From positions 18,678,097-18,742,096 of the forward strand of contig CM073324.1 in NCBI GenBank assembly GCA_037043015.1: a stretch of 64,000 bases of DNA, written 5' to 3'. A program made the position numbers and the translations under genes. Shown here one piece after another: positions 1 to 64,000 of the stretch. The notes beneath the pieces were generated by a model. That model worked only from the letters and a program-made list of their open reading frames with translations. It did not search any database and was not told the origin of the DNA. This DNA comes from Bryum argenteum. Its lineage: Eukaryota > Streptophyta > Bryopsida > Bryales > Bryaceae. Numbering within the stretch: the first letter of the stretch is position 1; each line of letters opens with the position of its first letter.

Positions 1-756
1 TGAGGTATTGTACGTGAATCTTGTATTTGGACAAGGTAATATCGTATTTAAATCAAGATTCTATGTTGGAATTTGAAGTGTCTCACATCATTTTGGGCCA
101 ATTAAAGTTGATACATGTGACATTTTTGCTTCAATATATTTATTTATATATGAATCCAAGGTCCACATAGGCTACTTCAAACAATAAAAAAACACCAAGA
201 ATTAAAATGATTATTTTGGAGCAAATTTTTTTACACTTCCAAGATTTATACTATGCAATCTCTAACATGATTGTATAGAGTTATTTCACTAGGATGCTCC
301 CTAGATTGTTTTCATAAAAGGAATGATTGATTTACTGAAGGCCTTCGGAAAGCTTATAAAATCATGGTAAGCCAATAGGCCATCTCGGAAATCCTTGGAC
401 TCTTTGTAGTCCGTTGTTTTGGAGGCGGTGCATTAGCAGGCCATACATTTCTTTTACAAGGCGACGTAATTGCAAAGTGATTTGATTGTGATTGAATGTC
501 GGTACCGTTTGCGTTTCCCACAACTATCGACAATGTTAACACAACATGCTAATGTCAATTTGCTTCTTGTGGTGTCCTCCATGCATGCTTTGTGCAATAA
601 CCTCTTGCCTCCAAATGCTCAAGATGCATTGTGTAAAATTGTTGTTATTCCGTGCGAAAATAAATCACAAACTGAGCATATGTATTTGTATTTCTTCCAT
701 CCCACGTTTCAACCATCCACCTACTTTGTCTTGTTACAAACTACATGACAATTCAT
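1..756. other. AT-rich sequence, no gene seen
   Basis: AT-rich sequence with only short overlapping ORFs that lack family motifs. I see no snRNA, tRNA or clear terminal inverted repeats. It ends where homology to the R2 repeat family begins. Confidence 0.5.
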
Positions 757-2085
757 AATTTTGTTTTTTCATCCATTTCTTACTCTAGAATAAAAAAAAA
801 CTTCTTCCTATTCAACTACACCATTTTGCATAATTAATATTGAATTATGCCATTATGCAACTAAAGTAGAGAAAATCTAAAAAGTGTGATTCATGGCAAC
901 CTTGCCTTTTAACACTAAAGCTTATATGTATTTGTACTTATTTAGAGCATTTTCTTATTGATCACTTGCATGTATTCGTTGAAAATGAAGAGTTAGGATC
1001 CGCTAAGGAGGATAATTTTTGTGTGGCTTGAGCTAAGAGTCTTCTCATCATGATTGATGCGTGTGTCGGTTCACTATTCTATTATCTCATTTTCTTGCTT
1101 GAAGGAGTGATATGTTCGCATTGTTAAATCCATAATTGCAATTTCCGTTTGGAAATACAATTTCAAAACGTTCTAAAATGATTTCTTGAAAAAGTTTTAA
1201 AACGTTTCAAAACACCATATAAAATACTTCAAAAGTACATTCTCACTTGCTTTGAGATATTGATTAAGAAAGTGATTCGAAAGGCACCATTAATTTTGTT
1301 GTACGTGTACAATCTTGCATACAACTCCAAGTCAAGAAATTTGTGCCTAGAAATTTTGTTCATAACTTCAATAATCACAATTCATTTTAACTCTGAAATA
1401 ATAAGGCTTTCAAAATAGGCGCGATGCATTCTGAAAGTGTGTCACTCACTTCTTTTAAAGTCTTGGGAATAGAGAGTTCGTAGTGTTGAGGATAGACGCT
1501 TCAAAACATGATTGGGATGAAACGTTCGTCTAGTTTTGGAACAAACAAGAAACATTTGTGAACTCCAGAACGGAATGGAATAGAACGTTTGTGTATGTTT
1601 CAAAACAAACAAGAGATGTTTATTAACGCAAAAATGGTTAGATTACATCTACATCTTTCCTTAATTGCAATACTTAACATTAGAATGGTTTGATTGGCAT
1701 CTTCTAAGATGTCACATAGATCATAGTGCCCTATTTTGACATGAAGGTTTGAAACTACATGTTAGTATCTCTACTAACTAGGGTGTTGAGTTATAAAAAA
1801 CATTGTTCGGTGATTAGATAACTTTGCTTATTTTCTAAAGAACGTTGTTGAAGCAAGTTCAAAGACGTTGTTTCACTTATATGCCGTTTGAGAAAAGAAC
1901 ATTGCAAACCCCTCACAAATTGTAGTCATGATGAGCAAAACCTACAAAGAAGCAAACTAAGACAACAAAATAGGTACAATCCTTGCAACTACTACCACTA
2001 ATTGTAGCTCTATATCATTATATTATCCATTAAAATCCACATTTATTTGTCGTTGCACTGAACTTTCATTTCAAAATGTTAAGGT

Positions 2086-2190
2086 GATGCAATGTCGGTG
2101 CAAGTTGAGGTTGAGATCCCCACACCAAGAGCTTATGTTGAAGAGTGCTGTGAGGAGGCCATTCTGATTGCCCCATGCACCAGTAGATTG
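2086..2190 (+). pseudogene. U5 upstream-region fragment (no RNA body)
   Basis: The segment from GATGCAATGTCGGTGCAAGT to GATTGCCCCATGCACC matches the conserved region lying about 60-180 bp upstream of the other U5 copies in this window. The TATA box and the whole RNA body are missing, so it can only be a promoter-side relic inside R2 copy 1. Confidence 0.7.
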
Positions 2191-2879
2191 TCTTAGAGAC
2201 TTCTGCCTAGCCTTGAGCCCTTACATAAAGTGTCCTTTATTAAAAGGGTTATGTATGGTCTGTCCTACTTTTAGACAAAATGTATGTTTTGAGATATTGT
2301 ACTTTTAAAAATAAGCTTCTATGCACAAATTTGTGCTCCTCGTGAACCAACATATTAGCTTAAGATGTTTAAAAGTTAATAGCATTTGAAGCTTTACCTC
2401 TTATGGTTATATGTTGCAAATGTGTTTAATCATCAAGATTTACTTCTTGTAATTTCAAGCCTTATACCTAGCCTTTTAGTTCTAAGAGTTGTTTGAAGTC
2501 CTAAACGTAGGATCTTAGAGTTAAACTTAATTTATCCGTACTACTTTAATCATCTTATTTGATTTGATTTTGAATATCTCATCATAATATCTAAAGTAGG
2601 GTAAGTGTATAATGTACAAAAGTTTTATTTAAGACTTTGGATTATATGAAACTATAGTAAGGGGTCAATCACTACAAGTTGGCCAAAGTTTAAAAATTTT
2701 ACAAAACAAGTATGATCCGCACAAAAGGCCACGTGCTCTTGTATGTTCAGGTTTCACCTACGTGTGTAATACTCAGAGTCACACGTGTTTCTTCAATCAT
2801 AAACTTGAGCATATTTCTCATGTTCTAATTACAAATTGGATTTAATATGTAAGATTGAACCACAATCTTTTTGCTTTGC

Positions 2880-3545
2880 ATTCGTCGCTGCCTCTCTCGC
2901 TTTAAGGCCATCCTTCTCGCATTTGGTCCCTTTGTCACCGCCTTTCTCGCTATTTATTTGCTTTGCATTTGTCGCCCGCCTCTCGCTCTTGCTCTAAGGC
3001 CATTCTTTTTGCATTTGGTCCCTTTATCGCCCCCTCTCTCCATATCTTTTAGCTTTGCATTCGTGCCGCTTCTCTCGTTCTAAGGCCATCCCTCTTGCTG
3101 ACCTTTTAGCTTTGCATTCGTGCCGCTTCTCTCGTTTTAAGGCCATCCCTCTTGCTGACGATTTTTGCATTTGGTCTCTTTCTCTTCCTTTGCGTCCCTT
3201 TCTCTTCCTTTGTGTCCATACTGCCTCTCTCGTTCTAAGGCCATCCCTCTTGCGGAGGATTTTTGCATTTGGTCCCTTTCTCTTCCTTTGCATTCATATG
3301 GCCTCTCTCGTTCTAAGGCCATCTCTCTCGCGGAGGATTTTTGCATTTCGTCCCTTTCTCTTGCTTTGCGTCCCTTTTTCTTTCTTTACAATTGTGCCGC
3401 CTCTCTCGTTCTAAGGCCATCCCTCTTGCGGAGGTTTTTGCATTTGGTCCCTTTCTCTTCCTTTGCATTCATGTCGCCTCTCTCCTTCTAAGGCCATTAC
3501 TCTTGCGGACGATTTTTGCATTTGGTCCCTTTCTCTTGCTTGCAT
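2880..3545 (+). repeat. CT-rich minisatellite inside R2 copy 1
   Basis: A block of about 55-90 bp is repeated imperfectly about eight times. Each block contains a form of CTCTCGTTCTAAGGCCATCC followed by GATTTTTGCATTTGGTCCC and CTTTCTCTTCC. Other R2 copies hold one to three such blocks, and copy 2 has instead expanded a shorter unit of about 20 bp (8870-8990). The Arg/Lys-rich and Ser/Phe/Leu-rich ORFs that cross this tract on both strands are by-products of the repeat. Confidence 0.85.
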
Positions 3546-4485
3546 TTGTGATGCACCTTTCTCACCGTAAGGACGTCCCTCACGCACGCTTCTCTTCGCT
3601 TTTCATTTGTGAGTGCATTTCTCCCTCGAAGGCCTTCCTTTCCCTCAAAAGCACTCCAATGGAGCCTAAAGTGTCACCCAAATACCACAATTACCGTTTA
3701 ATCAAATGTTGTAGTTACGTCTTGTCGACATATCATCAAGGGTTGATCAAAAAACCACCATATTCATTCCAATAGATAGGATCTGCTATTTTTCTTTTTT
3801 GTCATTGTTTTGCGCTAACATATTCTTGAGCCTTGGAGAGTTCAGATTCAACCTCGTTCAATGAAGCAGTAACAACAGCTCAATTTCTAGATAGCATTCC
3901 TGATGGCCGTTGTCTAATTGAAAACATTACTTATTTTCTTGAGAACATTGCTTAAACAAGTCATAAAACATTGCTTGACTTTAGCAACATTTACACAAAA
4001 GCAACGTTTGTCAGGTTGCAAAACCTCTCTTTTCTAGTAATGGACAACCGCAATAGCACGAACAGCATATGGAGAAGGCAAGCAACCAGCACTCATGCCG
4101 AAGGCGAGAACAACCCACGAAGAAGAAATGTACAACAGCAAAATTAGGTACTCAATTCTTGCGTCAACTAATCATTTAGTAACCATTGCTCAATCATTCA
4201 TTATGTACATTACTAAAATCCAGAAATTTTGTTGTCGAGCTGCAGATCATGAGCTCCCAGACCAGGACGGCGGACGAAGCAATGAACTGCATCGGTAGAT
4301 AGATTGATGACGAGCTCGACTTTGGCAGTTGCATCACGATTTCAACACACGATTTCAACACATAAAAGCTCCACGTAGTTTCATTCGACTCTCCACATTC
4401 AGTTTGTGAATCGTCAACACCTGCTTTTTAATCTTAGTCCTTGTTCTGAGCAGTAGTAATTCAGTACCTTACGGGAGAGCACTTT

Positions 4486-4664
4486 CATTGCAAAATGTCG
4501 CAAGTGATGCAATGTCAGTGCAAGTCGAGATTGAGAGTCGCAGACCGAGAGCTTCAGTTGGAGAGCGTGCTGGTAAGTAGGGGGGGCCGTAATTGCCCCA
4601 TGCGCATTGCACCTTCCATCTTCCCTGCCTGCTTACAATACCCACCGCACCTTCTCCGAGGAGG
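4486..4664 (+). promoter_or_regulatory. U5 copy A upstream region
   Basis: Conserved U5-family upstream block of about 180 bp. It contains a TGCCCCATGCGC-like element about 65-70 bp before the RNA start and a degenerate TATA box (CTTACAATA, 4632-4640) at about -30. Plant snRNA genes use an upstream sequence element plus TATA in this arrangement. The upstream element here matches the angiosperm consensus only loosely. Confidence 0.55.
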
Positions 4665-4784
4665 ATGTGAGGCCGGGTGCCCAGCACAGAGCGAACTATT
4701 CTTTCGCCTTTTACTAAAGAATTCCGTGCGCTTGGGACACTCACCGGCATACCCCATTTTTTGGACTGCCCCTCACCGGGGCCC
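4665..4784 (+). ncRNA. U5 snRNA-like gene, copy A
   Basis: A 120-nt U5-like RNA. It has stem Ic (ATTCTTT/AAAGAAT) closing the invariant 11-nt loop I CGCCTTTTACT, then a CCATTTTTTGG Sm-type site (about 4754-4764) and a 3' hairpin CCCCTCACCGGGG. U5 loop I aligns exon ends in the spliceosome. This copy has an inserted T in the right arm of stem Ib (GCTTGGG) and a weak TATA box, so it may be inactive. Confidence 0.8.
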
Positions 4785-5203
4785 ATCAATAAGACTCCCA
4801 AACTGGACTATTGCAAAGGCGTTTTTGCTCCCCTTCCGCCCTCGTCGTCTGTCACTACTTGGCTTCAATGAAAACCTGAGCCCTTGTCGATCTGAAAAAC
4901 AAGGCAAAAGCATAGTATTACAATCATGCCCGATTCGTGTCTTCAAAGAGGATTATTTTATTTCGAAATCCACTGCTAGATTTCTTATACTTCATTTGTA
5001 CTTTTGTTGGATATCAACATGTTTGTGGAAATACCACAGCCAATCTGATCTTTTCTTTTAAATTTGAGATGACGATCTATTACTTTCATCAACTTGTCAT
5101 ATACGTGTGACATCATCACGGAAACTAAGCTTATTGGATGAGTATTGCATCAATACTGGTTATAATTGGTCCGAATGGCACCTGAATTTTGTGGTCTCGT
5201 TGG

Positions 5204-5824
5204 GGCAATGGTAAGCTTGGGGTATCACTTTTTGGACACACTAATTAGGTTATTTTTATTGAAAGCCTCCAAAGTTTGTCTAATTTAGTCATTTTAATCA
5301 AGTAAAAAGACCCTAAAATAGAAAATAAAATATCATGCACCTCACTAAAATCAAAGTATATATGCCTATAGATTTTCTTTTAGATTTTTTATTTTTTTTG
5401 GATCCATTCATAGATGAGGGAAAAAGTGTTGAATTTGGGGATTTGCAGGCATTATAGTGCACAATGAATTAATTTTTTTATTATAAAATAAATTATTTTG
5501 TATTCTATACAAGAAGATGTAGGTCATATTCAAAAATTATATTAAAATAAAAATGGTTGATATTCCATTTGCTTGATTCTATGGATTTTAGATTATTGGG
5601 ACATGACTTACTTTTTCAACTAAAAAATCAAATAAAATTACTTTAAAATATTTTTTTTAATTTCTAATTTTTTTTCTTGATACATTATAAGTATAGACAA
5701 CTAAAACCACATCTAATGAAGTCTTATTGTATTACAGTTTAAAAATGGATATGTTTGTCACACCAGCATAGAGTGCAATTGTTCATGGGACAACCTTTTT
5801 GGGTACCCCAACCAGACTATCACC
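5204..5824. mobile_element. Candidate MITE in a U5 spacer
   Basis: The spacer between U5 copies A and B matches the inverted spacer at 17,370-17,700, but about 620 bp of extra AT-rich DNA interrupts it. The empty site reads GGTCTCGTTGTGCTTGTAG. Here GTTG is repeated on both sides, giving a target duplication of about 4 bp. The ends GGGCAATGGTAAGCTTGGGG and the reverse complement of the right end, GGGTGATAGTCTGGTTGGGG, form an imperfect terminal inverted repeat. There is no coding capacity. The superfamily is not assignable with confidence. Confidence 0.7.
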
Positions 5825-6056
5825 CGTTGTGCTTGTAGCTTCTGCAAGATCCGGTTCAATTTGCACGTACTGGAGTGCAATTTCACTGCAAGATGTTGAA
5901 GGTGATGCAACGTGCAAGTTGAGATTGAGGTTCGCACACCAAGTCCTTCAGTTGGAGAGCCTGCGGATGAGCACGGAATTGTAACTGCCCCATGCAGATT
6001 GCAGCTTCAATCTCCCATGGCTGCTTATAATAACCACTGCACCTTCCCTAGGGAGG

Positions 6057-6761
6057 ATGTGAAGCAGGATGGTCAGCACAGAGTGAACTAATCTTTCGCC
6101 TTTTACTAAAGAATACCGTGCGTTGGGTTAACTCACCGGCATAAGGTCGAGGAACCCATAGTCGATAAGTTAAAGCGATTTGCATAGTAGAAGTTGTCTT
6201 ACTCATGGGGATAAATTTTTCTCAAGGAAATAAGGTTTAGGTAGAATGCACATTTTTCCAAATTTTTTTCTCAAAATTGAAATTACCACAAATTAAAAAG
6301 GTGAAAAGTTGATCCGGACTCGTTACTAATATGTAGCTTCACCTGTAACCGATAACTATGAGACTAGTTCACAAACACAAATTCACGAATTCCCGTGATG
6401 GAAACTGATGTAATTGAGCTAATCACATAACTAATAGTTGATACCGTCGTTCAGTAGAGGCCGGTCATGCTTAAAGCCGAGCACAAGGCTAACAATAACC
6501 AAGGAGTCCGAAGTTGGAAAACCAACACACCATGGCACCTAATTTTGCTGCTTAATTTAGTGCAGCCATTCAAATCCAGGAAGCCACCATGCACAATCAC
6601 AAAAAGTTGCCATGATTTTCAGTGTTTGCCAAAACCAAATGTCGACAATTGGTCAATCAGACCGTGGCAATTGGGGAGTCTACAACTTGGGCATGGGGAC
6701 TATATCGACTATGGGTTCCTCTACCTTACCCTTTTTTTTGGACTGCCCCTCACCGGGGCCC
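6057..6761 (+). pseudogene. U5 snRNA copy B, split by a MITE
   Basis: The 5' part (6057-6143) holds the stem arms, loop I CGCCTTTTACT and the right arm ending CCGGCATA. The 3' part (6727-6761) has the U-run and the 3' hairpin CCCCTCACCGGGG. A 583-bp element with TA target duplication lies between. Removing the element and one TA restores exactly 120 nt, the length of copies A and F. The stem arms have additional substitutions (GAAGCAGGATGGTCAGC). TATAATAA lies at about -32. The copy is interrupted before the Sm site, so it should not make a stable snRNA. Confidence 0.85.
6144..6726. mobile_element. 583-bp MITE with TA target duplication
   Basis: Terminal inverted repeats of 24 bp (left end 6144-6167, starting AGGTCGAGGAACCCATAGTC; right end 6703-6726) match at 23 of 24 positions. 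The flanking dinucleotide TA (6142-6143 and 6727-6728) is the target duplication. A TA duplication points to the Tc1/mariner superfamily, but the termini are not the classical Stowaway sequence. No transposase is encoded, so it would be non-autonomous. Confidence 0.9.
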
Positions 6762-7020
6762 ATCAATAAAACTCCCAAACTTGGACTAATCCAAAGGCAT
6801 TTTTGCTCCCCTTCCGCCCTCAACGTCTGTCATTTCTTGGCTTCAACTACTATGAATGCTCAATACAATAAGTGGAAGGCACCGGGTCATATTCGGACTG
6901 CAGATACTCATCATTCGGATTAAGAACTGATTACAATGGTTCTCTTCTACTAAACAACAGACACTACACAGGAGCAAGAGATCTACAGAAGGGCTGAATA
7001 GTTAATTATTCCAGGATCAT
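6762..7020 (+). repeat. Duplicate of PPR-gene downstream flank
   Basis: From CATCAATAAAACTCCCAAAC to near 7015 the sequence matches 16,385-16,640 and, in reverse complement, 21,715-21,975 just downstream of the PPR gene. The shared text includes TCGTCTGTCAT/TTCTTGGCTTCAACTAC-like and AAGAGATCTACAGAAGGG-like stretches. It contains no coding sequence. Confidence 0.8.
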
Positions 7021-7958
7021 CCAGATAATTTGTCTTCTTACAACTGTAGCTTTGTTTTTTCATCCATCTCTTACTCTTAAAGCGGAATTCTTTTCATCCA
7101 TGCCCTTTCGCAAGTGAAAGAACAAAAATCTAAAAGCAGTGAAATACTTTTATAAGTACAAATACATTGATATAAGCTTATATCAGTGTATTTGTACTTA
7201 TTTAGAGCAATTTCTTATTGATCACTTGCATGTATACATTGGAAATGGACATGAGCATGGTTAGGATCTGCTAGGCAGGATATTGTTTTGTGTAGCTCGA
7301 GCTAAGAGCTTCCGGGCGTGATTAAAGCGTGTCGGTTCGCTGTTCTAAGATCTCATTTTCTCGCTTGAAGGAGTGATATGTTTGATTTGTTAATCCGTAA
7401 TTGTAATTTCTGTTTGGAAATAAAGTTTCAAAACGTTATGGAATAAGTTTTTGAAAAAGCTTGAAAACGTTTTGGAATAAATTTATGAAAATCTTCATAT
7501 CGTTTCAAAACACAATGTAAATCACCTCAGAAGTACATCTTCACTTGCTTTGAGATATTGATTAGAAAAGTGATTAGAAACACGTCATTAATTTGTTTGT
7601 ACGTGTACAATCCTTGCATACAACTCCAAGTCAAGGGCTTTGTGCCTCAAAATTTTGTTTATAACTTAAATAATCACAATGTATTTTTACTCTGAAATGA
7701 TGAGGCTTTCAAAGTAGGTGCAATGCATTTCGAAAGTGTGTCACTCACTTCTTTAGAAATCTTGGAAATAGATAGTAAGTAGGTTGAGAATAGTGTGTCA
7801 AAACATAATTGAAAACATAATTGGGACAAAACGTTTGAGTAGTTTTGAAACGAACAAGAAATGTTTGTTAACGCGAGAATGGGATGGAACATAATGTTTG
7901 TGTACGTTTCGAAACAAACAAGAAACGTTTATTAACGCAAAAATGGTTAGATTACATC

Positions 7959-8201
7959 TATCCTCAATTCTGTTAAAATGGCGTTATTCCTATAAAGTGG
8001 TGCTTTTTGGTGTGCTTAAAATGAAAAAAGTAATGTTGGTTTTTGTCAAGTTTTGACACGATAGGGTAAATATTTCTAACCCCATTTCAAAAACAACTAT
8101 ATTTTTTGAACGGCCGTTCAGGGATATTGCCCTTTGACTATGTTTGAAGGTCAAAAACCATAAAAATGTGTGATATTATGGAAATTTTGGTAATATTACA
8201 G
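7959..8201. mobile_element. MITE left half (TTAAAATGGC family)
   Basis: Starts with the family left terminus CCTCAATTCTGTTAAAATGG and ends in GAAATTTTGGTAATATTACAG without a right terminus. The last 110 bp match 10,275-10,382, which belongs to a copy that has only the right terminus. Confidence 0.6.
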
Positions 8202-9813
8202 TACTTAGTAGAGATACTAAGTGGGGTGTTGAGTTACCCCTTCCAATTCCATATAAGTGCGTGAGGTTAGAAACTCCTATCGATAACCCTACTTGACGAA
8301 GGTTCTAAAAAATCTCCTTTGTTCTAAGAAGTTTTACCTCTTATAATTATTTATATGTTGCAAATTTGTTTAATTATCAAGATTCATTTCTTGTAATTTC
8401 AAGCCTTATACCTAGCCTTTTAGTTCTAAGAGTTGTTTGAAATTCTAAATGTAGGATCTTAGAGTTGAATTTAATTTATCGGTAATATTTTAATCATCTA
8501 CACTTGATTTGATTTTGAATATCACATCATAATATCTAAAATAGGGTAGATGTATGTTGTACAAAAGTTTTATTCAAGAGTTTGGATTATATAATACTAT
8601 AGGGGTCAATCACTACAAATTAGCCGAAGTTTAAAACTATTACAAAACAAGTACGACTTGGGCAAAAGGCCGTGTGCCGTAGTATGTTCAAGTTTCACCC
8701 ACGTGTGTACTACACACGCTCACACGCATTTTTTCGGGCATAAAATTGAGCATATTTCTCATGTTGTAATACTACAAATTGGATTCGATATGTAAGATTG
8801 AACCACAATCTTTTTGCTTTGCATTCGTCGCCGCCTATCTCGCTTTGGAGCCATCCTTCTCGCATTTGGTCATTTGTAGCCGCCTCTCTCGCTTTGTCGC
8901 TGCCTCTCTCGGTTTGTCGCCGCCTCTCTCGGTTTGTCGCCGCCTCTCTCGTTTGTCGCCGCTTCTCTCGCTATCTTTTTTCTTTGCACTTGTCGCCACC
9001 TCTCTCGCTTTGAGGCCATCCTTCTCGCATTTGGTCCCTTTCTCTTGCTTTGCATTCGTGATCACATTTCTCACCCCTAAGGCTGTCGCCCACGCATGTT
9101 TTCTTCGCTTTCTCTTTCTTACTGCATTTCTCGCTCGAAAGCCTTCCCTTTCCCTCAAAACCACTCCAATGAACCCTAAGTAAGTTTGTTTCTAGTCACC
9201 CAAATACCACAATAATCGTTATGTCAAATGTTGTAGTTACGTCTTGTCGACATATCATCGAGGGTAGGTCAAACAAACACTATGTTCACTCCAATAGGAT
9301 ATGCCACTTTTCTACTTTTTGTCATTGTGTTGTGCTAACATATTCTTGAGCCGTGAGTAGTTTAGATTCAACTTCGTTCTACTAAGCAATAACAACTGCA
9401 GAGTTTCTAGATAGCATTGGTGATGGCTGTTGTCTAATTGAAAAAATTGTTTTCTTTCTCAAGAACATTGGTGATTGCTCAAGCAAGTTCTAGAACATTG
9501 TTAGACTTTAGCAACATTTACACAAAAGCAACGTTTGTTTGTCTAGTTCCAAACCCTCTCTTTTCTCTATTTTCCTTCTTTTCCAGTAGTGGAGGACGTA
9601 GGCAAGATGACGGACGACCATAGCACCGACCTCCTCATGCATCTCCTCATGCATCTGGAGAAGGGAAGCAACCAACACCGATGTCGACGGCAAGCACATC
9701 AGCGCAACCTACAAAGAAGAAATGTAAAACAACAAAATTAGGTACTTAATTCTTGCGTCAACTAATCATTTAGTTACCATTGAAGTGCACTCAAGTATTC
9801 ATTATGTACATTA

Positions 9814-10073
9814 ATCCTCTATTCCGTTAAAATGGCGTTACATATGCCGCTAAAATGGCACACCTCAACTTTCTAAATTGCAGTTCAAGAACCATGTGAT
9901 ATAACAGAATTTGAAGGTGATATGTAGGAAATGAGTGACAATGTATATAAAGGAGTGGTATTATTTGAAAAATTGTGATATTACAAAATACACCATTCTA
10001 AGTGAGCAAGTTTGTAAGATTTGGTGTGAAAAAATGGCACATAGCATAGTGCCATTTTAAGGAAATTGAGGTA
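9814..10073. mobile_element. 260-bp MITE in the R2 intron, copy 2
   Basis: Terminal inverted repeats CCTCTATTCCGTTAAAATGG at the left and the complement of GCCATTTTAAGGAAATTGAG at the right enclose about 260 bp without coding capacity. R2 copy 1 shows the uninterrupted intron sequence GTACATTACTAAAATCC (about 4205-4221). The target site is TTA/TTTA-like. The same element sits at the same site in R2 copy 3. Confidence 0.85.
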
Positions 10074-10274
10074 ATTTACTAAAATCCAAATTTTTTGTTG
10101 TCAAGCTGTAGATCATGAGCTCCGAGACCAGGAGGGCGGACAAAACATGAGCTGCTGCATCGGTAGATAGATTGATGACGAGCTCGATTCTGGGGAGTTG
10201 CATCACGATGTCAACACCCAAAAGCTCCACATAGTTTCATTCGATTCTCCACATTTTCTTAATGGTTGTTAAAA

Positions 10275-10547
10275 AACAACAATGTTTTTGAACGACCGTT
10301 CATAAATATTGCCCTTTGACTATGTCCAAAGGTCAAAAAACATAAAAATGTGTGATATTATGGAAATTTTGGTGATATTACAGAAATCATTTTATATTGG
10401 AGAGTACATGTGTGATATTAATAAACATGCCATTTCGTAGGCATAAATACTTCTGAACTTCAGTTCAAAAATATGCTTGTAAAATGGCACGTTTGCACAA
10501 TTTGGCACTTTAGCTTTGCCAAAATGGTCATTTTAACGGAAGTGAGG
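10275..10547. mobile_element. MITE right half (TTAAAATGGC family)
   Basis: Shares 110 bp with 8090-8201 and ends in the family right terminus TCATTTTAACGGAAGTGAGG. No left terminus is present; the left edge abuts the end of R2 copy 2. Confidence 0.6.
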
Positions 10548-10929
10548 TTCTTTGGTTATTCTTGTGCATATGATGTTTTTGGGATTGTTTATGAGTGCTA
10601 TTTAAGGCCATATTTGCAACCTTACTATCTGCAACTTAGAGTAAGTTCAACAAAGAGATTAAAATACCACGCATATAATGTACCTAACAGACTTAGGTAG
10701 TAAAATTTTATGTTGTCAAGATGAATGTGTGATATTGTTCCTAAAGAATTGAATCTCAAAGAAAAAAATTTGTACAATTGTGCATCCCAATACTCCATGC
10801 CCCTTTTGAAAACCAACCCCTTCAACCATGATAGCATGCATTATAGTCATGACTCTATATTGCTAAGTCAATCCCAAACGCTGCAAAATTGTAACTTAAA
10901 AAAAAATTTAAAAAAAAAATAAAAATAAA

Positions 10930-10934
<5 letters not shown>

Positions 10935-10979
<45 letters not shown>
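10935..10979. repeat. (TA)n microsatellite
   Basis: About 22 uninterrupted TA units following an A-rich stretch, within R2 copy 3. The minus R2 copies have A/T-rich homopolymer runs at the matching place instead. Confidence 0.95.
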
Positions 10980-10983
<4 letters not shown>

Positions 10984-12634
10984 TTATTGAAACCTTATGC
11001 TTCCTCTCATTATTATCAATCATAATCACTTTATTGTTTTCTTAATGTGTCCTTGAAGTTAACCATTGAGTCATTTGGGTTTACGATGGGAGTAGATTGT
11101 CTCGGAGACTTGTTCTCCCCCTTGCGTAAAGTGCCCTTCAATAAAAGGGTTATGTATGGTCTACCCTACTTTTAGACAAGATGTACGTTTTTAGATATTG
11201 TACTTTTAAAAGAGTCTCTATGCACAAATTACTTATTTTTACTTTTCATCAACTAGTATATCAGCTTAAGATCTTTCAAATGTTTTAGCATTTGAAGTCT
11301 TACCTCTTATAGTTATATGTTGCAAATTTGTTTAACCATCAAGATTTACTTCTTGTAATTTTAAGCCTTGTACCTAACCTTTTAGTTCTAAGTTAGAGTT
11401 GTTTGAAGTATGAAACATAGGATTTTAGAGTTGAACTTAATTCATATGTACTATTTTAATCATTTACAGTTGATTTAATTTTGAATATCACATTCTACCT
11501 AAATTAGGGTAAATTATGTTGTTCAAAAGTTTTATTTAATAGTTTGGATTATATAAAACAATAGGGGTTAATTACTACAAGTTGGCCAAAGCAAAACTTA
11601 AAACTTTTACAAAACAAGTATGACTTGGACAAAAGCCACATGCCCTTATAAGTTCACGTTTCACCCACGTGTGTAAAGTTGAGAGCATATTTCTCATGTT
11701 TTAAAACTTACTACATGTTGGATTCAATACGTAAGATTGAACCACAATCTTTTTGCTTTGCATGCGTGACCAACTAACCAACTGGGGCCATTCCTCTCGC
11801 ACACCTTTTTGCATTTGGTTCCTCTTGCAAAGTTTTCTTTGATTTGCATTTGTGATTGCCTTTTTCACTCTAAGGCCGCCCCTTACGCACGGTTTTCTTC
11901 ACTTTGCATTTGTAACCACATCTCTGGTTCTAAGGCCTTCCCTCTCCCACAAAAGAAGTCCAATGGACCATAGAGCGAAGTAAGTTTGTTTTTAGTCACA
12001 CAAATACCATATTGAATGCTATGTCAAATGTAGTAGTTACTTCTTGTCGACATATCATCAAGGGTAGGTCAAACAAACACTATATTCACTCCAATAGGAT
12101 CTCTTATTCTTCTTCTTTTTGTCATTGTGTTGTGCTAACATATTCTTGAGCGGTGAGGAATTCAGACTCAACTTTGTTCTATGAAGTAGGTGCATAGTTT
12201 CTAGATAGCATTCTTGATGGCCATCCCCTTTCTAGTATAAACAACGTTAGTGGACTTGGACTCGGGTTCCCAAGCAACATTATTAATAATCTAGTCGTTT
12301 AGTTGTAAACATTGCTTATTTTCTTAAGAACATTGCTAAAGCAATTTCTAAAATGTTGCTAGACTTTAGCAACATTTACACAAACGCAACGTTTGTCACG
12401 TTCCAAACCCCTCTCTTTACTAGTAGTGGAGGACATAGGCAAGAATACGGATGACCATAGCACCAACCTCCTCATGCATCTGGAGAAGGCAAGCAACAGA
12501 TGCCGACGGCGAGCACATCAGCACAACCTACAAAGAAGAAATCTAAAACAACAAAATTAGATACTCAATTCTTGTGTCAACAAATCATTTAGTTCCCACT
12601 GAATTGCAACTCAATCATTCATTATGTACATTTA

Positions 12635-12892
12635 ATTCCTCAATTCCGTTAAAATGGCGTTATGCTGCTAGAATGGCACACCTCAACTTTCTGAACTCTA
12701 GTTCAAAAACCATGTGATATAACAAAATTTGAAGGTGATACTATAGAAAATGAGTGACAATGTATATAAAGGGGTGTATTATTTAAAAAATTGTGATATT
12801 ACAAAATACACCATTCTATGTGAGGAAATTTGTAAGATTTGGTGTGACAAAATGGCACATGACATAGTGTCATTTTAACGGAATTGAGGTAA
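12635..12892. mobile_element. 258-bp MITE in the R2 intron, copy 3
   Basis: Terminal repeats CCTCAATTCCGTTAAAATGG and the complement of TCATTTTAACGGAATTGAGG are nearly perfect. It occupies the same site as the 9814-10,073 element, so insertion preceded the duplication that separated R2 copies 2 and 3. It encodes no protein. Confidence 0.88.
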
Positions 12893-13323
12893 TTTACTAA
12901 AATCCAGAACTTTTGTTGTCGATCTGCAGATCATGAGCTCCGAAACCAGGAGGGCGGACGAAACAATGAACTGCTGCATCGGTAGATAGATTCATGACGA
13001 GCTCGATTATGGCAGTTGCATCACGATGTCAACACACAAAAGCTCCACGTAGTTTCATTCGACTCTCCACATTCAGTTTGTGAATCGCCAACACCTGCTT
13101 TATAATCTCAGTCTTTGTTCTCAGCAGTAGTGGTTCAGTACTTTATTGCAAAATGTCGAAAGTGATGCAATGTCAGTGCTAGTTGAGGTTGGGAGTCGCA
13201 CACTAAGAGCTTCAGTTGTTGGAGAGCCTGCTGGTGAGCAGGCGATTGTAATTGCCCCATGCGCATTGCAGCTTCCATCTCCCCTGCCTGCTTACAATAA
13301 CCACCGCACCTTCATCACAGAGT

Positions 13324-13412
13324 ATGTGAAAGGGGTACTCAGCGCAGAGCGAACTATTCAGCGCAAACCGGGTACGCCCACCGGCATTCCCCATTTTCAG
13401 TCCATGCCATCA
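13324..13412 (+). pseudogene. U5 snRNA copy D, degenerate
   Basis: The upstream block (13,146-13,320) and the 5' arm are U5-like, but the loop I region is replaced (GAACTATTCAGCGCAAACC), the Sm run is broken (CCATTTTCAG) and the 3' hairpin is missing. A clear pseudogene. The upstream block reads TTACAATAACC where the better copies have TTATAAT. Confidence 0.85.
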
Positions 13413-13541
13413 ATTCAATGACGAAGTCGGACTGATCGATCTTACGGTCCCTTTCGACTATGGACTAAGAGCATTCCATCCATGATTAATTTTAAGAGCA
13501 TCATGGGGTGATCTGTAACATATTGCTGTCTTGATATAATT

Positions 13542-13967
13542 TTATCGTAACAACGTGTAAGAGCCCTTGTAGATAGCACGTTTCAATCTCTTTCCGAATC
13601 CAGTTATTGGTGCAAAGAATTTTTCTTCCTTCCATCTCTCAACAAATAGCCTTCTACTTTTAGAAAACGTCTTCATCTTTCCATCCGCAATTGGATGAGC
13701 AAATATTAAATAAACTTTGGTGTCGTCCAACATACATGAAATTGCACGACATAGTGAAAGGTCTTTCGGAAAGTCCTTATTCTCATGGTCATTTGCAGTT
13801 GAGAGAAGCAAGATATTGTCACCATTGGCATCACTTTCCACAGAGACTTCACATATTTGAAGGCATTCATCTATGTTTGAATAGTTGCGGAACAGAGCAC
13901 ATAGATCTACATCATGTTTCTTGCAGTTGAAATGGGAGCCTTCAATCAAGAGATAAGCCTTCACCAT
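13542..13967 (-). CDS. Orphan MVKAYL-family protein, copy 1
   Basis: An uninterrupted 141-codon ORF starting MVKAYLLIEG and ending near KGSYTLLR. I do not recognise the family. Four related ORFs occur in this window, each next to a U5 locus. They share a Cys/His-containing N-terminus (KKHD), a conserved central NGDNILLLST segment, and a PKDLSLCRAI motif in three of the copies. There is no signal peptide and no membrane segment. It is transcribed divergently from U5 copy E and convergently with copy D. The start is the conserved ATG in all copies; upstream lies a conserved stretch of repeated TTACTTTTACTTT. Retention of reading frame in three diverged copies suggests recent coding function, but it could be a repeat-borne relic. 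Confidence 0.6.
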   Translation of the reverse strand: MVKAYLLIEGSHFNCKKHDVDLCALFRNYSNIDECLQICEVSVESDANGDNILLLSTANDHENKDFPKDLSLCRAISCMLDDTKVYLIFAHPIADGKMKTFSKSRRLFVERWKEEKFFAPITGFGKRLKRAIYKGSYTLLR

Positions 13968-14400
13968 TTTGACTTATTTTTCCAAGCTTACTCAAATGGT
14001 GTACAGAGAGAGAGCAAACACAGTTCTAACCAAGGAGAGAAAGCGGGGAAGTCCCCTCCCATTTAAACCTTCTTAAAAAAATTTACTTTTACTTTACTTT
14101 TACTTTTGCTGCATAACAAGTGTTTCTAGAAAGACCTTCATTGGTTTGTTCTTATCCTTTATTTTTACTTTTGTTGGATGACAAATGATGTCGATAATTT
14201 GCTTCTTTACTTTTACTTTGAACCATCATAATTCTGGGATGATGATTTGTTTCTTTCACCAGATTGTCATATATTTTTGACAATCGTCACTCGGGAAAAA
14301 CTATGCTTATTAGGAAAATTAAGCATATTGAATGAGTATTGTGTCAATACTGTTTATAATTGGTCCAAATGGCATCTGAATTCTGCAAGATTTAGGTCAA

Positions 14401-14601
14401 TTTTCATGTACTGGAGTGCACTTTCAATGCAAATTGTTGAAGGTGATGCAATGTCAGTGCAAGTTGAGATTGAGAATGGCACACCAAGTGCTTCAGTTGG
14501 AGAGCCTGCTCATGAGCAGGCGATTGTAATTGCCCCATGCGCATTGTACCTTCCATCTCCCCTGCCTGCTTATAATTACCACCGCACCTTCTTGGAAGAA
14601 A
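14401..14601 (+). promoter_or_regulatory. U5 copy E upstream region
   Basis: Conserved family promoter block with TTGCCCCATGCGC at about -70 and CTTATAATTACC (TATA) at about -30 relative to the inferred RNA start. The same arrangement precedes copies F, H, I and J. Confidence 0.6.
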
Positions 14602-14723
14602 ATGTGAAGCCGGGTGCTCATCACAGAGCGAACTATTCTTTCGCCTTTTACTAAAGAGTACCGTGCGCTGGGCACACTTACCGGCATACCCCTTTTTTTT
14701 GGACTGCCCCCTCACCGGGGCCC
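14602..14723 (+). ncRNA. U5 snRNA-like gene, copy E
   Basis: Loop I CGCCTTTTACT and stem Ic are present (ATTCTTT/AAAGAGT, one G-U), along with the 3' hairpin (CCCCCTCACCGGGG). The Sm-type site reads CCTTTTTTTTGG, lacking the A that precedes the U-run in the other copies, which may weaken Sm binding. Left arm of stem Ib is GGGTGCTCATC rather than GGGTGCCCAGC, so two base pairs are weakened or lost. It may be an inactive variant. Confidence 0.75.
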
Positions 14724-14800
14724 ATCAACACAACTTCCAAATTGGACTGATCGATCTTACGGTCCCTTTACAGACCACGAGCATTACATCCATGCTTATT

Positions 14801-15056
14801 GCCGGACACTAAATCCAATCCATGTTCCCCCTTGGAATTTCCAAATATGGAGGGAGGCTAATAAAAGGCTGCCCGGTATTTTTTTGTGTTTAAGGCCTTA
14901 AAATTCCAAGAACTGGCCCCCTAGGGCAAAATGGGGGTGCAGACCCCAAATTTCAAAAAAAAATCCAAAAAATGACCCTAAGGGGGTCAAAAATGGAAAA
15001 TAAAAAAACTGGGGCGCCCCCCAAGTGGGGAACATGGATTGGATTTAGTGAGCGGC
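14801..15056. mobile_element. 256-bp Mutator-like MITE
   Basis: A 9-bp target duplication ATGCTTATT flanks it (14,792-14,800 and 15,057-15,065). The termini are inverted repeats of about 35 bp; both start GCCG and share CACTAAATCCAATCCATGTT. A 9-bp duplication is diagnostic of Mutator-like elements. The interior is short and non-coding. It lies in the 3' spacer between U5 copy E and the orphan ORF copy 2, and the homologous spacers near 23,310 and 36,720 are empty. Confidence 0.93.
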
Positions 15057-15173
15057 ATGCTTATTTAGTGTGAATTTAGTGGATTTAAAGAGCATTGTTG
15101 GGGTGATCTTTAACATATTGTAGCATTACAAGTGCACCTCATCTGAAGTGTCTAGTTTGAGAGGCTACTAATC

Positions 15174-15593
15174 TTATCGTAACAATGTGTAAGAGCCCTT
15201 GTAGATAGCACATTTCAATCTGTTTCTGAATCCAATTATTGATGCAAAGAATTCTGCTTCCTTCCATCTCTCAACAAATAGCCTTTTACTTCTTGTCTTC
15301 ATCTTCTCGTCCACAACTGGGTGAGCAAATATTATATAAACTATAGTATCTTCCAACGTACATGGAATTGCATGACATAGTGAAAGGTCTTTCGGAAAGT
15401 CCTTATTCTCACAGTCATTTGTAGTTGAGAGAAGCAAGATATTGTCACCATTGGCATCATTTTCCACAGAGATTTCACATACTTGTAGGCATTGATCTAT
15501 GTTTGTATGATTGTGGAATAGAGCACATAGATCTTCATCATGTTTCTTGCATTCGGAATGGGAGTCTTCAATCAAGAGATAAGCCTTTACCAT
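15174..15593 (-). CDS. Orphan MVKAYL-family protein, copy 2
   Basis: An intact 139-codon ORF of the same unrecognised family, starting MVKAYLLIEDSHSECKKHD. It lacks the lysine/serine residues near KMKTFSK found in copy 1 (reads KMKTRSK, two residues shorter). It is divergent from U5 copy F; the intergenic region of about 670 bp is conserved with the other units. Confidence 0.6.
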   Translation of the reverse strand: MVKAYLLIEDSHSECKKHDEDLCALFHNHTNIDQCLQVCEISVENDANGDNILLLSTTNDCENKDFPKDLSLCHAIPCTLEDTIVYIIFAHPVVDEKMKTRSKRLFVERWKEAEFFASIIGFRNRLKCAIYKGSYTLLR

Positions 15594-16079
15594 TTTGACT
15601 TATTTTCCGAACTTGCTCAAATGGTGTACAGAGAGAGAGCAAACACAGTTCTAACCAAGGAGAGAAAACGGGGAAGTCCCCTCCCATTTAATCCTTCGCA
15701 AACAATACTTTTACTTTACATTTTACTTTACTTTTACTTTATCTTTACTTTTGCTTTTGCTGCACAGCAAGTGTTTCTAGAAAGACCTTCATTGGTTTAT
15801 TCTTTTACTTTTATATTAACTTTTGTTCGATGAAAAATGATGTCGATAATTTGCTTCTTTACTTTTACTTTTAACTATCATAATTCTGGGATGATGATTT
15901 GTTTCATTCACCAGATTGTCATATATTTTTGACATCATCACTCAGGAAAACTAAGCTTATTAGGACAAGTAAGCATATTGGATGAGTACTGCATCAATAC
16001 TGGTTATAATGGCATCTGAATTCTGTGTGTCTGGTTATGCTTGTGGCTTCTGCAAGTTTTAGTTCTATTTGCATGTACT

Positions 16080-16264
16080 GGAGTGCACTTTCAATGCAAA
16101 ATGTTGAAGGTAATGCAATATGCAAGTTGAGGTTGAGAGTGGCACACCAAGAGCTTCAGTTGGAGAGTCTGCTGGTGAGAATGCGATTGTAATTGCCCCA
16201 TGCTCATTGCACCTTCCATCTCCCCTGCCTGCTTATAATTATCACCGCACCTTCTCACAGGAGA
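16080..16264 (+). promoter_or_regulatory. U5 copy F promoter region
   Basis: The best-preserved example. TTATAATT (16,233-16,240) lies at -32 to -25 and TTGCCCCATGCTC (16,193-16,205) at about -72 to -60 relative to the inferred start 16,265. The spacing between the upstream element and TATA (about four helical turns centre to centre) resembles plant RNA polymerase II snRNA promoters. The element sequence is only loosely like the angiosperm one. Confidence 0.6.
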
Positions 16265-16384
16265 ATGTGATGCCGGGTGCCCAGCACAGAGCGAACTATT
16301 CTTTCGCCTTTTACTAAAGAATACCGTGCGCTGGGCACACTCACCGGCATACCCCATTTTTTGGACTACCTCTCACCGGGGCCC
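16265..16384 (+). ncRNA. U5 snRNA gene, copy F (best preserved)
   Basis: Inferred 120-nt U5. Stem Ia pairs ATGCCGG with CCGGCAT (7 bp), stem Ib pairs GTGCCCAGC with GCTGGGCAC (9 bp), internal loop 1 follows, stem Ic pairs ATTCTTT with AAAGAAT (7 bp), and loop I is the 11-nt CGCCTTTTACT. The Sm-type site is CCATTTTTTGG, and the 3' hairpin is ACCTCTCACCGGGG (first pairs weakened). U5 length in other eukaryotes is about 115-120 nt. The stem sequences differ from animal and angiosperm U5 but pair, which supports RNA function. It is followed directly by duplicated PPR downstream flank. Confidence 0.88.
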
Positions 16385-16730
16385 ATCAATAAAACTCCCA
16401 AACTGGACTGATCCACATGCATTTTTTCTCCGCTTCCGCCCCCATCGTCTGTCATCTCTTGGCTTCAACTACAATGAATGCTCAATACAATAAGTGGAAT
16501 GCACCGGGTTATATTCGGAGTGCAGATATCCATCATTCGATTTAAGAACTGATTAGGATGATCCTCTTCTACTGAACAACAGCGCAATACACACAGGAGC
16601 AAGAGACTTACAGAAGGGTTGAATGGATAATCGAGGACCAGCCCATCCGTGAATGCAAAAATTTGTATAGTTACAAGTTTCCTATCAAATGCCTAATCTC
16701 ATCTATTCCTGGAACAAAAAAAAAAGAATT
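16385..16730 (+). repeat. Inverted duplicate of PPR 3' flank
   Basis: Reverse complement of 21,630-21,975. The segment CTAATCTCATCTATTCCTGG (16,692-16,711) mirrors CCAGGAATAGATGAGATTAG (21,653-21,672). Substitutions and small indels between the copies show the duplication is not very recent. Confidence 0.88.
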
Positions 16731-16731
16731 A

Positions 16732-16965
16732 TTACTGTAACAAGAGACGCTGTCCTGAGTGTCCCATTCTCTCCAGAATTTCCATGGCTTCCTCGACCTG
16801 ACCATTAGCTTCGTACATGTTGATAAGAGTGGTGTAAATGACACTGTCGGGAGCGCAGCCAGCCACTTCCATTCGTTCAATGTAAGCCACGGCGCGTTGC
16901 CACTCTCCACACGTCCAGAACGCCCAAAACACCGCTGCGTACGCGTACTTATCTGGTTTTGCCGA
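16732..16965 (-). pseudogene. Inverted fragment of the PPR gene last exon
   Basis: About 70 codons matching the C-terminal end of the PPR protein at 21,399-21,628 with very few changes (for example WACWTC to WAFWTC, and MGNSG to MGHSG). It contains one and a half PPR motifs and the same stop codon. Upstream of the VFWA segment the match stops, and no start, promoter or other exons are present, so this is a duplicated gene fragment. Confidence 0.9.
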
Positions 16966-17134
16966 AGACCAACGCCTAATGACTCATACCTGAAAAAGCC
17001 CAATGCATGTAAAATTCTGCCTTATTCCTCATATCCGCGAAAACTTTATTTATTAAGCCAGGACCTGACATACGAAGGGGGCTGAGAAGAGCAGAAATGC
17101 CATGAGATCAGTCCCGTTTTAGAGTTGTATTGAT

Positions 17135-17246
17135 GGGCCCCTGGTGAGGAGCATTCCAAAAAATGGGGTATGCCGGTGGGTATACCCAGCGCACGGTATT
17201 CTTTAGTAAAAGGCGAAAGAACAGTTCGCTCTGTGCTGAGCACCCG
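17135..17246 (-). pseudogene. U5 snRNA copy G, 5'-deleted
   Basis: Minus-strand U5 with loop I, Sm run and 3' hairpin. The 5' end is fused at CACCC|GCAGGCTCTCCAAC to sequence normally about 120 bp upstream, so the TATA box and RNA 5' arm start are deleted. The right arm reads CCCAGCGCACGG on the + strand as in intact copies. Confidence 0.85.
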
Positions 17247-17369
17247 CAGGCTCTCCAACTGAAGCACTTGGTGTGCGAATTTCAATCTCAACTTGCACAT
17301 TGCATCACCTTCAACATCTTGCAATGAAATTGCATTCCAATACATGCAAATTGAACTAAATCTCGCAGA

Positions 17370-17784
17370 AGCTACAAGCACAACGAGACCACAAAATTCA
17401 GGTGCCATTTGGACCAATTATAACCGGTATTGATGCAATACTCATCCAATAAGCTCAGTTTCCGTGATGATGTCACACGTATATGACAAGTTGATGAAAG
17501 TAATAGATCGTCATCTCAAATTTAACAGAAAAGATCAGATTGGCTGTGGTAATTCCACAAACATGTTGATATCCAACAAAATTAAAAATGAAGTATAAGA
17601 AATCTAGCAGTGGATTTCGAAATAAAATGATCTTTGAAGACACGAATCGGGCATGTATGCTTTTTGCCTTGTTTTTTAGATCGACACGGGCTCAGGTATT
17701 CGTTGAAGCGAAGTAATGACAGTCGAAGTGAGCGGAGGTGGGCAGAGTGCCATTGCATAAGTCCGGTTTGGGAGTTGCATTGAT
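17370..17784 (-). repeat. Inverted U5 spacer (no orphan ORF)
   Basis: Reverse complement of 4785-5202, the spacer between U5 copies A and B; for example CACGAATCGGGCATG (17,641) mirrors CATGCCCGATTCGTG (4926). It shows the uninterrupted target of the 5204-5824 insertion. This spacer type has no MVKAYL ORF, so two different spacer classes exist in the U5 family. Confidence 0.85.
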
Positions 17785-17904
17785 GGGCCCCGGAGAGGGA
17801 CAGTCCAAAAAATGGGGTATGCCGGTGATTGTACCCAGCGCACGGTATTCTTTAGTAAAAGGCGAAAGAATAGTTCGCTCTGTGCTGAGCACCCGGCTTC
17901 ACGT
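17785..17904 (-). ncRNA. U5 snRNA-like gene, copy H
   Basis: A 120-nt minus-strand copy with loop I CGCCTTTTACT, perfect stem Ic, CCATTTTTTGG Sm-type site and a 3' hairpin GTCCCTCTCCGGGG. The 5' arm is GCCGGGTGCTCAGCACAG, and the right arm GCTGGGTACAATCACCGGC pairs with wobble. GCTTATAATAA (complement at 17,928-17,938) sits at about -30. It looks potentially functional and lies about 1.1 kb upstream of the PPR gene, on the opposite strand. Confidence 0.82.
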
Positions 17905-18060
17905 TCTTCCCGGAGTAGGTGCTGTGGTTATTATAAGCATCCGGGGGAGATTGAATGTGCAATGTGCATGGGACAATCACAATCACCTGCTCATCAGCAG
18001 GCTCTCCAACTCAAGCAATTGATGTGCGCCACTCAATCTTACCTTCAACGTTGCACTTTC

Positions 18061-18967
18061 CATCATCCAAAGTGAATTAGACCGTGGAGAATCTGGCAAC
18101 CTCACTCAGATGTCTATATTTCTGATCACCTTCTCAAGGAAACTGCACCGCCGAGACGACATGCGCTTCGGTGAACTCCAGAAATCAGTCTCCACCCTTA
18201 ATGCGAGCACCAGCACGTACATTCGTCATCCTCACCATCGCCGGTGTCCCGAATAGAGTCTTCCCGCACACTTTTTGAGTTCGAGTCGATCCACACATGG
18301 GCTCATTGTCCCAAAACCCCGTTGCGCCAAGTGATCTCCAGCTCCCAATGCACCAGGCATTTGAAATCTCTACAAGACCTCAATACTGCTTTGCTGCCGA
18401 AATGCGGGCATTTTGTTGATTACCTGAAGTGCAAGGCGCTCGACGAGTCGTGTGGAAGGCAAATGATCGTTCCGTGGGACGCAGAGGCCATCATGGTCAT
18501 CGAAAAGTGTCGGCTTAGGTGTCTGGTCTGTGGAAGGTGATTCTTTTGCATTTGTGGCTGGTCGAGTGCGGGGAGTAGTCTATCCTTTTCTTCCTGTTTC
18601 TGCACTTTATGCAGAACCCAAACCCGGATGATATCCGTCTTATACCCGGCGAGATATTTTCCGAAAGGATCAGATGTTCACCCAAATTTGGGCCTTTTTC
18701 TCATCATTAATCTGCATTCTCTCGTATTCACTCCCATTTTCTCCAAAATATGCTCGAAACTACAACTCAACCGTTTCAGACCTCGACTTTACAATCTCCT
18801 TCATCTAGAAGGAGTGTTAGCATTCTCACCTTGCGTTTCGAAGATAGGGTTTCGAGCATTGATTCTAGATTGCGCGCTTGAATCCTCAACTCGCATTCCA
18901 GGGCTTGAATTTGGGGATGGAGAGATAAGATTGGGAATGACTAGTAATTGCTGCAGAATGTGATGAG
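18061..18967. other. PPR upstream region, no confirmed gene
   Basis: Between U5 copy H's promoter and the PPR start codon. A 98-codon + strand ORF (18,244-18,540) has several Cys residues (CGR, CLVCGR) but no family I can name and no splice structure that extends it. The final 250 bp before the ATG is presumably the PPR promoter and 5' UTR. Confidence 0.4.
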
Positions 18968-21628
18968 ATGAGTGGAATGAGCGGCCTTGCATGGCCGTCG
19001 TCGTGCAGGGATCTTAGCCTCTCAAGCCTCGCACAGAGAAAAGGAACAGGGGGATTCTCCTTTCGGGTTAGCGCGACATTGCGGGTGAAGGACACGGATT
19101 CGGCAAGCAAAGTAGTTTCGGAGAAAGATGGGCAAGCGACGAAGGTATCGGAGGATTTGGGGAGGGCGATGCGGCAAGCGCAGTTCAGCGGGCACGTGAA
19201 GCTGCGGAGCCACAGGAAGGAAGCGCCGAATGACATTCTGCACAACTTGGCGAAGACAGTCGCGATTCGGGTGGCCTCGGAGCATCTGGCGACCGATGAG
19301 GACGTGATGCGCGTGGTGCGTGAAAGCGGCCTGCGCGTCGAGGTTCGCTCCATGAATATGGTCGTCTGGCAGCTCGGGCAAATGCAGAATTGCCAGGCCG
19401 CTACTAGAGCGTTTCGTGCCTTCCGAAGCGCTGGTGTCGAACCCAATGCCTATGTGTGTACCACTCTCATCGCCGCTCTCGGGTACGTCTCCCTTGCCAT
19501 TGTCTCAATGCCTTGATTTCTCTCACTAGAATTCTCAAACAAGGCTGAATCATCGGTTGCTCAAAGTCACGTATGAGCCAAAATGGAGACTTCTGCACAT
19601 TCCTGAAATTTGATTGCTGGCAATGTAGAGTCGAACTGCGGAATATCTCGTTTTTCAGGTGTAAATCAATTACAGTAGGGTTGTCGCTCAGTATGCATTT
19701 TAACTCCACAAAGTACCAATACTTTGAGGCAAGAAGAATCGCGTTCTGTAAACAAATCTCCTCTCCTTTCACTAATGAAATCATCATTAAGAACCCACAC
19801 ATGTCGTGACTACCAAGGTTATCAGATTTATAAGGATCGCAAAAAAATGTGCAGATCCGGGCGTAAGTTGCCACAAGCGCTGAAGCTCTTCAAGTGGATG
19901 AAAAACAGAGGCATTGAACGGCCCATTTACACCTTCAATGCTCTCATGGTCGCATGCGGCAGGGTAAGGCTACTCCTGCTTTCACTCTTCCAACTACATG
20001 CTTTGAATTCCTCGCTTCGAGTTATTCATAAAGAGAATCTATTGCAGTGCGCTGCAGGCGATGTAGCCGTGGAGCTTTTCGAGGAGATGGTAACCCTAGG
20101 TCTAGCTCCAGACAGGATTACCTTCACAGGACTAATCTCAGCAACGACAGCAGCAGGGAAGTGGGAGCTAGCACAGAGCTTCATCGACAAGATGCAAGCA
20201 CGGGGCTTCTCAATCGGTGTAAACGAGTACACCGAGATGCAGTGGGCATGTGCACGAGCTCGCAAACCTCGCGAAGCATACGGACTCTTCCAAGTGATGC
20301 AAGAGCAAGGCTTCGAGCTCACCCTGGAGAATTACAATGCCCTTCTGTGCGCGTACGAGAGAAGCGCACAATGGGAAGACGCAATCCGAACGTTCGTCTG
20401 GATACGAGACAAGGGTCTTACTCCAGACGTCATCTCCTGGAGCTCACTCATCAGCGCGTGTGCAAATGCTGGCCAACCCGAGCGAGCACTCGAAGTGCTA
20501 GAGAAGATGAAAGCTAGCAATGTGACTCCGAATGTAGTTTCCTGGTGTGGGCTTCTCAAAGCTTATCAGAAGACCGGCGATTGGGAGAAAGCCGAGGAGG
20601 CTTTTCACGCTATGCTTGACTCCGGGTGCCCTCCAAACGAGGTCCGCTCCTTTCGAAACCTCTTTATCGTCCTTTCCATGTTTCCAGGTTGTGAGGAGTG
20701 ATGGTGTTTTTGTGCAGAGCAGGTGGCCTGGTGCTCACTGATAAGCGCATACGAGAAGGGTCGTCAGTGGAAGAAGGTCGTTTACACTGTTGACAAGCTG
20801 GAAGAGCTGGGGATGAAGCTGGACGTGGTAGCGTGGAGCACCATGATCAGTGCTTTGGCGAAAGCGGGACAATGGGAGCTTGCAGAGGAGAAGTTTGAGC
20901 AGATGAAGCGGAGTGGTTGTCAACCGAATATTATCACGTTCTCCTCCCTTACGAAGGCTTATGGTGACGCGGGGTTGTGGGAGAAAGCTGAAAATACGTT
21001 TAAGTCGATGCTCCGAACTGGCATCAGGTTCGTGTCTCTCACCACCCTATGATTCTGCCTTTCGCAAACAAGAACTTTTCACAAAGATTTCAATCTAGTT
21101 GAGTGCAGATCCTTGGTCAATACCCTCCCAATACTTGCTCCGAAACTGATATAGTTCTTACCTAGTTACTACTTCTCAAAGTGAACATTGCAATAGTTCC
21201 TATCTTGTATGGATGAAACTCTATACTAGTTTCCAACTCGGTCATTATCTCAGAGTGTATGCTTATGCCTTTTGCTGCTGCTGGTTTCCTGCAGGCCAAA
21301 CGCGCAGGCCTGCTGCACACTGCTTCGTGCATACGCCAAAGGAAGAGAATTAGACAAGGTTATAAACTTCTTCGAAACCATGGAGCCACAGTTCGGAGTA
21401 AAACCAGATAAGTACGCGTACGCAGCGGTGTTTTGGGCGTGCTGGACGTGTGGAGAGTGGCAACGCGCCGTGGCTTACATCGAAAGAATGGAAGTGGCTG
21501 GCTGCGCTCCCGACAGTGTCATTTACACCACTCTTATCAACATGTACGAAGCTAATGGCCAGGTCGAGGAAGCCATGGAAATTCTGGAGAGAATGGGAAA
21601 CTCAGGACAGCGTCTCTTGTTACAGTAA
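18968..21628 (+). CDS. P-class pentatricopeptide repeat protein
   Basis: Five exons join in frame: 18,968-19,482, 19,855-19,963, 20,048-20,641, 20,723-21,027 and 21,295-21,628, giving 618 residues. All four introns are GT-AG and the junctions restore PPR text (ALG|SGRKLPQ, CGR|CAAGD, PNE|VAWCSL, GI|RPNAQ). The first 50 residues are Ser/Arg-rich with an RVSA motif, consistent with a plastid or mitochondrial transit peptide. From about residue 130 onward there are about a dozen 35-residue PPR motifs (for example TPDVISWSSLISACANAGQP). No E, DYW or SMR domain follows, so it is P-class; such proteins bind organellar RNA. Its target is unknown. Several PPR start positions vary, so motif counts are approximate. 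The last exon is duplicated at 16.7-17.0 kb. Confidence 0.93.
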
Positions 21629-21977
21629 TAATTCTTTTCTTTTTTTTTGTTCCAGGAATAGATGAGATTAGGCATTTGATAGGAAACTTGTAACTATACA
21701 AATTTTTGCATTCACGGATGGGCTGGTCCTCGATTGTGTATTCAACCCTTCTGTAAATCTCTTGCTCCTGTGTATTGCGCTGTTGTTTAGTAGAAGAAAA
21801 TTATCCTAATCAGTTCCCAATCCGAATGATGGGTACCTGCACTCAAAATACAACCTGGTGCCTTCCACAAGTTGCATTCAGCATTCGTTGTAGATGATGC
21901 CAAGAAATGACAGACGATGAGGGCGGAAGGGGAGCAACTCTGCCTTGGGATCAGTCCAGTTTGGGAGTTTTACTGAT

Positions 21978-22097
21978 GGGCCCCGATGAGGGGCAGTCCA
22001 AAAAATGGGGCATGCCGGTGAGTGTGCCCAGCGCACGGTACTCTTTAGTAAAAGGCGAAAGAATAGTTCGCTCTGAGCTGAGCGCCCGGTTTCACAT
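21978..22097 (-). ncRNA. U5 snRNA-like gene, copy I
   Basis: A 120-nt copy with intact loop I, CCATTTTTTGG Sm-type site and 3' hairpin CCCCTCATCGGGG. Stem Ib has GCGCTCAGC against GCTGGGCAC (one mismatch, one wobble), and stem Ic has one G-U pair. A weak TATA (complement of GTATTGTAAGC, 22,121-22,131) lies at about -30. It sits 350 bp beyond the PPR stop on the opposite strand and is divergent from orphan ORF copy 3. Confidence 0.8.
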
Positions 22098-22410
22098 TCC
22101 TCTTCGTGAAGATGCGGTGGGTATTGTAAGCAGGCAGAGGAGATGGAAGGGGCAATACGCATGGGGCAATTGCAATTGCCTGCTCACCAGCAGACTTTCC
22201 AACTGAAGCTCTTGGTGTGCGACTCTCAACCTCAGCTTGCACGTTGCATCACCTTCAACATCTTGCACTGAAAGTGCACTCCAGTACATGCAAATCGAAC
22301 ACAATCTTGCAGAAGCCACAAGCATAACCAGACACAGAATTCAGATGCCATTATAACCAGTATTGATGCAATTCTCATCCAATGTGCTTAGTTGTCCTGA
22401 TAAGCTTAGT

Positions 22411-23380
22411 TTTCCTGAGTGATGATGTGAAAAACATATGACAATCTGGTGAAAGAAACAAATCATCATCCTAGAATTATGATAGTTAAAAGTAAAAGTA
22501 AAGAAGCATATTATCGACATCATTTGTCATTAAACAAAAGTAAATATAAAAGTAAAAGAATAAACTAATGAAGGTCTTTCTAAAAACACTTGTTATGCAG
22601 CAAAAGTAAAGGTAAAGTAAAAGTAAAGTAAAAGTAAAGTAAAATAATATTTAAGTAGGAAGGTTTAAATGGGAGGGGACTTCCCCACTATCTTTCTTCG
22701 TTTTGAAATATGTTTCCACTCTCTGTAGAGCATTTGAGCTAGCTTAGAAAAGTAAATCAAAATGGTGAAGGCGTATCTCTTTATTGAAGGCTCCCATTTT
22801 GAATGCAAGAAACATGATGCAGGTCTATTCTACAAATTTTCAAACATAGATGAATGCCTTCAAGTATGTGAAGTCTCTGTGGAAAATGATGCTAATGGTG
22901 ATAATATCTTGCTTCTCTCAACTGCAAATGACTATGAGAATAAGGACTTTCCCAAAGACCTTTCACTATGTCGTGCAATTCCATGTACGTTGGACGATAC
23001 CACAGTTTATTTGATATTTTCTCACCCAGCCGCGGACCAGAAGATGAATACGGTTTCTAAAAGTAAAAGGCTATTTGTTGAGAGATGGAGGAAAGCAAAA
23101 TACTTTGCACCATTAATTTAGATTCGGAAAGAGATTGAAACATGCTATTCAGAAGGGCTCTTACACATTGTAACGATGAGATCATTAGCCTCTCAAAGTA
23201 GACAATTTAGGTCATTTTGGAATTGGCCGTATGAGGTGCACTTGTAATGCTACAATATGTAAGATATCACCCCAACGATGCTCTTCAAATTCACTAAATT
23301 CATACCAAATAAGCATGGATGGAATGCTCATGGTCTGTAAAGGGACCGTAAGATCGATTAGTCCAATTTCGGAGTTGTAT
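22411..23380 (+). repeat. U5/orphan-ORF unit, inverted copy
   Basis: Together with U5 copies I and J this is the reverse complement of the unit tandemly present at 13.4-16.4 kb. The left edge TTTTCCTGAGTGATGATGTG also forms the left edge of the unit at 35,821. It holds orphan ORF copy 3. Confidence 0.85.
22762..23121 (+). pseudogene. Orphan MVKAYL-family ORF, copy 3, truncated
   Basis: 119 codons starting MVKAYLFIEGSHFECKKHD. Three residues near the N-terminus (CALFHN-type) are deleted. A 2-nt deletion after FAPLI (near 23,118) creates an early stop; the homologous C-terminal segment continues out of frame to about 23,170. Probably a recently disabled member. Confidence 0.75.
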
Positions 23381-23384
23381 AGAT

Positions 23385-23505
23385 GGGCCCCTGTGAGGGG
23401 GCAGTCCAAAAAATGGGGTATGCCGGTGAGTGTGCCAAGCGCACGGTATTCTTTAGTAAAAGGCGAAAGAACAGTTCGCACTGTGCCGAGCACCCGCCTA
23501 CACAC
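23385..23505 (-). ncRNA. U5 snRNA-like gene, copy J
   Basis: Loop I, stem Ic (ATTCTTT against AAAGAAC-type, with a change in the + strand CGAAAGAACAG), Sm-type site and 3' hairpin CCCCCTCACAGGGG are present. The 5' end region (complement of CACCCGCCTACACACCGGCC) differs from other copies, leaving stem Ia uncertain. TATA (complement of GTTATAAGC-type, about 23,540-23,548) lies a little farther upstream than in copy F. Function is doubtful. Confidence 0.72.
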
Positions 23506-23689
23506 CGGCCTAACCGGCCTAGAGGAAGGTGCGGTGGTAGTTATAAGCAGGCAGGGGAGATGGAAGGTGCAATGCGCATGGGGCAATTACAATAGCCTGC
23601 TCACCAGCACACTCTCCAACTCTAGCTCTTGGTGTGCCACTCTCAATCTCAACTTGCACTGAACTAGGGAATGGAATCAATCTCAAGTT

Positions 23690-26600
23690 TCTGTGGAAGC
23701 AACCTTCCTCACTTTCTTCTATGAAGCCACATGTTTACAAAAAATCATTAAATATTAAAAGCAAACATGGATACTTAAGCTCCAAGCTACGTCCTTCACT
23801 ATTTCTATACATTCATCGAGGATGTTGTGAAAATATGGCATACAAGACTAAGCTACTTATGTTTCAGAGTCTAGTTTTAGTGAATAACTCTGGCACTCTA
23901 GCTGATTAAAAATACATGGGAAATGTGAAATTTATTTCATGTAAAAGCATGTACAGAAACAAAGACTTAATTTTTCTGAGTCATCTCAGTGCTATATCTT
24001 AAAACAAAGAGATTAAAAAGCAGGTGCTGCCCATTGACAAATTGGAACAAAATCACAAACTGAACTAAAAACCACATTCAAACCGAATGTGGAGAGTCGA
24101 ATGAAACTATGTGGACCTTCTGTGTGTTGTCATCGTCATACAACTGCCAGAATCGAGCTCGTCATCAATCGATCTACCGATGCAGTTTCATGTTTCGTCC
24201 GCCGTCCTGGTCTCGGAGCTTGTGATCTGCACCTCGACGACAAAATTTCTGGATTTTAGTAGAGTCTCGACATACTGAATAATTGAGCTGCAATTCAAGG
24301 GTAACCAAATGATCAGTAGTCGCAAGAGTTGAGTACCTATTTTGCTGTTTTAGATCTTCTTTGTGGGTTGTGCTGATGTGCTCGCCTCCGGCGTCGGTGC
24401 TGGTTGCTTGTCTTCTGCATCTGATGCATGAGGAGGTTGCTGAGGTTGGTGCTGAGGTCGCCCGTCATCTTGACCATGTCCTCGTCTTCCTGTACGTACC
24501 CAAAGTGAACCCCAAGTGAAAGGCAATCGGTTGCGATCAGGGAGCCGGTTGGAACGACTCCCTGCACTAGAGTCTTGTACAATCATGTCGACGACAACTG
24601 CTGTAGGCAGTAAATCGATAACAGGGAGGGGACGGCCATCAGGAATGCTGTCTAGAAACTCTGCAGCTGTTACTGCTTCATGGAACGAAGCTGAATCTGA
24701 AGTCCTCACCGCTCAAGAATATGTTAGCACAACACCATGATAAAAGAAGAAGAACATCAGATCCTCTTGGAGTGAATATGGTGGAGAGGTTGTTTGACCT
24801 ACCCTTGATGATATGTAGACAAGACGTAACTACAATATTTGACATAACGGTTATTATGGTATTTGGGTGACAAGAAAGAAACTTACTTGACGTTGTAGGG
24901 TCCATTGGAGTGCTTTTGAGGGAAAGGAAAGGCTTGCGAGCGAGAAACAGAGTTACAAATGAAAAGGGAAGAAAATCGTGCGTGAGGGACGGCCTTAGAG
25001 CGAGAAAGATTAAGAATGCAAAGCAATAGAAAGGGACCAAATGCGAGAAGGATGGCCTCCGAGTGAGAGAGGCGGCGACAAAGGGACTAAATGCGAGAAG
25101 GATCGCCTTAGATCGAGAGAGGTGGTGACAAAGTGATCAAATGTGAGAAGGATGGCCTCGGAGCAAGAGAGGCGGCGAACCTGGATGCAAAGCAAAAAGA
25201 TAGCGAGAGAGGCGGCGACAAAGGGACCAAATGCGAGAAGGATGGCCCCAAAGCGAGAGAGGCGGCAACGAATGCAAAGCAAAAAGATTGTGGTTCAATC
25301 TTACATATCGAATCCAATTTGTAGTTTTAGAACATGAGAAATATGCTCAATTTATGCCCGAAAAAATGCGTGTGAGCGTGTGAAGTACACACGTGGGTGA
25401 AACCTGAACATACTAGGGCACGCGGCCTTTTGCCCAAGTTGTACTTGTTTTGTAAAAGTTTTAAACTTTGGCTAATTTGTAGTGATTGACTCCTATAGTT
25501 CTATATAATCAAAACCGTTACATAAAACTCTTGTACAACATACACTTACTCTAATGTAGATATCATGATGTGATATTCAAAATCAAAACGAGTGTTGGTA
25601 GGTGCAAGCCTTGAAATTACAAGAAGTAAATTTTGATGGTTGAACAAATTTGCAACATATAACTATAAGAGGTAAAACTTCAAATGCTCAAAAATTTAAA
25701 ATATCTTAAGCTAATACATTAGTTGATGAAAAGTACAAATATCTAATTTGTGCATCTGAAAACGTACATTTTGTCTAAAAGTAGGATAGACTATACGTAA
25801 TACTTTTATTAAAAGAAACTTCATGCAAGGGGTCAAGGCTAGGCAACACTTCTCAGAGACAATCTGCTTACATTGTAAGTCCAATTGGCCCAATGGGCAA
25901 CTTCAAGAACACATTAAGAAAACAATGAAGTGATTATGATGGGTAATAATGAGCGAGAGCATAAAATTTTGGTTGCCCTTGTTTTCTTCATTGCAAGAGG
26001 CATTACTTTATTTAATTTTTTCTATTTTATTATTTTTGAAGTTGCAATTTTGCAACAATTGGGCATGGATTATTGTGATGCAGGATTGTACAAAGAGTTT
26101 ATCTTTTGAGATTCAACTCTTTAGAAACAATATCACACATTCATTTTGATCACTTCCATAAAAGTTTACTACCTAAAAGGGTTACCTCGGTACAATATTT
26201 GTGTGGTATTTTGACTTCTTCATTGAACTTACTATACGGTGCAGATAGTAAGGTTGCAAATATGGCCTTGCATAGCACTTGCAAACAATCCCCAAAAAAT
26301 CATAGGCACAAGAATAACCAAAGGTACTAAAGGAAAAAGTACAATAACTACTAATTTGTCAAAACACAAACCATTTAGACATACCAAAACTCCTCTTTTA
26401 TCAGAAAGTGTCATTTTGGTGGCATATCTGGTCATTTCAAGATGTTGATGAAAATTGACAAGTGTAATGATTGATTGAAGAATACAAAGTTATAGTAGAA
26501 GACAAAAAAGTTAAAAAAAAGAAGAAAAAAAACAAAAACAAAGAAACAGTCCTAAGTATTTCCAGACATGTAATAACTAACAAATGTTGTACACCAATTT

Positions 26601-26855
26601 CTACTAATGGAAAATTTAGTTATATATTCAATTTCTATTCTAAGTAAGATTTCCTTTTCAAAAATAAAAAAGGAATACAATACATACCATGCCCTCACGA
26701 AATTTATGAATGATTCTCGCACTTAAAATCACTCGGAAAGTTATTTATTGTCATCCAAAAGAACTCATCCATCAATTCTGCAGCTTTCTACTTTGAAAAA
26801 GTACTTTACTACTTTCAGTCACGCTAAGTATTTAGTCACACTAAATAGCGTAAAA
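23690..26855 (-). repeat. R2 dispersed repeat, copy 4
   Basis: Minus-strand copy of about 3.2 kb. Both ends can be placed by comparison with copy 5: GAAGCAACCTTCCTCACTTT at the left (23,691 and 37,828), and CACTAAATAGCGTAAAACGT at the right (26,836; copy 5 near 41,130). It contains the best-preserved R2 ORF, the CT-rich tract (24,900-25,290) and the A/T-rich distal part. Confidence 0.85.
24350..24709 (-). CDS. R2-encoded ORF exon, copy 4 (unknown protein)
   Basis: A 119-codon ORF: Ser/Phe/Glu N-terminus (SASFHEAVTAAEFLDSIPDG), a hydrophobic VVVDMIV segment, then a low-complexity Gln/Pro/Arg region ending in TSAQPTKK. In the + strand R2 copies the equivalent end reads on through KTTKL to a conserved donor (TTAG|GTACT) and a short last exon after an intron of about 100-350 bp. 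Here a 2-nt difference at AAGAAGATC introduces a stop before the donor. I do not recognise the family; no transposase catalytic motif is visible. It probably encodes the C-terminal part of an element protein or a captured gene. Confidence 0.45.
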   Translation of the reverse strand: MRTSDSASFHEAVTAAEFLDSIPDGRPLPVIDLLPTAVVVDMIVQDSSAGSRSNRLPDRNRLPFTWGSLWVRTGRRGHGQDDGRPQHQPQQPPHASDAEDKQPAPTPEASTSAQPTKKI

Positions 26856-26859
26856 CGTT

Positions 26860-29800
26860 GGATTTTTCCCAAGAGACCGCTGCGATGTTAGGCTGAAGCT
26901 CCGCATTTCTTGGTGAGAGGGATCCGAAGTGTTAGTCGCTGGAGAGTGTTTGGTGCCAACGAGAGAGAGCTGGCCTCGTTGTTGGGAGCCCCATTGAACT
27001 CTTTTCTGCGACAAGTGATGTATGTATGCGCGTAGTAAAGTGTTGGATAAGGGCTCAAAGCCAAATCTATGCTGGATGGGTGTAGGAGAGCTTTGCAGAT
27101 ACAGATTCTCGAAGGCGAATCTGAAAGCGAGGCAGGGAAATAGTGTTGGAAGTTGGATTCTAGATCTGGATTGCAATTATACTCCTCACACAGTCTCTAC
27201 ACTTGATCTGGCCCGGACCATAGGAGTAAGCATACTCAATCACTTTACACTTTGGTACCCTGATCACCAAATTGCTTCATTTCTCTAAAAACAAAAATAC
27301 CTTCTGAGTTGCTATAGCCTCTAGTTAGAATCCCCTCCAACCAATAGTGACTAGAGATATTCGAAACAAAACCTTCACTGCTCTGCATGAGCATCTTCGG
27401 CAACAGCATCTACACAGCGGCGCAGCAGTTCACAAGGCCCATCAAACAAACGCGCTGCAACAGCGAACGGTCCGCAACAACCCAACTTTTTCGGATCTGA
27501 GATCTGATGCCAAAACACTGAACCAACAAGAAGATCCAGACGTGCAGACATCTCAGCCACCTTCTGTGCAGTCATCTTCCACCTCGAAGACTTCTCTGTG
27601 TCATCAAAGGCTTAGACTCTTTGTCCATCTTCTATCAGCATCCTTATGCAAGGAGAAGTCCATCAGACAAGCACTCAAGCAGACAACAATAGTAACGCAG
27701 AAGCGAGAAAAGAAGACGCAATCTCTTCGCATCCAATACCAACTTCCTTGCAAACCTTTTGAGTTATTTACAGTTGATTATCTCCACTCAGTGCTAACAA
27801 GGTGTTTGATCTACTTTGTGTTTCTTCTACCAATCATGAAGAAGAAGTTGACACTGCAAAAGCAACACCCAAGCAGCACAACTGATACCAGAGAGGGAGA
27901 CGCAGTTTCTACACAATCCTCATGATTTGTTCTCTCTTGTTTATCGCTACTTACTACTCATAAGTCATAACGTGTAACCTTCTATATGCTGCAGCCATAC
28001 GAATTGATGCTCGAACATCCCACCTCCTGTATGAACATTTCGATCACCATTAGAGCATCTCAACCGCAGCTGTCATAACATCAGTTTCAAAAGTTTCAGT
28101 TTTTTAACAGTACTGCAGAGTTACTTCGTTGAAAATATTGTTGTCGCACGTATTGTATTGCCTGTTCTAACTATTGCTGAAGCATCTTACCCCGTAGTGA
28201 GCATTTCAAGCAGCACATCTTGTCTTGTTTTGCACTGTGTTATTGTACCCAGTGTGCACAGGAATCTCCCCGCCAGAAGAAGATACTAGACGTGTTGCTC
28301 GCCAAAGACGCATCGAAGCTGAAAATCAAAGACTAAAGACTCACTAAAACTGACAATTCTTAGTTTGAGCATTGTCGTCCGAAAAAGAGCAAACAACAAG
28401 ATTTGCAGAGCGCCAACTGTGTGCCCAAATATCGAAACATCAACATCAAGTAAGAAGAGACACACAAGAGACGCAGTACATCTGTGTCGTAGAAGCTTCA
28501 AACGTTGACAGTGCCGCCCAACTACCGGCAGTGCTCTAGTACGCCAATCCACCCTCACGCAGAAATACGTAGAGACGCTGTTCGACAAACTGAAGTATCG
28601 CTACCTACAAGTGAAGTAGCACAATCCACTTGTTCCGAACCCATCTCTTTTCTTTGCTCACTTACTCCTTACAATTCAAAGAAGTCTGATAAGGCCGGTG
28701 TGCTGAGAAGAGGTGAAGAGCGTACACTATTTTGCATTAGACTCTGTGTGTGCAGACATCTTCAATCAGCAAAGAAAAACAAGATCACAAGCATCGCCTT
28801 GGACGGAAAAAAATCACTGTGCCAGCGAACTTGTGCCGTGGCGAATGAAGAAAGGAGACTTGTAGCGCACAGCCAAAATCCTAGCTTTCGGCCGAGAACA
28901 ACCCAACCACTCAATTGTCGCAGGCAGCCTCATCATGGGACATCACCACCGCCAGAGAGTCTGCTAAAACGGGTCATCAACATCGTCTGCATCAACAAGA
29001 TCAGTGTGTGCTTTTTCGTGACTTGCACCAAGATCGTGCGCTCAGCAACCAGAAGAAGAGGAGAAGAAATCCCTAGGGCCGAAATTGTCCTGTGACTGAG
29101 CTCCGCCGCCAAGACCCTACTCACCACCGCCCGCCATCGACACTGCTCGTCACCAACACATCTATGCTGCGCCAACGATTTTGTGCACCAACAATCCTCG
29201 TAAAGCACATCGCATCGTAGAAAGAAGGAGGAAGTACCTTAGCAATTAGCCCGCCGCGGAACTTCATCGCCCCTGTCACCAGCAGCTTCATCGCCACCGC
29301 AGTGAGCATTTTGATTCACACTCTCTGCCTTGTTTTGCATTTGTATTGCTTTTTTAGTTGTGCGCAGGATAAAGCTCACAGCATACTTGGACGAGCTTCC
29401 TCAAAGTTCCGTAGCTGTAACACCCAAAGGTGCAGCCTAGAAGGCGGAAGTTGCCATCGCCATCGCTGTGATCTTAAGGCGCTGTGCATCACGAGCGGAG
29501 ATCGAAGAGCTACTGCATCGCCACCTCCGATACCTAATAGTTCATCATCGACGCGCCATTCACCCTCGCACCGCCGCCGCGAAGCCTGTCTCTACCAAGC
29601 CGAAGCCTCCCCATTCAAAGTCGGTTAAAAATCCTTGCTCGAAGCTCAACACCAAGAAACAGACGAAGGGAGCCCGTAGAAGAAAGACCACCGAAGCCGG
29701 ATCGACGTGCCCCACCGCCAGTTGCCCTCCCTCATCATCGCAGGAGTCCCCTCAACCATTCTGTTCTGTTTCACCATCAAAGCCGCTCTTCTAACCGCAC

Positions 29801-30753
29801 CCACAGCGCCTCCCATTTGATACCAGAGTACCTGTACGCAGAACGCCCTCTTTTCCAAAGGTGATCCTTATTGTCATGTGTGTGCAGACCTGACCAACTG
29901 CATCGCAAGCTCTTGTGCGAAAGCCCAATCGCCGCTGTCACATTGCCGTTCAAAGCCCGTCAAAGACCCTACATCGCATGCACCTCGGCAGCTCCACAGC
30001 TTCATCACCAACTAGCCGTAATAAGATCACCGAGACATCGCCACCGCGCCAACTGCTGTAGAAGCTTCAAACATCGCCCCGCAACCTCACAATCTCTCGT
30101 CTCCAAAGGCCCATCGCCGCAACCTCAAAACCTATCGTGATTTGTTCACAGGCCACCGCCCGTTCAAAAGACCTAGCAGCAGTAACGAGAGCCGCGTCTG
30201 GCCGTCGAGCCCCCTTTGAAGCCATCGTCATCACCAAAGCCGTGAGGTAAACCCAGCACCAAATGTAAAACTCAAGCAATTCCTGTAGGTAAGGCCAGGT
30301 ACCCTACTAAAACTTTACTCTAGTACTGTATATCCCGTTGCAATTGCATTTGCCTTGCATTAGTTTGATTTGCTCCTGGCAGCGGCTCGCTCGTACAATC
30401 TACCTGAAAGCGTGAAGAAGAAGAAGAAGTGAAAGCGTGCGTGCTGCTTGTGATTGCCCCGAAGCTTGAACAGTCACTTGCAACAACCTGCATTCAACTA
30501 CGCTCTGTCATAGGTAAGTACTCACAGGTACGCTACTGAAACTCTTTTTTCCTTTTAACTCTTTTCAATCTTATCATATTAGTCTTATTTTTGACAAAAA
30601 CTGCATTGCTAAGGTTCTGAAAATCATAATTTGTCCTTGTTTTGTATAATTTCATTTGTTTGTGATTCTTTATTTGCTTTGCATTGTTTTGCATTGTCTT
30701 TATTGTTTGTATTATTTTGTATTGCTTGCACAGTTTGCATTGATTTTCTCTAT
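26860..30753. other. Probable retroelement 5' region, no confirmed gene
   Basis: C/A-rich sequence between R2 copy 4 and the coiled-coil ORF. ORFs at 27,347-27,925, 28,505-29,095 and 29,468-29,794 have low-complexity Ser/Thr/Arg/Pro composition and no motifs. A 66-bp module beginning GAGCATTT, containing CTTGTTTTGCA and ending GTGC(A/G)CAGGA occurs at 28,197-28,263 and 29,306-29,371. Repeated TGTGTGCAG acceptor-like strings occur at about 28,750 and 29,880. It may be a long 5' leader of the element encoding the next ORF; that is inference. Confidence 0.4.
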
Positions 30754-32388
30754 CATGGATCACTCTAGTGCTAAAAAGAACCTTGTTTTTGTGGATGAAA
30801 TGGATATTGAGACACCCGTCGAAAGTTTGAAAAGACACACAAATGAGAAAACCAACAAGGCTAAGAAAAAAAGAACAACCAATGATCTAAGCTCTAACTT
30901 GTACTCTACTAATCCAGAGGCGGAGGAATTTAGATTTAGGATGGGATTTCATGTCTTGGAGACTCTTGCCAAGGAGGAGGGATTGAAGGAACTTGCATGG
31001 AGGAGCCCATCAAAGATATGATTACTAGAGGTTTCTTGGAAAAAGAAGCAAAAGAGACTAGAGGAGCAAGAATGGCTTATCCAAGAATCCCTCAAGCGTT
31101 GTATCCTAGCACATGGAGTGGAGGTGAAGGGCAACATTACAATGTCACCCAACTCCCCCAAGATATCAACATCAACAAGGAAACGGGTTCGGCTTTTGAT
31201 TTCCATGTTGCAATTCATTTTGAACAACCCAAAGTTCAATTGTTGCATGATCAAGTAAAAGAATTGGTGTTGTTGAGGCTTAAAGCCATGGACATATCAT
31301 TAGGAGAGAACCTCATAGACCCCATCAACATAGTTTGCTTAAGTGTCAAGCAAGGTGGTAGGAAAGGTGTTTGGGCCGGCATCATTAAATTACACTTGTT
31401 AAAACCGGAAGTGGATGCAATTGCTTTGTTGAAAGGTCTTAGACCCTTCATTCTTGTTATTGATGGGGTGCATATGATTGGGAAAGTTTGCAAAAGCTTT
31501 CACAATATATCCACCAATACTAATTTAAGTGTGAAAATTAAGAGTGATTCTTTGAAGGGATTGATGGGAGCACAAGTTTTCAAGGAGGTGCTTTGGAGTA
31601 GCTTCAAGAGAGGCCATATCTTGGAGATCATGGGAGTCCAAAAAGACAAAGAGGAGAGCTTTGCCTTTTTGGTGGCAACAACACCAACACAAGCTTTGAA
31701 GATCCAAGAATTTCAAATCACTCTAGGGAGTGAGATTGTGGAAGTAAAGAAGGCGATTAGAGGAGAGAAGATGACGGAGGAGTCCAAAGCTAAGAAGGAT
31801 GCCTTGTCTTTGACACTCTCCCACCTTCCAATCCTCATGAAAGTAGAGGAGACAAAGGAAGCAATCTTGAAAGTAATGGGCTCTAACAATGTGTTGTCTA
31901 TTTGGTTTCACAAAGAGGATGGAACAAGGCACAATGGTAGTGCCAATGTGCATTGTTCCAATCCAATTGTCTATAGACAATTTGTGAAAAAAACCCTCCA
32001 AATTGGAGGGTTTTTTGTGGAGTTTACTCCACATAGGAGGAGCTTGGAAGGTGTGGAGCCTCCAACCTTGGAGCAAGTCAAGAGCTTTGGCTTCGAAGAT
32101 GTGAATGTTGCAATGGTAAACACGATTGAGACATTCAAGATGCTTGAGAGCAAACCTCTTATCAAGAAGGAAATTGTGAGTTTCATGGAGGAGGTGGTGG
32201 AGGAGAGCAACAAGAAGATGCGAAAGGAGACTAAAGAATTGATGGAAGAGAAGAATGATGAGATGAGACAACAAATAAATTCTATTCAAGAGACCCTTCA
32301 AATGACTCTCTCAACCATTCAACAAATCATGAAGACCAAATCTCCACTTTTGATTGAAAGTCAAAAAATGTGGATTGATGGAAGATGA
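30754..32388 (+). CDS. Coiled-coil ORF1/gag-like protein, frame-broken
   Basis: Two overlapping ORFs. The first runs from ATG 30,754 (MDHSSAKKNLVFVDEMD) to a stop at 31,021. The second, in another frame, from 30,997 to 32,388, has 463 codons. They overlap by 25 nt, so the protein is either two ORFs or one ORF of about 540 codons with a frameshift. The N-terminus is Lys-rich (KKRTTND). The centre is a mixed alpha/beta-looking region, and the last 80 residues are a heptad-like Glu/Lys/Met-rich coiled coil (MRKETKELMEEKNDEMRQQI). This resembles the trimerising ORF1 proteins of non-LTR elements in general design only. No zinc knuckle is visible. Its base composition differs from the A+C-rich LINE that follows, so it may belong to a different element. 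Confidence 0.5.
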
Positions 32389-32579
32389 AAGGGAAGTACT
32401 TATAAACTTATATGGTAAAAGTAGATTCTACATTACCCGTAGATATAGGGTATACAGTATAGTCACATATATAAGTATTTTGTAGTATTTATAGTAGAAT
32501 ATGCATGGTATACCTCCATATGTATGGTTTTTGAATACGTATACTTTCTAGTATATTTATATACTAAATATACTCCTAC

Positions 32580-32689
32580 AAATACACACATATTTATATG
32601 CATACGCATACGATTACGATTACAAATACAAATACAAATATAAATACAAATAAAATACAAATATAAGTAACGTACAAGTAAACAAACAA

Positions 32690-32732
<43 letters not shown>

Positions 32733-32739
32733 TACATAT

Positions 32740-32774
<35 letters not shown>

Positions 32775-32785
32775 TAGACATAGAC

Positions 32786-32816
<31 letters not shown>

Positions 32817-32822
32817 TACAAA
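32580..32822. repeat. (CACATA)n and AT/AC microsatellite tract
   Basis: A hexanucleotide tract CACATA with interspersed TACAAA and ATAGAC variants, densest at 32,690-32,820. The Val-Tyr and Met-Cys repeat ORFs on the minus strand come from this tract and are not genes. It separates the coiled-coil ORF from the LINE. Confidence 0.95.
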
Positions 32823-33118
32823 ATCATAAATACAAATATTTTTGTACTTGAGCTTCTTGGGAACCCCAAGCTCATACTATGGCTACTAAGGAAGCTCCAG
32901 TATATACTTGGGCTACTTGGGGATAACACATTAAATACTGTAAAACAACAAGAACACAAATCTATACATAACACCAAAAACAAACCTATCTCCCCCACAA
33001 ACCAAATGGAGCTCGGCCTCCCGGCCTCGCCAAAAAATTAATACACCAAAACACACCCCATCTCATAATTAATACAACAAAAACCAACCCAACAAAACAA
33101 GATAAATACACCAAACAA

Positions 33119-34450
33119 ATGGAAAATCCCAAGATACACAAAACAAATTGGTCCCCCTCTCAAACACATACAACCTATACCCAAACACAATCAAAACTTG
33201 AAAATCCTAAAATGCCCAATCCTAAAACAAACACCATATCACATCTTGCCAGACCAAAATCCAAAACTCCCAAAGGCAAATTCATCCCGAACTATTTATT
33301 CCTCCTACTCTGCGGTGACGTCGAACCAAACCCAGGCCCCATACCAAATATCCTACACACCCACCCCACCAAACATAGACGACACAACAACACATACTTC
33401 ATTCCCAGCACAATCATATTATATCCAGAATACAAACCCCTCGCAAAAATATTCTCCTCCACAATCCAAACCACACACCCCGACCACCCAACAAGTATAA
33501 ACAAATACCCATGTCTAACACGTTACATACATAACCACCCCCAATACCCACCGCCAAATTTTCTATACACACTAATTACCACCATTGGTCCTCTACTAAC
33601 AATGTGTGAACAACATATATTATCAAACCCAACTCCTGAATGGACTACATCATTATCTAACAAACTTTCCCGTTTACCAAACATCCCCTCCCGTCACTTA
33701 AATAATCCTCACCGCTACACTAAATTTTTAGAAACACACCAACACAATATCACACCCTCTCGCACGATACACAATGAATTATATAATTATATCACAAACA
33801 TAAACAACAATGCAAACCTACAAACATTAATGGTTGAATTCCCATGCATACCAAAAGAACTACTAATCGAAGCCTTAAAATGTAAAACACACATTCCCAA
33901 GTACTCACACCCACCACCACTTCCGCCCACTCCCCCTCTTCAACCCCAACCTCAAATTACTACATACCAAAGCACACTTATGACTACATGGAATGCAGCT
34001 TCACTCAATACTGCACTTCCCAACATCCACCAGCTCGCGGATAACCTTCCCGCCATCATTACCATACAAGAAACAAAACTCACTGCAAATAAATCCACAA
34101 AACACATACAACGCATGCTTCCACAATATAAACCCATCTTCAACAATACACACGCCTTCACTAGATGTATACAACAAAGATTAAGATACACACCCACTAG
34201 AGGCGGCCTCCTCACCCTAATCCACTACAAATATGCCTCCCCAGCAATATCACCAAGATCCCAACACCAGCAAACATCTCACCATGTTTACAAATCATAC
34301 ATATTGCAAAAAACCACTCATAACATGGATTCTTATTCATCTCTACATGTCGTCCCATCCCGAAGATATAGGACTAATCCCCTCTATTCAGCAAATAATT
34401 ACCACCCAAATATAAACACATTCAAATCACACCCATATTCTTTGTGGTGA
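33119..34450 (+). CDS. LINE ORF: 2A motif plus APE endonuclease N-part
   Basis: 443 codons. Residues about 59-74 read LFLLLCGDVEPNPGP, which matches the 2A ribosome-skipping consensus D(V/I)ExNPGP with the preceding hydrophobic/Gly residues. 2A motifs at the N-terminus of APE-type non-LTR ORFs are known from trypanosomes and several animals. A long linker rich in Pro/Thr/His/Asn follows. From about residue 288 an APE endonuclease starts (MTTWNAASLN, catalytic Asn; IITIQETKL, catalytic Glu). After about residue 395 the frame is lost; the rest of the domain continues in another frame from about 34,440. The start chosen is the first ATG after the leader; upstream ORF text is absent. Confidence 0.85.
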   Translation: MENPKIHKTNWSPSQTHTTYTQTQSKLENPKMPNPKTNTISHLARPKSKTPKGKFIPNYLFLLLCGDVEPNPGPIPNILHTHPTKHRRHNNTYFIPSTIILYPEYKPLAKIFSSTIQTTHPDHPTSINKYPCLTRYIHNHPQYPPPNFLYTLITTIGPLLTMCEQHILSNPTPEWTTSLSNKLSRLPNIPSRHLNNPHRYTKFLETHQHNITPSRTIHNELYNYITNINNNANLQTLMVEFPCIPKELLIEALKCKTHIPKYSHPPPLPPTPPLQPQPQITTYQSTLMTTWNAASLNTALPNIHQLADNLPAIITIQETKLTANKSTKHIQRMLPQYKPIFNNTHAFTRCIQQRLRYTPTRGGLLTLIHYKYASPAISPRSQHQQTSHHVYKSYILQKTTHNMDSYSSLHVVPSRRYRTNPLYSANNYHPNINTFKSHPYSLW

Positions 34451-34790
34451 TTTTAACAGGGACATCGCACTCATAGGCAGACAAAACGAACATATCGCGA
34501 CACCACCACAAGACGAAGACATTCAATGGCACACCTTCACCGATAGTCTCAATCTAAACTACATTCCTACAAACAGCCCATTCTCCAGACAAGGCGAATA
34601 CAACTATACAAAATTGAGCCTTATTGACGGTTACTACATAAATTCCACCAATCACCATCTTTTCATCTCCACTACCAACCACACACAAAACCTTAACTCA
34701 GACCACTCGCCAGTAAATCTTCACATACCTCAACAAACACTAATAGCCCCCCTCCACCAATATCAATTAAAACAACCCCTCGTATTCTAA
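34437..34790 (+). pseudogene. LINE endonuclease C-part, out of frame
   Basis: In a frame shifted from the previous ORF, it encodes CGDFNRD (catalytic Asp and Asn of the APE fold) and, about 85 residues later, NSDHSPV (the SDH motif with the catalytic His), ending at a TAA near 34,790. The order and spacing are typical of LINE endonucleases, so the domain was complete before the frameshift between 34,250 and 34,437. Confidence 0.85.
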
Positions 34791-35080
34791 ACCCCATTTA
34801 AGGCTCCGATCCATTCTCTGAACAAAACGCACTCTCTATTAACAACCTTACGACTATTTTAAAACAAGAACAACTCACTCGCACTGAATAGACCACTGCA
34901 TGTACACAATTAGACCTCCTCATAAACTGCACCATAGAAACACTGCTAAAAACTTGTACCCCCCCTATCCCCACTCTCACACCACAAACTAACCATCAGA
35001 GTGGATTTCTACCAAGAAAATCACAAAAAGACTGGAAGAGACACCTCTCTACATACCACTTAATTCGCAAAACAATCTAC

Positions 35081-35494
35081 ATGGCCAACAACAACGACAC
35101 TTGGAGAACACACCCAATAATACAAGAAACACAACAACACACACATGCAAGCATACCACCCCCCCCTCCAGACACAGATGACACTAAAAAAGATTGGCTA
35201 AACACACTTGCAGATTTAACCAAAACCGCAAACAAAAAAGCGAGGGCCATTACCACGAAATACACCCGCCAATCCATCAAGAATGCCATAACAAAATATA
35301 GACGACTTTATAACACTAGCCCCAAGAAAATAAACAATCGTGTCTTCAAAAACCTAGAAACCCCACCACTAGACTGCATCACCACTCACAACAATGAAAT
35401 CTTGACTAGCCCAGACAACATAGCCCAAGAAATCTTCTTGCAGCAATCCATCACCAACCGCCCAACCATCCCAACATGCTATTTTCAACCATAA
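35081..35494 (+). pseudogene. LINE linker between endonuclease and RT
   Basis: A 137-codon open segment (MANNNDTWRTHPIIQETQ...) between the endonuclease and reverse transcriptase, rich in Lys/Thr/Asn, ending QQSITNRPTIP. Similar Lys-rich linkers precede RT in APE-type LINEs. The RT start follows in another frame after a stop, so the original ORF is broken here. Confidence 0.65.
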
Positions 35495-36158
35495 CATCTC
35501 CAAAACTGCACATGTGTAGTCCGCCAATACCCGTGGCATGATTTAGATGGATTTATCCTTGAAAAGAGAGGTACTCCAGAAACTCCGCTACACACATACT
35601 ACAATCGGGAAACTTTTGACATCTGCTTAAAAAATCTCTCGCAAAACAAAGCTCCCGGCCCAGATAAAATCCCTAACTCCATTCTCAAAAATATGCTTGG
35701 CTCATTCTACACCCTTCCACACCTTTTCTTCTCCCACTGCTATAAACAAAAACAAATACCTGCATCTTGGAAAACCAGCCTTACTATACTTCTCTATAAG
35801 AAAGGTGACCCCTCACAGTTTTCCTGAGTGATGATGTCAAAAACATATGACAATGTGGTGAAAGAAACAAATCATCATCCCAGAATTATGATAGTTAAAA
35901 GTAAAAGTAAAGAAGCAAATTATCGACATCATGTGTCATTAAACAAAAGTAAAAGTAAAGGTTAAGAACAAACCAATGAAGGTCTTTCTAGAAACACTTG
36001 TTATGCAAAAAAAGTAAAAGTAAAGTAAAAGTAAGGTAAAATATTATTTAAGTAGGAAGGTTTAAATGGGAGGGGAATTCTCCGCTTTCTCTCTTTGGTT
36101 AGAATTGTGTTTGCTCTCTCTGTACACCATTTGAGTAAGCTTGGAAACATAAGTCAAA

Positions 36159-36581
36159 ATGGTGAAGGCTTACCTCTTGATTGAAGATTCCCATTTCGAA
36201 TCCAAGAAACATGATGGAGATCTATGTGCTCTATTCCACAACTATTTAAACATAGATCAATGCCTTCAAGTATGTGAAGTCTCTGTGGAAAGTGATGCCA
36301 ATGGTGACAATATCTTGCTTCTCTCAACTACAAATGACTATGAGAATAAGGACTTTCCGAAAGACCTTTCACTATGTCGTGCAATTCCATGGACGTTGGA
36401 CGATACCACAGTCTATTTAATATTTGCTCACCCGGTTGCGGACCAAAAGATGAAGGCATTTTCTAGAAGTAAGATGCTATTTGTTGAGAAATGGAAGAAA
36501 GCAAAATTTGCACTAATAACTGGATTCGGAAACAAATTGAAACGTACTATCTACAAGGGCTCTTACACCTCGTTACCATGA
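36159..36581 (+). CDS. Orphan MVKAYL-family protein, copy 4
   Basis: An intact 140-codon ORF (MVKAYLLIEDSHFESKKHD ... YKGSYTSLP) of the same unrecognised family. The first Cys of the CKKHD motif is Ser here, and the PKDLSLCRAIP and VYLIFAHPVA segments are conserved. The upstream TTTAAATGGGAGGGG block and TTACTTT-type repeats (complement AAAGTAA) are shared by all copies. Confidence 0.6.
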   Translation: MVKAYLLIEDSHFESKKHDGDLCALFHNYLNIDQCLQVCEVSVESDANGDNILLLSTTNDYENKDFPKDLSLCRAIPWTLDDTTVYLIFAHPVADQKMKAFSRSKMLFVEKWKKAKFALITGFGNKLKRTIYKGSYTSLP

Positions 36582-36802
36582 GATCATTAGCCTCTCAAAC
36601 TAGACAATTTAGGTCATTCTGGAATGGGCCCCATGAGGTGCACTTGTAATGCTATAATAAGTTTTAGATCACCCCATTGATGCTCTCTAAATCCACTAAA
36701 TTCATACCAAATAAGCATGGATGGAATGCTGATGGAATGCTCTTGGTCCATAGTGTAAAGGGACTCAAACCATGGTGTTGAGGATCCAATGATCGAGTAG
36801 TC

Positions 36803-36868
36803 CGCCCAGCATTCTTTAGTATTAGGCGAAAGAATAGTGCGCTCTGTGCTGAGCACCCGGCTTCTCAA
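36803..36868 (-). pseudogene. U5 snRNA copy K, degenerate
   Basis: Loop I is altered (CGCCTAATACT on the minus strand) and the right arm, Sm-type site and 3' hairpin are lost. A TATA-like GTTATTGTAAGC lies at 36,890-36,901. Non-functional. Confidence 0.85.
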
Positions 36869-36905
36869 TCTTCGCACAGGAGGTGCGGTGGTTATTGTAA
36901 GCAGG

Positions 36906-37827
36906 CAGGTGCAATGAGTCTGACTCCCCTAAAAGTGTCATTTTTTGAAGAATAGCCGAATATACTAAATTTTGAGCTTTCATGTAAGTTGCGCAAATTA
37001 ACAAGAAGCCATTTTGACTTGTAAGGATCTTTCCGCGTTAAAAATTAATTACATACATTAACCATGGAATCAATATTAATGCCTTATGTCCGAAGGACTC
37101 AAAACTACCAAAACGTCTCAAAACAACCCTCTGTCATTGCAAGGTGCAAATTTTTATCCTTTGAGAAAATTTTGAGTATGCAACCGTAGGATCTAGTACC
37201 TAACTTGTACATGTATGTGTACGAAATCTTAGCTTCAAGATATTCCTCACCAATTGAAGGATCATAATGTTTGAAGTTGAAAAAACATTAAAAATATAAT
37301 CTAGCTGTAAGATGCGTTTGCAGTGTTTTTGTGAGCCAAAAAAACCAATTCAAAGAGTAAATTTGAATTGAGGCTCTTTCAAACTCACTAAATTTTTACC
37401 AAGTAAGTATTGATGGAATGAACTAAAGTTTAGTTAAATTTCACATACATGTTATCCTTGAATTTGGATGTACATAATTTGAAACAAAGTTAAAGTAACC
37501 CTTGAGCCCTAGTAATTCATGGATTTACCCATGTAAAACAAGGCTCTGATGTATCTCAAATGTGTGTCAATCACTTACCACATTTCTATGAAAGATATGT
37601 AAAATTCAATCTTAGAGAAAGTCATTTCAAATGAACTGATAATACCTAAAGTTACATACCAATGAATAATGAAAACTTGTGGTCCAAGGTATGATTGTGA
37701 ATGTGTCTTAATTTACAGTTCAAATATATTGGTGTCATCACATTTACGAGTACTCTTTGCAATATCTTGCCGGATGGTGATCTTAACATTTGGTGATCTT
37801 AGCACAAGTCTCTAACTCTCTAAGATT
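36906..37827. other. AT-rich sequence, no gene seen
   Basis: Low-GC sequence between the last U5 remnant and R2 copy 5. No ORF longer than 60 codons has recognisable motifs, and no terminal repeats were found. Confidence 0.5.
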
Positions 37828-40800
37828 GGAAGCAACCTTCCTCACTTTCTTGTGTGAAGCCACCTATTTACAAAACATCATCCAATCTTAAAAGTAAACA
37901 TGGATATCTAAGCTTCAAGCTAGAACGTCCTATACTAAACTCCTATATATTCATCCAAGACTTGTGAAAATATGGCATACATTTTAGACCAAGCAACTTC
38001 TGTTTCAGAGTCTAGTTTTAGTGAATAGATCTAGCACCCTAGCGTTAGAAATGTATGAGTAATGTGGAATTTATTTCATGTAAAAGCATGCACCGAAACA
38101 GAGACTAAATTTTTCATCTCAGTGCTATATCTGAGTGTAAGGTACTGAACTACTGCTCAGAACAAAGACTGGGATTAAAGAGCAAGTGCTGACCATTTAC
38201 AAATTGGAACAAATTCACAAACTGAACTACTGAAAGTCGAATGAAACTATGTGGAGCTTTAGGGTGTTGTCATCGTGATGCAACTGCCAGAATCGAGGTC
38301 GTCATCAATCGATCTACCGATGCAGTTTCATGTTTCGTCCGCCGTCCTGGTCTCGGAGCTTGTGATCTGCACCTCGACGACAAAATTTCTGGATTTTAGT
38401 AGAGTCCCGACATACTGAATAATTGAGCTGCAATTCAAGGGTAACCAAATGATCAGTAGTCGCAAGAGTTGAGTACCTATTTTGCTGTTTTAGATCTTCT
38501 TTGTGGGTTGTGCTGATGTGCTCGCCTCCGGCGTCGGTGCTGGTTGCTTGTCTTCTGCATCTGATGCATGAGGAGGTTGGTGAGGTTGGTGCTGGGGTCG
38601 CCCGTCACCTTGCCCACGTCCTCGTCTTCCTGTACGTACCCCAAGTGAACCCCAAGTGAAAGGCAATCGGTTGCGATCAGGGAGCCGGTTGGAACGACTC
38701 CCTGCACTTGAGTCTTGTACAATCATGTCGACGACAACTGCTGTAGGCAGTAAATCGATGACAGGGAGGGGACGGCCATCGGGAATGCTGTCTAGAAACT
38801 CTGCAGCTGTTACTGCTCCATGGAACGAAGCTGAATCTGAAATTCTCACCGCTCAAGAATATGTTAGCACAACACCATGACAAAAGATGAAGAACATCAG
38901 ATCCTATTGGATTGAATATGGTGGTTGTTTGATCTACCCTTGATGATATGTCGACAAGGCATAACTACAACATTTGACATGACGATTACTGTGGTATTTG
39001 CATGGGTGACAAGAAAGAAACTTACTTGAGGCTCTCTGAGGGTCCATCGGAGTGCTTCGGAGGAAAAGGGAAGGCCTTTGAGCGAGAAATGTAGTCAGAA
39101 ATGGAAAGCGAAGAAAACCGTGCCTTAGGGTGAGAAAGGTGATCCCCAATGCAAAGCAAAAGAAAGGGACCAAATGCAAAAATCGTCTGCAAGAGGGATG
39201 GCCTTAGAACGAGAGAGGCGGCACAAACACAAAGAAAAAGGGACGCAAAGGAAGAGAAAGGGACCAAATGCAAAAATCCTCCGCCAGAGGGATGACCTTA
39301 GAATGAGAGAGGCGGCACGAATGCAAAGCTAAAAGATAGTGATTCAATCTTACATATCGAATCCAATCTTGTGGTTTTACATCATGAGAAATATGCTCAA
39401 TTTATACCAAAAAAACGTGTGTAAGCGTGTGTAGTACACACGTGGGTGAAACTGAACGAACGGGGACAAGCGGCCTTTCGTCCGAGTCATACTTGTTTGG
39501 AATTGTTTTAAACTTCGGCTATTTTGTAGTGATTGACCCCTATAATTTTATATAATCCAAACCGTTACTCCGTTACATAAAACTCTTGTACAACATACAT
39601 TTACCCTACTTTTGATATCATGATGTGATATTCAAAATCAAATCAAGTGTAGGTAGGTATAAGACTTGAAATTACAAGAAATAAATTTTGATGATTGAAC
39701 AAATTTGCAACATATAACTATTAGAGGTAAAACTTCAAATGCTAATAAATTGAAATATCATAAGCTAATATATTAGTTGATGAAAAGTACAAATATCTAA
39801 TTTGTAGATAGAAACTTCTTTTTAAAAGTACAATATCTGAAAACGTACATTTTGTCTAAAAGTAGGATACAACATACGTAATACTTTTATTAAAGGTTAC
39901 TTTATGCAAGGGGTCAAGGCTAGGCAACAAGTCTCAGAGACAATTTACTTACATTGTAAGTCCAATTGGCCCAATGGGCAGCTTCAAGAACACATCAAGA
40001 AAACACTAAAGTGATTATAATGGTTGATAATTAGAGAAATCATGAGGTTTTGGTTGCCCTTGTTTTCTTCATTGCCATGAGGCATTTGTTTGTTTTTTTC
40101 TTTTTTCTTTTTTGTTTTCAAGTTGCAATTTTGCAGCAATTGGGATTGACTTAGCATTATAGAGCCATGACTTTTCAGCTCGCTATCATGGTCGAAGGGG
40201 ATGGTTTTTTCAAGGGGGGCATAGAGTATTGTGATGCACAATCGCACAATTTTTTTTCTTTTGAGTTTAAATTCTTTAGGAACAATATTACACATTCATT
40301 TTGACAACTTACATAAAAGTTTACTACCTAAATTGTCAGGTACAGTATTTGTGTGGTATTCTAACCTCTTCATTGAACTTACTCTAAGCTGCACATAGTA
40401 AGGTTGCAAAAATAGCCTTAAATAGCACTCGTAAACAATCCCAAAAACATCATAGGCACAAGAATAACCAACGGTACTAAAGAAATAACTACAATAACTA
40501 CTAATTTGTCAAAACACAAACCATTTAGACATACCAAAATTCCTACTTTGTCAGAAAGTTTCATATCGGTGGCATATCTGGTCATGTTTTAGAGATAGTA
40601 TCCTCAAAGCAATCAATACAACCACAAATATTTTGTAAAGTTTTATTAGTGTAATAGACCAACCTATACTAGTATTGAATTAGAAAAAAATTGATGAAAA
40701 TTGCAAAGTGTAATAATTGATTGATGAACACAAAGTTATAGTAGGAAAAAGAAAAAAAGAAAAAAAGAAAAAATAAATAAATAAAGAAAAAAAAGAAAAA

Positions 40801-41150
40801 AAAATTAAAAAATCTGGTTCTATGTAATTCCAGACATATAATTACACGCAATTATTGAACACCAATTTCTGCAAGTGAAAAATCTAATTACATATTCAAA
40901 ATTTCTATTTCAAGTAAGATTTCCTTTTCAAAAATAAAAAATAAAAAAGGAATACAATACATACCGTGCCCTACGAAATTTATAAATGTGAACAAGTAAT
41001 GATAATCACACTAAAAACTACACAGAAAGTTCTTCAATATCATCCAAACCAACTAATCCATCCATTATGCAGCTTTCTACTTTGAAAAAGTACTTTACTA
41101 ATTTCAGTCACACTAAATATCTTAGTCGCACTAAATAGTGTAAATCGTTG
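37828..41150 (-). repeat. R2 dispersed repeat, copy 5
   Basis: Minus-strand copy of about 3.3 kb, colinear with copy 4 over its whole length. The segment 38,300-38,890 is almost identical to 24,160-24,745, much closer than the flanks, suggesting recent exchange or constraint there. It ends about 350 bp before the INO80C start codon. Confidence 0.85.
38490..38849 (-). CDS. R2-encoded ORF exon, copy 5 (unknown protein)
   Basis: 119 codons, differing from copy 4 at only a handful of positions (for example SFHGAV for SFHEAV, GVRTG for WVRTG, DDGRP to GDGRP). It has the same premature stop after PTKKI before the conserved donor. The high identity against more diverged flanks is notable. Function unknown. 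Confidence 0.45.
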   Translation of the reverse strand: MRISDSASFHGAVTAAEFLDSIPDGRPLPVIDLLPTAVVVDMIVQDSSAGSRSNRLPDRNRLPFTWGSLGVRTGRRGRGQGDGRPQHQPHQPPHASDAEDKQPAPTPEASTSAQPTKKI

Positions 41151-41459
41151 TTCGGGAAGTAAAGTGAATAGACCGGGAAGAGTGTTTTTGGGATTGAACA
41201 TGTGTTGTCTCGCCTCTGCGGAGCATTCCCGAGTTGATCTGCAAATTCATCTTCATGAGCGATTCCTTCATAATCGTATAATGTGTCGGTGAAATGCAAT
41301 AGTGAGTGTGATTATCAGATTGATGACATTTTTCTGCAAAACATTTGCCTCTCAATCCCCTGATTGCGTTCCGTCTGCAATTTACGTGTGAAGAATAGCA
41401 TCGTGCTCTTTTTCAGGTTTCATTTTCAATTTGAGACGACGTAGTTATGGTGGAATCAG

Positions 41460-41495
41460 GAGTTGAAATCGTGAGCTAGGGTTTAGGGTTCACAG
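41460..41495 (+). promoter_or_regulatory. Telobox upstream of INO80C
   Basis: AGGGTTTAGGGTT at about 41,476-41,488, some 20 bp before the start codon. Teloboxes are plant promoter or 5' UTR elements common in housekeeping and translation genes. Confidence 0.65.
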
Positions 41496-41504
41496 AGTTT
41501 CAGT

Positions 41505-42133
41505 ATGGGGAAGGACGCAACTCAGTCCGCATCAGGAGGCGCAGCCATGGACATAAACGACCCGGATTTACTATTGCCGTCCGTTCTCCCCTTCAAGAAA
41601 ACGCAACTCACCGATCGCTATCCGAAAGGTCAAACTCGCGGGCGACACTGGAAGCATCTCAAGCAGATCATTCAGGCGGAGAATTATTACTCCTACCCTG
41701 CCGATGAGCCTACTTGTACGCGACGACTCTTTTCGATTCTATCGTTCTACATTGTGACTATTATTGCATTGTGCAGATGTGGAGCCTCTTTTCTGTCAAT
41801 TCTTATTGTATCGATTCTCGTCCTGTGTTGTGACGAATATTGCATTGTGCAGATGTGAGTATCGAGGCGCCTCCTTCGATGTATCCCTCCAAGAAGTACT
41901 GCGACATTACTGGCTTCCAGGTTTGTGTTCGCATTCTTAAGTAGCATTTTTAGCGCTTGGATTGAAGGCAAAATATTTATACAGATGTGGTGATGCTGCA
42001 GGCACCTTATACAGATCCGAGGACGAAGCTACGGTATGCAAATACCGAGGTGTTTAAGTTGATTCGATCATTGCCTGAAGATACCATTCAAGGCTATCTC
42101 TCTCTTAGAAATGCAGCTGTTGTCTTGAAATAA
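41505..42133 (+). CDS. INO80C: INO80 complex subunit C / Ies6-like (YL1-C domain)
   Basis: Three exons: 41,505-41,715, 41,853-41,920 and 42,002-42,133, 136 residues. The first exon gives [20 protein letters not shown] and [11 protein letters not shown]. The junction T|AT restores [20 protein letters not shown]. The last two exons encode the YL1-C domain ([31 protein letters not shown]), ending [12 protein letters not shown], as in plant and animal Ies6. In yeast and animals Ies6 partners Arp5 in the INO80 nucleosome remodeller. Length agrees with plant homologues. Intron 1 contains a duplicated acceptor region (see findings). A telobox lies just upstream. Confidence 0.95.
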
Positions 42134-43320
42134 GAGGATGCTATCGCGCATGTATTTGATAAACGAGTAGTTATTAGGGTTTGATGCATCTTCAATCATA
42201 TCTCTGGTGTATATCGAAGGTTTTGATGTTTTTGTATGATTTCGAGACAATGTTCATAAAGTGTGTGTGCTCAATAGTTGAATTGTGCATTGAAGCGATG
42301 GTATATCGCTGCACCTATCTGAAGAGGCGACTCTGAACCTTGTATTTGATCTTCCCTTCATGTTGCTCGTTTCACATGTGGGATTGTGGTATTGAACTTG
42401 AGCATCGTGGTGCTTTTTTTCAGCATAGAAACGTAGTTTCGTGTTGTTTGTGTGCTAGTGCACCGTAGCTTACTGCAACTCATCTTATCATATCAGTTTG
42501 GAGATTAAGGATGCCTTCATGGAAGGTTTGCATCATAATTGATCGTATATCAAAGTGTTTGAGTACTTCGAGTATGTTTGTCAAATTCTGGCATGTTGCA
42601 TTGTCCACTTGTGAGGTATCTATGCTTGGGGAGATTTTTAGATTGGTGTAAAAGATCCATCACATGTTTCTATTTGTATCAGTTTCGTTCAATATGCTTG
42701 ATACCTTTACAATGTCAATCAAGGGCCGTTCGGGGAGGGAAAATGATACATGTGAGTGAACTCAAAGCTCCCAATAATGTGAAACGTTACTTTTCTTTTC
42801 ATGTTTTTATTTTTATTTTATTATTTTTTATACTATTGCTCAAAATAAATCATGAATGTAGTTAACAGATGATTTCATGGAGAGTTGAGCTCATCTAAAG
42901 GATACTTTACATACGAAGTCAAGCTTTACAATTATCCTCTCATGTGATTGATTTTTTTCTTGAAGTATCTTGAAAGGACCAATCACTTGAAAGGAATTTT
43001 GTCTTTTTACGGCCTTATAAACAACTTAACTCTTTGTGTAAAGTGTCCTCAAAGAGAGCAAAGGTTTTTTTTTTTTTTCTTCTTCTTCTTCTTTCTTTCT
43101 TTCTTCCAGGATCGCCTTAATTCCTTCCGACAAGCATCCTTTTTTACAATAGTGCATTTTTAAGGATATACACAATATTTCTTGAGCATTGATTCTATAT
43201 GTACTGCATGCAAGGTTGTGCATGGATGACTCCGAAGTCCAATTTTAAAATATATAAAAAAGTTTGAACGGGTCCAATCGCACCTACTTTGTCGACACAC
43301 ATTAGTTGCTTGCATTGCTA
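42134..43320. other. Intergenic, no gene seen
   Basis: INO80C 3' flank followed by AT-rich DNA. A CT-rich run (TTCTTTCTTTCTTTCTTCC) lies at 43,085-43,110. No conserved ORF. Confidence 0.5.
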
Positions 43321-45960
43321 ACTTTACCATGCATAACCCGTAAAGCTCCTTGAGACCTAAAATGGGTTTTACAATAACGAGCACCTTGGATGAAGAGGTC
43401 AAAAATTATACTTTTTCCTAAGATTTATTGGGTGTTCCTTATTCTGCAAAATGTATGTGGTAAAATTTGCAAAGTCAAATTCCACTTCTTGAGTCTTTTA
43501 GAACAATCCTTGGGTTGTGAGCGGAGATGAGGGAGCTTGAAAAGTATTCTTTTTTGTAGTTTTGTTTTTGAAAAATGTCTAATACTAAATCATTCCCGTC
43601 TTAAGTTCCAAAGTGACTCAAGTCTAATTAGTTTACAAGGGCACCCTCCAGAAATTCTAAAAAAAAATTTTACAATGTCCAAAATAACTTAGGAGACAAA
43701 CTTTGGATGTTATGACCTCTCAAATGGTAAACATTCAACGGTCACTTTTTAAAAAACTGACTAAATATAGTCTTAAATACAAGATTTTACGATTAGAACT
43801 TTTATAAACAAGGGATAGAAACTTGCTCACACCCCCGAGAGGTAGAAAATCACAATTTTAAAATTTCAAGCTCCCATAAAACACCAAGGAGCTTTAGGAT
43901 TTAAACCAAGGTTGGAGGTATAAACCCCACCCTCCTCCCACCCCTTTACCTATTCCATGTACTCATCCTTGAGTGGTTTACTAGTGTAGATCATTGGTGA
44001 GCTCCCCTTGGAAGGGCCATCCGTTAGACAGAGTGAGTTTGACACCCACCATATGGACTTAGTACTGGAGACTCTAGGTGGATGACAAGATTCGAACTTG
44101 AGTATTTTCTTTATGCGTCAGATCGCCTTTAGAATTGCGATCTATAGCAAGAAACCCTCTTAGAGTCCTAGCCTTAAAACCGAGGAGATCTTGGTAGGTG
44201 GAACATGAGCCCCTTATACCCACACCCCCGGTTTAAATTTGTACCATTGTGGAACAAGTTACCTAATATCAACTGTGAAAGGTGTTGATTCCACACAAGA
44301 TTCCATACAACGCATCACAACTACTTCAAAAAGATTCTCCAACTTGCTGCGTTGAGGGTTGATAAAATAACTAAATAACTGGAATAACTAAAAAATAAAG
44401 CAAATTCTATGCAACCAATGCAATTTCACAGACAACAAGGCAAAATTAGTAAGCTGACTCGGAAAGGAGATAAGCCTCATGCGATTATGAACGCAGCCAC
44501 GGGGCCCCGGAACAAGCGGTCATAGGCCCACCCACCCAAGTCCGCGCGGTCAAGTGGACCTTCCACTCATGCCATGAGTGCAGTCAGTCCCCTTGCTCTT
44601 CCTGTTCAGTCAATGTTCCGTCCCCTTCTCTTACTCGGAAGGGAGGGGCAGAGTAGCCGTGCATTGATCCATCGCAAATCGGTGGGAGAAATCCTTTTGA
44701 TTGCTGTGGTAAAATTGTTGCAGTGCGAGGATGACGAGGGGCAAGCAAAAGATTGAGGCGCAGAAGCGATCTGCGGAGCGCGACCAGAAGCCCAAGGGCT
44801 CCCAGATCGAGGCTCGTAGCGCCGGCCTCAAAATCGTTTGCACCGTTTGCAAGGTCCGATTAATCGATGACTACCTTGGTCACTGGATTTTACAGTGTAA
44901 ATGTGAAACTCGTTGTGATTTTAGGGTTTTGGAGCTCTTTTGTGATTGAAACTCTCGTTGTATCGATTTTGTAATCTGTCGGTGGAATTTCGAATCTTTT
45001 TTTTATTGATAAATTTTTCTGTATATGTACGCTTGACAATGTCCTCAAAGTGAAATTATGCCGTTCCGCTTGCTATTATGCGTGGATCGATTATATATTT
45101 GTATGTGGATCGTCAGTCAACGAGAAAATGCTCTTGTTGCGTTACGATGATTGATTTTTTTTATCTGAGAAGACGAAGCAGTGGTTGGGATTAGTGGTTC
45201 ATGAACTGTTCTGTTGATAATTTGTTCTATTTGATTTGATAGCAATTTATATGTTGTTTTCCATCTACATAGAACAATGTTCGTGTGCTCGGAGTGTTGG
45301 AATTCTGTAGTGGAAAATTCTGTGTGTAGTAATCTGCTTGAGTCAGCTACACTGACGAAATTGCAATCTGGTGTTTTAAATAGTGATTACAAACCTGTAC
45401 AGTAAATGTGAACTTGACTTTTTGTGTTGCACTTCCAACATTATTTGTTCAATAGTATAGAATACAAACGAAATTCACTTGCTGGTAATTAGTGTGGAGG
45501 CTCAAGTGTATGAAGAAACTTGGCTAATACTAATCTTCTATGGATTTTAAAAAAGTGTTTTGAGGTTAAATCATTAATCTGCAAGTAAAGTGTCTAGTAA
45601 TTTCTGTGCTCGATATTTGGGTTCATCCTGTTTCACTGACTTTGTCCAATTGTGCTGTGATTTGCAGGCACCACTGGCGAATCACAAACAGCTCGTGGAT
45701 CACTTTGGTTCTAAGCATCCCAAAGAGCCAGTGCCACCAGCTCCTTCAAGTTGAACCATGTGTTGGAACATACAAACCTTTTCTAGTTTCCCCAGTTATC
45801 ATGCTCTACCAGTTGACTGCAAGGTTGACTGCTTCTTGTACTTGTAAATTTGTGAATTTGAGGTCTTTCAGCAATCATGAAGGTGTTGGTTCTAGTGCTC
45901 ATGTATGTTTTTGATTCTTGATTTGGCTGCTTCAACTGGATTGTTGAATCGAATGTCAAT
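43320..45960 (+). repeat. Segmental tandem duplication, unit 1 (4F5 gene)
   Basis: Upstream part (43,330-43,810) aligns to 46,745-47,840, and the gene plus 3' flank (44,731-45,930) aligns to 48,310-49,060, in the same order and orientation. The middle (43,830-44,690) has no counterpart in unit 2. Confidence 0.8.
44731..45754 (+). CDS. 4F5 / At2g23090-like small zinc-finger protein, copy 1
   Basis: Two exons, 44,731-44,853 and 45,668-45,754, 69 residues. The N-terminus is MTRGKQKIEAQKR with a KPKGSQIEARSAGL segment (4F5 domain). The second half has CTVCK, then after the intron HKQLVDHFGSKHP, giving a C2H2-type Cys-x2-Cys and His pair as in At2g23090 and ZNF706. A likely 5' UTR intron ends at TTGTTGCAG just before GCGAGGATG. 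The cellular role of plant members is not well established. It is the upstream member of a tandem pair. Confidence 0.92.
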
Positions 45961-46570
45961 ATAAACCCTGCAGCATGTACATGTACATGAGAAAAACACG
46001 TAAACACTATTATGTGTAGAAATGAAAAGTTTCATAAATTTCTTCAACATAAAGCATGTATGAGATGAAGGGTCTAATCTAAGCATTTGGGACTATAATC
46101 TGGTGTGAGTTCGTAAATATGTACGAGGTGTATGTGGCAAAATATGTAAATTAGAAGACCTCATGGATTTGGTGTGATTGGTGGCTCTAAGTGAAACTTG
46201 CCTAAATCTGCCCAATTTGTTTGAAGCAACAATCTTTAAGTCCGCGATTACAACATGGATATAAATCCTTGCAAACAATGCCTAGAAATACTTTTGCACA
46301 AACATTGGATGTTATGACTTAGTAATTAATTATCTTCCAACATCCACACCCACGGAGTGCATGAGGTATTAACTCACACTTTTAACATTTCAATCTTCCG
46401 ACACACAAGGAAATTTAGAGTTTGAGACTTGCAGGCTAAAGGAGCAAGAGCCTTGCTACTCATTCGGCTACGTAAATTTGCCTTTTGGAAGATTTTATTT
46501 GGCCTTTTTTGGAAAATCTCAAAACTTTTGGACTTGAAGCAATTTTTAAATTTTTTTATGGTACGCAGGA

Positions 46571-46684
46571 TGTCTTATTAGACAAAATTCTTATTCATTT
46601 GTTTGACATTGAAGACGTATCAAATGTACATCTCATCTAAATTGTGTTTGACAAATGAATAGGAATTTTGTCTGATAAGACAAC
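46571..46684. mobile_element. 114-bp foldback element
   Basis: TGTCTTATTAGACAAAATTC followed by TTATTCATTTGT, inverted at the other end with about two mismatches in 30 bp, separated by about 50 bp. It would fold as a single long hairpin. Probably a tiny MITE; target duplication not certain. Confidence 0.7.
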
Positions 46685-46817
46685 GTTTATGGTATGGTAG
46701 AAGGAGGATCTTTTAAGAATTTTTTTGAGGAAGGGTGTGGATTAACCCTGTAGCTCCTTGACACCTACAATGGGTTTGTGCATTTTTTGGCGGCTTAGAT
46801 GAAGGGGTTGGAAGTAA

Positions 46818-47388
46818 GGCCCGCTTTACATTGGGTCTGGGGCCGGATGGAAGGTTGGCCGGATTTGGCTTCAATCCGTTCCCAAATCCGGCCCCAAATT
46901 CTTTAAATTCTTCCATCCAACCCCAAGAAATATAAAGCCTTGGGGCCGGATTGAGGGCCAAATTTCTAATTAAGCACTTCGGCCCCAAGTAATGTAAAGC
47001 CTTAAAGCCTAATTTTGGAGCCAGATTTGCAAAGTTTGTATGAATAGGGGCACTTAAAAATAAATAAATAAATAACAAAAAAAAAACAAGTAAAAAAACT
47101 CTTCAAGTTATTGACAGTTGAGATTTGGAAGATTCAACGATGGAGCCCCATCCGGCCCTAGATGGGGAATTGGGTCACCAAAAACCTCGTCCCAATTGAT
47201 CCCTTGGGGTCAGATGGTTTGGCGCCAAAACCATGCCACCTAAGGCGACACATAGGATGAGTTGTGCTTCCGGTCGGCCCCAAATGCAAAGCCCTTGGGC
47301 CGGATTTTAAAGAATTGAGCAATCCTATTGGTTGAAATTGGAAGAGTTTGGGCCGGCTCTCCATCCGGCCCTAAATGTAAACCGGCCC
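46818..47388. mobile_element. 571-bp PIF/Harbinger-type MITE
   Basis: Flanked by TAA on both sides (46,815-46,817 and 47,389-47,391). Inverted ends: left GGCCCGCTTTACATT and GGGGCCGGATGGA, right (complement) GGGCCGGTTTACATTTAGGG and GGCCGGATGGA. TAA/TTA target duplication with GG-rich ends is typical of PIF/Harbinger (Tourist-like) elements. Its interior carries several further GGCCCCAAAT / GCCGGATT motifs. It is non-coding. The homologous empty site is at about 43,412. Confidence 0.85.
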
Positions 47389-48309
47389 TAATATCTTTGC
47401 CTAAAGTTTTTGTTGGTTGTACTTTATAGTGCAAAGTATACGTGGTAAAATTTGGAAAGTAAAATTTCAATTTTTGAACCTTCTAGGAGAATCTATGGAT
47501 TGGAAGCTGAAATGGGGCAGCTTTAAAAAGTTTTTCCTGATATTTATTTTTAAGAAATTTTTATTACCAAATTACCAAATCATTACCAATCTCTTTTTAA
47601 TTTCAAAGTGCCCTCCAGTCCGAAGTTTAACCATTTTGAAAAGGACAAGCTTTCGAAAATTTCAAAAAATCAATCTTCACTCAATGCCGAGAAAAACTTA
47701 AGAAACAAACTCGGGATGTTACGATTTCTCAAATGGTAAACATCCAACAATCGATATTTGAAATAGTAACTAAAGATAGTCTTAGGTACAAGATCTTACG
47801 AAAGATAGTCTTAGGTACAAGATCTTATGGTTGGAAATTTAAGGATTTGATAATCTTCCAAAGCTTTCAAAAGCTTCTCGAAGATTGCATGTGGCCGCTT
47901 GTTCCCTGAAGGTGCTACAAAACTCTAGAAGGTTTCGTTTCCCCTTCGTGGCACGTTCTTCTTTACCTTCCAAAAGCTTCCTTACGCTTCGAAAAGGTTC
48001 CATAGTTGTTTTTTTATGTCTCTTGAACCTTACTTCGCAAGCTTCCTCTAGTATAAATAAAAGGTGAAGGCCATTGCTCCTCATTCTCTTTGACACACTT
48101 ATACTTGTTCTTTGAGCTATCAATACCACTTTCAACTTTCTCATCTTGAATGTTATTCTAACTCTTGTATAAAGAATCCCCTCACTTTGGCTTATTTCAG
48201 TCTTCTTTGAGGTACCCTCTCAATGAGGTTTCCTATTTTATGATTGAATTGCTCTCCGTGGAGAAATCTCCATATTGTTATAGTACATCTGTTGTGTCCT
48301 TCTAGTGCG

Positions 48310-48902
48310 ATGGCTAGGGGAAATCAAAAGATTGAAGCGCAGAAGCGAGACGAGAAACGCATGGAGAAGCCGAAGGGCTCCCAACTTGAGGCGCAACGGG
48401 CCGGCCTAAAAGTCGTTTGTACCGTATGCAAGGTATAATTCTTCCTTAATCATGTGTAGGCTTTGATCATTATTTCATCGTTGTGGATACTAAACTTAGG
48501 GTTTTGGTGGCTTGGAATAAAATAACCAATCCAGAAGTGTTTATCAATTGTGTAGTCTGTTGGTAGAATTCTAATTCAATTCATAGATTCACATTTGATA
48601 TGGTACGCCACTCACTATCTATGCTGTTTCGCTTGCTATGATGTCATAAATTAAGCATGGATGGACTTTTGAGTAGTGTTTTGACTATTGACGTTATAAC
48701 ATTAATTTTGTTTCGCATCGCTTTTCGGGAACCCTAAAACTTCCGTACTCGACATTTGGGATTCATCTTGTTACACTAACTGTGCAATCGTGTTGTTGAA
48801 TTGCAGGCACCACTAGCAAATCACAAACAGCTCGTGGATCACTTCGCTTCTAAGCATCCCAAAGAACCGGTGCCATCAGATCCTTCAAGTTCTTCAACTT
48901 AA
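48310..48902 (+). CDS. 4F5 / At2g23090-like small zinc-finger protein, copy 2
   Basis: Two exons, 48,310-48,432 and 48,807-48,902, 72 residues. It has the same organisation as copy 1: MARGNQKIEAQKRDEKR, KPKGSQLEAQRAGL, CTVCK|APLANHKQLVDHF, ending PSDPSSSST. The intron is shorter (374 bp against 814 bp). The start is the ATG aligned with copy 1; an in-frame upstream ATG at 48,244 lies before a likely 5' UTR acceptor (CCTTCTAG). Both copies keep zinc ligands and frame, so both may be active. Confidence 0.92.
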
Positions 48903-51649
48903 CCATGTGTTGAAGCTTCGAAACCTTTTCTAGTTTCCTCAGTTCTCATGCTCTACCAGTTGACTGTCTCTTGTACTTGTATATTTGTGCTGTTTAAGGT
49001 CTTTCAGCAATCATGAAGGTGTTGGTGCTATTGCTCATGTATGCTTTTTGCTGTTTCATTTGGATTCTCGAATCGAATGTCAATGTCAGCCTTGCAGAAA
49101 CAAAATTAACGTAATCACTACAGACGTGTGAAAATTACATATTTCTATAAAGTAACGGCGTAACATAAGAAACCGAAGTAGAGATATAGAATAGTTAGAG
49201 TCCTTTGAAGGGATTAAGTGGTAATTGGGATGTTAGTAGGGATCAAGGCAGTAGCTTATTGTCTGCGGTCTTATGTATCGTTGCATGGAAGTTAGTGTGA
49301 TTGTGACCAATGTTACAAAGTTTGTATGGATTCTCTTTGTTTGTTCTTTTTTGGAGAATGACTACATTTAGACAGGGGAAGTGATTTTCCTATCTCAAAG
49401 GATTGGTTGTTCAACATGCCACATTTGGCAGATCCGCTACCCATCCAACTCTCACTCATTTGGTAAGTGTCTGATACGGGTACCAAAAAGGACTGTCTTA
49501 CTAAAACACTGTCATTTTATGTTTCACTTATTGTGTGCTAGAAATTACACTTTTTCAATTCGCATGTATTCAATGATGGATTCATGAGAAACTTGTAATA
49601 CTTCATGCAAAATTGCATTGAGCAAGAAAAATCGAACAATTTTCATATTCCTTTTCATTCCTTTAGTTTTCAAAAAGGAATCTGTCTTAATTCCTTTTTG
49701 AGACAAAAGGAACAATCCGGAATATCAATTCAAAGCAAAGTAGGTGACAAAGAAGAAATTTAGTTAAAACAAGATTAGAGTTATATCTATGTTTAATCTT
49801 AAATCCAGATTTGATGTTTTACTATATTTCCTTAATCATGAGAACTTTCAAAAATCAGCTATTTTTACACAACCTAAAAGGACTATGATTTCATATTATC
49901 TATGTCTTGAAACTATATGAAATGCTCAAATATAAACTTAATAAAATGCATGAATATTTGTTTCAATATAAAATCTTAAATTCATAGTCATTTTGCTACT
50001 ATAATGTGAACAAGTGCTGAATATGATAAATTAGGAAAATATTCAATTTTTGAGTTTAACCTATAAATCACATGATTATTGTGTACCAACATGCCATCTA
50101 TGACACCATGAAAGTTTTGTAATTTTCCAATATTTTTTTCATTTCCAAAAGGACATTTTTCTAAAGTCCGGACAGTCCGGAGAAGGATACCCTGATTGGA
50201 CACTTGCCCCATTGAAGGCATTGTTTACTTCTAGTTAAGTTGACCTTAACTATGCATTTAAGAAAATCTCAAAACTTTTGAACTTTTAGACTTCAAGTAG
50301 TTTTGAATTCTTGTCATAGTATGGTGAAGAGCAGAATATAGTATGATTATTTAGTAAAACCACTATGAAAGGATGTAGATTCAAAGAGGTGCTACATTTT
50401 TGCACTTATGTACTTACCCTTTTTAATTGGATGACGCATACTATTAGTGATCAAAATGAAAAGTATCATTCTTCTTGCACCAAGGTCGAACATATCATTA
50501 CGCCACTTCCCGAAATTTGGAAAAAACTCACAAAAGCAGTCTGTGACGCCCTGCTCGACTGCTGCTTATGGTACATACGTCACATGCATTCCCATGCACA
50601 CAAACACATGCTTTCATACGTGCTGGCGAGTGACGACACTATCCTCCCCCAATTCCGCAAAAACTTCGATACAGAAACTTAAAATATTCCTCAGGAAAGC
50701 ACGACGTCATCTTCCATACTGCATCGGAGACACCCACTTCGCCACGGTTGCAAGATTCGGTCATACTTCCGCTCCGAAAGTACAGTCATAGCTACTTACA
50801 GTCTCAAATGAATAATTTTTTATGTAAGTTGCTAAAAAAAAAATGCAAGCATACGAGCATAAAACTTACTCATCGATGGTGACGAACCTGGCTGGTTCGG
50901 AGACGGCAGAATAGTACTACCAGCTCTGTCCGAAACGGACTACTATGTTGTGAGCAATTGCATTGGAGGTTTCGGTCTAGAGGTGTGCTTGTATATTTTT
51001 GTGTCTGAGCGTGAGGTCGATCAATTCTGAAACTGCAGCTTGTATTTGCTTCCGAGTAAGTAATGCCTATGACACTGTAAAACCCAGCAACAGTTTTTCT
51101 TGATTCATACAATTTGTGCTTGAATTCTTCTGTTGAAGCTTTAGTGTGATCGTGTGAGTTGCTTGTGTCCTCAATGGCTTCGGTGATCGTCAGTCTAGAA
51201 AGGGGTAGTTGTTTTGTCAATTGTAATTTGCTGCGTTGTAGGATAATTCTGTTCGTAAGATGCTTGGAAAATTCTTCAAGAGGGTTCAAACTGAGCCGTT
51301 TTGGAGTAATGTGGAGTGGGATTGGTTCAGTATCATTCGGCTACTCAGTCTTGCCATGATATTCCATAGCCGTTTCCTTACTTCCTACTAGTCTAAATTA
51401 CACCATCGATATTTTTTTTCTCCCCTCTTTCTTTTTCTAGCAAACAGCCGAATCTGAGTAATGTGCCACTTCTTGATCCTTCACTTTGTACTGACCTCAA
51501 ATAAATAATCTCAAAAGTTGTTCAGTTGATCATATTTTGATACGGAATCATGTCGAAGCGAACCTGTTTTTTTAGCAATTAGTTGCTCACTTTCTCCCCA
51601 AAAATCCACCATTCTTGCTTCCAGGCTTTTCGTATGCTGGATTGACGGA
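48903..51649. other. Intergenic, no confirmed gene
   Basis: 3' flank of the second 4F5 gene, then AT-rich DNA. A + strand ORF at 50,447-50,791 lacks motifs. The final part (about 50,900-51,640) is presumably the malic enzyme promoter and 5' leader. Confidence 0.45.
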
Positions 51650-56345
<4,696 letters not shown>

Positions 56346-57254
56346 ACACTAGACGCTTCACTTGCCCCACTGCAGTTGACAGCTTCCTGGACTTGAGTTT
56401 TCAGCAATGTAAATTCTGAATATGGTTTGTTTATATCTTGTGTATTGTAATTTTCAGCATGGAAAATTATAAGATGTTACAATGACACCCCAGTGAGTAC
56501 ATGGTACTAGACACTCTTATGTATGTTTCCTATGAGGAAAGATTACTAGAACTCTTTTATTGGACTGCTCCATTTTAGAGCACTTTCCTGTAAAGATACA
56601 CTGCAATAATCTAATTCAAAGATAATGAAGTTATCTTAACTTCCGGAATGGCATGATGAACATTTGATGGACAAAATACTTTCTGTCCATTGGACATCCT
56701 TCCTAAGCAGGTAATCATCTAGAACAGTTTGACATTTGGTTCTATGTGCTCAAAACTACAAAAACCTCGCTCAAAAATGGGTAACGGTTTCCTGCAAAAA
56801 TTGAAGTTGACTAAAAAATGTGTTCAGAATTCAAGGGCTTTGTGACCCCAAGCTTAGTAGGACTTCATTAGCCATACGCTGTACACGTCAACAAGATCGT
56901 ACACCTTCGCAACTTATCCGACAAAAGAAAAGCCAAAGACTTCTTTGACCACGCACTTGATAAGCAGCTTCTCATACTTGACCTGAACAAGCACACCAAA
57001 ATTGAACTCATAAAACAACCACTTCATTTTATAATCAATTCTACAGAGAAAAGTGATTTCTTCTCTCTCTTGTATTGAGTATTTGAGAGAACAAAATGAA
57101 ATCTGATGTTCAAATTAAACCAACTCCTACTCACTAGTGTAAGTGTGTGTTCTTTGAGCACCATAACATTCCGGAGAAGAAAAGAATCAGTAGATGCAAA
57201 CCAACCTGTGGAAAGTAACCTCATCGAATCATTTCGTAGTAAATCAAGTCAAAA
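56346..57254. other. Convergent 3' flanks of malic enzyme and DHS
   Basis: Non-coding sequence between two convergent genes. It should hold both 3' UTRs. No further ORF with motifs. Confidence 0.6.
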
Positions 57255-59149
<1,895 letters not shown>

Positions 59150-60104
59150 CGCCAAAGATCAGCTTAGGATTCCGATGTAGGGTTCAGGGTTTAAGGATTG
59201 CTCAACCCACGAATCCCAACACCAGCGATGAAGGAACTACTAAATCCTCCTCTCAGGATGAACACTGAACCAGTTTCTACTCGAGAATACTCGTGATACT
59301 ACCTCAAGATTCATAACATAAGAACCCACAACAGTCCAATCAAACCCGCAGGAATTACAAAACGCAGAAGCTATTGAATCCGTGGATGAACTCGGTAATC
59401 CCAACGCAATATTGGGCAGGCAGAGAAACAAGAAGCAGAAGAATGCAAGCTTAAGAAGCAATAAGAGTGGCAAGGAAGTAGAAGACGAATAACTTCAGGT
59501 TTCTTTACAAGAATGGCGAGAAAAGCGTATTTGTTGAATCCATTTTTGAATGTCAACAACCACACAACACTGTAATACCAGTAGTTGAAGAACACAAACT
59601 TCTCTCAAAGTGAATAGTAAGCTTAAGCTGTACGAGACAAGAGTCTGAAAATCATAACCCTAATCAATGGTGGTGCAGGCGAAAATGACGGAGGGTGCGA
59701 GACAGACGAGTGTTGGATGAATGAAACGCAAAATGTCATCTACAGGTGTGGATAGCATATGTTATAAAATCCGACTGATGGTGGATATTCTGGCCGCATT
59801 GACAATTGCCAAGCAGTTGCATGGCGGAGTAGGCCAGCCACTGGGGTCGTCCGTCCAGTCAACCACTCTCGAGTGGGCACTCGTTTTGCGTCCCCCCTTG
59901 TGTTGCCGAAGTCGCTCCGAACTTGCTGTCACTCCTACTCCTGCCTCAACCACTATGAATCATCTTCTGAGCTCACCTGTCGCCACACCGGCCGGATTGC
60001 GTCATAAGTCACAACACACGATCGAACTTGAGCACGAAGTGTCGCGGAGCCCATTCAGATAAGCAATTGGAGAGCGTCCACTTTGGGTTTGAGGGATTGT
60101 GGGT
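59150..60104. other. Divergent promoter region of DHS and RING-H2 genes
   Basis: A 955-bp intergenic region. The DHS side has a telobox-like AGGGTTCAGGGTTT near 59,180. ORFs here on both strands lack family motifs. Confidence 0.55.
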
Positions 60105-60974
60105 ATGGCGACGACCGTTCCGTTGGGAGGATGGAGTCCGCCACCGCCGCGGAGGACGGTGGTGAACAACAAGGTGATGGTGGTAGCAGTAGCGGTTCTC
60201 TTCATCGTGGTACTCTTCATTCTCTGTCTACACATCTATGCGAAGTGGTTTTGGCGCAACCACGCCACCGCGACGATTGTCACAAGCGACGGGACAGTTC
60301 ACACGCTCTCGTGGCGCCGGCGTCGGAGCGCCTTCGTGCACAACCCGGCCGACGGGGCGCCACCGCACAGCGTAGGCTTGGAACGCACCGTCGTGGAGTC
60401 TCTGCCAACTTTCGAATTCTCCGGGGAGGGCAGGAAGCTCGAGTGCGCGGTTTGTCTGGAAGACTTCGAGCAGGGTGAGCAGGGTCGCACGTTGCCGAAG
60501 TGTGGCCATGATTTTCACCTGGAGTGCATCGACATGTGGCTCCACTCGCACTCCACCTGCCCCTTGTGCCGCACCGGAGTCGCTGCTGATGCCACCAAAC
60601 CTTCCGAGCCCATCGGAGCCCCCTTCATGGCCGCCATGCGAGCTTCCAGGCAACGACAAAGAAGTCTTACTCGCGCTCCCGATCCCGAAAATCCTGCGCT
60701 CCCGGAGCGTCTAAACCCGCAAGAGGATTCGAAGGAGAATGAGACGAGTAGCTCGGGATCAGCCATTCGAGCGCCGTTCGAAGTGACTATCGACATACCG
60801 AGAGGAGGTGTGAGCAACCCAGCTAGTGTGATGTCGCCCATGGCGAGAGCCTCCGCGAGTTTTCGCCGCTTGTTGAGCCGGGGTAAGAGTGTGGTGACGC
60901 CGCAAAGTGACGACATCGGCCCTTCTTCGTCACCGCCGTCACCACCTCCACCTCCTCCACCACCGATCGTTTGA
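60105..60974 (+). CDS. ATL-type RING-H2 E3 ubiquitin ligase
   Basis: Single exon, 289 residues, GC-rich compared with the flanks. A transmembrane helix spans about residues 23-44 (VMVVAVAVLFIVVLFILCL) and a GLE motif at 91-93 corresponds to the ATL GLD box. The RING-H2 domain is at 114-155: Cys114, Cys117, Cys133, His135, His138, Cys141, Cys152, Cys155, with the ATL-typical DMW before the last pair. The C-terminal half is Ser/Arg-rich and ends in a proline run before IV. ATL proteins are membrane-anchored E3 ligases, often stress-responsive. The start codon is the first ATG in frame; an in-frame GTG two codons upstream is not needed. Confidence 0.94.
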   Translation: MATTVPLGGWSPPPPRRTVVNNKVMVVAVAVLFIVVLFILCLHIYAKWFWRNHATATIVTSDGTVHTLSWRRRRSAFVHNPADGAPPHSVGLERTVVESLPTFEFSGEGRKLECAVCLEDFEQGEQGRTLPKCGHDFHLECIDMWLHSHSTCPLCRTGVAADATKPSEPIGAPFMAAMRASRQRQRSLTRAPDPENPALPERLNPQEDSKENETSSSGSAIRAPFEVTIDIPRGGVSNPASVMSPMARASASFRRLLSRGKSVVTPQSDDIGPSSSPPSPPPPPPPPIV

Positions 60975-62177
60975 GGACATTCTTCGTAGGAATTTGTAGA
61001 TGTATCATATTGTAAATTGTAATACGATCTTTCTGTGTGCAGTGAGGAGTAGAGGTTGTAAATTTTTCGGCGAAACTTGATGAGATTCATCATCTATTAT
61101 ATTGTGCTCTGCCTCGATTCATGAGGCACTTTACTTCATTTTCTTCTGTTGTCACCTTCATCGCCACCACCATAAATTGCTTGAGAATTCTCACTTGCTG
61201 TCAGTCTCCTCAAATTCTTCGCAGGACTGGTTTTGCGGATGTATCGTAGCATGCAGTAATTGATCTTCTCATGGATCATTCGATTTCTGCATCCATATAC
61301 GCATCGAAGAAGAATGCAATTGTGTGTGGGATTCATGTATTGAGGAGGTTGTAAGTTCAATGGCGCAATGGTATGATTCTATGACGGTGGTATTATCGGA
61401 ATGTTTATCTTTTATTGTGCGCCTGAGGCACTTTTCGTTTGTTTTTTGTTGATACTCTAGGTGTGGATTGTGTAGGTTCAAAGAGCTTAGATTTTCTATG
61501 ATGTACCTAACCTCTTATCTTTGAAGGTAGGAGTTGGTACCTTTGGTCTAGATAGCTAGGTGGATGCAATATTTCAACAAATTCTTAAAAAGTTCAAGAA
61601 TAATAATCCTAGTCCAATTTTTACTTTCCTAAACACATAAATTGTTCATAAATTGTTCGCATGGCTAAGGGAGAGTGCTCAAAAGTGGCTCAAGTTTTAG
61701 GATTCCCAATTGGTAATGGAGATGATAATGGAAGTGATTTTCATGCATGGGGAAAGTATGTGGAATGACAGTCATAGTGGATTCATAATTTTTGGACTCT
61801 TCTACAATTTGTTATAAATCTTTGTAGGCGGTCTCATAGGTGTTCTTAAAATGGTGCCCTTTTTTTGCACACTATAAGGTTTGTTGTGAGTGCATGCTCG
61901 TGTTGAGTGAAAAAGCTATTATGTACCTTTGGGTCAAGAAGCCTAGTGGGCCATTATTGGTAATGCTCCACTTTTGAGCACTTTCCCTTAACTTCAATAC
62001 AAATTTGCCATGTTGGAATTTTAACTATTATTGAGCAAGTAACCTTACAACATTATTCATAGTATGTCCATTCAGCTTCCATCAAAATGTAAAAGATTTG
62101 TACAATCGTGCTTCTAGACAATGTGTTATGAATATCTAATGTTGGAGTTGTAGAAGTTGTGCCATAGTGTAGTCTAG

Positions 62178-62300
62178 ACAATTTATATTGAGCACATCAA
62201 TGATCAAGCCTCAAAGCTATCATGTACCTCATGTGAAGACTATTTATATTGAGCACATTGTTGATCAAGCTTCAAAGCTATCATGTACCTCATGTGAAGT
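62178..62300. repeat. 61-bp tandem duplication
   Basis: Two units starting ATTTATATTGAGCACAT at 62,181 and 62,242, each ending ATGTACCTCATGTGAAG, with a few differences. Confidence 0.9.
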
Positions 62301-62845
62301 TCTCAGTAATGGGCCATTTTTGGTAGTATTCTAATTTCAAGCGGGTTATATTGCATCGAGTAAATTTGAAAGGAGTAGATTCAATCTTTTTAATTGTTGA
62401 AGAACAACTTTTACCCCCAACAGCCCAAGGGGTAGCAAACCTCCAACTTTCTACCAATGAGCAAGTCACTTTCTGAAATTCGAGGTTTTTCAAAGATGGT
62501 TTGTAAAATTATAACCGCAACATCCTATTGGGTACTAACACAAAAAATTCTAACTTTTTCACCGCACAAACTACAAGATCCATGCATTGATGATATTCAA
62601 GCATTGAAAAAGAAAAGAAAAGAAAAGAAGGTAGTGGACTTTGAGCAAGCACTATACTCACAAACTATGCCCAAGTTACAACCTCCCTTCAAAATTCATG
62701 AGTAAACAGGGTTACCTACTTCCAACTCCACAAAGTCTTGTAATCATTGGAGTGGCTTGCAATCATTCGAGAAACTCAAAAGAATAAAGAAGAAAATGAA
62801 TATAAACAGTTAGGCAACATAAACTAAGCAGATTGGAGATTGGAC

Positions 62846-62960
62846 CATTATAATCCAAATTGACTGATCACATTATAATCCAAATTGACTGATCACATTA
62901 TAATCCAAATTGACTATAATCCAAATTGACTAATCACATTATAATCCAAATTGATTGATT
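62846..62960. repeat. 25-bp tandem repeat, about 4.5 units
   Basis: Unit CATTATAATCCAAATTGACT plus GATCA at 62,846, 62,871 and 62,896, a shortened unit near 62,914 and a further unit from 62,937. No spacers, so it is not a CRISPR-like structure. Confidence 0.92.
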
Positions 62961-64000
62961 TAACTGCTTGACATCCTTAACATGTTTGTATTCAAAGGCT
63001 TATAGAACAGAAAATTATAAGGCCAATGCCATCACTAAATTGCATATGGAATTAGACGCACCAAATTCCAAGAATAAAATTAGTCTTTCCAACAACTAAG
63101 CTATATGTATCCTACCAAGACCTTTTAAATCTTGAATTGACAACGATAGAGGCTTTACGGGTTAAATAGGAGGTATCACTATATCCCTTTGACATACCTA
63201 GGCACAAGCATTAAGTGAATATATTGCAGAATATATTGGAAGTAGAGGAACATAGTGGAAAATACAATAAAAGTTTACAAATAATTAGAATTCAACATTT
63301 ATGAGGATTGATACAATACTTGAGCCTCTAACATTTAACTTTCAGTTCTACTTCTCCCAACTCTTGGGAAAGAGATCAATGTCATATTTAATCTTCATTT
63401 CTACTCCTCCCAACTCCCAGGAAATTGATCAATGTCATGTTCACCTCCAAAAGTACAAGATCAATTTCCAGCTACTTGAGTTACGTACTCTGTGAGTCAA
63501 AGGACCAATCTACAAAGCCACATATTTTGTGCCCATCATGGAAGCATGAGACAGACCAGATACATCTTTGACTACCCAGTCAGTAACAACTACCAGTCTC
63601 AACAACATGACGAACCTCACAAGTTTCATGTCGGAGCTCATTCTTACAAAAGCTTGCATAATACGATACGATGTTTAGAATGTGATTCGCATTATTCTTC
63701 TGGAAGCTACAGAATCAGGTGGATGTTGCCTACCCTACTCACTACCAGTCTTTAGTTTCACTCAAACAAAAAGCGATCCTCTGAAAACCATCACTTTGAT
63801 AATAACTTAATATTGGAAAAACCAGATATTACATCATGTCCACAGATTACTTACTTGATTTGATTCCGAAATGAAAGGATGCATGTTATTTGGAGATCTT
63901 CTGATATCTCCTGATTTCTGGCTTCAGCACACTTGTACTTTCTGGGTATGAGGCACATGATTGTTATCATGTCAAAGTCCATAATAGTCAGTTCTGACAT

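Follow-up and report, generated by a model that had tools for sequence, protein, structure and literature searches.

A candidate cluster of U5 snRNA genes and decayed copies in Bryum argenteum, and promoter spacing in its snRNA gene family

U5 loci in the window

The window, a stretch of 64,000 nucleotides of the Bryum argenteum genome, was scanned on both strands with Rfam cmscan. Eight U5 matches exceeded the curated RF00020 cut-off of 40 bits, with scores between 44.8 and 90.3. The sequence-only reading had staked its case on these loci scoring above background with the U5 model, and was not refuted. It had also counted eleven U5 loci or remnants, and this number holds when the three that stay below the cut-off are included: copy K, at 27.9 bits, and copy D and the relic at 2086, which have no U5 score and share flanks with the U5 unit.

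The 15-mer CGCCTTTTACTAAAG has eight exact occurrences in the window. With up to three mismatches there are 11 matches, compared to a mean of 2.0 in shuffled sequences, and 11 was reached in 0 of 100 shuffles. The universal loop I of U5 is GCCUUUUAC; it is exact in eight copies, on a paired stem (helix 3, 97.8% of cells paired across the family alignment). A U-run Sm-type site, announced for most copies in the sequence-only reading, reads ATTTTTTG in A, F, H, I and J and TTTTTTTTG in E; none was found within 120 nt in B, D and K. Since parts of the 3′ hairpin were out of register in the MAFFT alignment, the hairpins of A and E–J were folded singly, giving −3.7 to −9.8 kcal/mol. The 5′ end ATGTGA is common to A, B, D, E, F and I. 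The window has 12 open reading frames of 150 aa or more, and one of them (4495–5061) overlaps a U5 copy above the cut-off.

Judged from the sequence, the window very probably holds a local cluster of real U5 snRNA genes together with decayed copies, in a plant nuclear genome. The mixture of genes and pseudogenes proposed earlier is borne out: five copies (A, E, F, H and I) are plausible as genes, and the remaining six loci (B, D, G, J, K and 2086) are damaged or mere relics. As to the source plant, an Lhcb-like protein encoded in the genome has its best matches in PDB chains 9vfj, 8htu and 7xqp, the latter two from the moss Physcomitrium.

Plausible genes and damaged copies

The five plausible genes keep promoter, gene and Sm-type site, and all have an upstream element (USE) at −68 and a TATA box at −31. 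Copy A (positions 4665–4784, + strand; 76.3 bits over 4671–4784) shows mismatches in stem I in the alignment. Copy E (14602–14722, +; 83.7 bits over 14608–14722) has a U run of eight, and copy F (16265–16384, +; 88.1 bits over 16271–16384) a weakened 3′ hairpin of −3.7 kcal/mol. Copy H (17785–17904, −; 90.3 bits over 17783–17898) has the top score of the window, and copy I (21978–22097, −) reaches 85.3 bits over 21978–22091.

Copy B is a pseudogene split by an insert. Its 5′ piece (6057–6143, +; 44.8 bits over 6063–6147) ends at the breakpoint, and its 3′ piece, with the U run and the 3′ hairpin, lies past the insert (6727–6761, +). The insert itself (6144–6726, no strand assigned) is 583 bp long, carries 24-bp terminal inverted repeats alike at 23 of 24 positions and is flanked by TA on each side; we infer from these ends a MITE-like element with a Tc1/mariner-type TA target. 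Among the genome loci compared it has one partial relative, L057 (73% over 285 bases).

Copy D (13324–13443, +) has kept its promoter (USE −68, TATA −31) and has lost loop I and more. The 2086 relic (2059–2178, +) corresponds to the upstream and promoter region of the unit, without a U5 gene. No U5 match was obtained for either of them up to E 10. Nevertheless, we regard both as relics of the U5 unit because of their blastn identity to the unit of F, 84% for the region 13140–13359 of D and 80% between the 2086 relic and positions 16084–16203.

Copy G (17135–17254, −; 80.6 bits over 17135–17249) has a good gene body and a deleted promoter: an upstream repeat abuts the gene directly, and no TATA or upstream element is left. 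In copy J (23385–23505, −; 76.6 bits over 23385–23499) the gene body is present and the TATA box is displaced to −40, 9 bp too far upstream. Copy K (36803–36868, −) is truncated; its U5 likeness stops within stem I, its loop I carries two changes, and its match (36745–36863, −) has an E of 0.016. A fixed length of 120 nt, as first claimed, is not kept: past the U run, E and J have additional bases before the 3′ end is reached. For A, B, D, E, F, H, I and K the TATA box, first placed at −30, starts at −31; J and G depart from this as described.

Duplication and decay of the U5 unit

More than the gene was duplicated: around F the unit reaches about 1.2 kb upstream and about 0.6 kb downstream, and it was copied along with its flanks in both orientations. 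It includes a spacer upstream of F (15056–16028, +) with related segments near 13.5–14.5, 22.3–23.3 and 35.8–36.7 kb. An inverted copy of the segment 15056–16960, carrying copy I, lies at 21400–23317 (−), with 87% identity over 1940 aligned bases. In a tree, seven of the eight window copies form one clade (support 99/98); G falls outside, probably because its promoter is gone.

A unit that exceeds the gene and sits among other repeats could also suggest that the U5 gene is the cargo of a larger transposable element. However, all long matches of the 0.9-kb spacer lie inside the window: with 40 of 56 candidates scored, there were 104 spacer matches, of which five are in the window and the others correspond to a simple-repeat stretch of about 50 bases. 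The downstream flank was found at four places in the cluster (itself included) and in one fragment on C3, and the flanks of U5 loci outside the window differ by eye, promoter element apart. We therefore consider transposon cargo very improbable. The presence of many copies on both strands, several of them degenerate, might otherwise point to spread via reverse transcription, with the copies being a U5-derived SINE or retroposed U5 pseudogenes. This is contradicted by the flanks shared among copies, promoters, spacers and 3′ flanks having been copied together with the gene. The confinement of the long spacer matches argues in the same direction, and a poly-A tail was not evident in the gene flanks inspected; such an origin appears extremely improbable. 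The retroposition, SINE and transposon-cargo readings were set aside after these flank searches.

Since long spacer matches occur only in the window and seven of eight copies belong to one clade, local duplication of the unit as DNA is the reading that we retain. The U5 unit (spacer, promoter, gene and 3′ flank) was copied as DNA, giving a tandem set (D-E-F), an inverted segment (J-I) and the additional copies A, B, G, H and K; several copies then decayed, in what may have been this order of events. The cluster represents an essential RNA gene family caught duplicating and decaying, with several stages within 35 kb.

F and I are the pair with the longest shared flanks. Between them 10 of 116 gene bases differ, as do 31 of 240 promoter-region bases, 117 of 912 spacer bases and 43 of 566 bases downstream. 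The gene is thus little better kept than its surroundings in this pair, which gives no clear signal of selection on window copies. Pooling the 15 pairs of six copies favours the gene, with 0.118 changes compared to 0.190 for the promoter, 0.246 upstream and 0.284 downstream, though the global alignments used are crude and inflate the values for E and J.

The genome contains at least 68 U5 loci above the Rfam cut-off, the window cluster being one of several. Among 47 scored U5 loci, the two best copies of the window, H and F, come 13th and 23rd, and other loci may therefore supply most U5. The whole cluster could even be a graveyard of silent duplicates, as the higher scores elsewhere, the damage to six of the eleven loci and the F–I comparison would suggest. 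Against this, the five plausible genes retain the upstream element, the TATA box, a 37-bp spacing between them and a foldable 3′ hairpin, and the pooled changes are lowest in the gene. We consider a silent cluster unlikely. For A, E, F, H and I, transcription by RNA polymerase II is expected, driven by a plant-type upstream element together with a TATA box. The predicted products are U5 RNAs, about 120 nt long, which would bind Sm proteins and, once assembled into snRNPs, hold exon ends with loop I; these copies would contribute some share of the U5 supply next to the other loci.

Structure support across the U5 family

The 61 copies gave 57 distinct rows, of which 56 entered the family alignment, B being omitted. 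Among these 56 members, 96.1% of 1512 pair cells were standard, compared to 36.0–45.0% in six slid controls. Cells changed on both sides numbered 19, against 3–8 in slid controls and 4.4 in shuffles that ignore relatedness; examples are C-G to U-A changes, seen in both stem I and the 3′ hairpin. Counted as pairs, six were changed on both sides, a number not above several slid controls (3–6). Loop I is invariant across family copies; for its 15-mer this holds by construction because the copies were picked by that 15-mer.

An upstream element and its spacing to the TATA box

A plant-like upstream element, roughly ATCCCATACGTNTTG, precedes U1, U2, U5 and U6. Copies with identical flanks were counted once, leaving 58 of 61 U5 copies. 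A score above 3 was obtained for 57 of 58 U5, 13 of 13 U2 and 19 of 19 U6 upstream regions, copy G being the sole U5 without the element. A score above 8 was reached in 86 of 90 U5, U2 and U6 regions compared to 34 of 1800 shuffles, with a matrix trained on these same sequences.

The distance from element to TATA is 37 bp in all of A, B, D, E, F, H, I and J. In the genome it is 37 bp in 37 of 50 U5, 36–41 bp in U2 and 33 bp in 16 of 18 U6, a count that omits 8 of 58 U5, 1 of 19 U6 and 2 of 13 U2 with a weak or misplaced element or a weak TATA. For U1, it is 37 bp in 19 of 21 under a separate rule that left 1 of 22 U1 without a site and for which TTCAAA and TACAAA were added to the accepted TATA forms once the sequences had been seen. 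An earlier, looser TATA rule was noisier (37 bp in 33 U5; U6 split between 33, 35 and 20–25) and has been superseded. The four U3 copies, close paralogues measured by eye, have 33 bp in L062, L063 and L064 and 37 bp in L061, which carries four extra bases; conversely, the U1 copy L039 has 33 bp.

Among 53 U5 loci outside the window, a U1 gene lies just upstream in 22 and a divergent U3 gene in four. The four divergent U3-U5 loci are on C2, none in the window. When the window was searched for a U1 relic with a profile built from 14 U1 genes and all filters disabled, the best E was 2, and thus none was found.

In this plant lineage, the choice between Pol II and Pol III for snRNA genes could be encoded by a difference of only about 4 bp in element–TATA spacing, less than half the helical turn described for plants: 37 in most U1 and U5, 36–41 in U2, and 33 in most U6 and three of four U3. 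U5 would belong to U1-U5 and U3-U5 units, of which the window cluster would be a U5-only offshoot. We give this combined reading somewhat less than an even chance. If true, L061 and L039 would be natural tests of the spacing code. The tight 37/33-bp spacing could serve to test how land plants read polymerase choice.

Comparison with known snRNA gene systems

The U5 cluster itself is ordinary, expected biology; the features that look unusual are the promoters of the U5 family and the way its members pair with genes for U1 and U3. Among the titles listed by a literature search, with most subscription journals outside its scope, neither a moss U5 cluster nor a 37/33 spacing was announced.

The window copies resemble Rfam RF00020 in loop I, stem I, internal loop, Sm-type site and 3′ hairpin, with up to 90.3 bits. 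They differ in that many sequence variants occur in one genome and in that window copies mostly share a 5′ end and promoter subtype of their own. As in Arabidopsis, U5 is encoded by a multigene family whose members have an upstream element and a TATA box (PMC545797). That report gives 14 U5 copies in Arabidopsis, along with a tandem duplication of U5, one U2-U5 cluster and seven U1-U4 clusters, whereas here at least 68 loci were found and U5 is often accompanied by U1 and sometimes by U3. A plant genome with so many U5 loci, many paired with U1 and few with U3, is a testable survey point.

Plant snRNA promoters are described as a USE, RTCCCACATCG, and a TATA box, the element lying one helical turn closer to TATA in Pol III-type genes (PMC9845283). 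The promoters examined here agree with that account in an element in the −70 region, a TATA near −30, the occurrence of these elements before Pol II- and Pol III-type genes alike and an element closer to TATA in U6 and U3. The core, TCCCAYA, is similar, and the remainder of ATCCCATACGTNTTG is unlike RTCCCACATCG. The helical turn is the figure of the review alone; here the element is closer by about 4 bp (37 versus 33). In Euglena gracilis several U5 genes are each linked to a U3 snoRNA gene (PMC2784804). Several U5 genes have a U3 partner here as well, in a divergent orientation in contrast to the convergent one reported for Euglena gracilis.

U5 loci of the window

The Rfam U5 covariance model, run on both strands, placed eight loci of the window above its cut-off, four on each strand (copies A, 4665; B, 6057; E, 14,602; F, 16,265 on + and G, 17,135; H, 17,785; I, 21,978; J, 23,385 on -), at positions named by the sequence-only reading. 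All eight carry the loop 15-mer without a mismatch, a count for which chance does not account. That reading had claimed eleven U5 loci or remnants: the model vouches for eight, copy K (36,803, -) is a U5 remnant scoring below the cut-off, and copy D (13,324, +) and the promoter relic at 2086 receive no score from the U5 model and are homologous through their flanks to the U5 unit (spacer, promoter, gene and 3′ flank). Since K is a remnant and D and 2086 share these flanks, all eleven belong to one story, with U5 called by the model in only eight. The proposed cluster of U5 genes and pseudogenes is borne out.

Copies A, E, F, H and I carry an upstream element at -68, TATA at -31, a U-rich Sm-type site in the gene and a 3′ hairpin, weak in F (-3.7 kcal/mol); stem I of A contains mismatches. 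J has the same promoter with added bases between TATA and gene, which place TATA at -40. In G, the only one of 58 U5 copies missing the upstream element, the promoter is lost and the repeat upstream directly abuts the gene. A 583-bp insert splits B after base 87; it has 24-bp terminal inverted repeats and is flanked by TA at both ends, and the 3′ part of B picks up again at 6727. Such inverted ends with TA on either side usually indicate a small non-autonomous DNA element. Loop I is missing from D, and the similarity of K to U5 stops inside stem I. The window probably holds five U5 genes that are predicted to be usable.

Elsewhere in the window, a 443-aa ORF (33119-34450, +) contains a 2A-like motif, GDVEPNPGP, followed by a stretch resembling the start of a non-LTR retrotransposon endonuclease. 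The 463-aa ORF directly upstream (30997-32388, +) is possibly the first ORF of the same element; neither ORF had a Pfam match at E 0.01. Pfam identified a pentatricopeptide-repeat protein (19724-20701, +) and a RING-H2 zinc-finger protein (60099-60974, +), both ordinary in a plant. Weak chlorophyll-binding-family matches are grouped elsewhere in the genome (contigs C5, 8.1-8.4 and 14.73-14.76 Mb; C2, 25.06-25.09 Mb; C3, 19.6 Mb), as would be expected for ELIP-type genes, which are frequently expanded in desiccation-tolerant plants.

Origin of the cluster

The duplicated unit extends beyond the U5 gene. An inverted copy of 15056-16960, which comprises the spacer, copy F and the downstream flank, lies at 21400-23317 (87% identity), and the spacer recurs upstream of E and beside K. 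With a 921-base spacer query against the 258.8-Mb genome, the best 40 of 56 candidates, when scored, gave 104 matches: four long ones (query included) and one short one, all within the window, and 99 of a simple repeat of ~50 bases. Matches to the downstream flank fell at four sites inside the cluster, its own among them, plus a single fragment on contig 3. These results favour local DNA duplication over retroposition or a mobile unit. A tree built on the promoter and gene of 61 U5 copies groups seven of the eight window copies in one clade (support 99/98), adjoining copies at C5 17.71 and 18.19 Mb.

At four other places, two U5 copies with the same sequence across promoter and gene lie in inverted orientation, 3-18 kb apart (C2:27183861/27188912; C2:27206563/27224699; C5:17703334/17706803; C10:9898791/9915095), which we interpret as recent inverted duplications or gene conversion.

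The U5 family and its U1 and U3 neighbours

All 61 exact loop sites found genome-wide scored above the U5 cut-off. Seven further matches above it, at which the exact loop pattern is missing, lie in the fetched flanks (positions within each fetched locus: L006, 164; L033, 2607; L035, 3007, ending at the locus edge; L043, 2184; L054, 236; L058, 10 and 2779), giving at least 68 U5 loci, pseudogenes included. Among the best candidates scored, at least 43 U2 and at least 24 U6 matches exceeded their cut-offs. A group of shorter U2-like matches, distinct from the full-length U2 genes, sits on C2, C3, C4, C7, C9 and C10: eleven measure exactly 119 bases (57.1-64.3 bits) and a twelfth 118 (55.4 bits), perhaps a shortened U2-derived repeat.

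U5 structure is kept family-wide, with 96.1% of pair cells standard. Changes on both sides were seen in 19 pair cells, compared with 4.4 in shuffles that take no account of relatedness; the number of pairs so changed (six) was no higher than in slid controls.

Of the 53 U5 loci lying outside the window, 22 are preceded on the same strand by a U1 gene at a distance of 334-843 bp, and two more lie near a U1 gene that is arranged differently. Another four (C2, 27.70-27.75 Mb) are each accompanied by a divergent Plant_U3 gene ~700 bp off. These counts are lower bounds because ~1.5 kb was read per side, and within that stretch the remaining 25 showed neither U1 nor U3 above cut-off. At C5 18.185-18.190 Mb, four U5 and three U1 genes alternate. 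No U1 was found in the window. Among three C5 loci compared, the longest flank match to the window (74% over 290 bases) was to a changed-loop U5 copy in this array, suggesting that the window may be an offshoot, carrying U5 alone, of a U1-U5 neighbourhood.

Promoter element and spacing

One common element, roughly ATCCCATACGTNTTG, precedes U5, U2 and U6, and a CCCAT-type site lies at about the same position upstream of 21 of 22 U1 genes. In plants, U6 and U3 are transcribed by Pol III, and U1, U2 and U5 by Pol II. From the CCC of the element to TATA, spacing was 37 bp in 37 of 50 U5 copies (36 in eight, 38 in three, 35 in one, 30 in one), 36-41 bp in U2 (n=11), 33 bp in 16 of 18 U6 copies (35 in two) and, by a separate rule, 37 bp in 19 of 21 U1 copies (33 and 32 in one each), counts which are not independent events since many copies are related. 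Counted by eye, three of four U3 paralogues have 33 bp. The U3 copy of locus L061 (2260-2440 plus upstream) has 37 rather than 33, owing to four added bases, and the U1 copy of L039 (771-929 plus upstream) has 33 rather than 37.

Comparison with other snRNA gene systems

The window cluster is an additional U5 cluster of an already known type; of greater interest as leads are the way the family is organised and the tightness of the 37/33 spacing. Against the at least 68 U5 loci found here, 14 are given for Arabidopsis in PMC545797. The element resembles the plant USE, RTCCCACATCG, as quoted in a plant snRNA review (PMC9845283). According to the same review, Pol II and Pol III spacing differ by one helical turn, whereas the difference in the present genome is ~4 bp. 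Finally, the U3-U5 linkages described in Euglena, whose authors stated in 2009 that they were aware of none in other organisms (PMC2784804), are convergent, whereas those found here are divergent.
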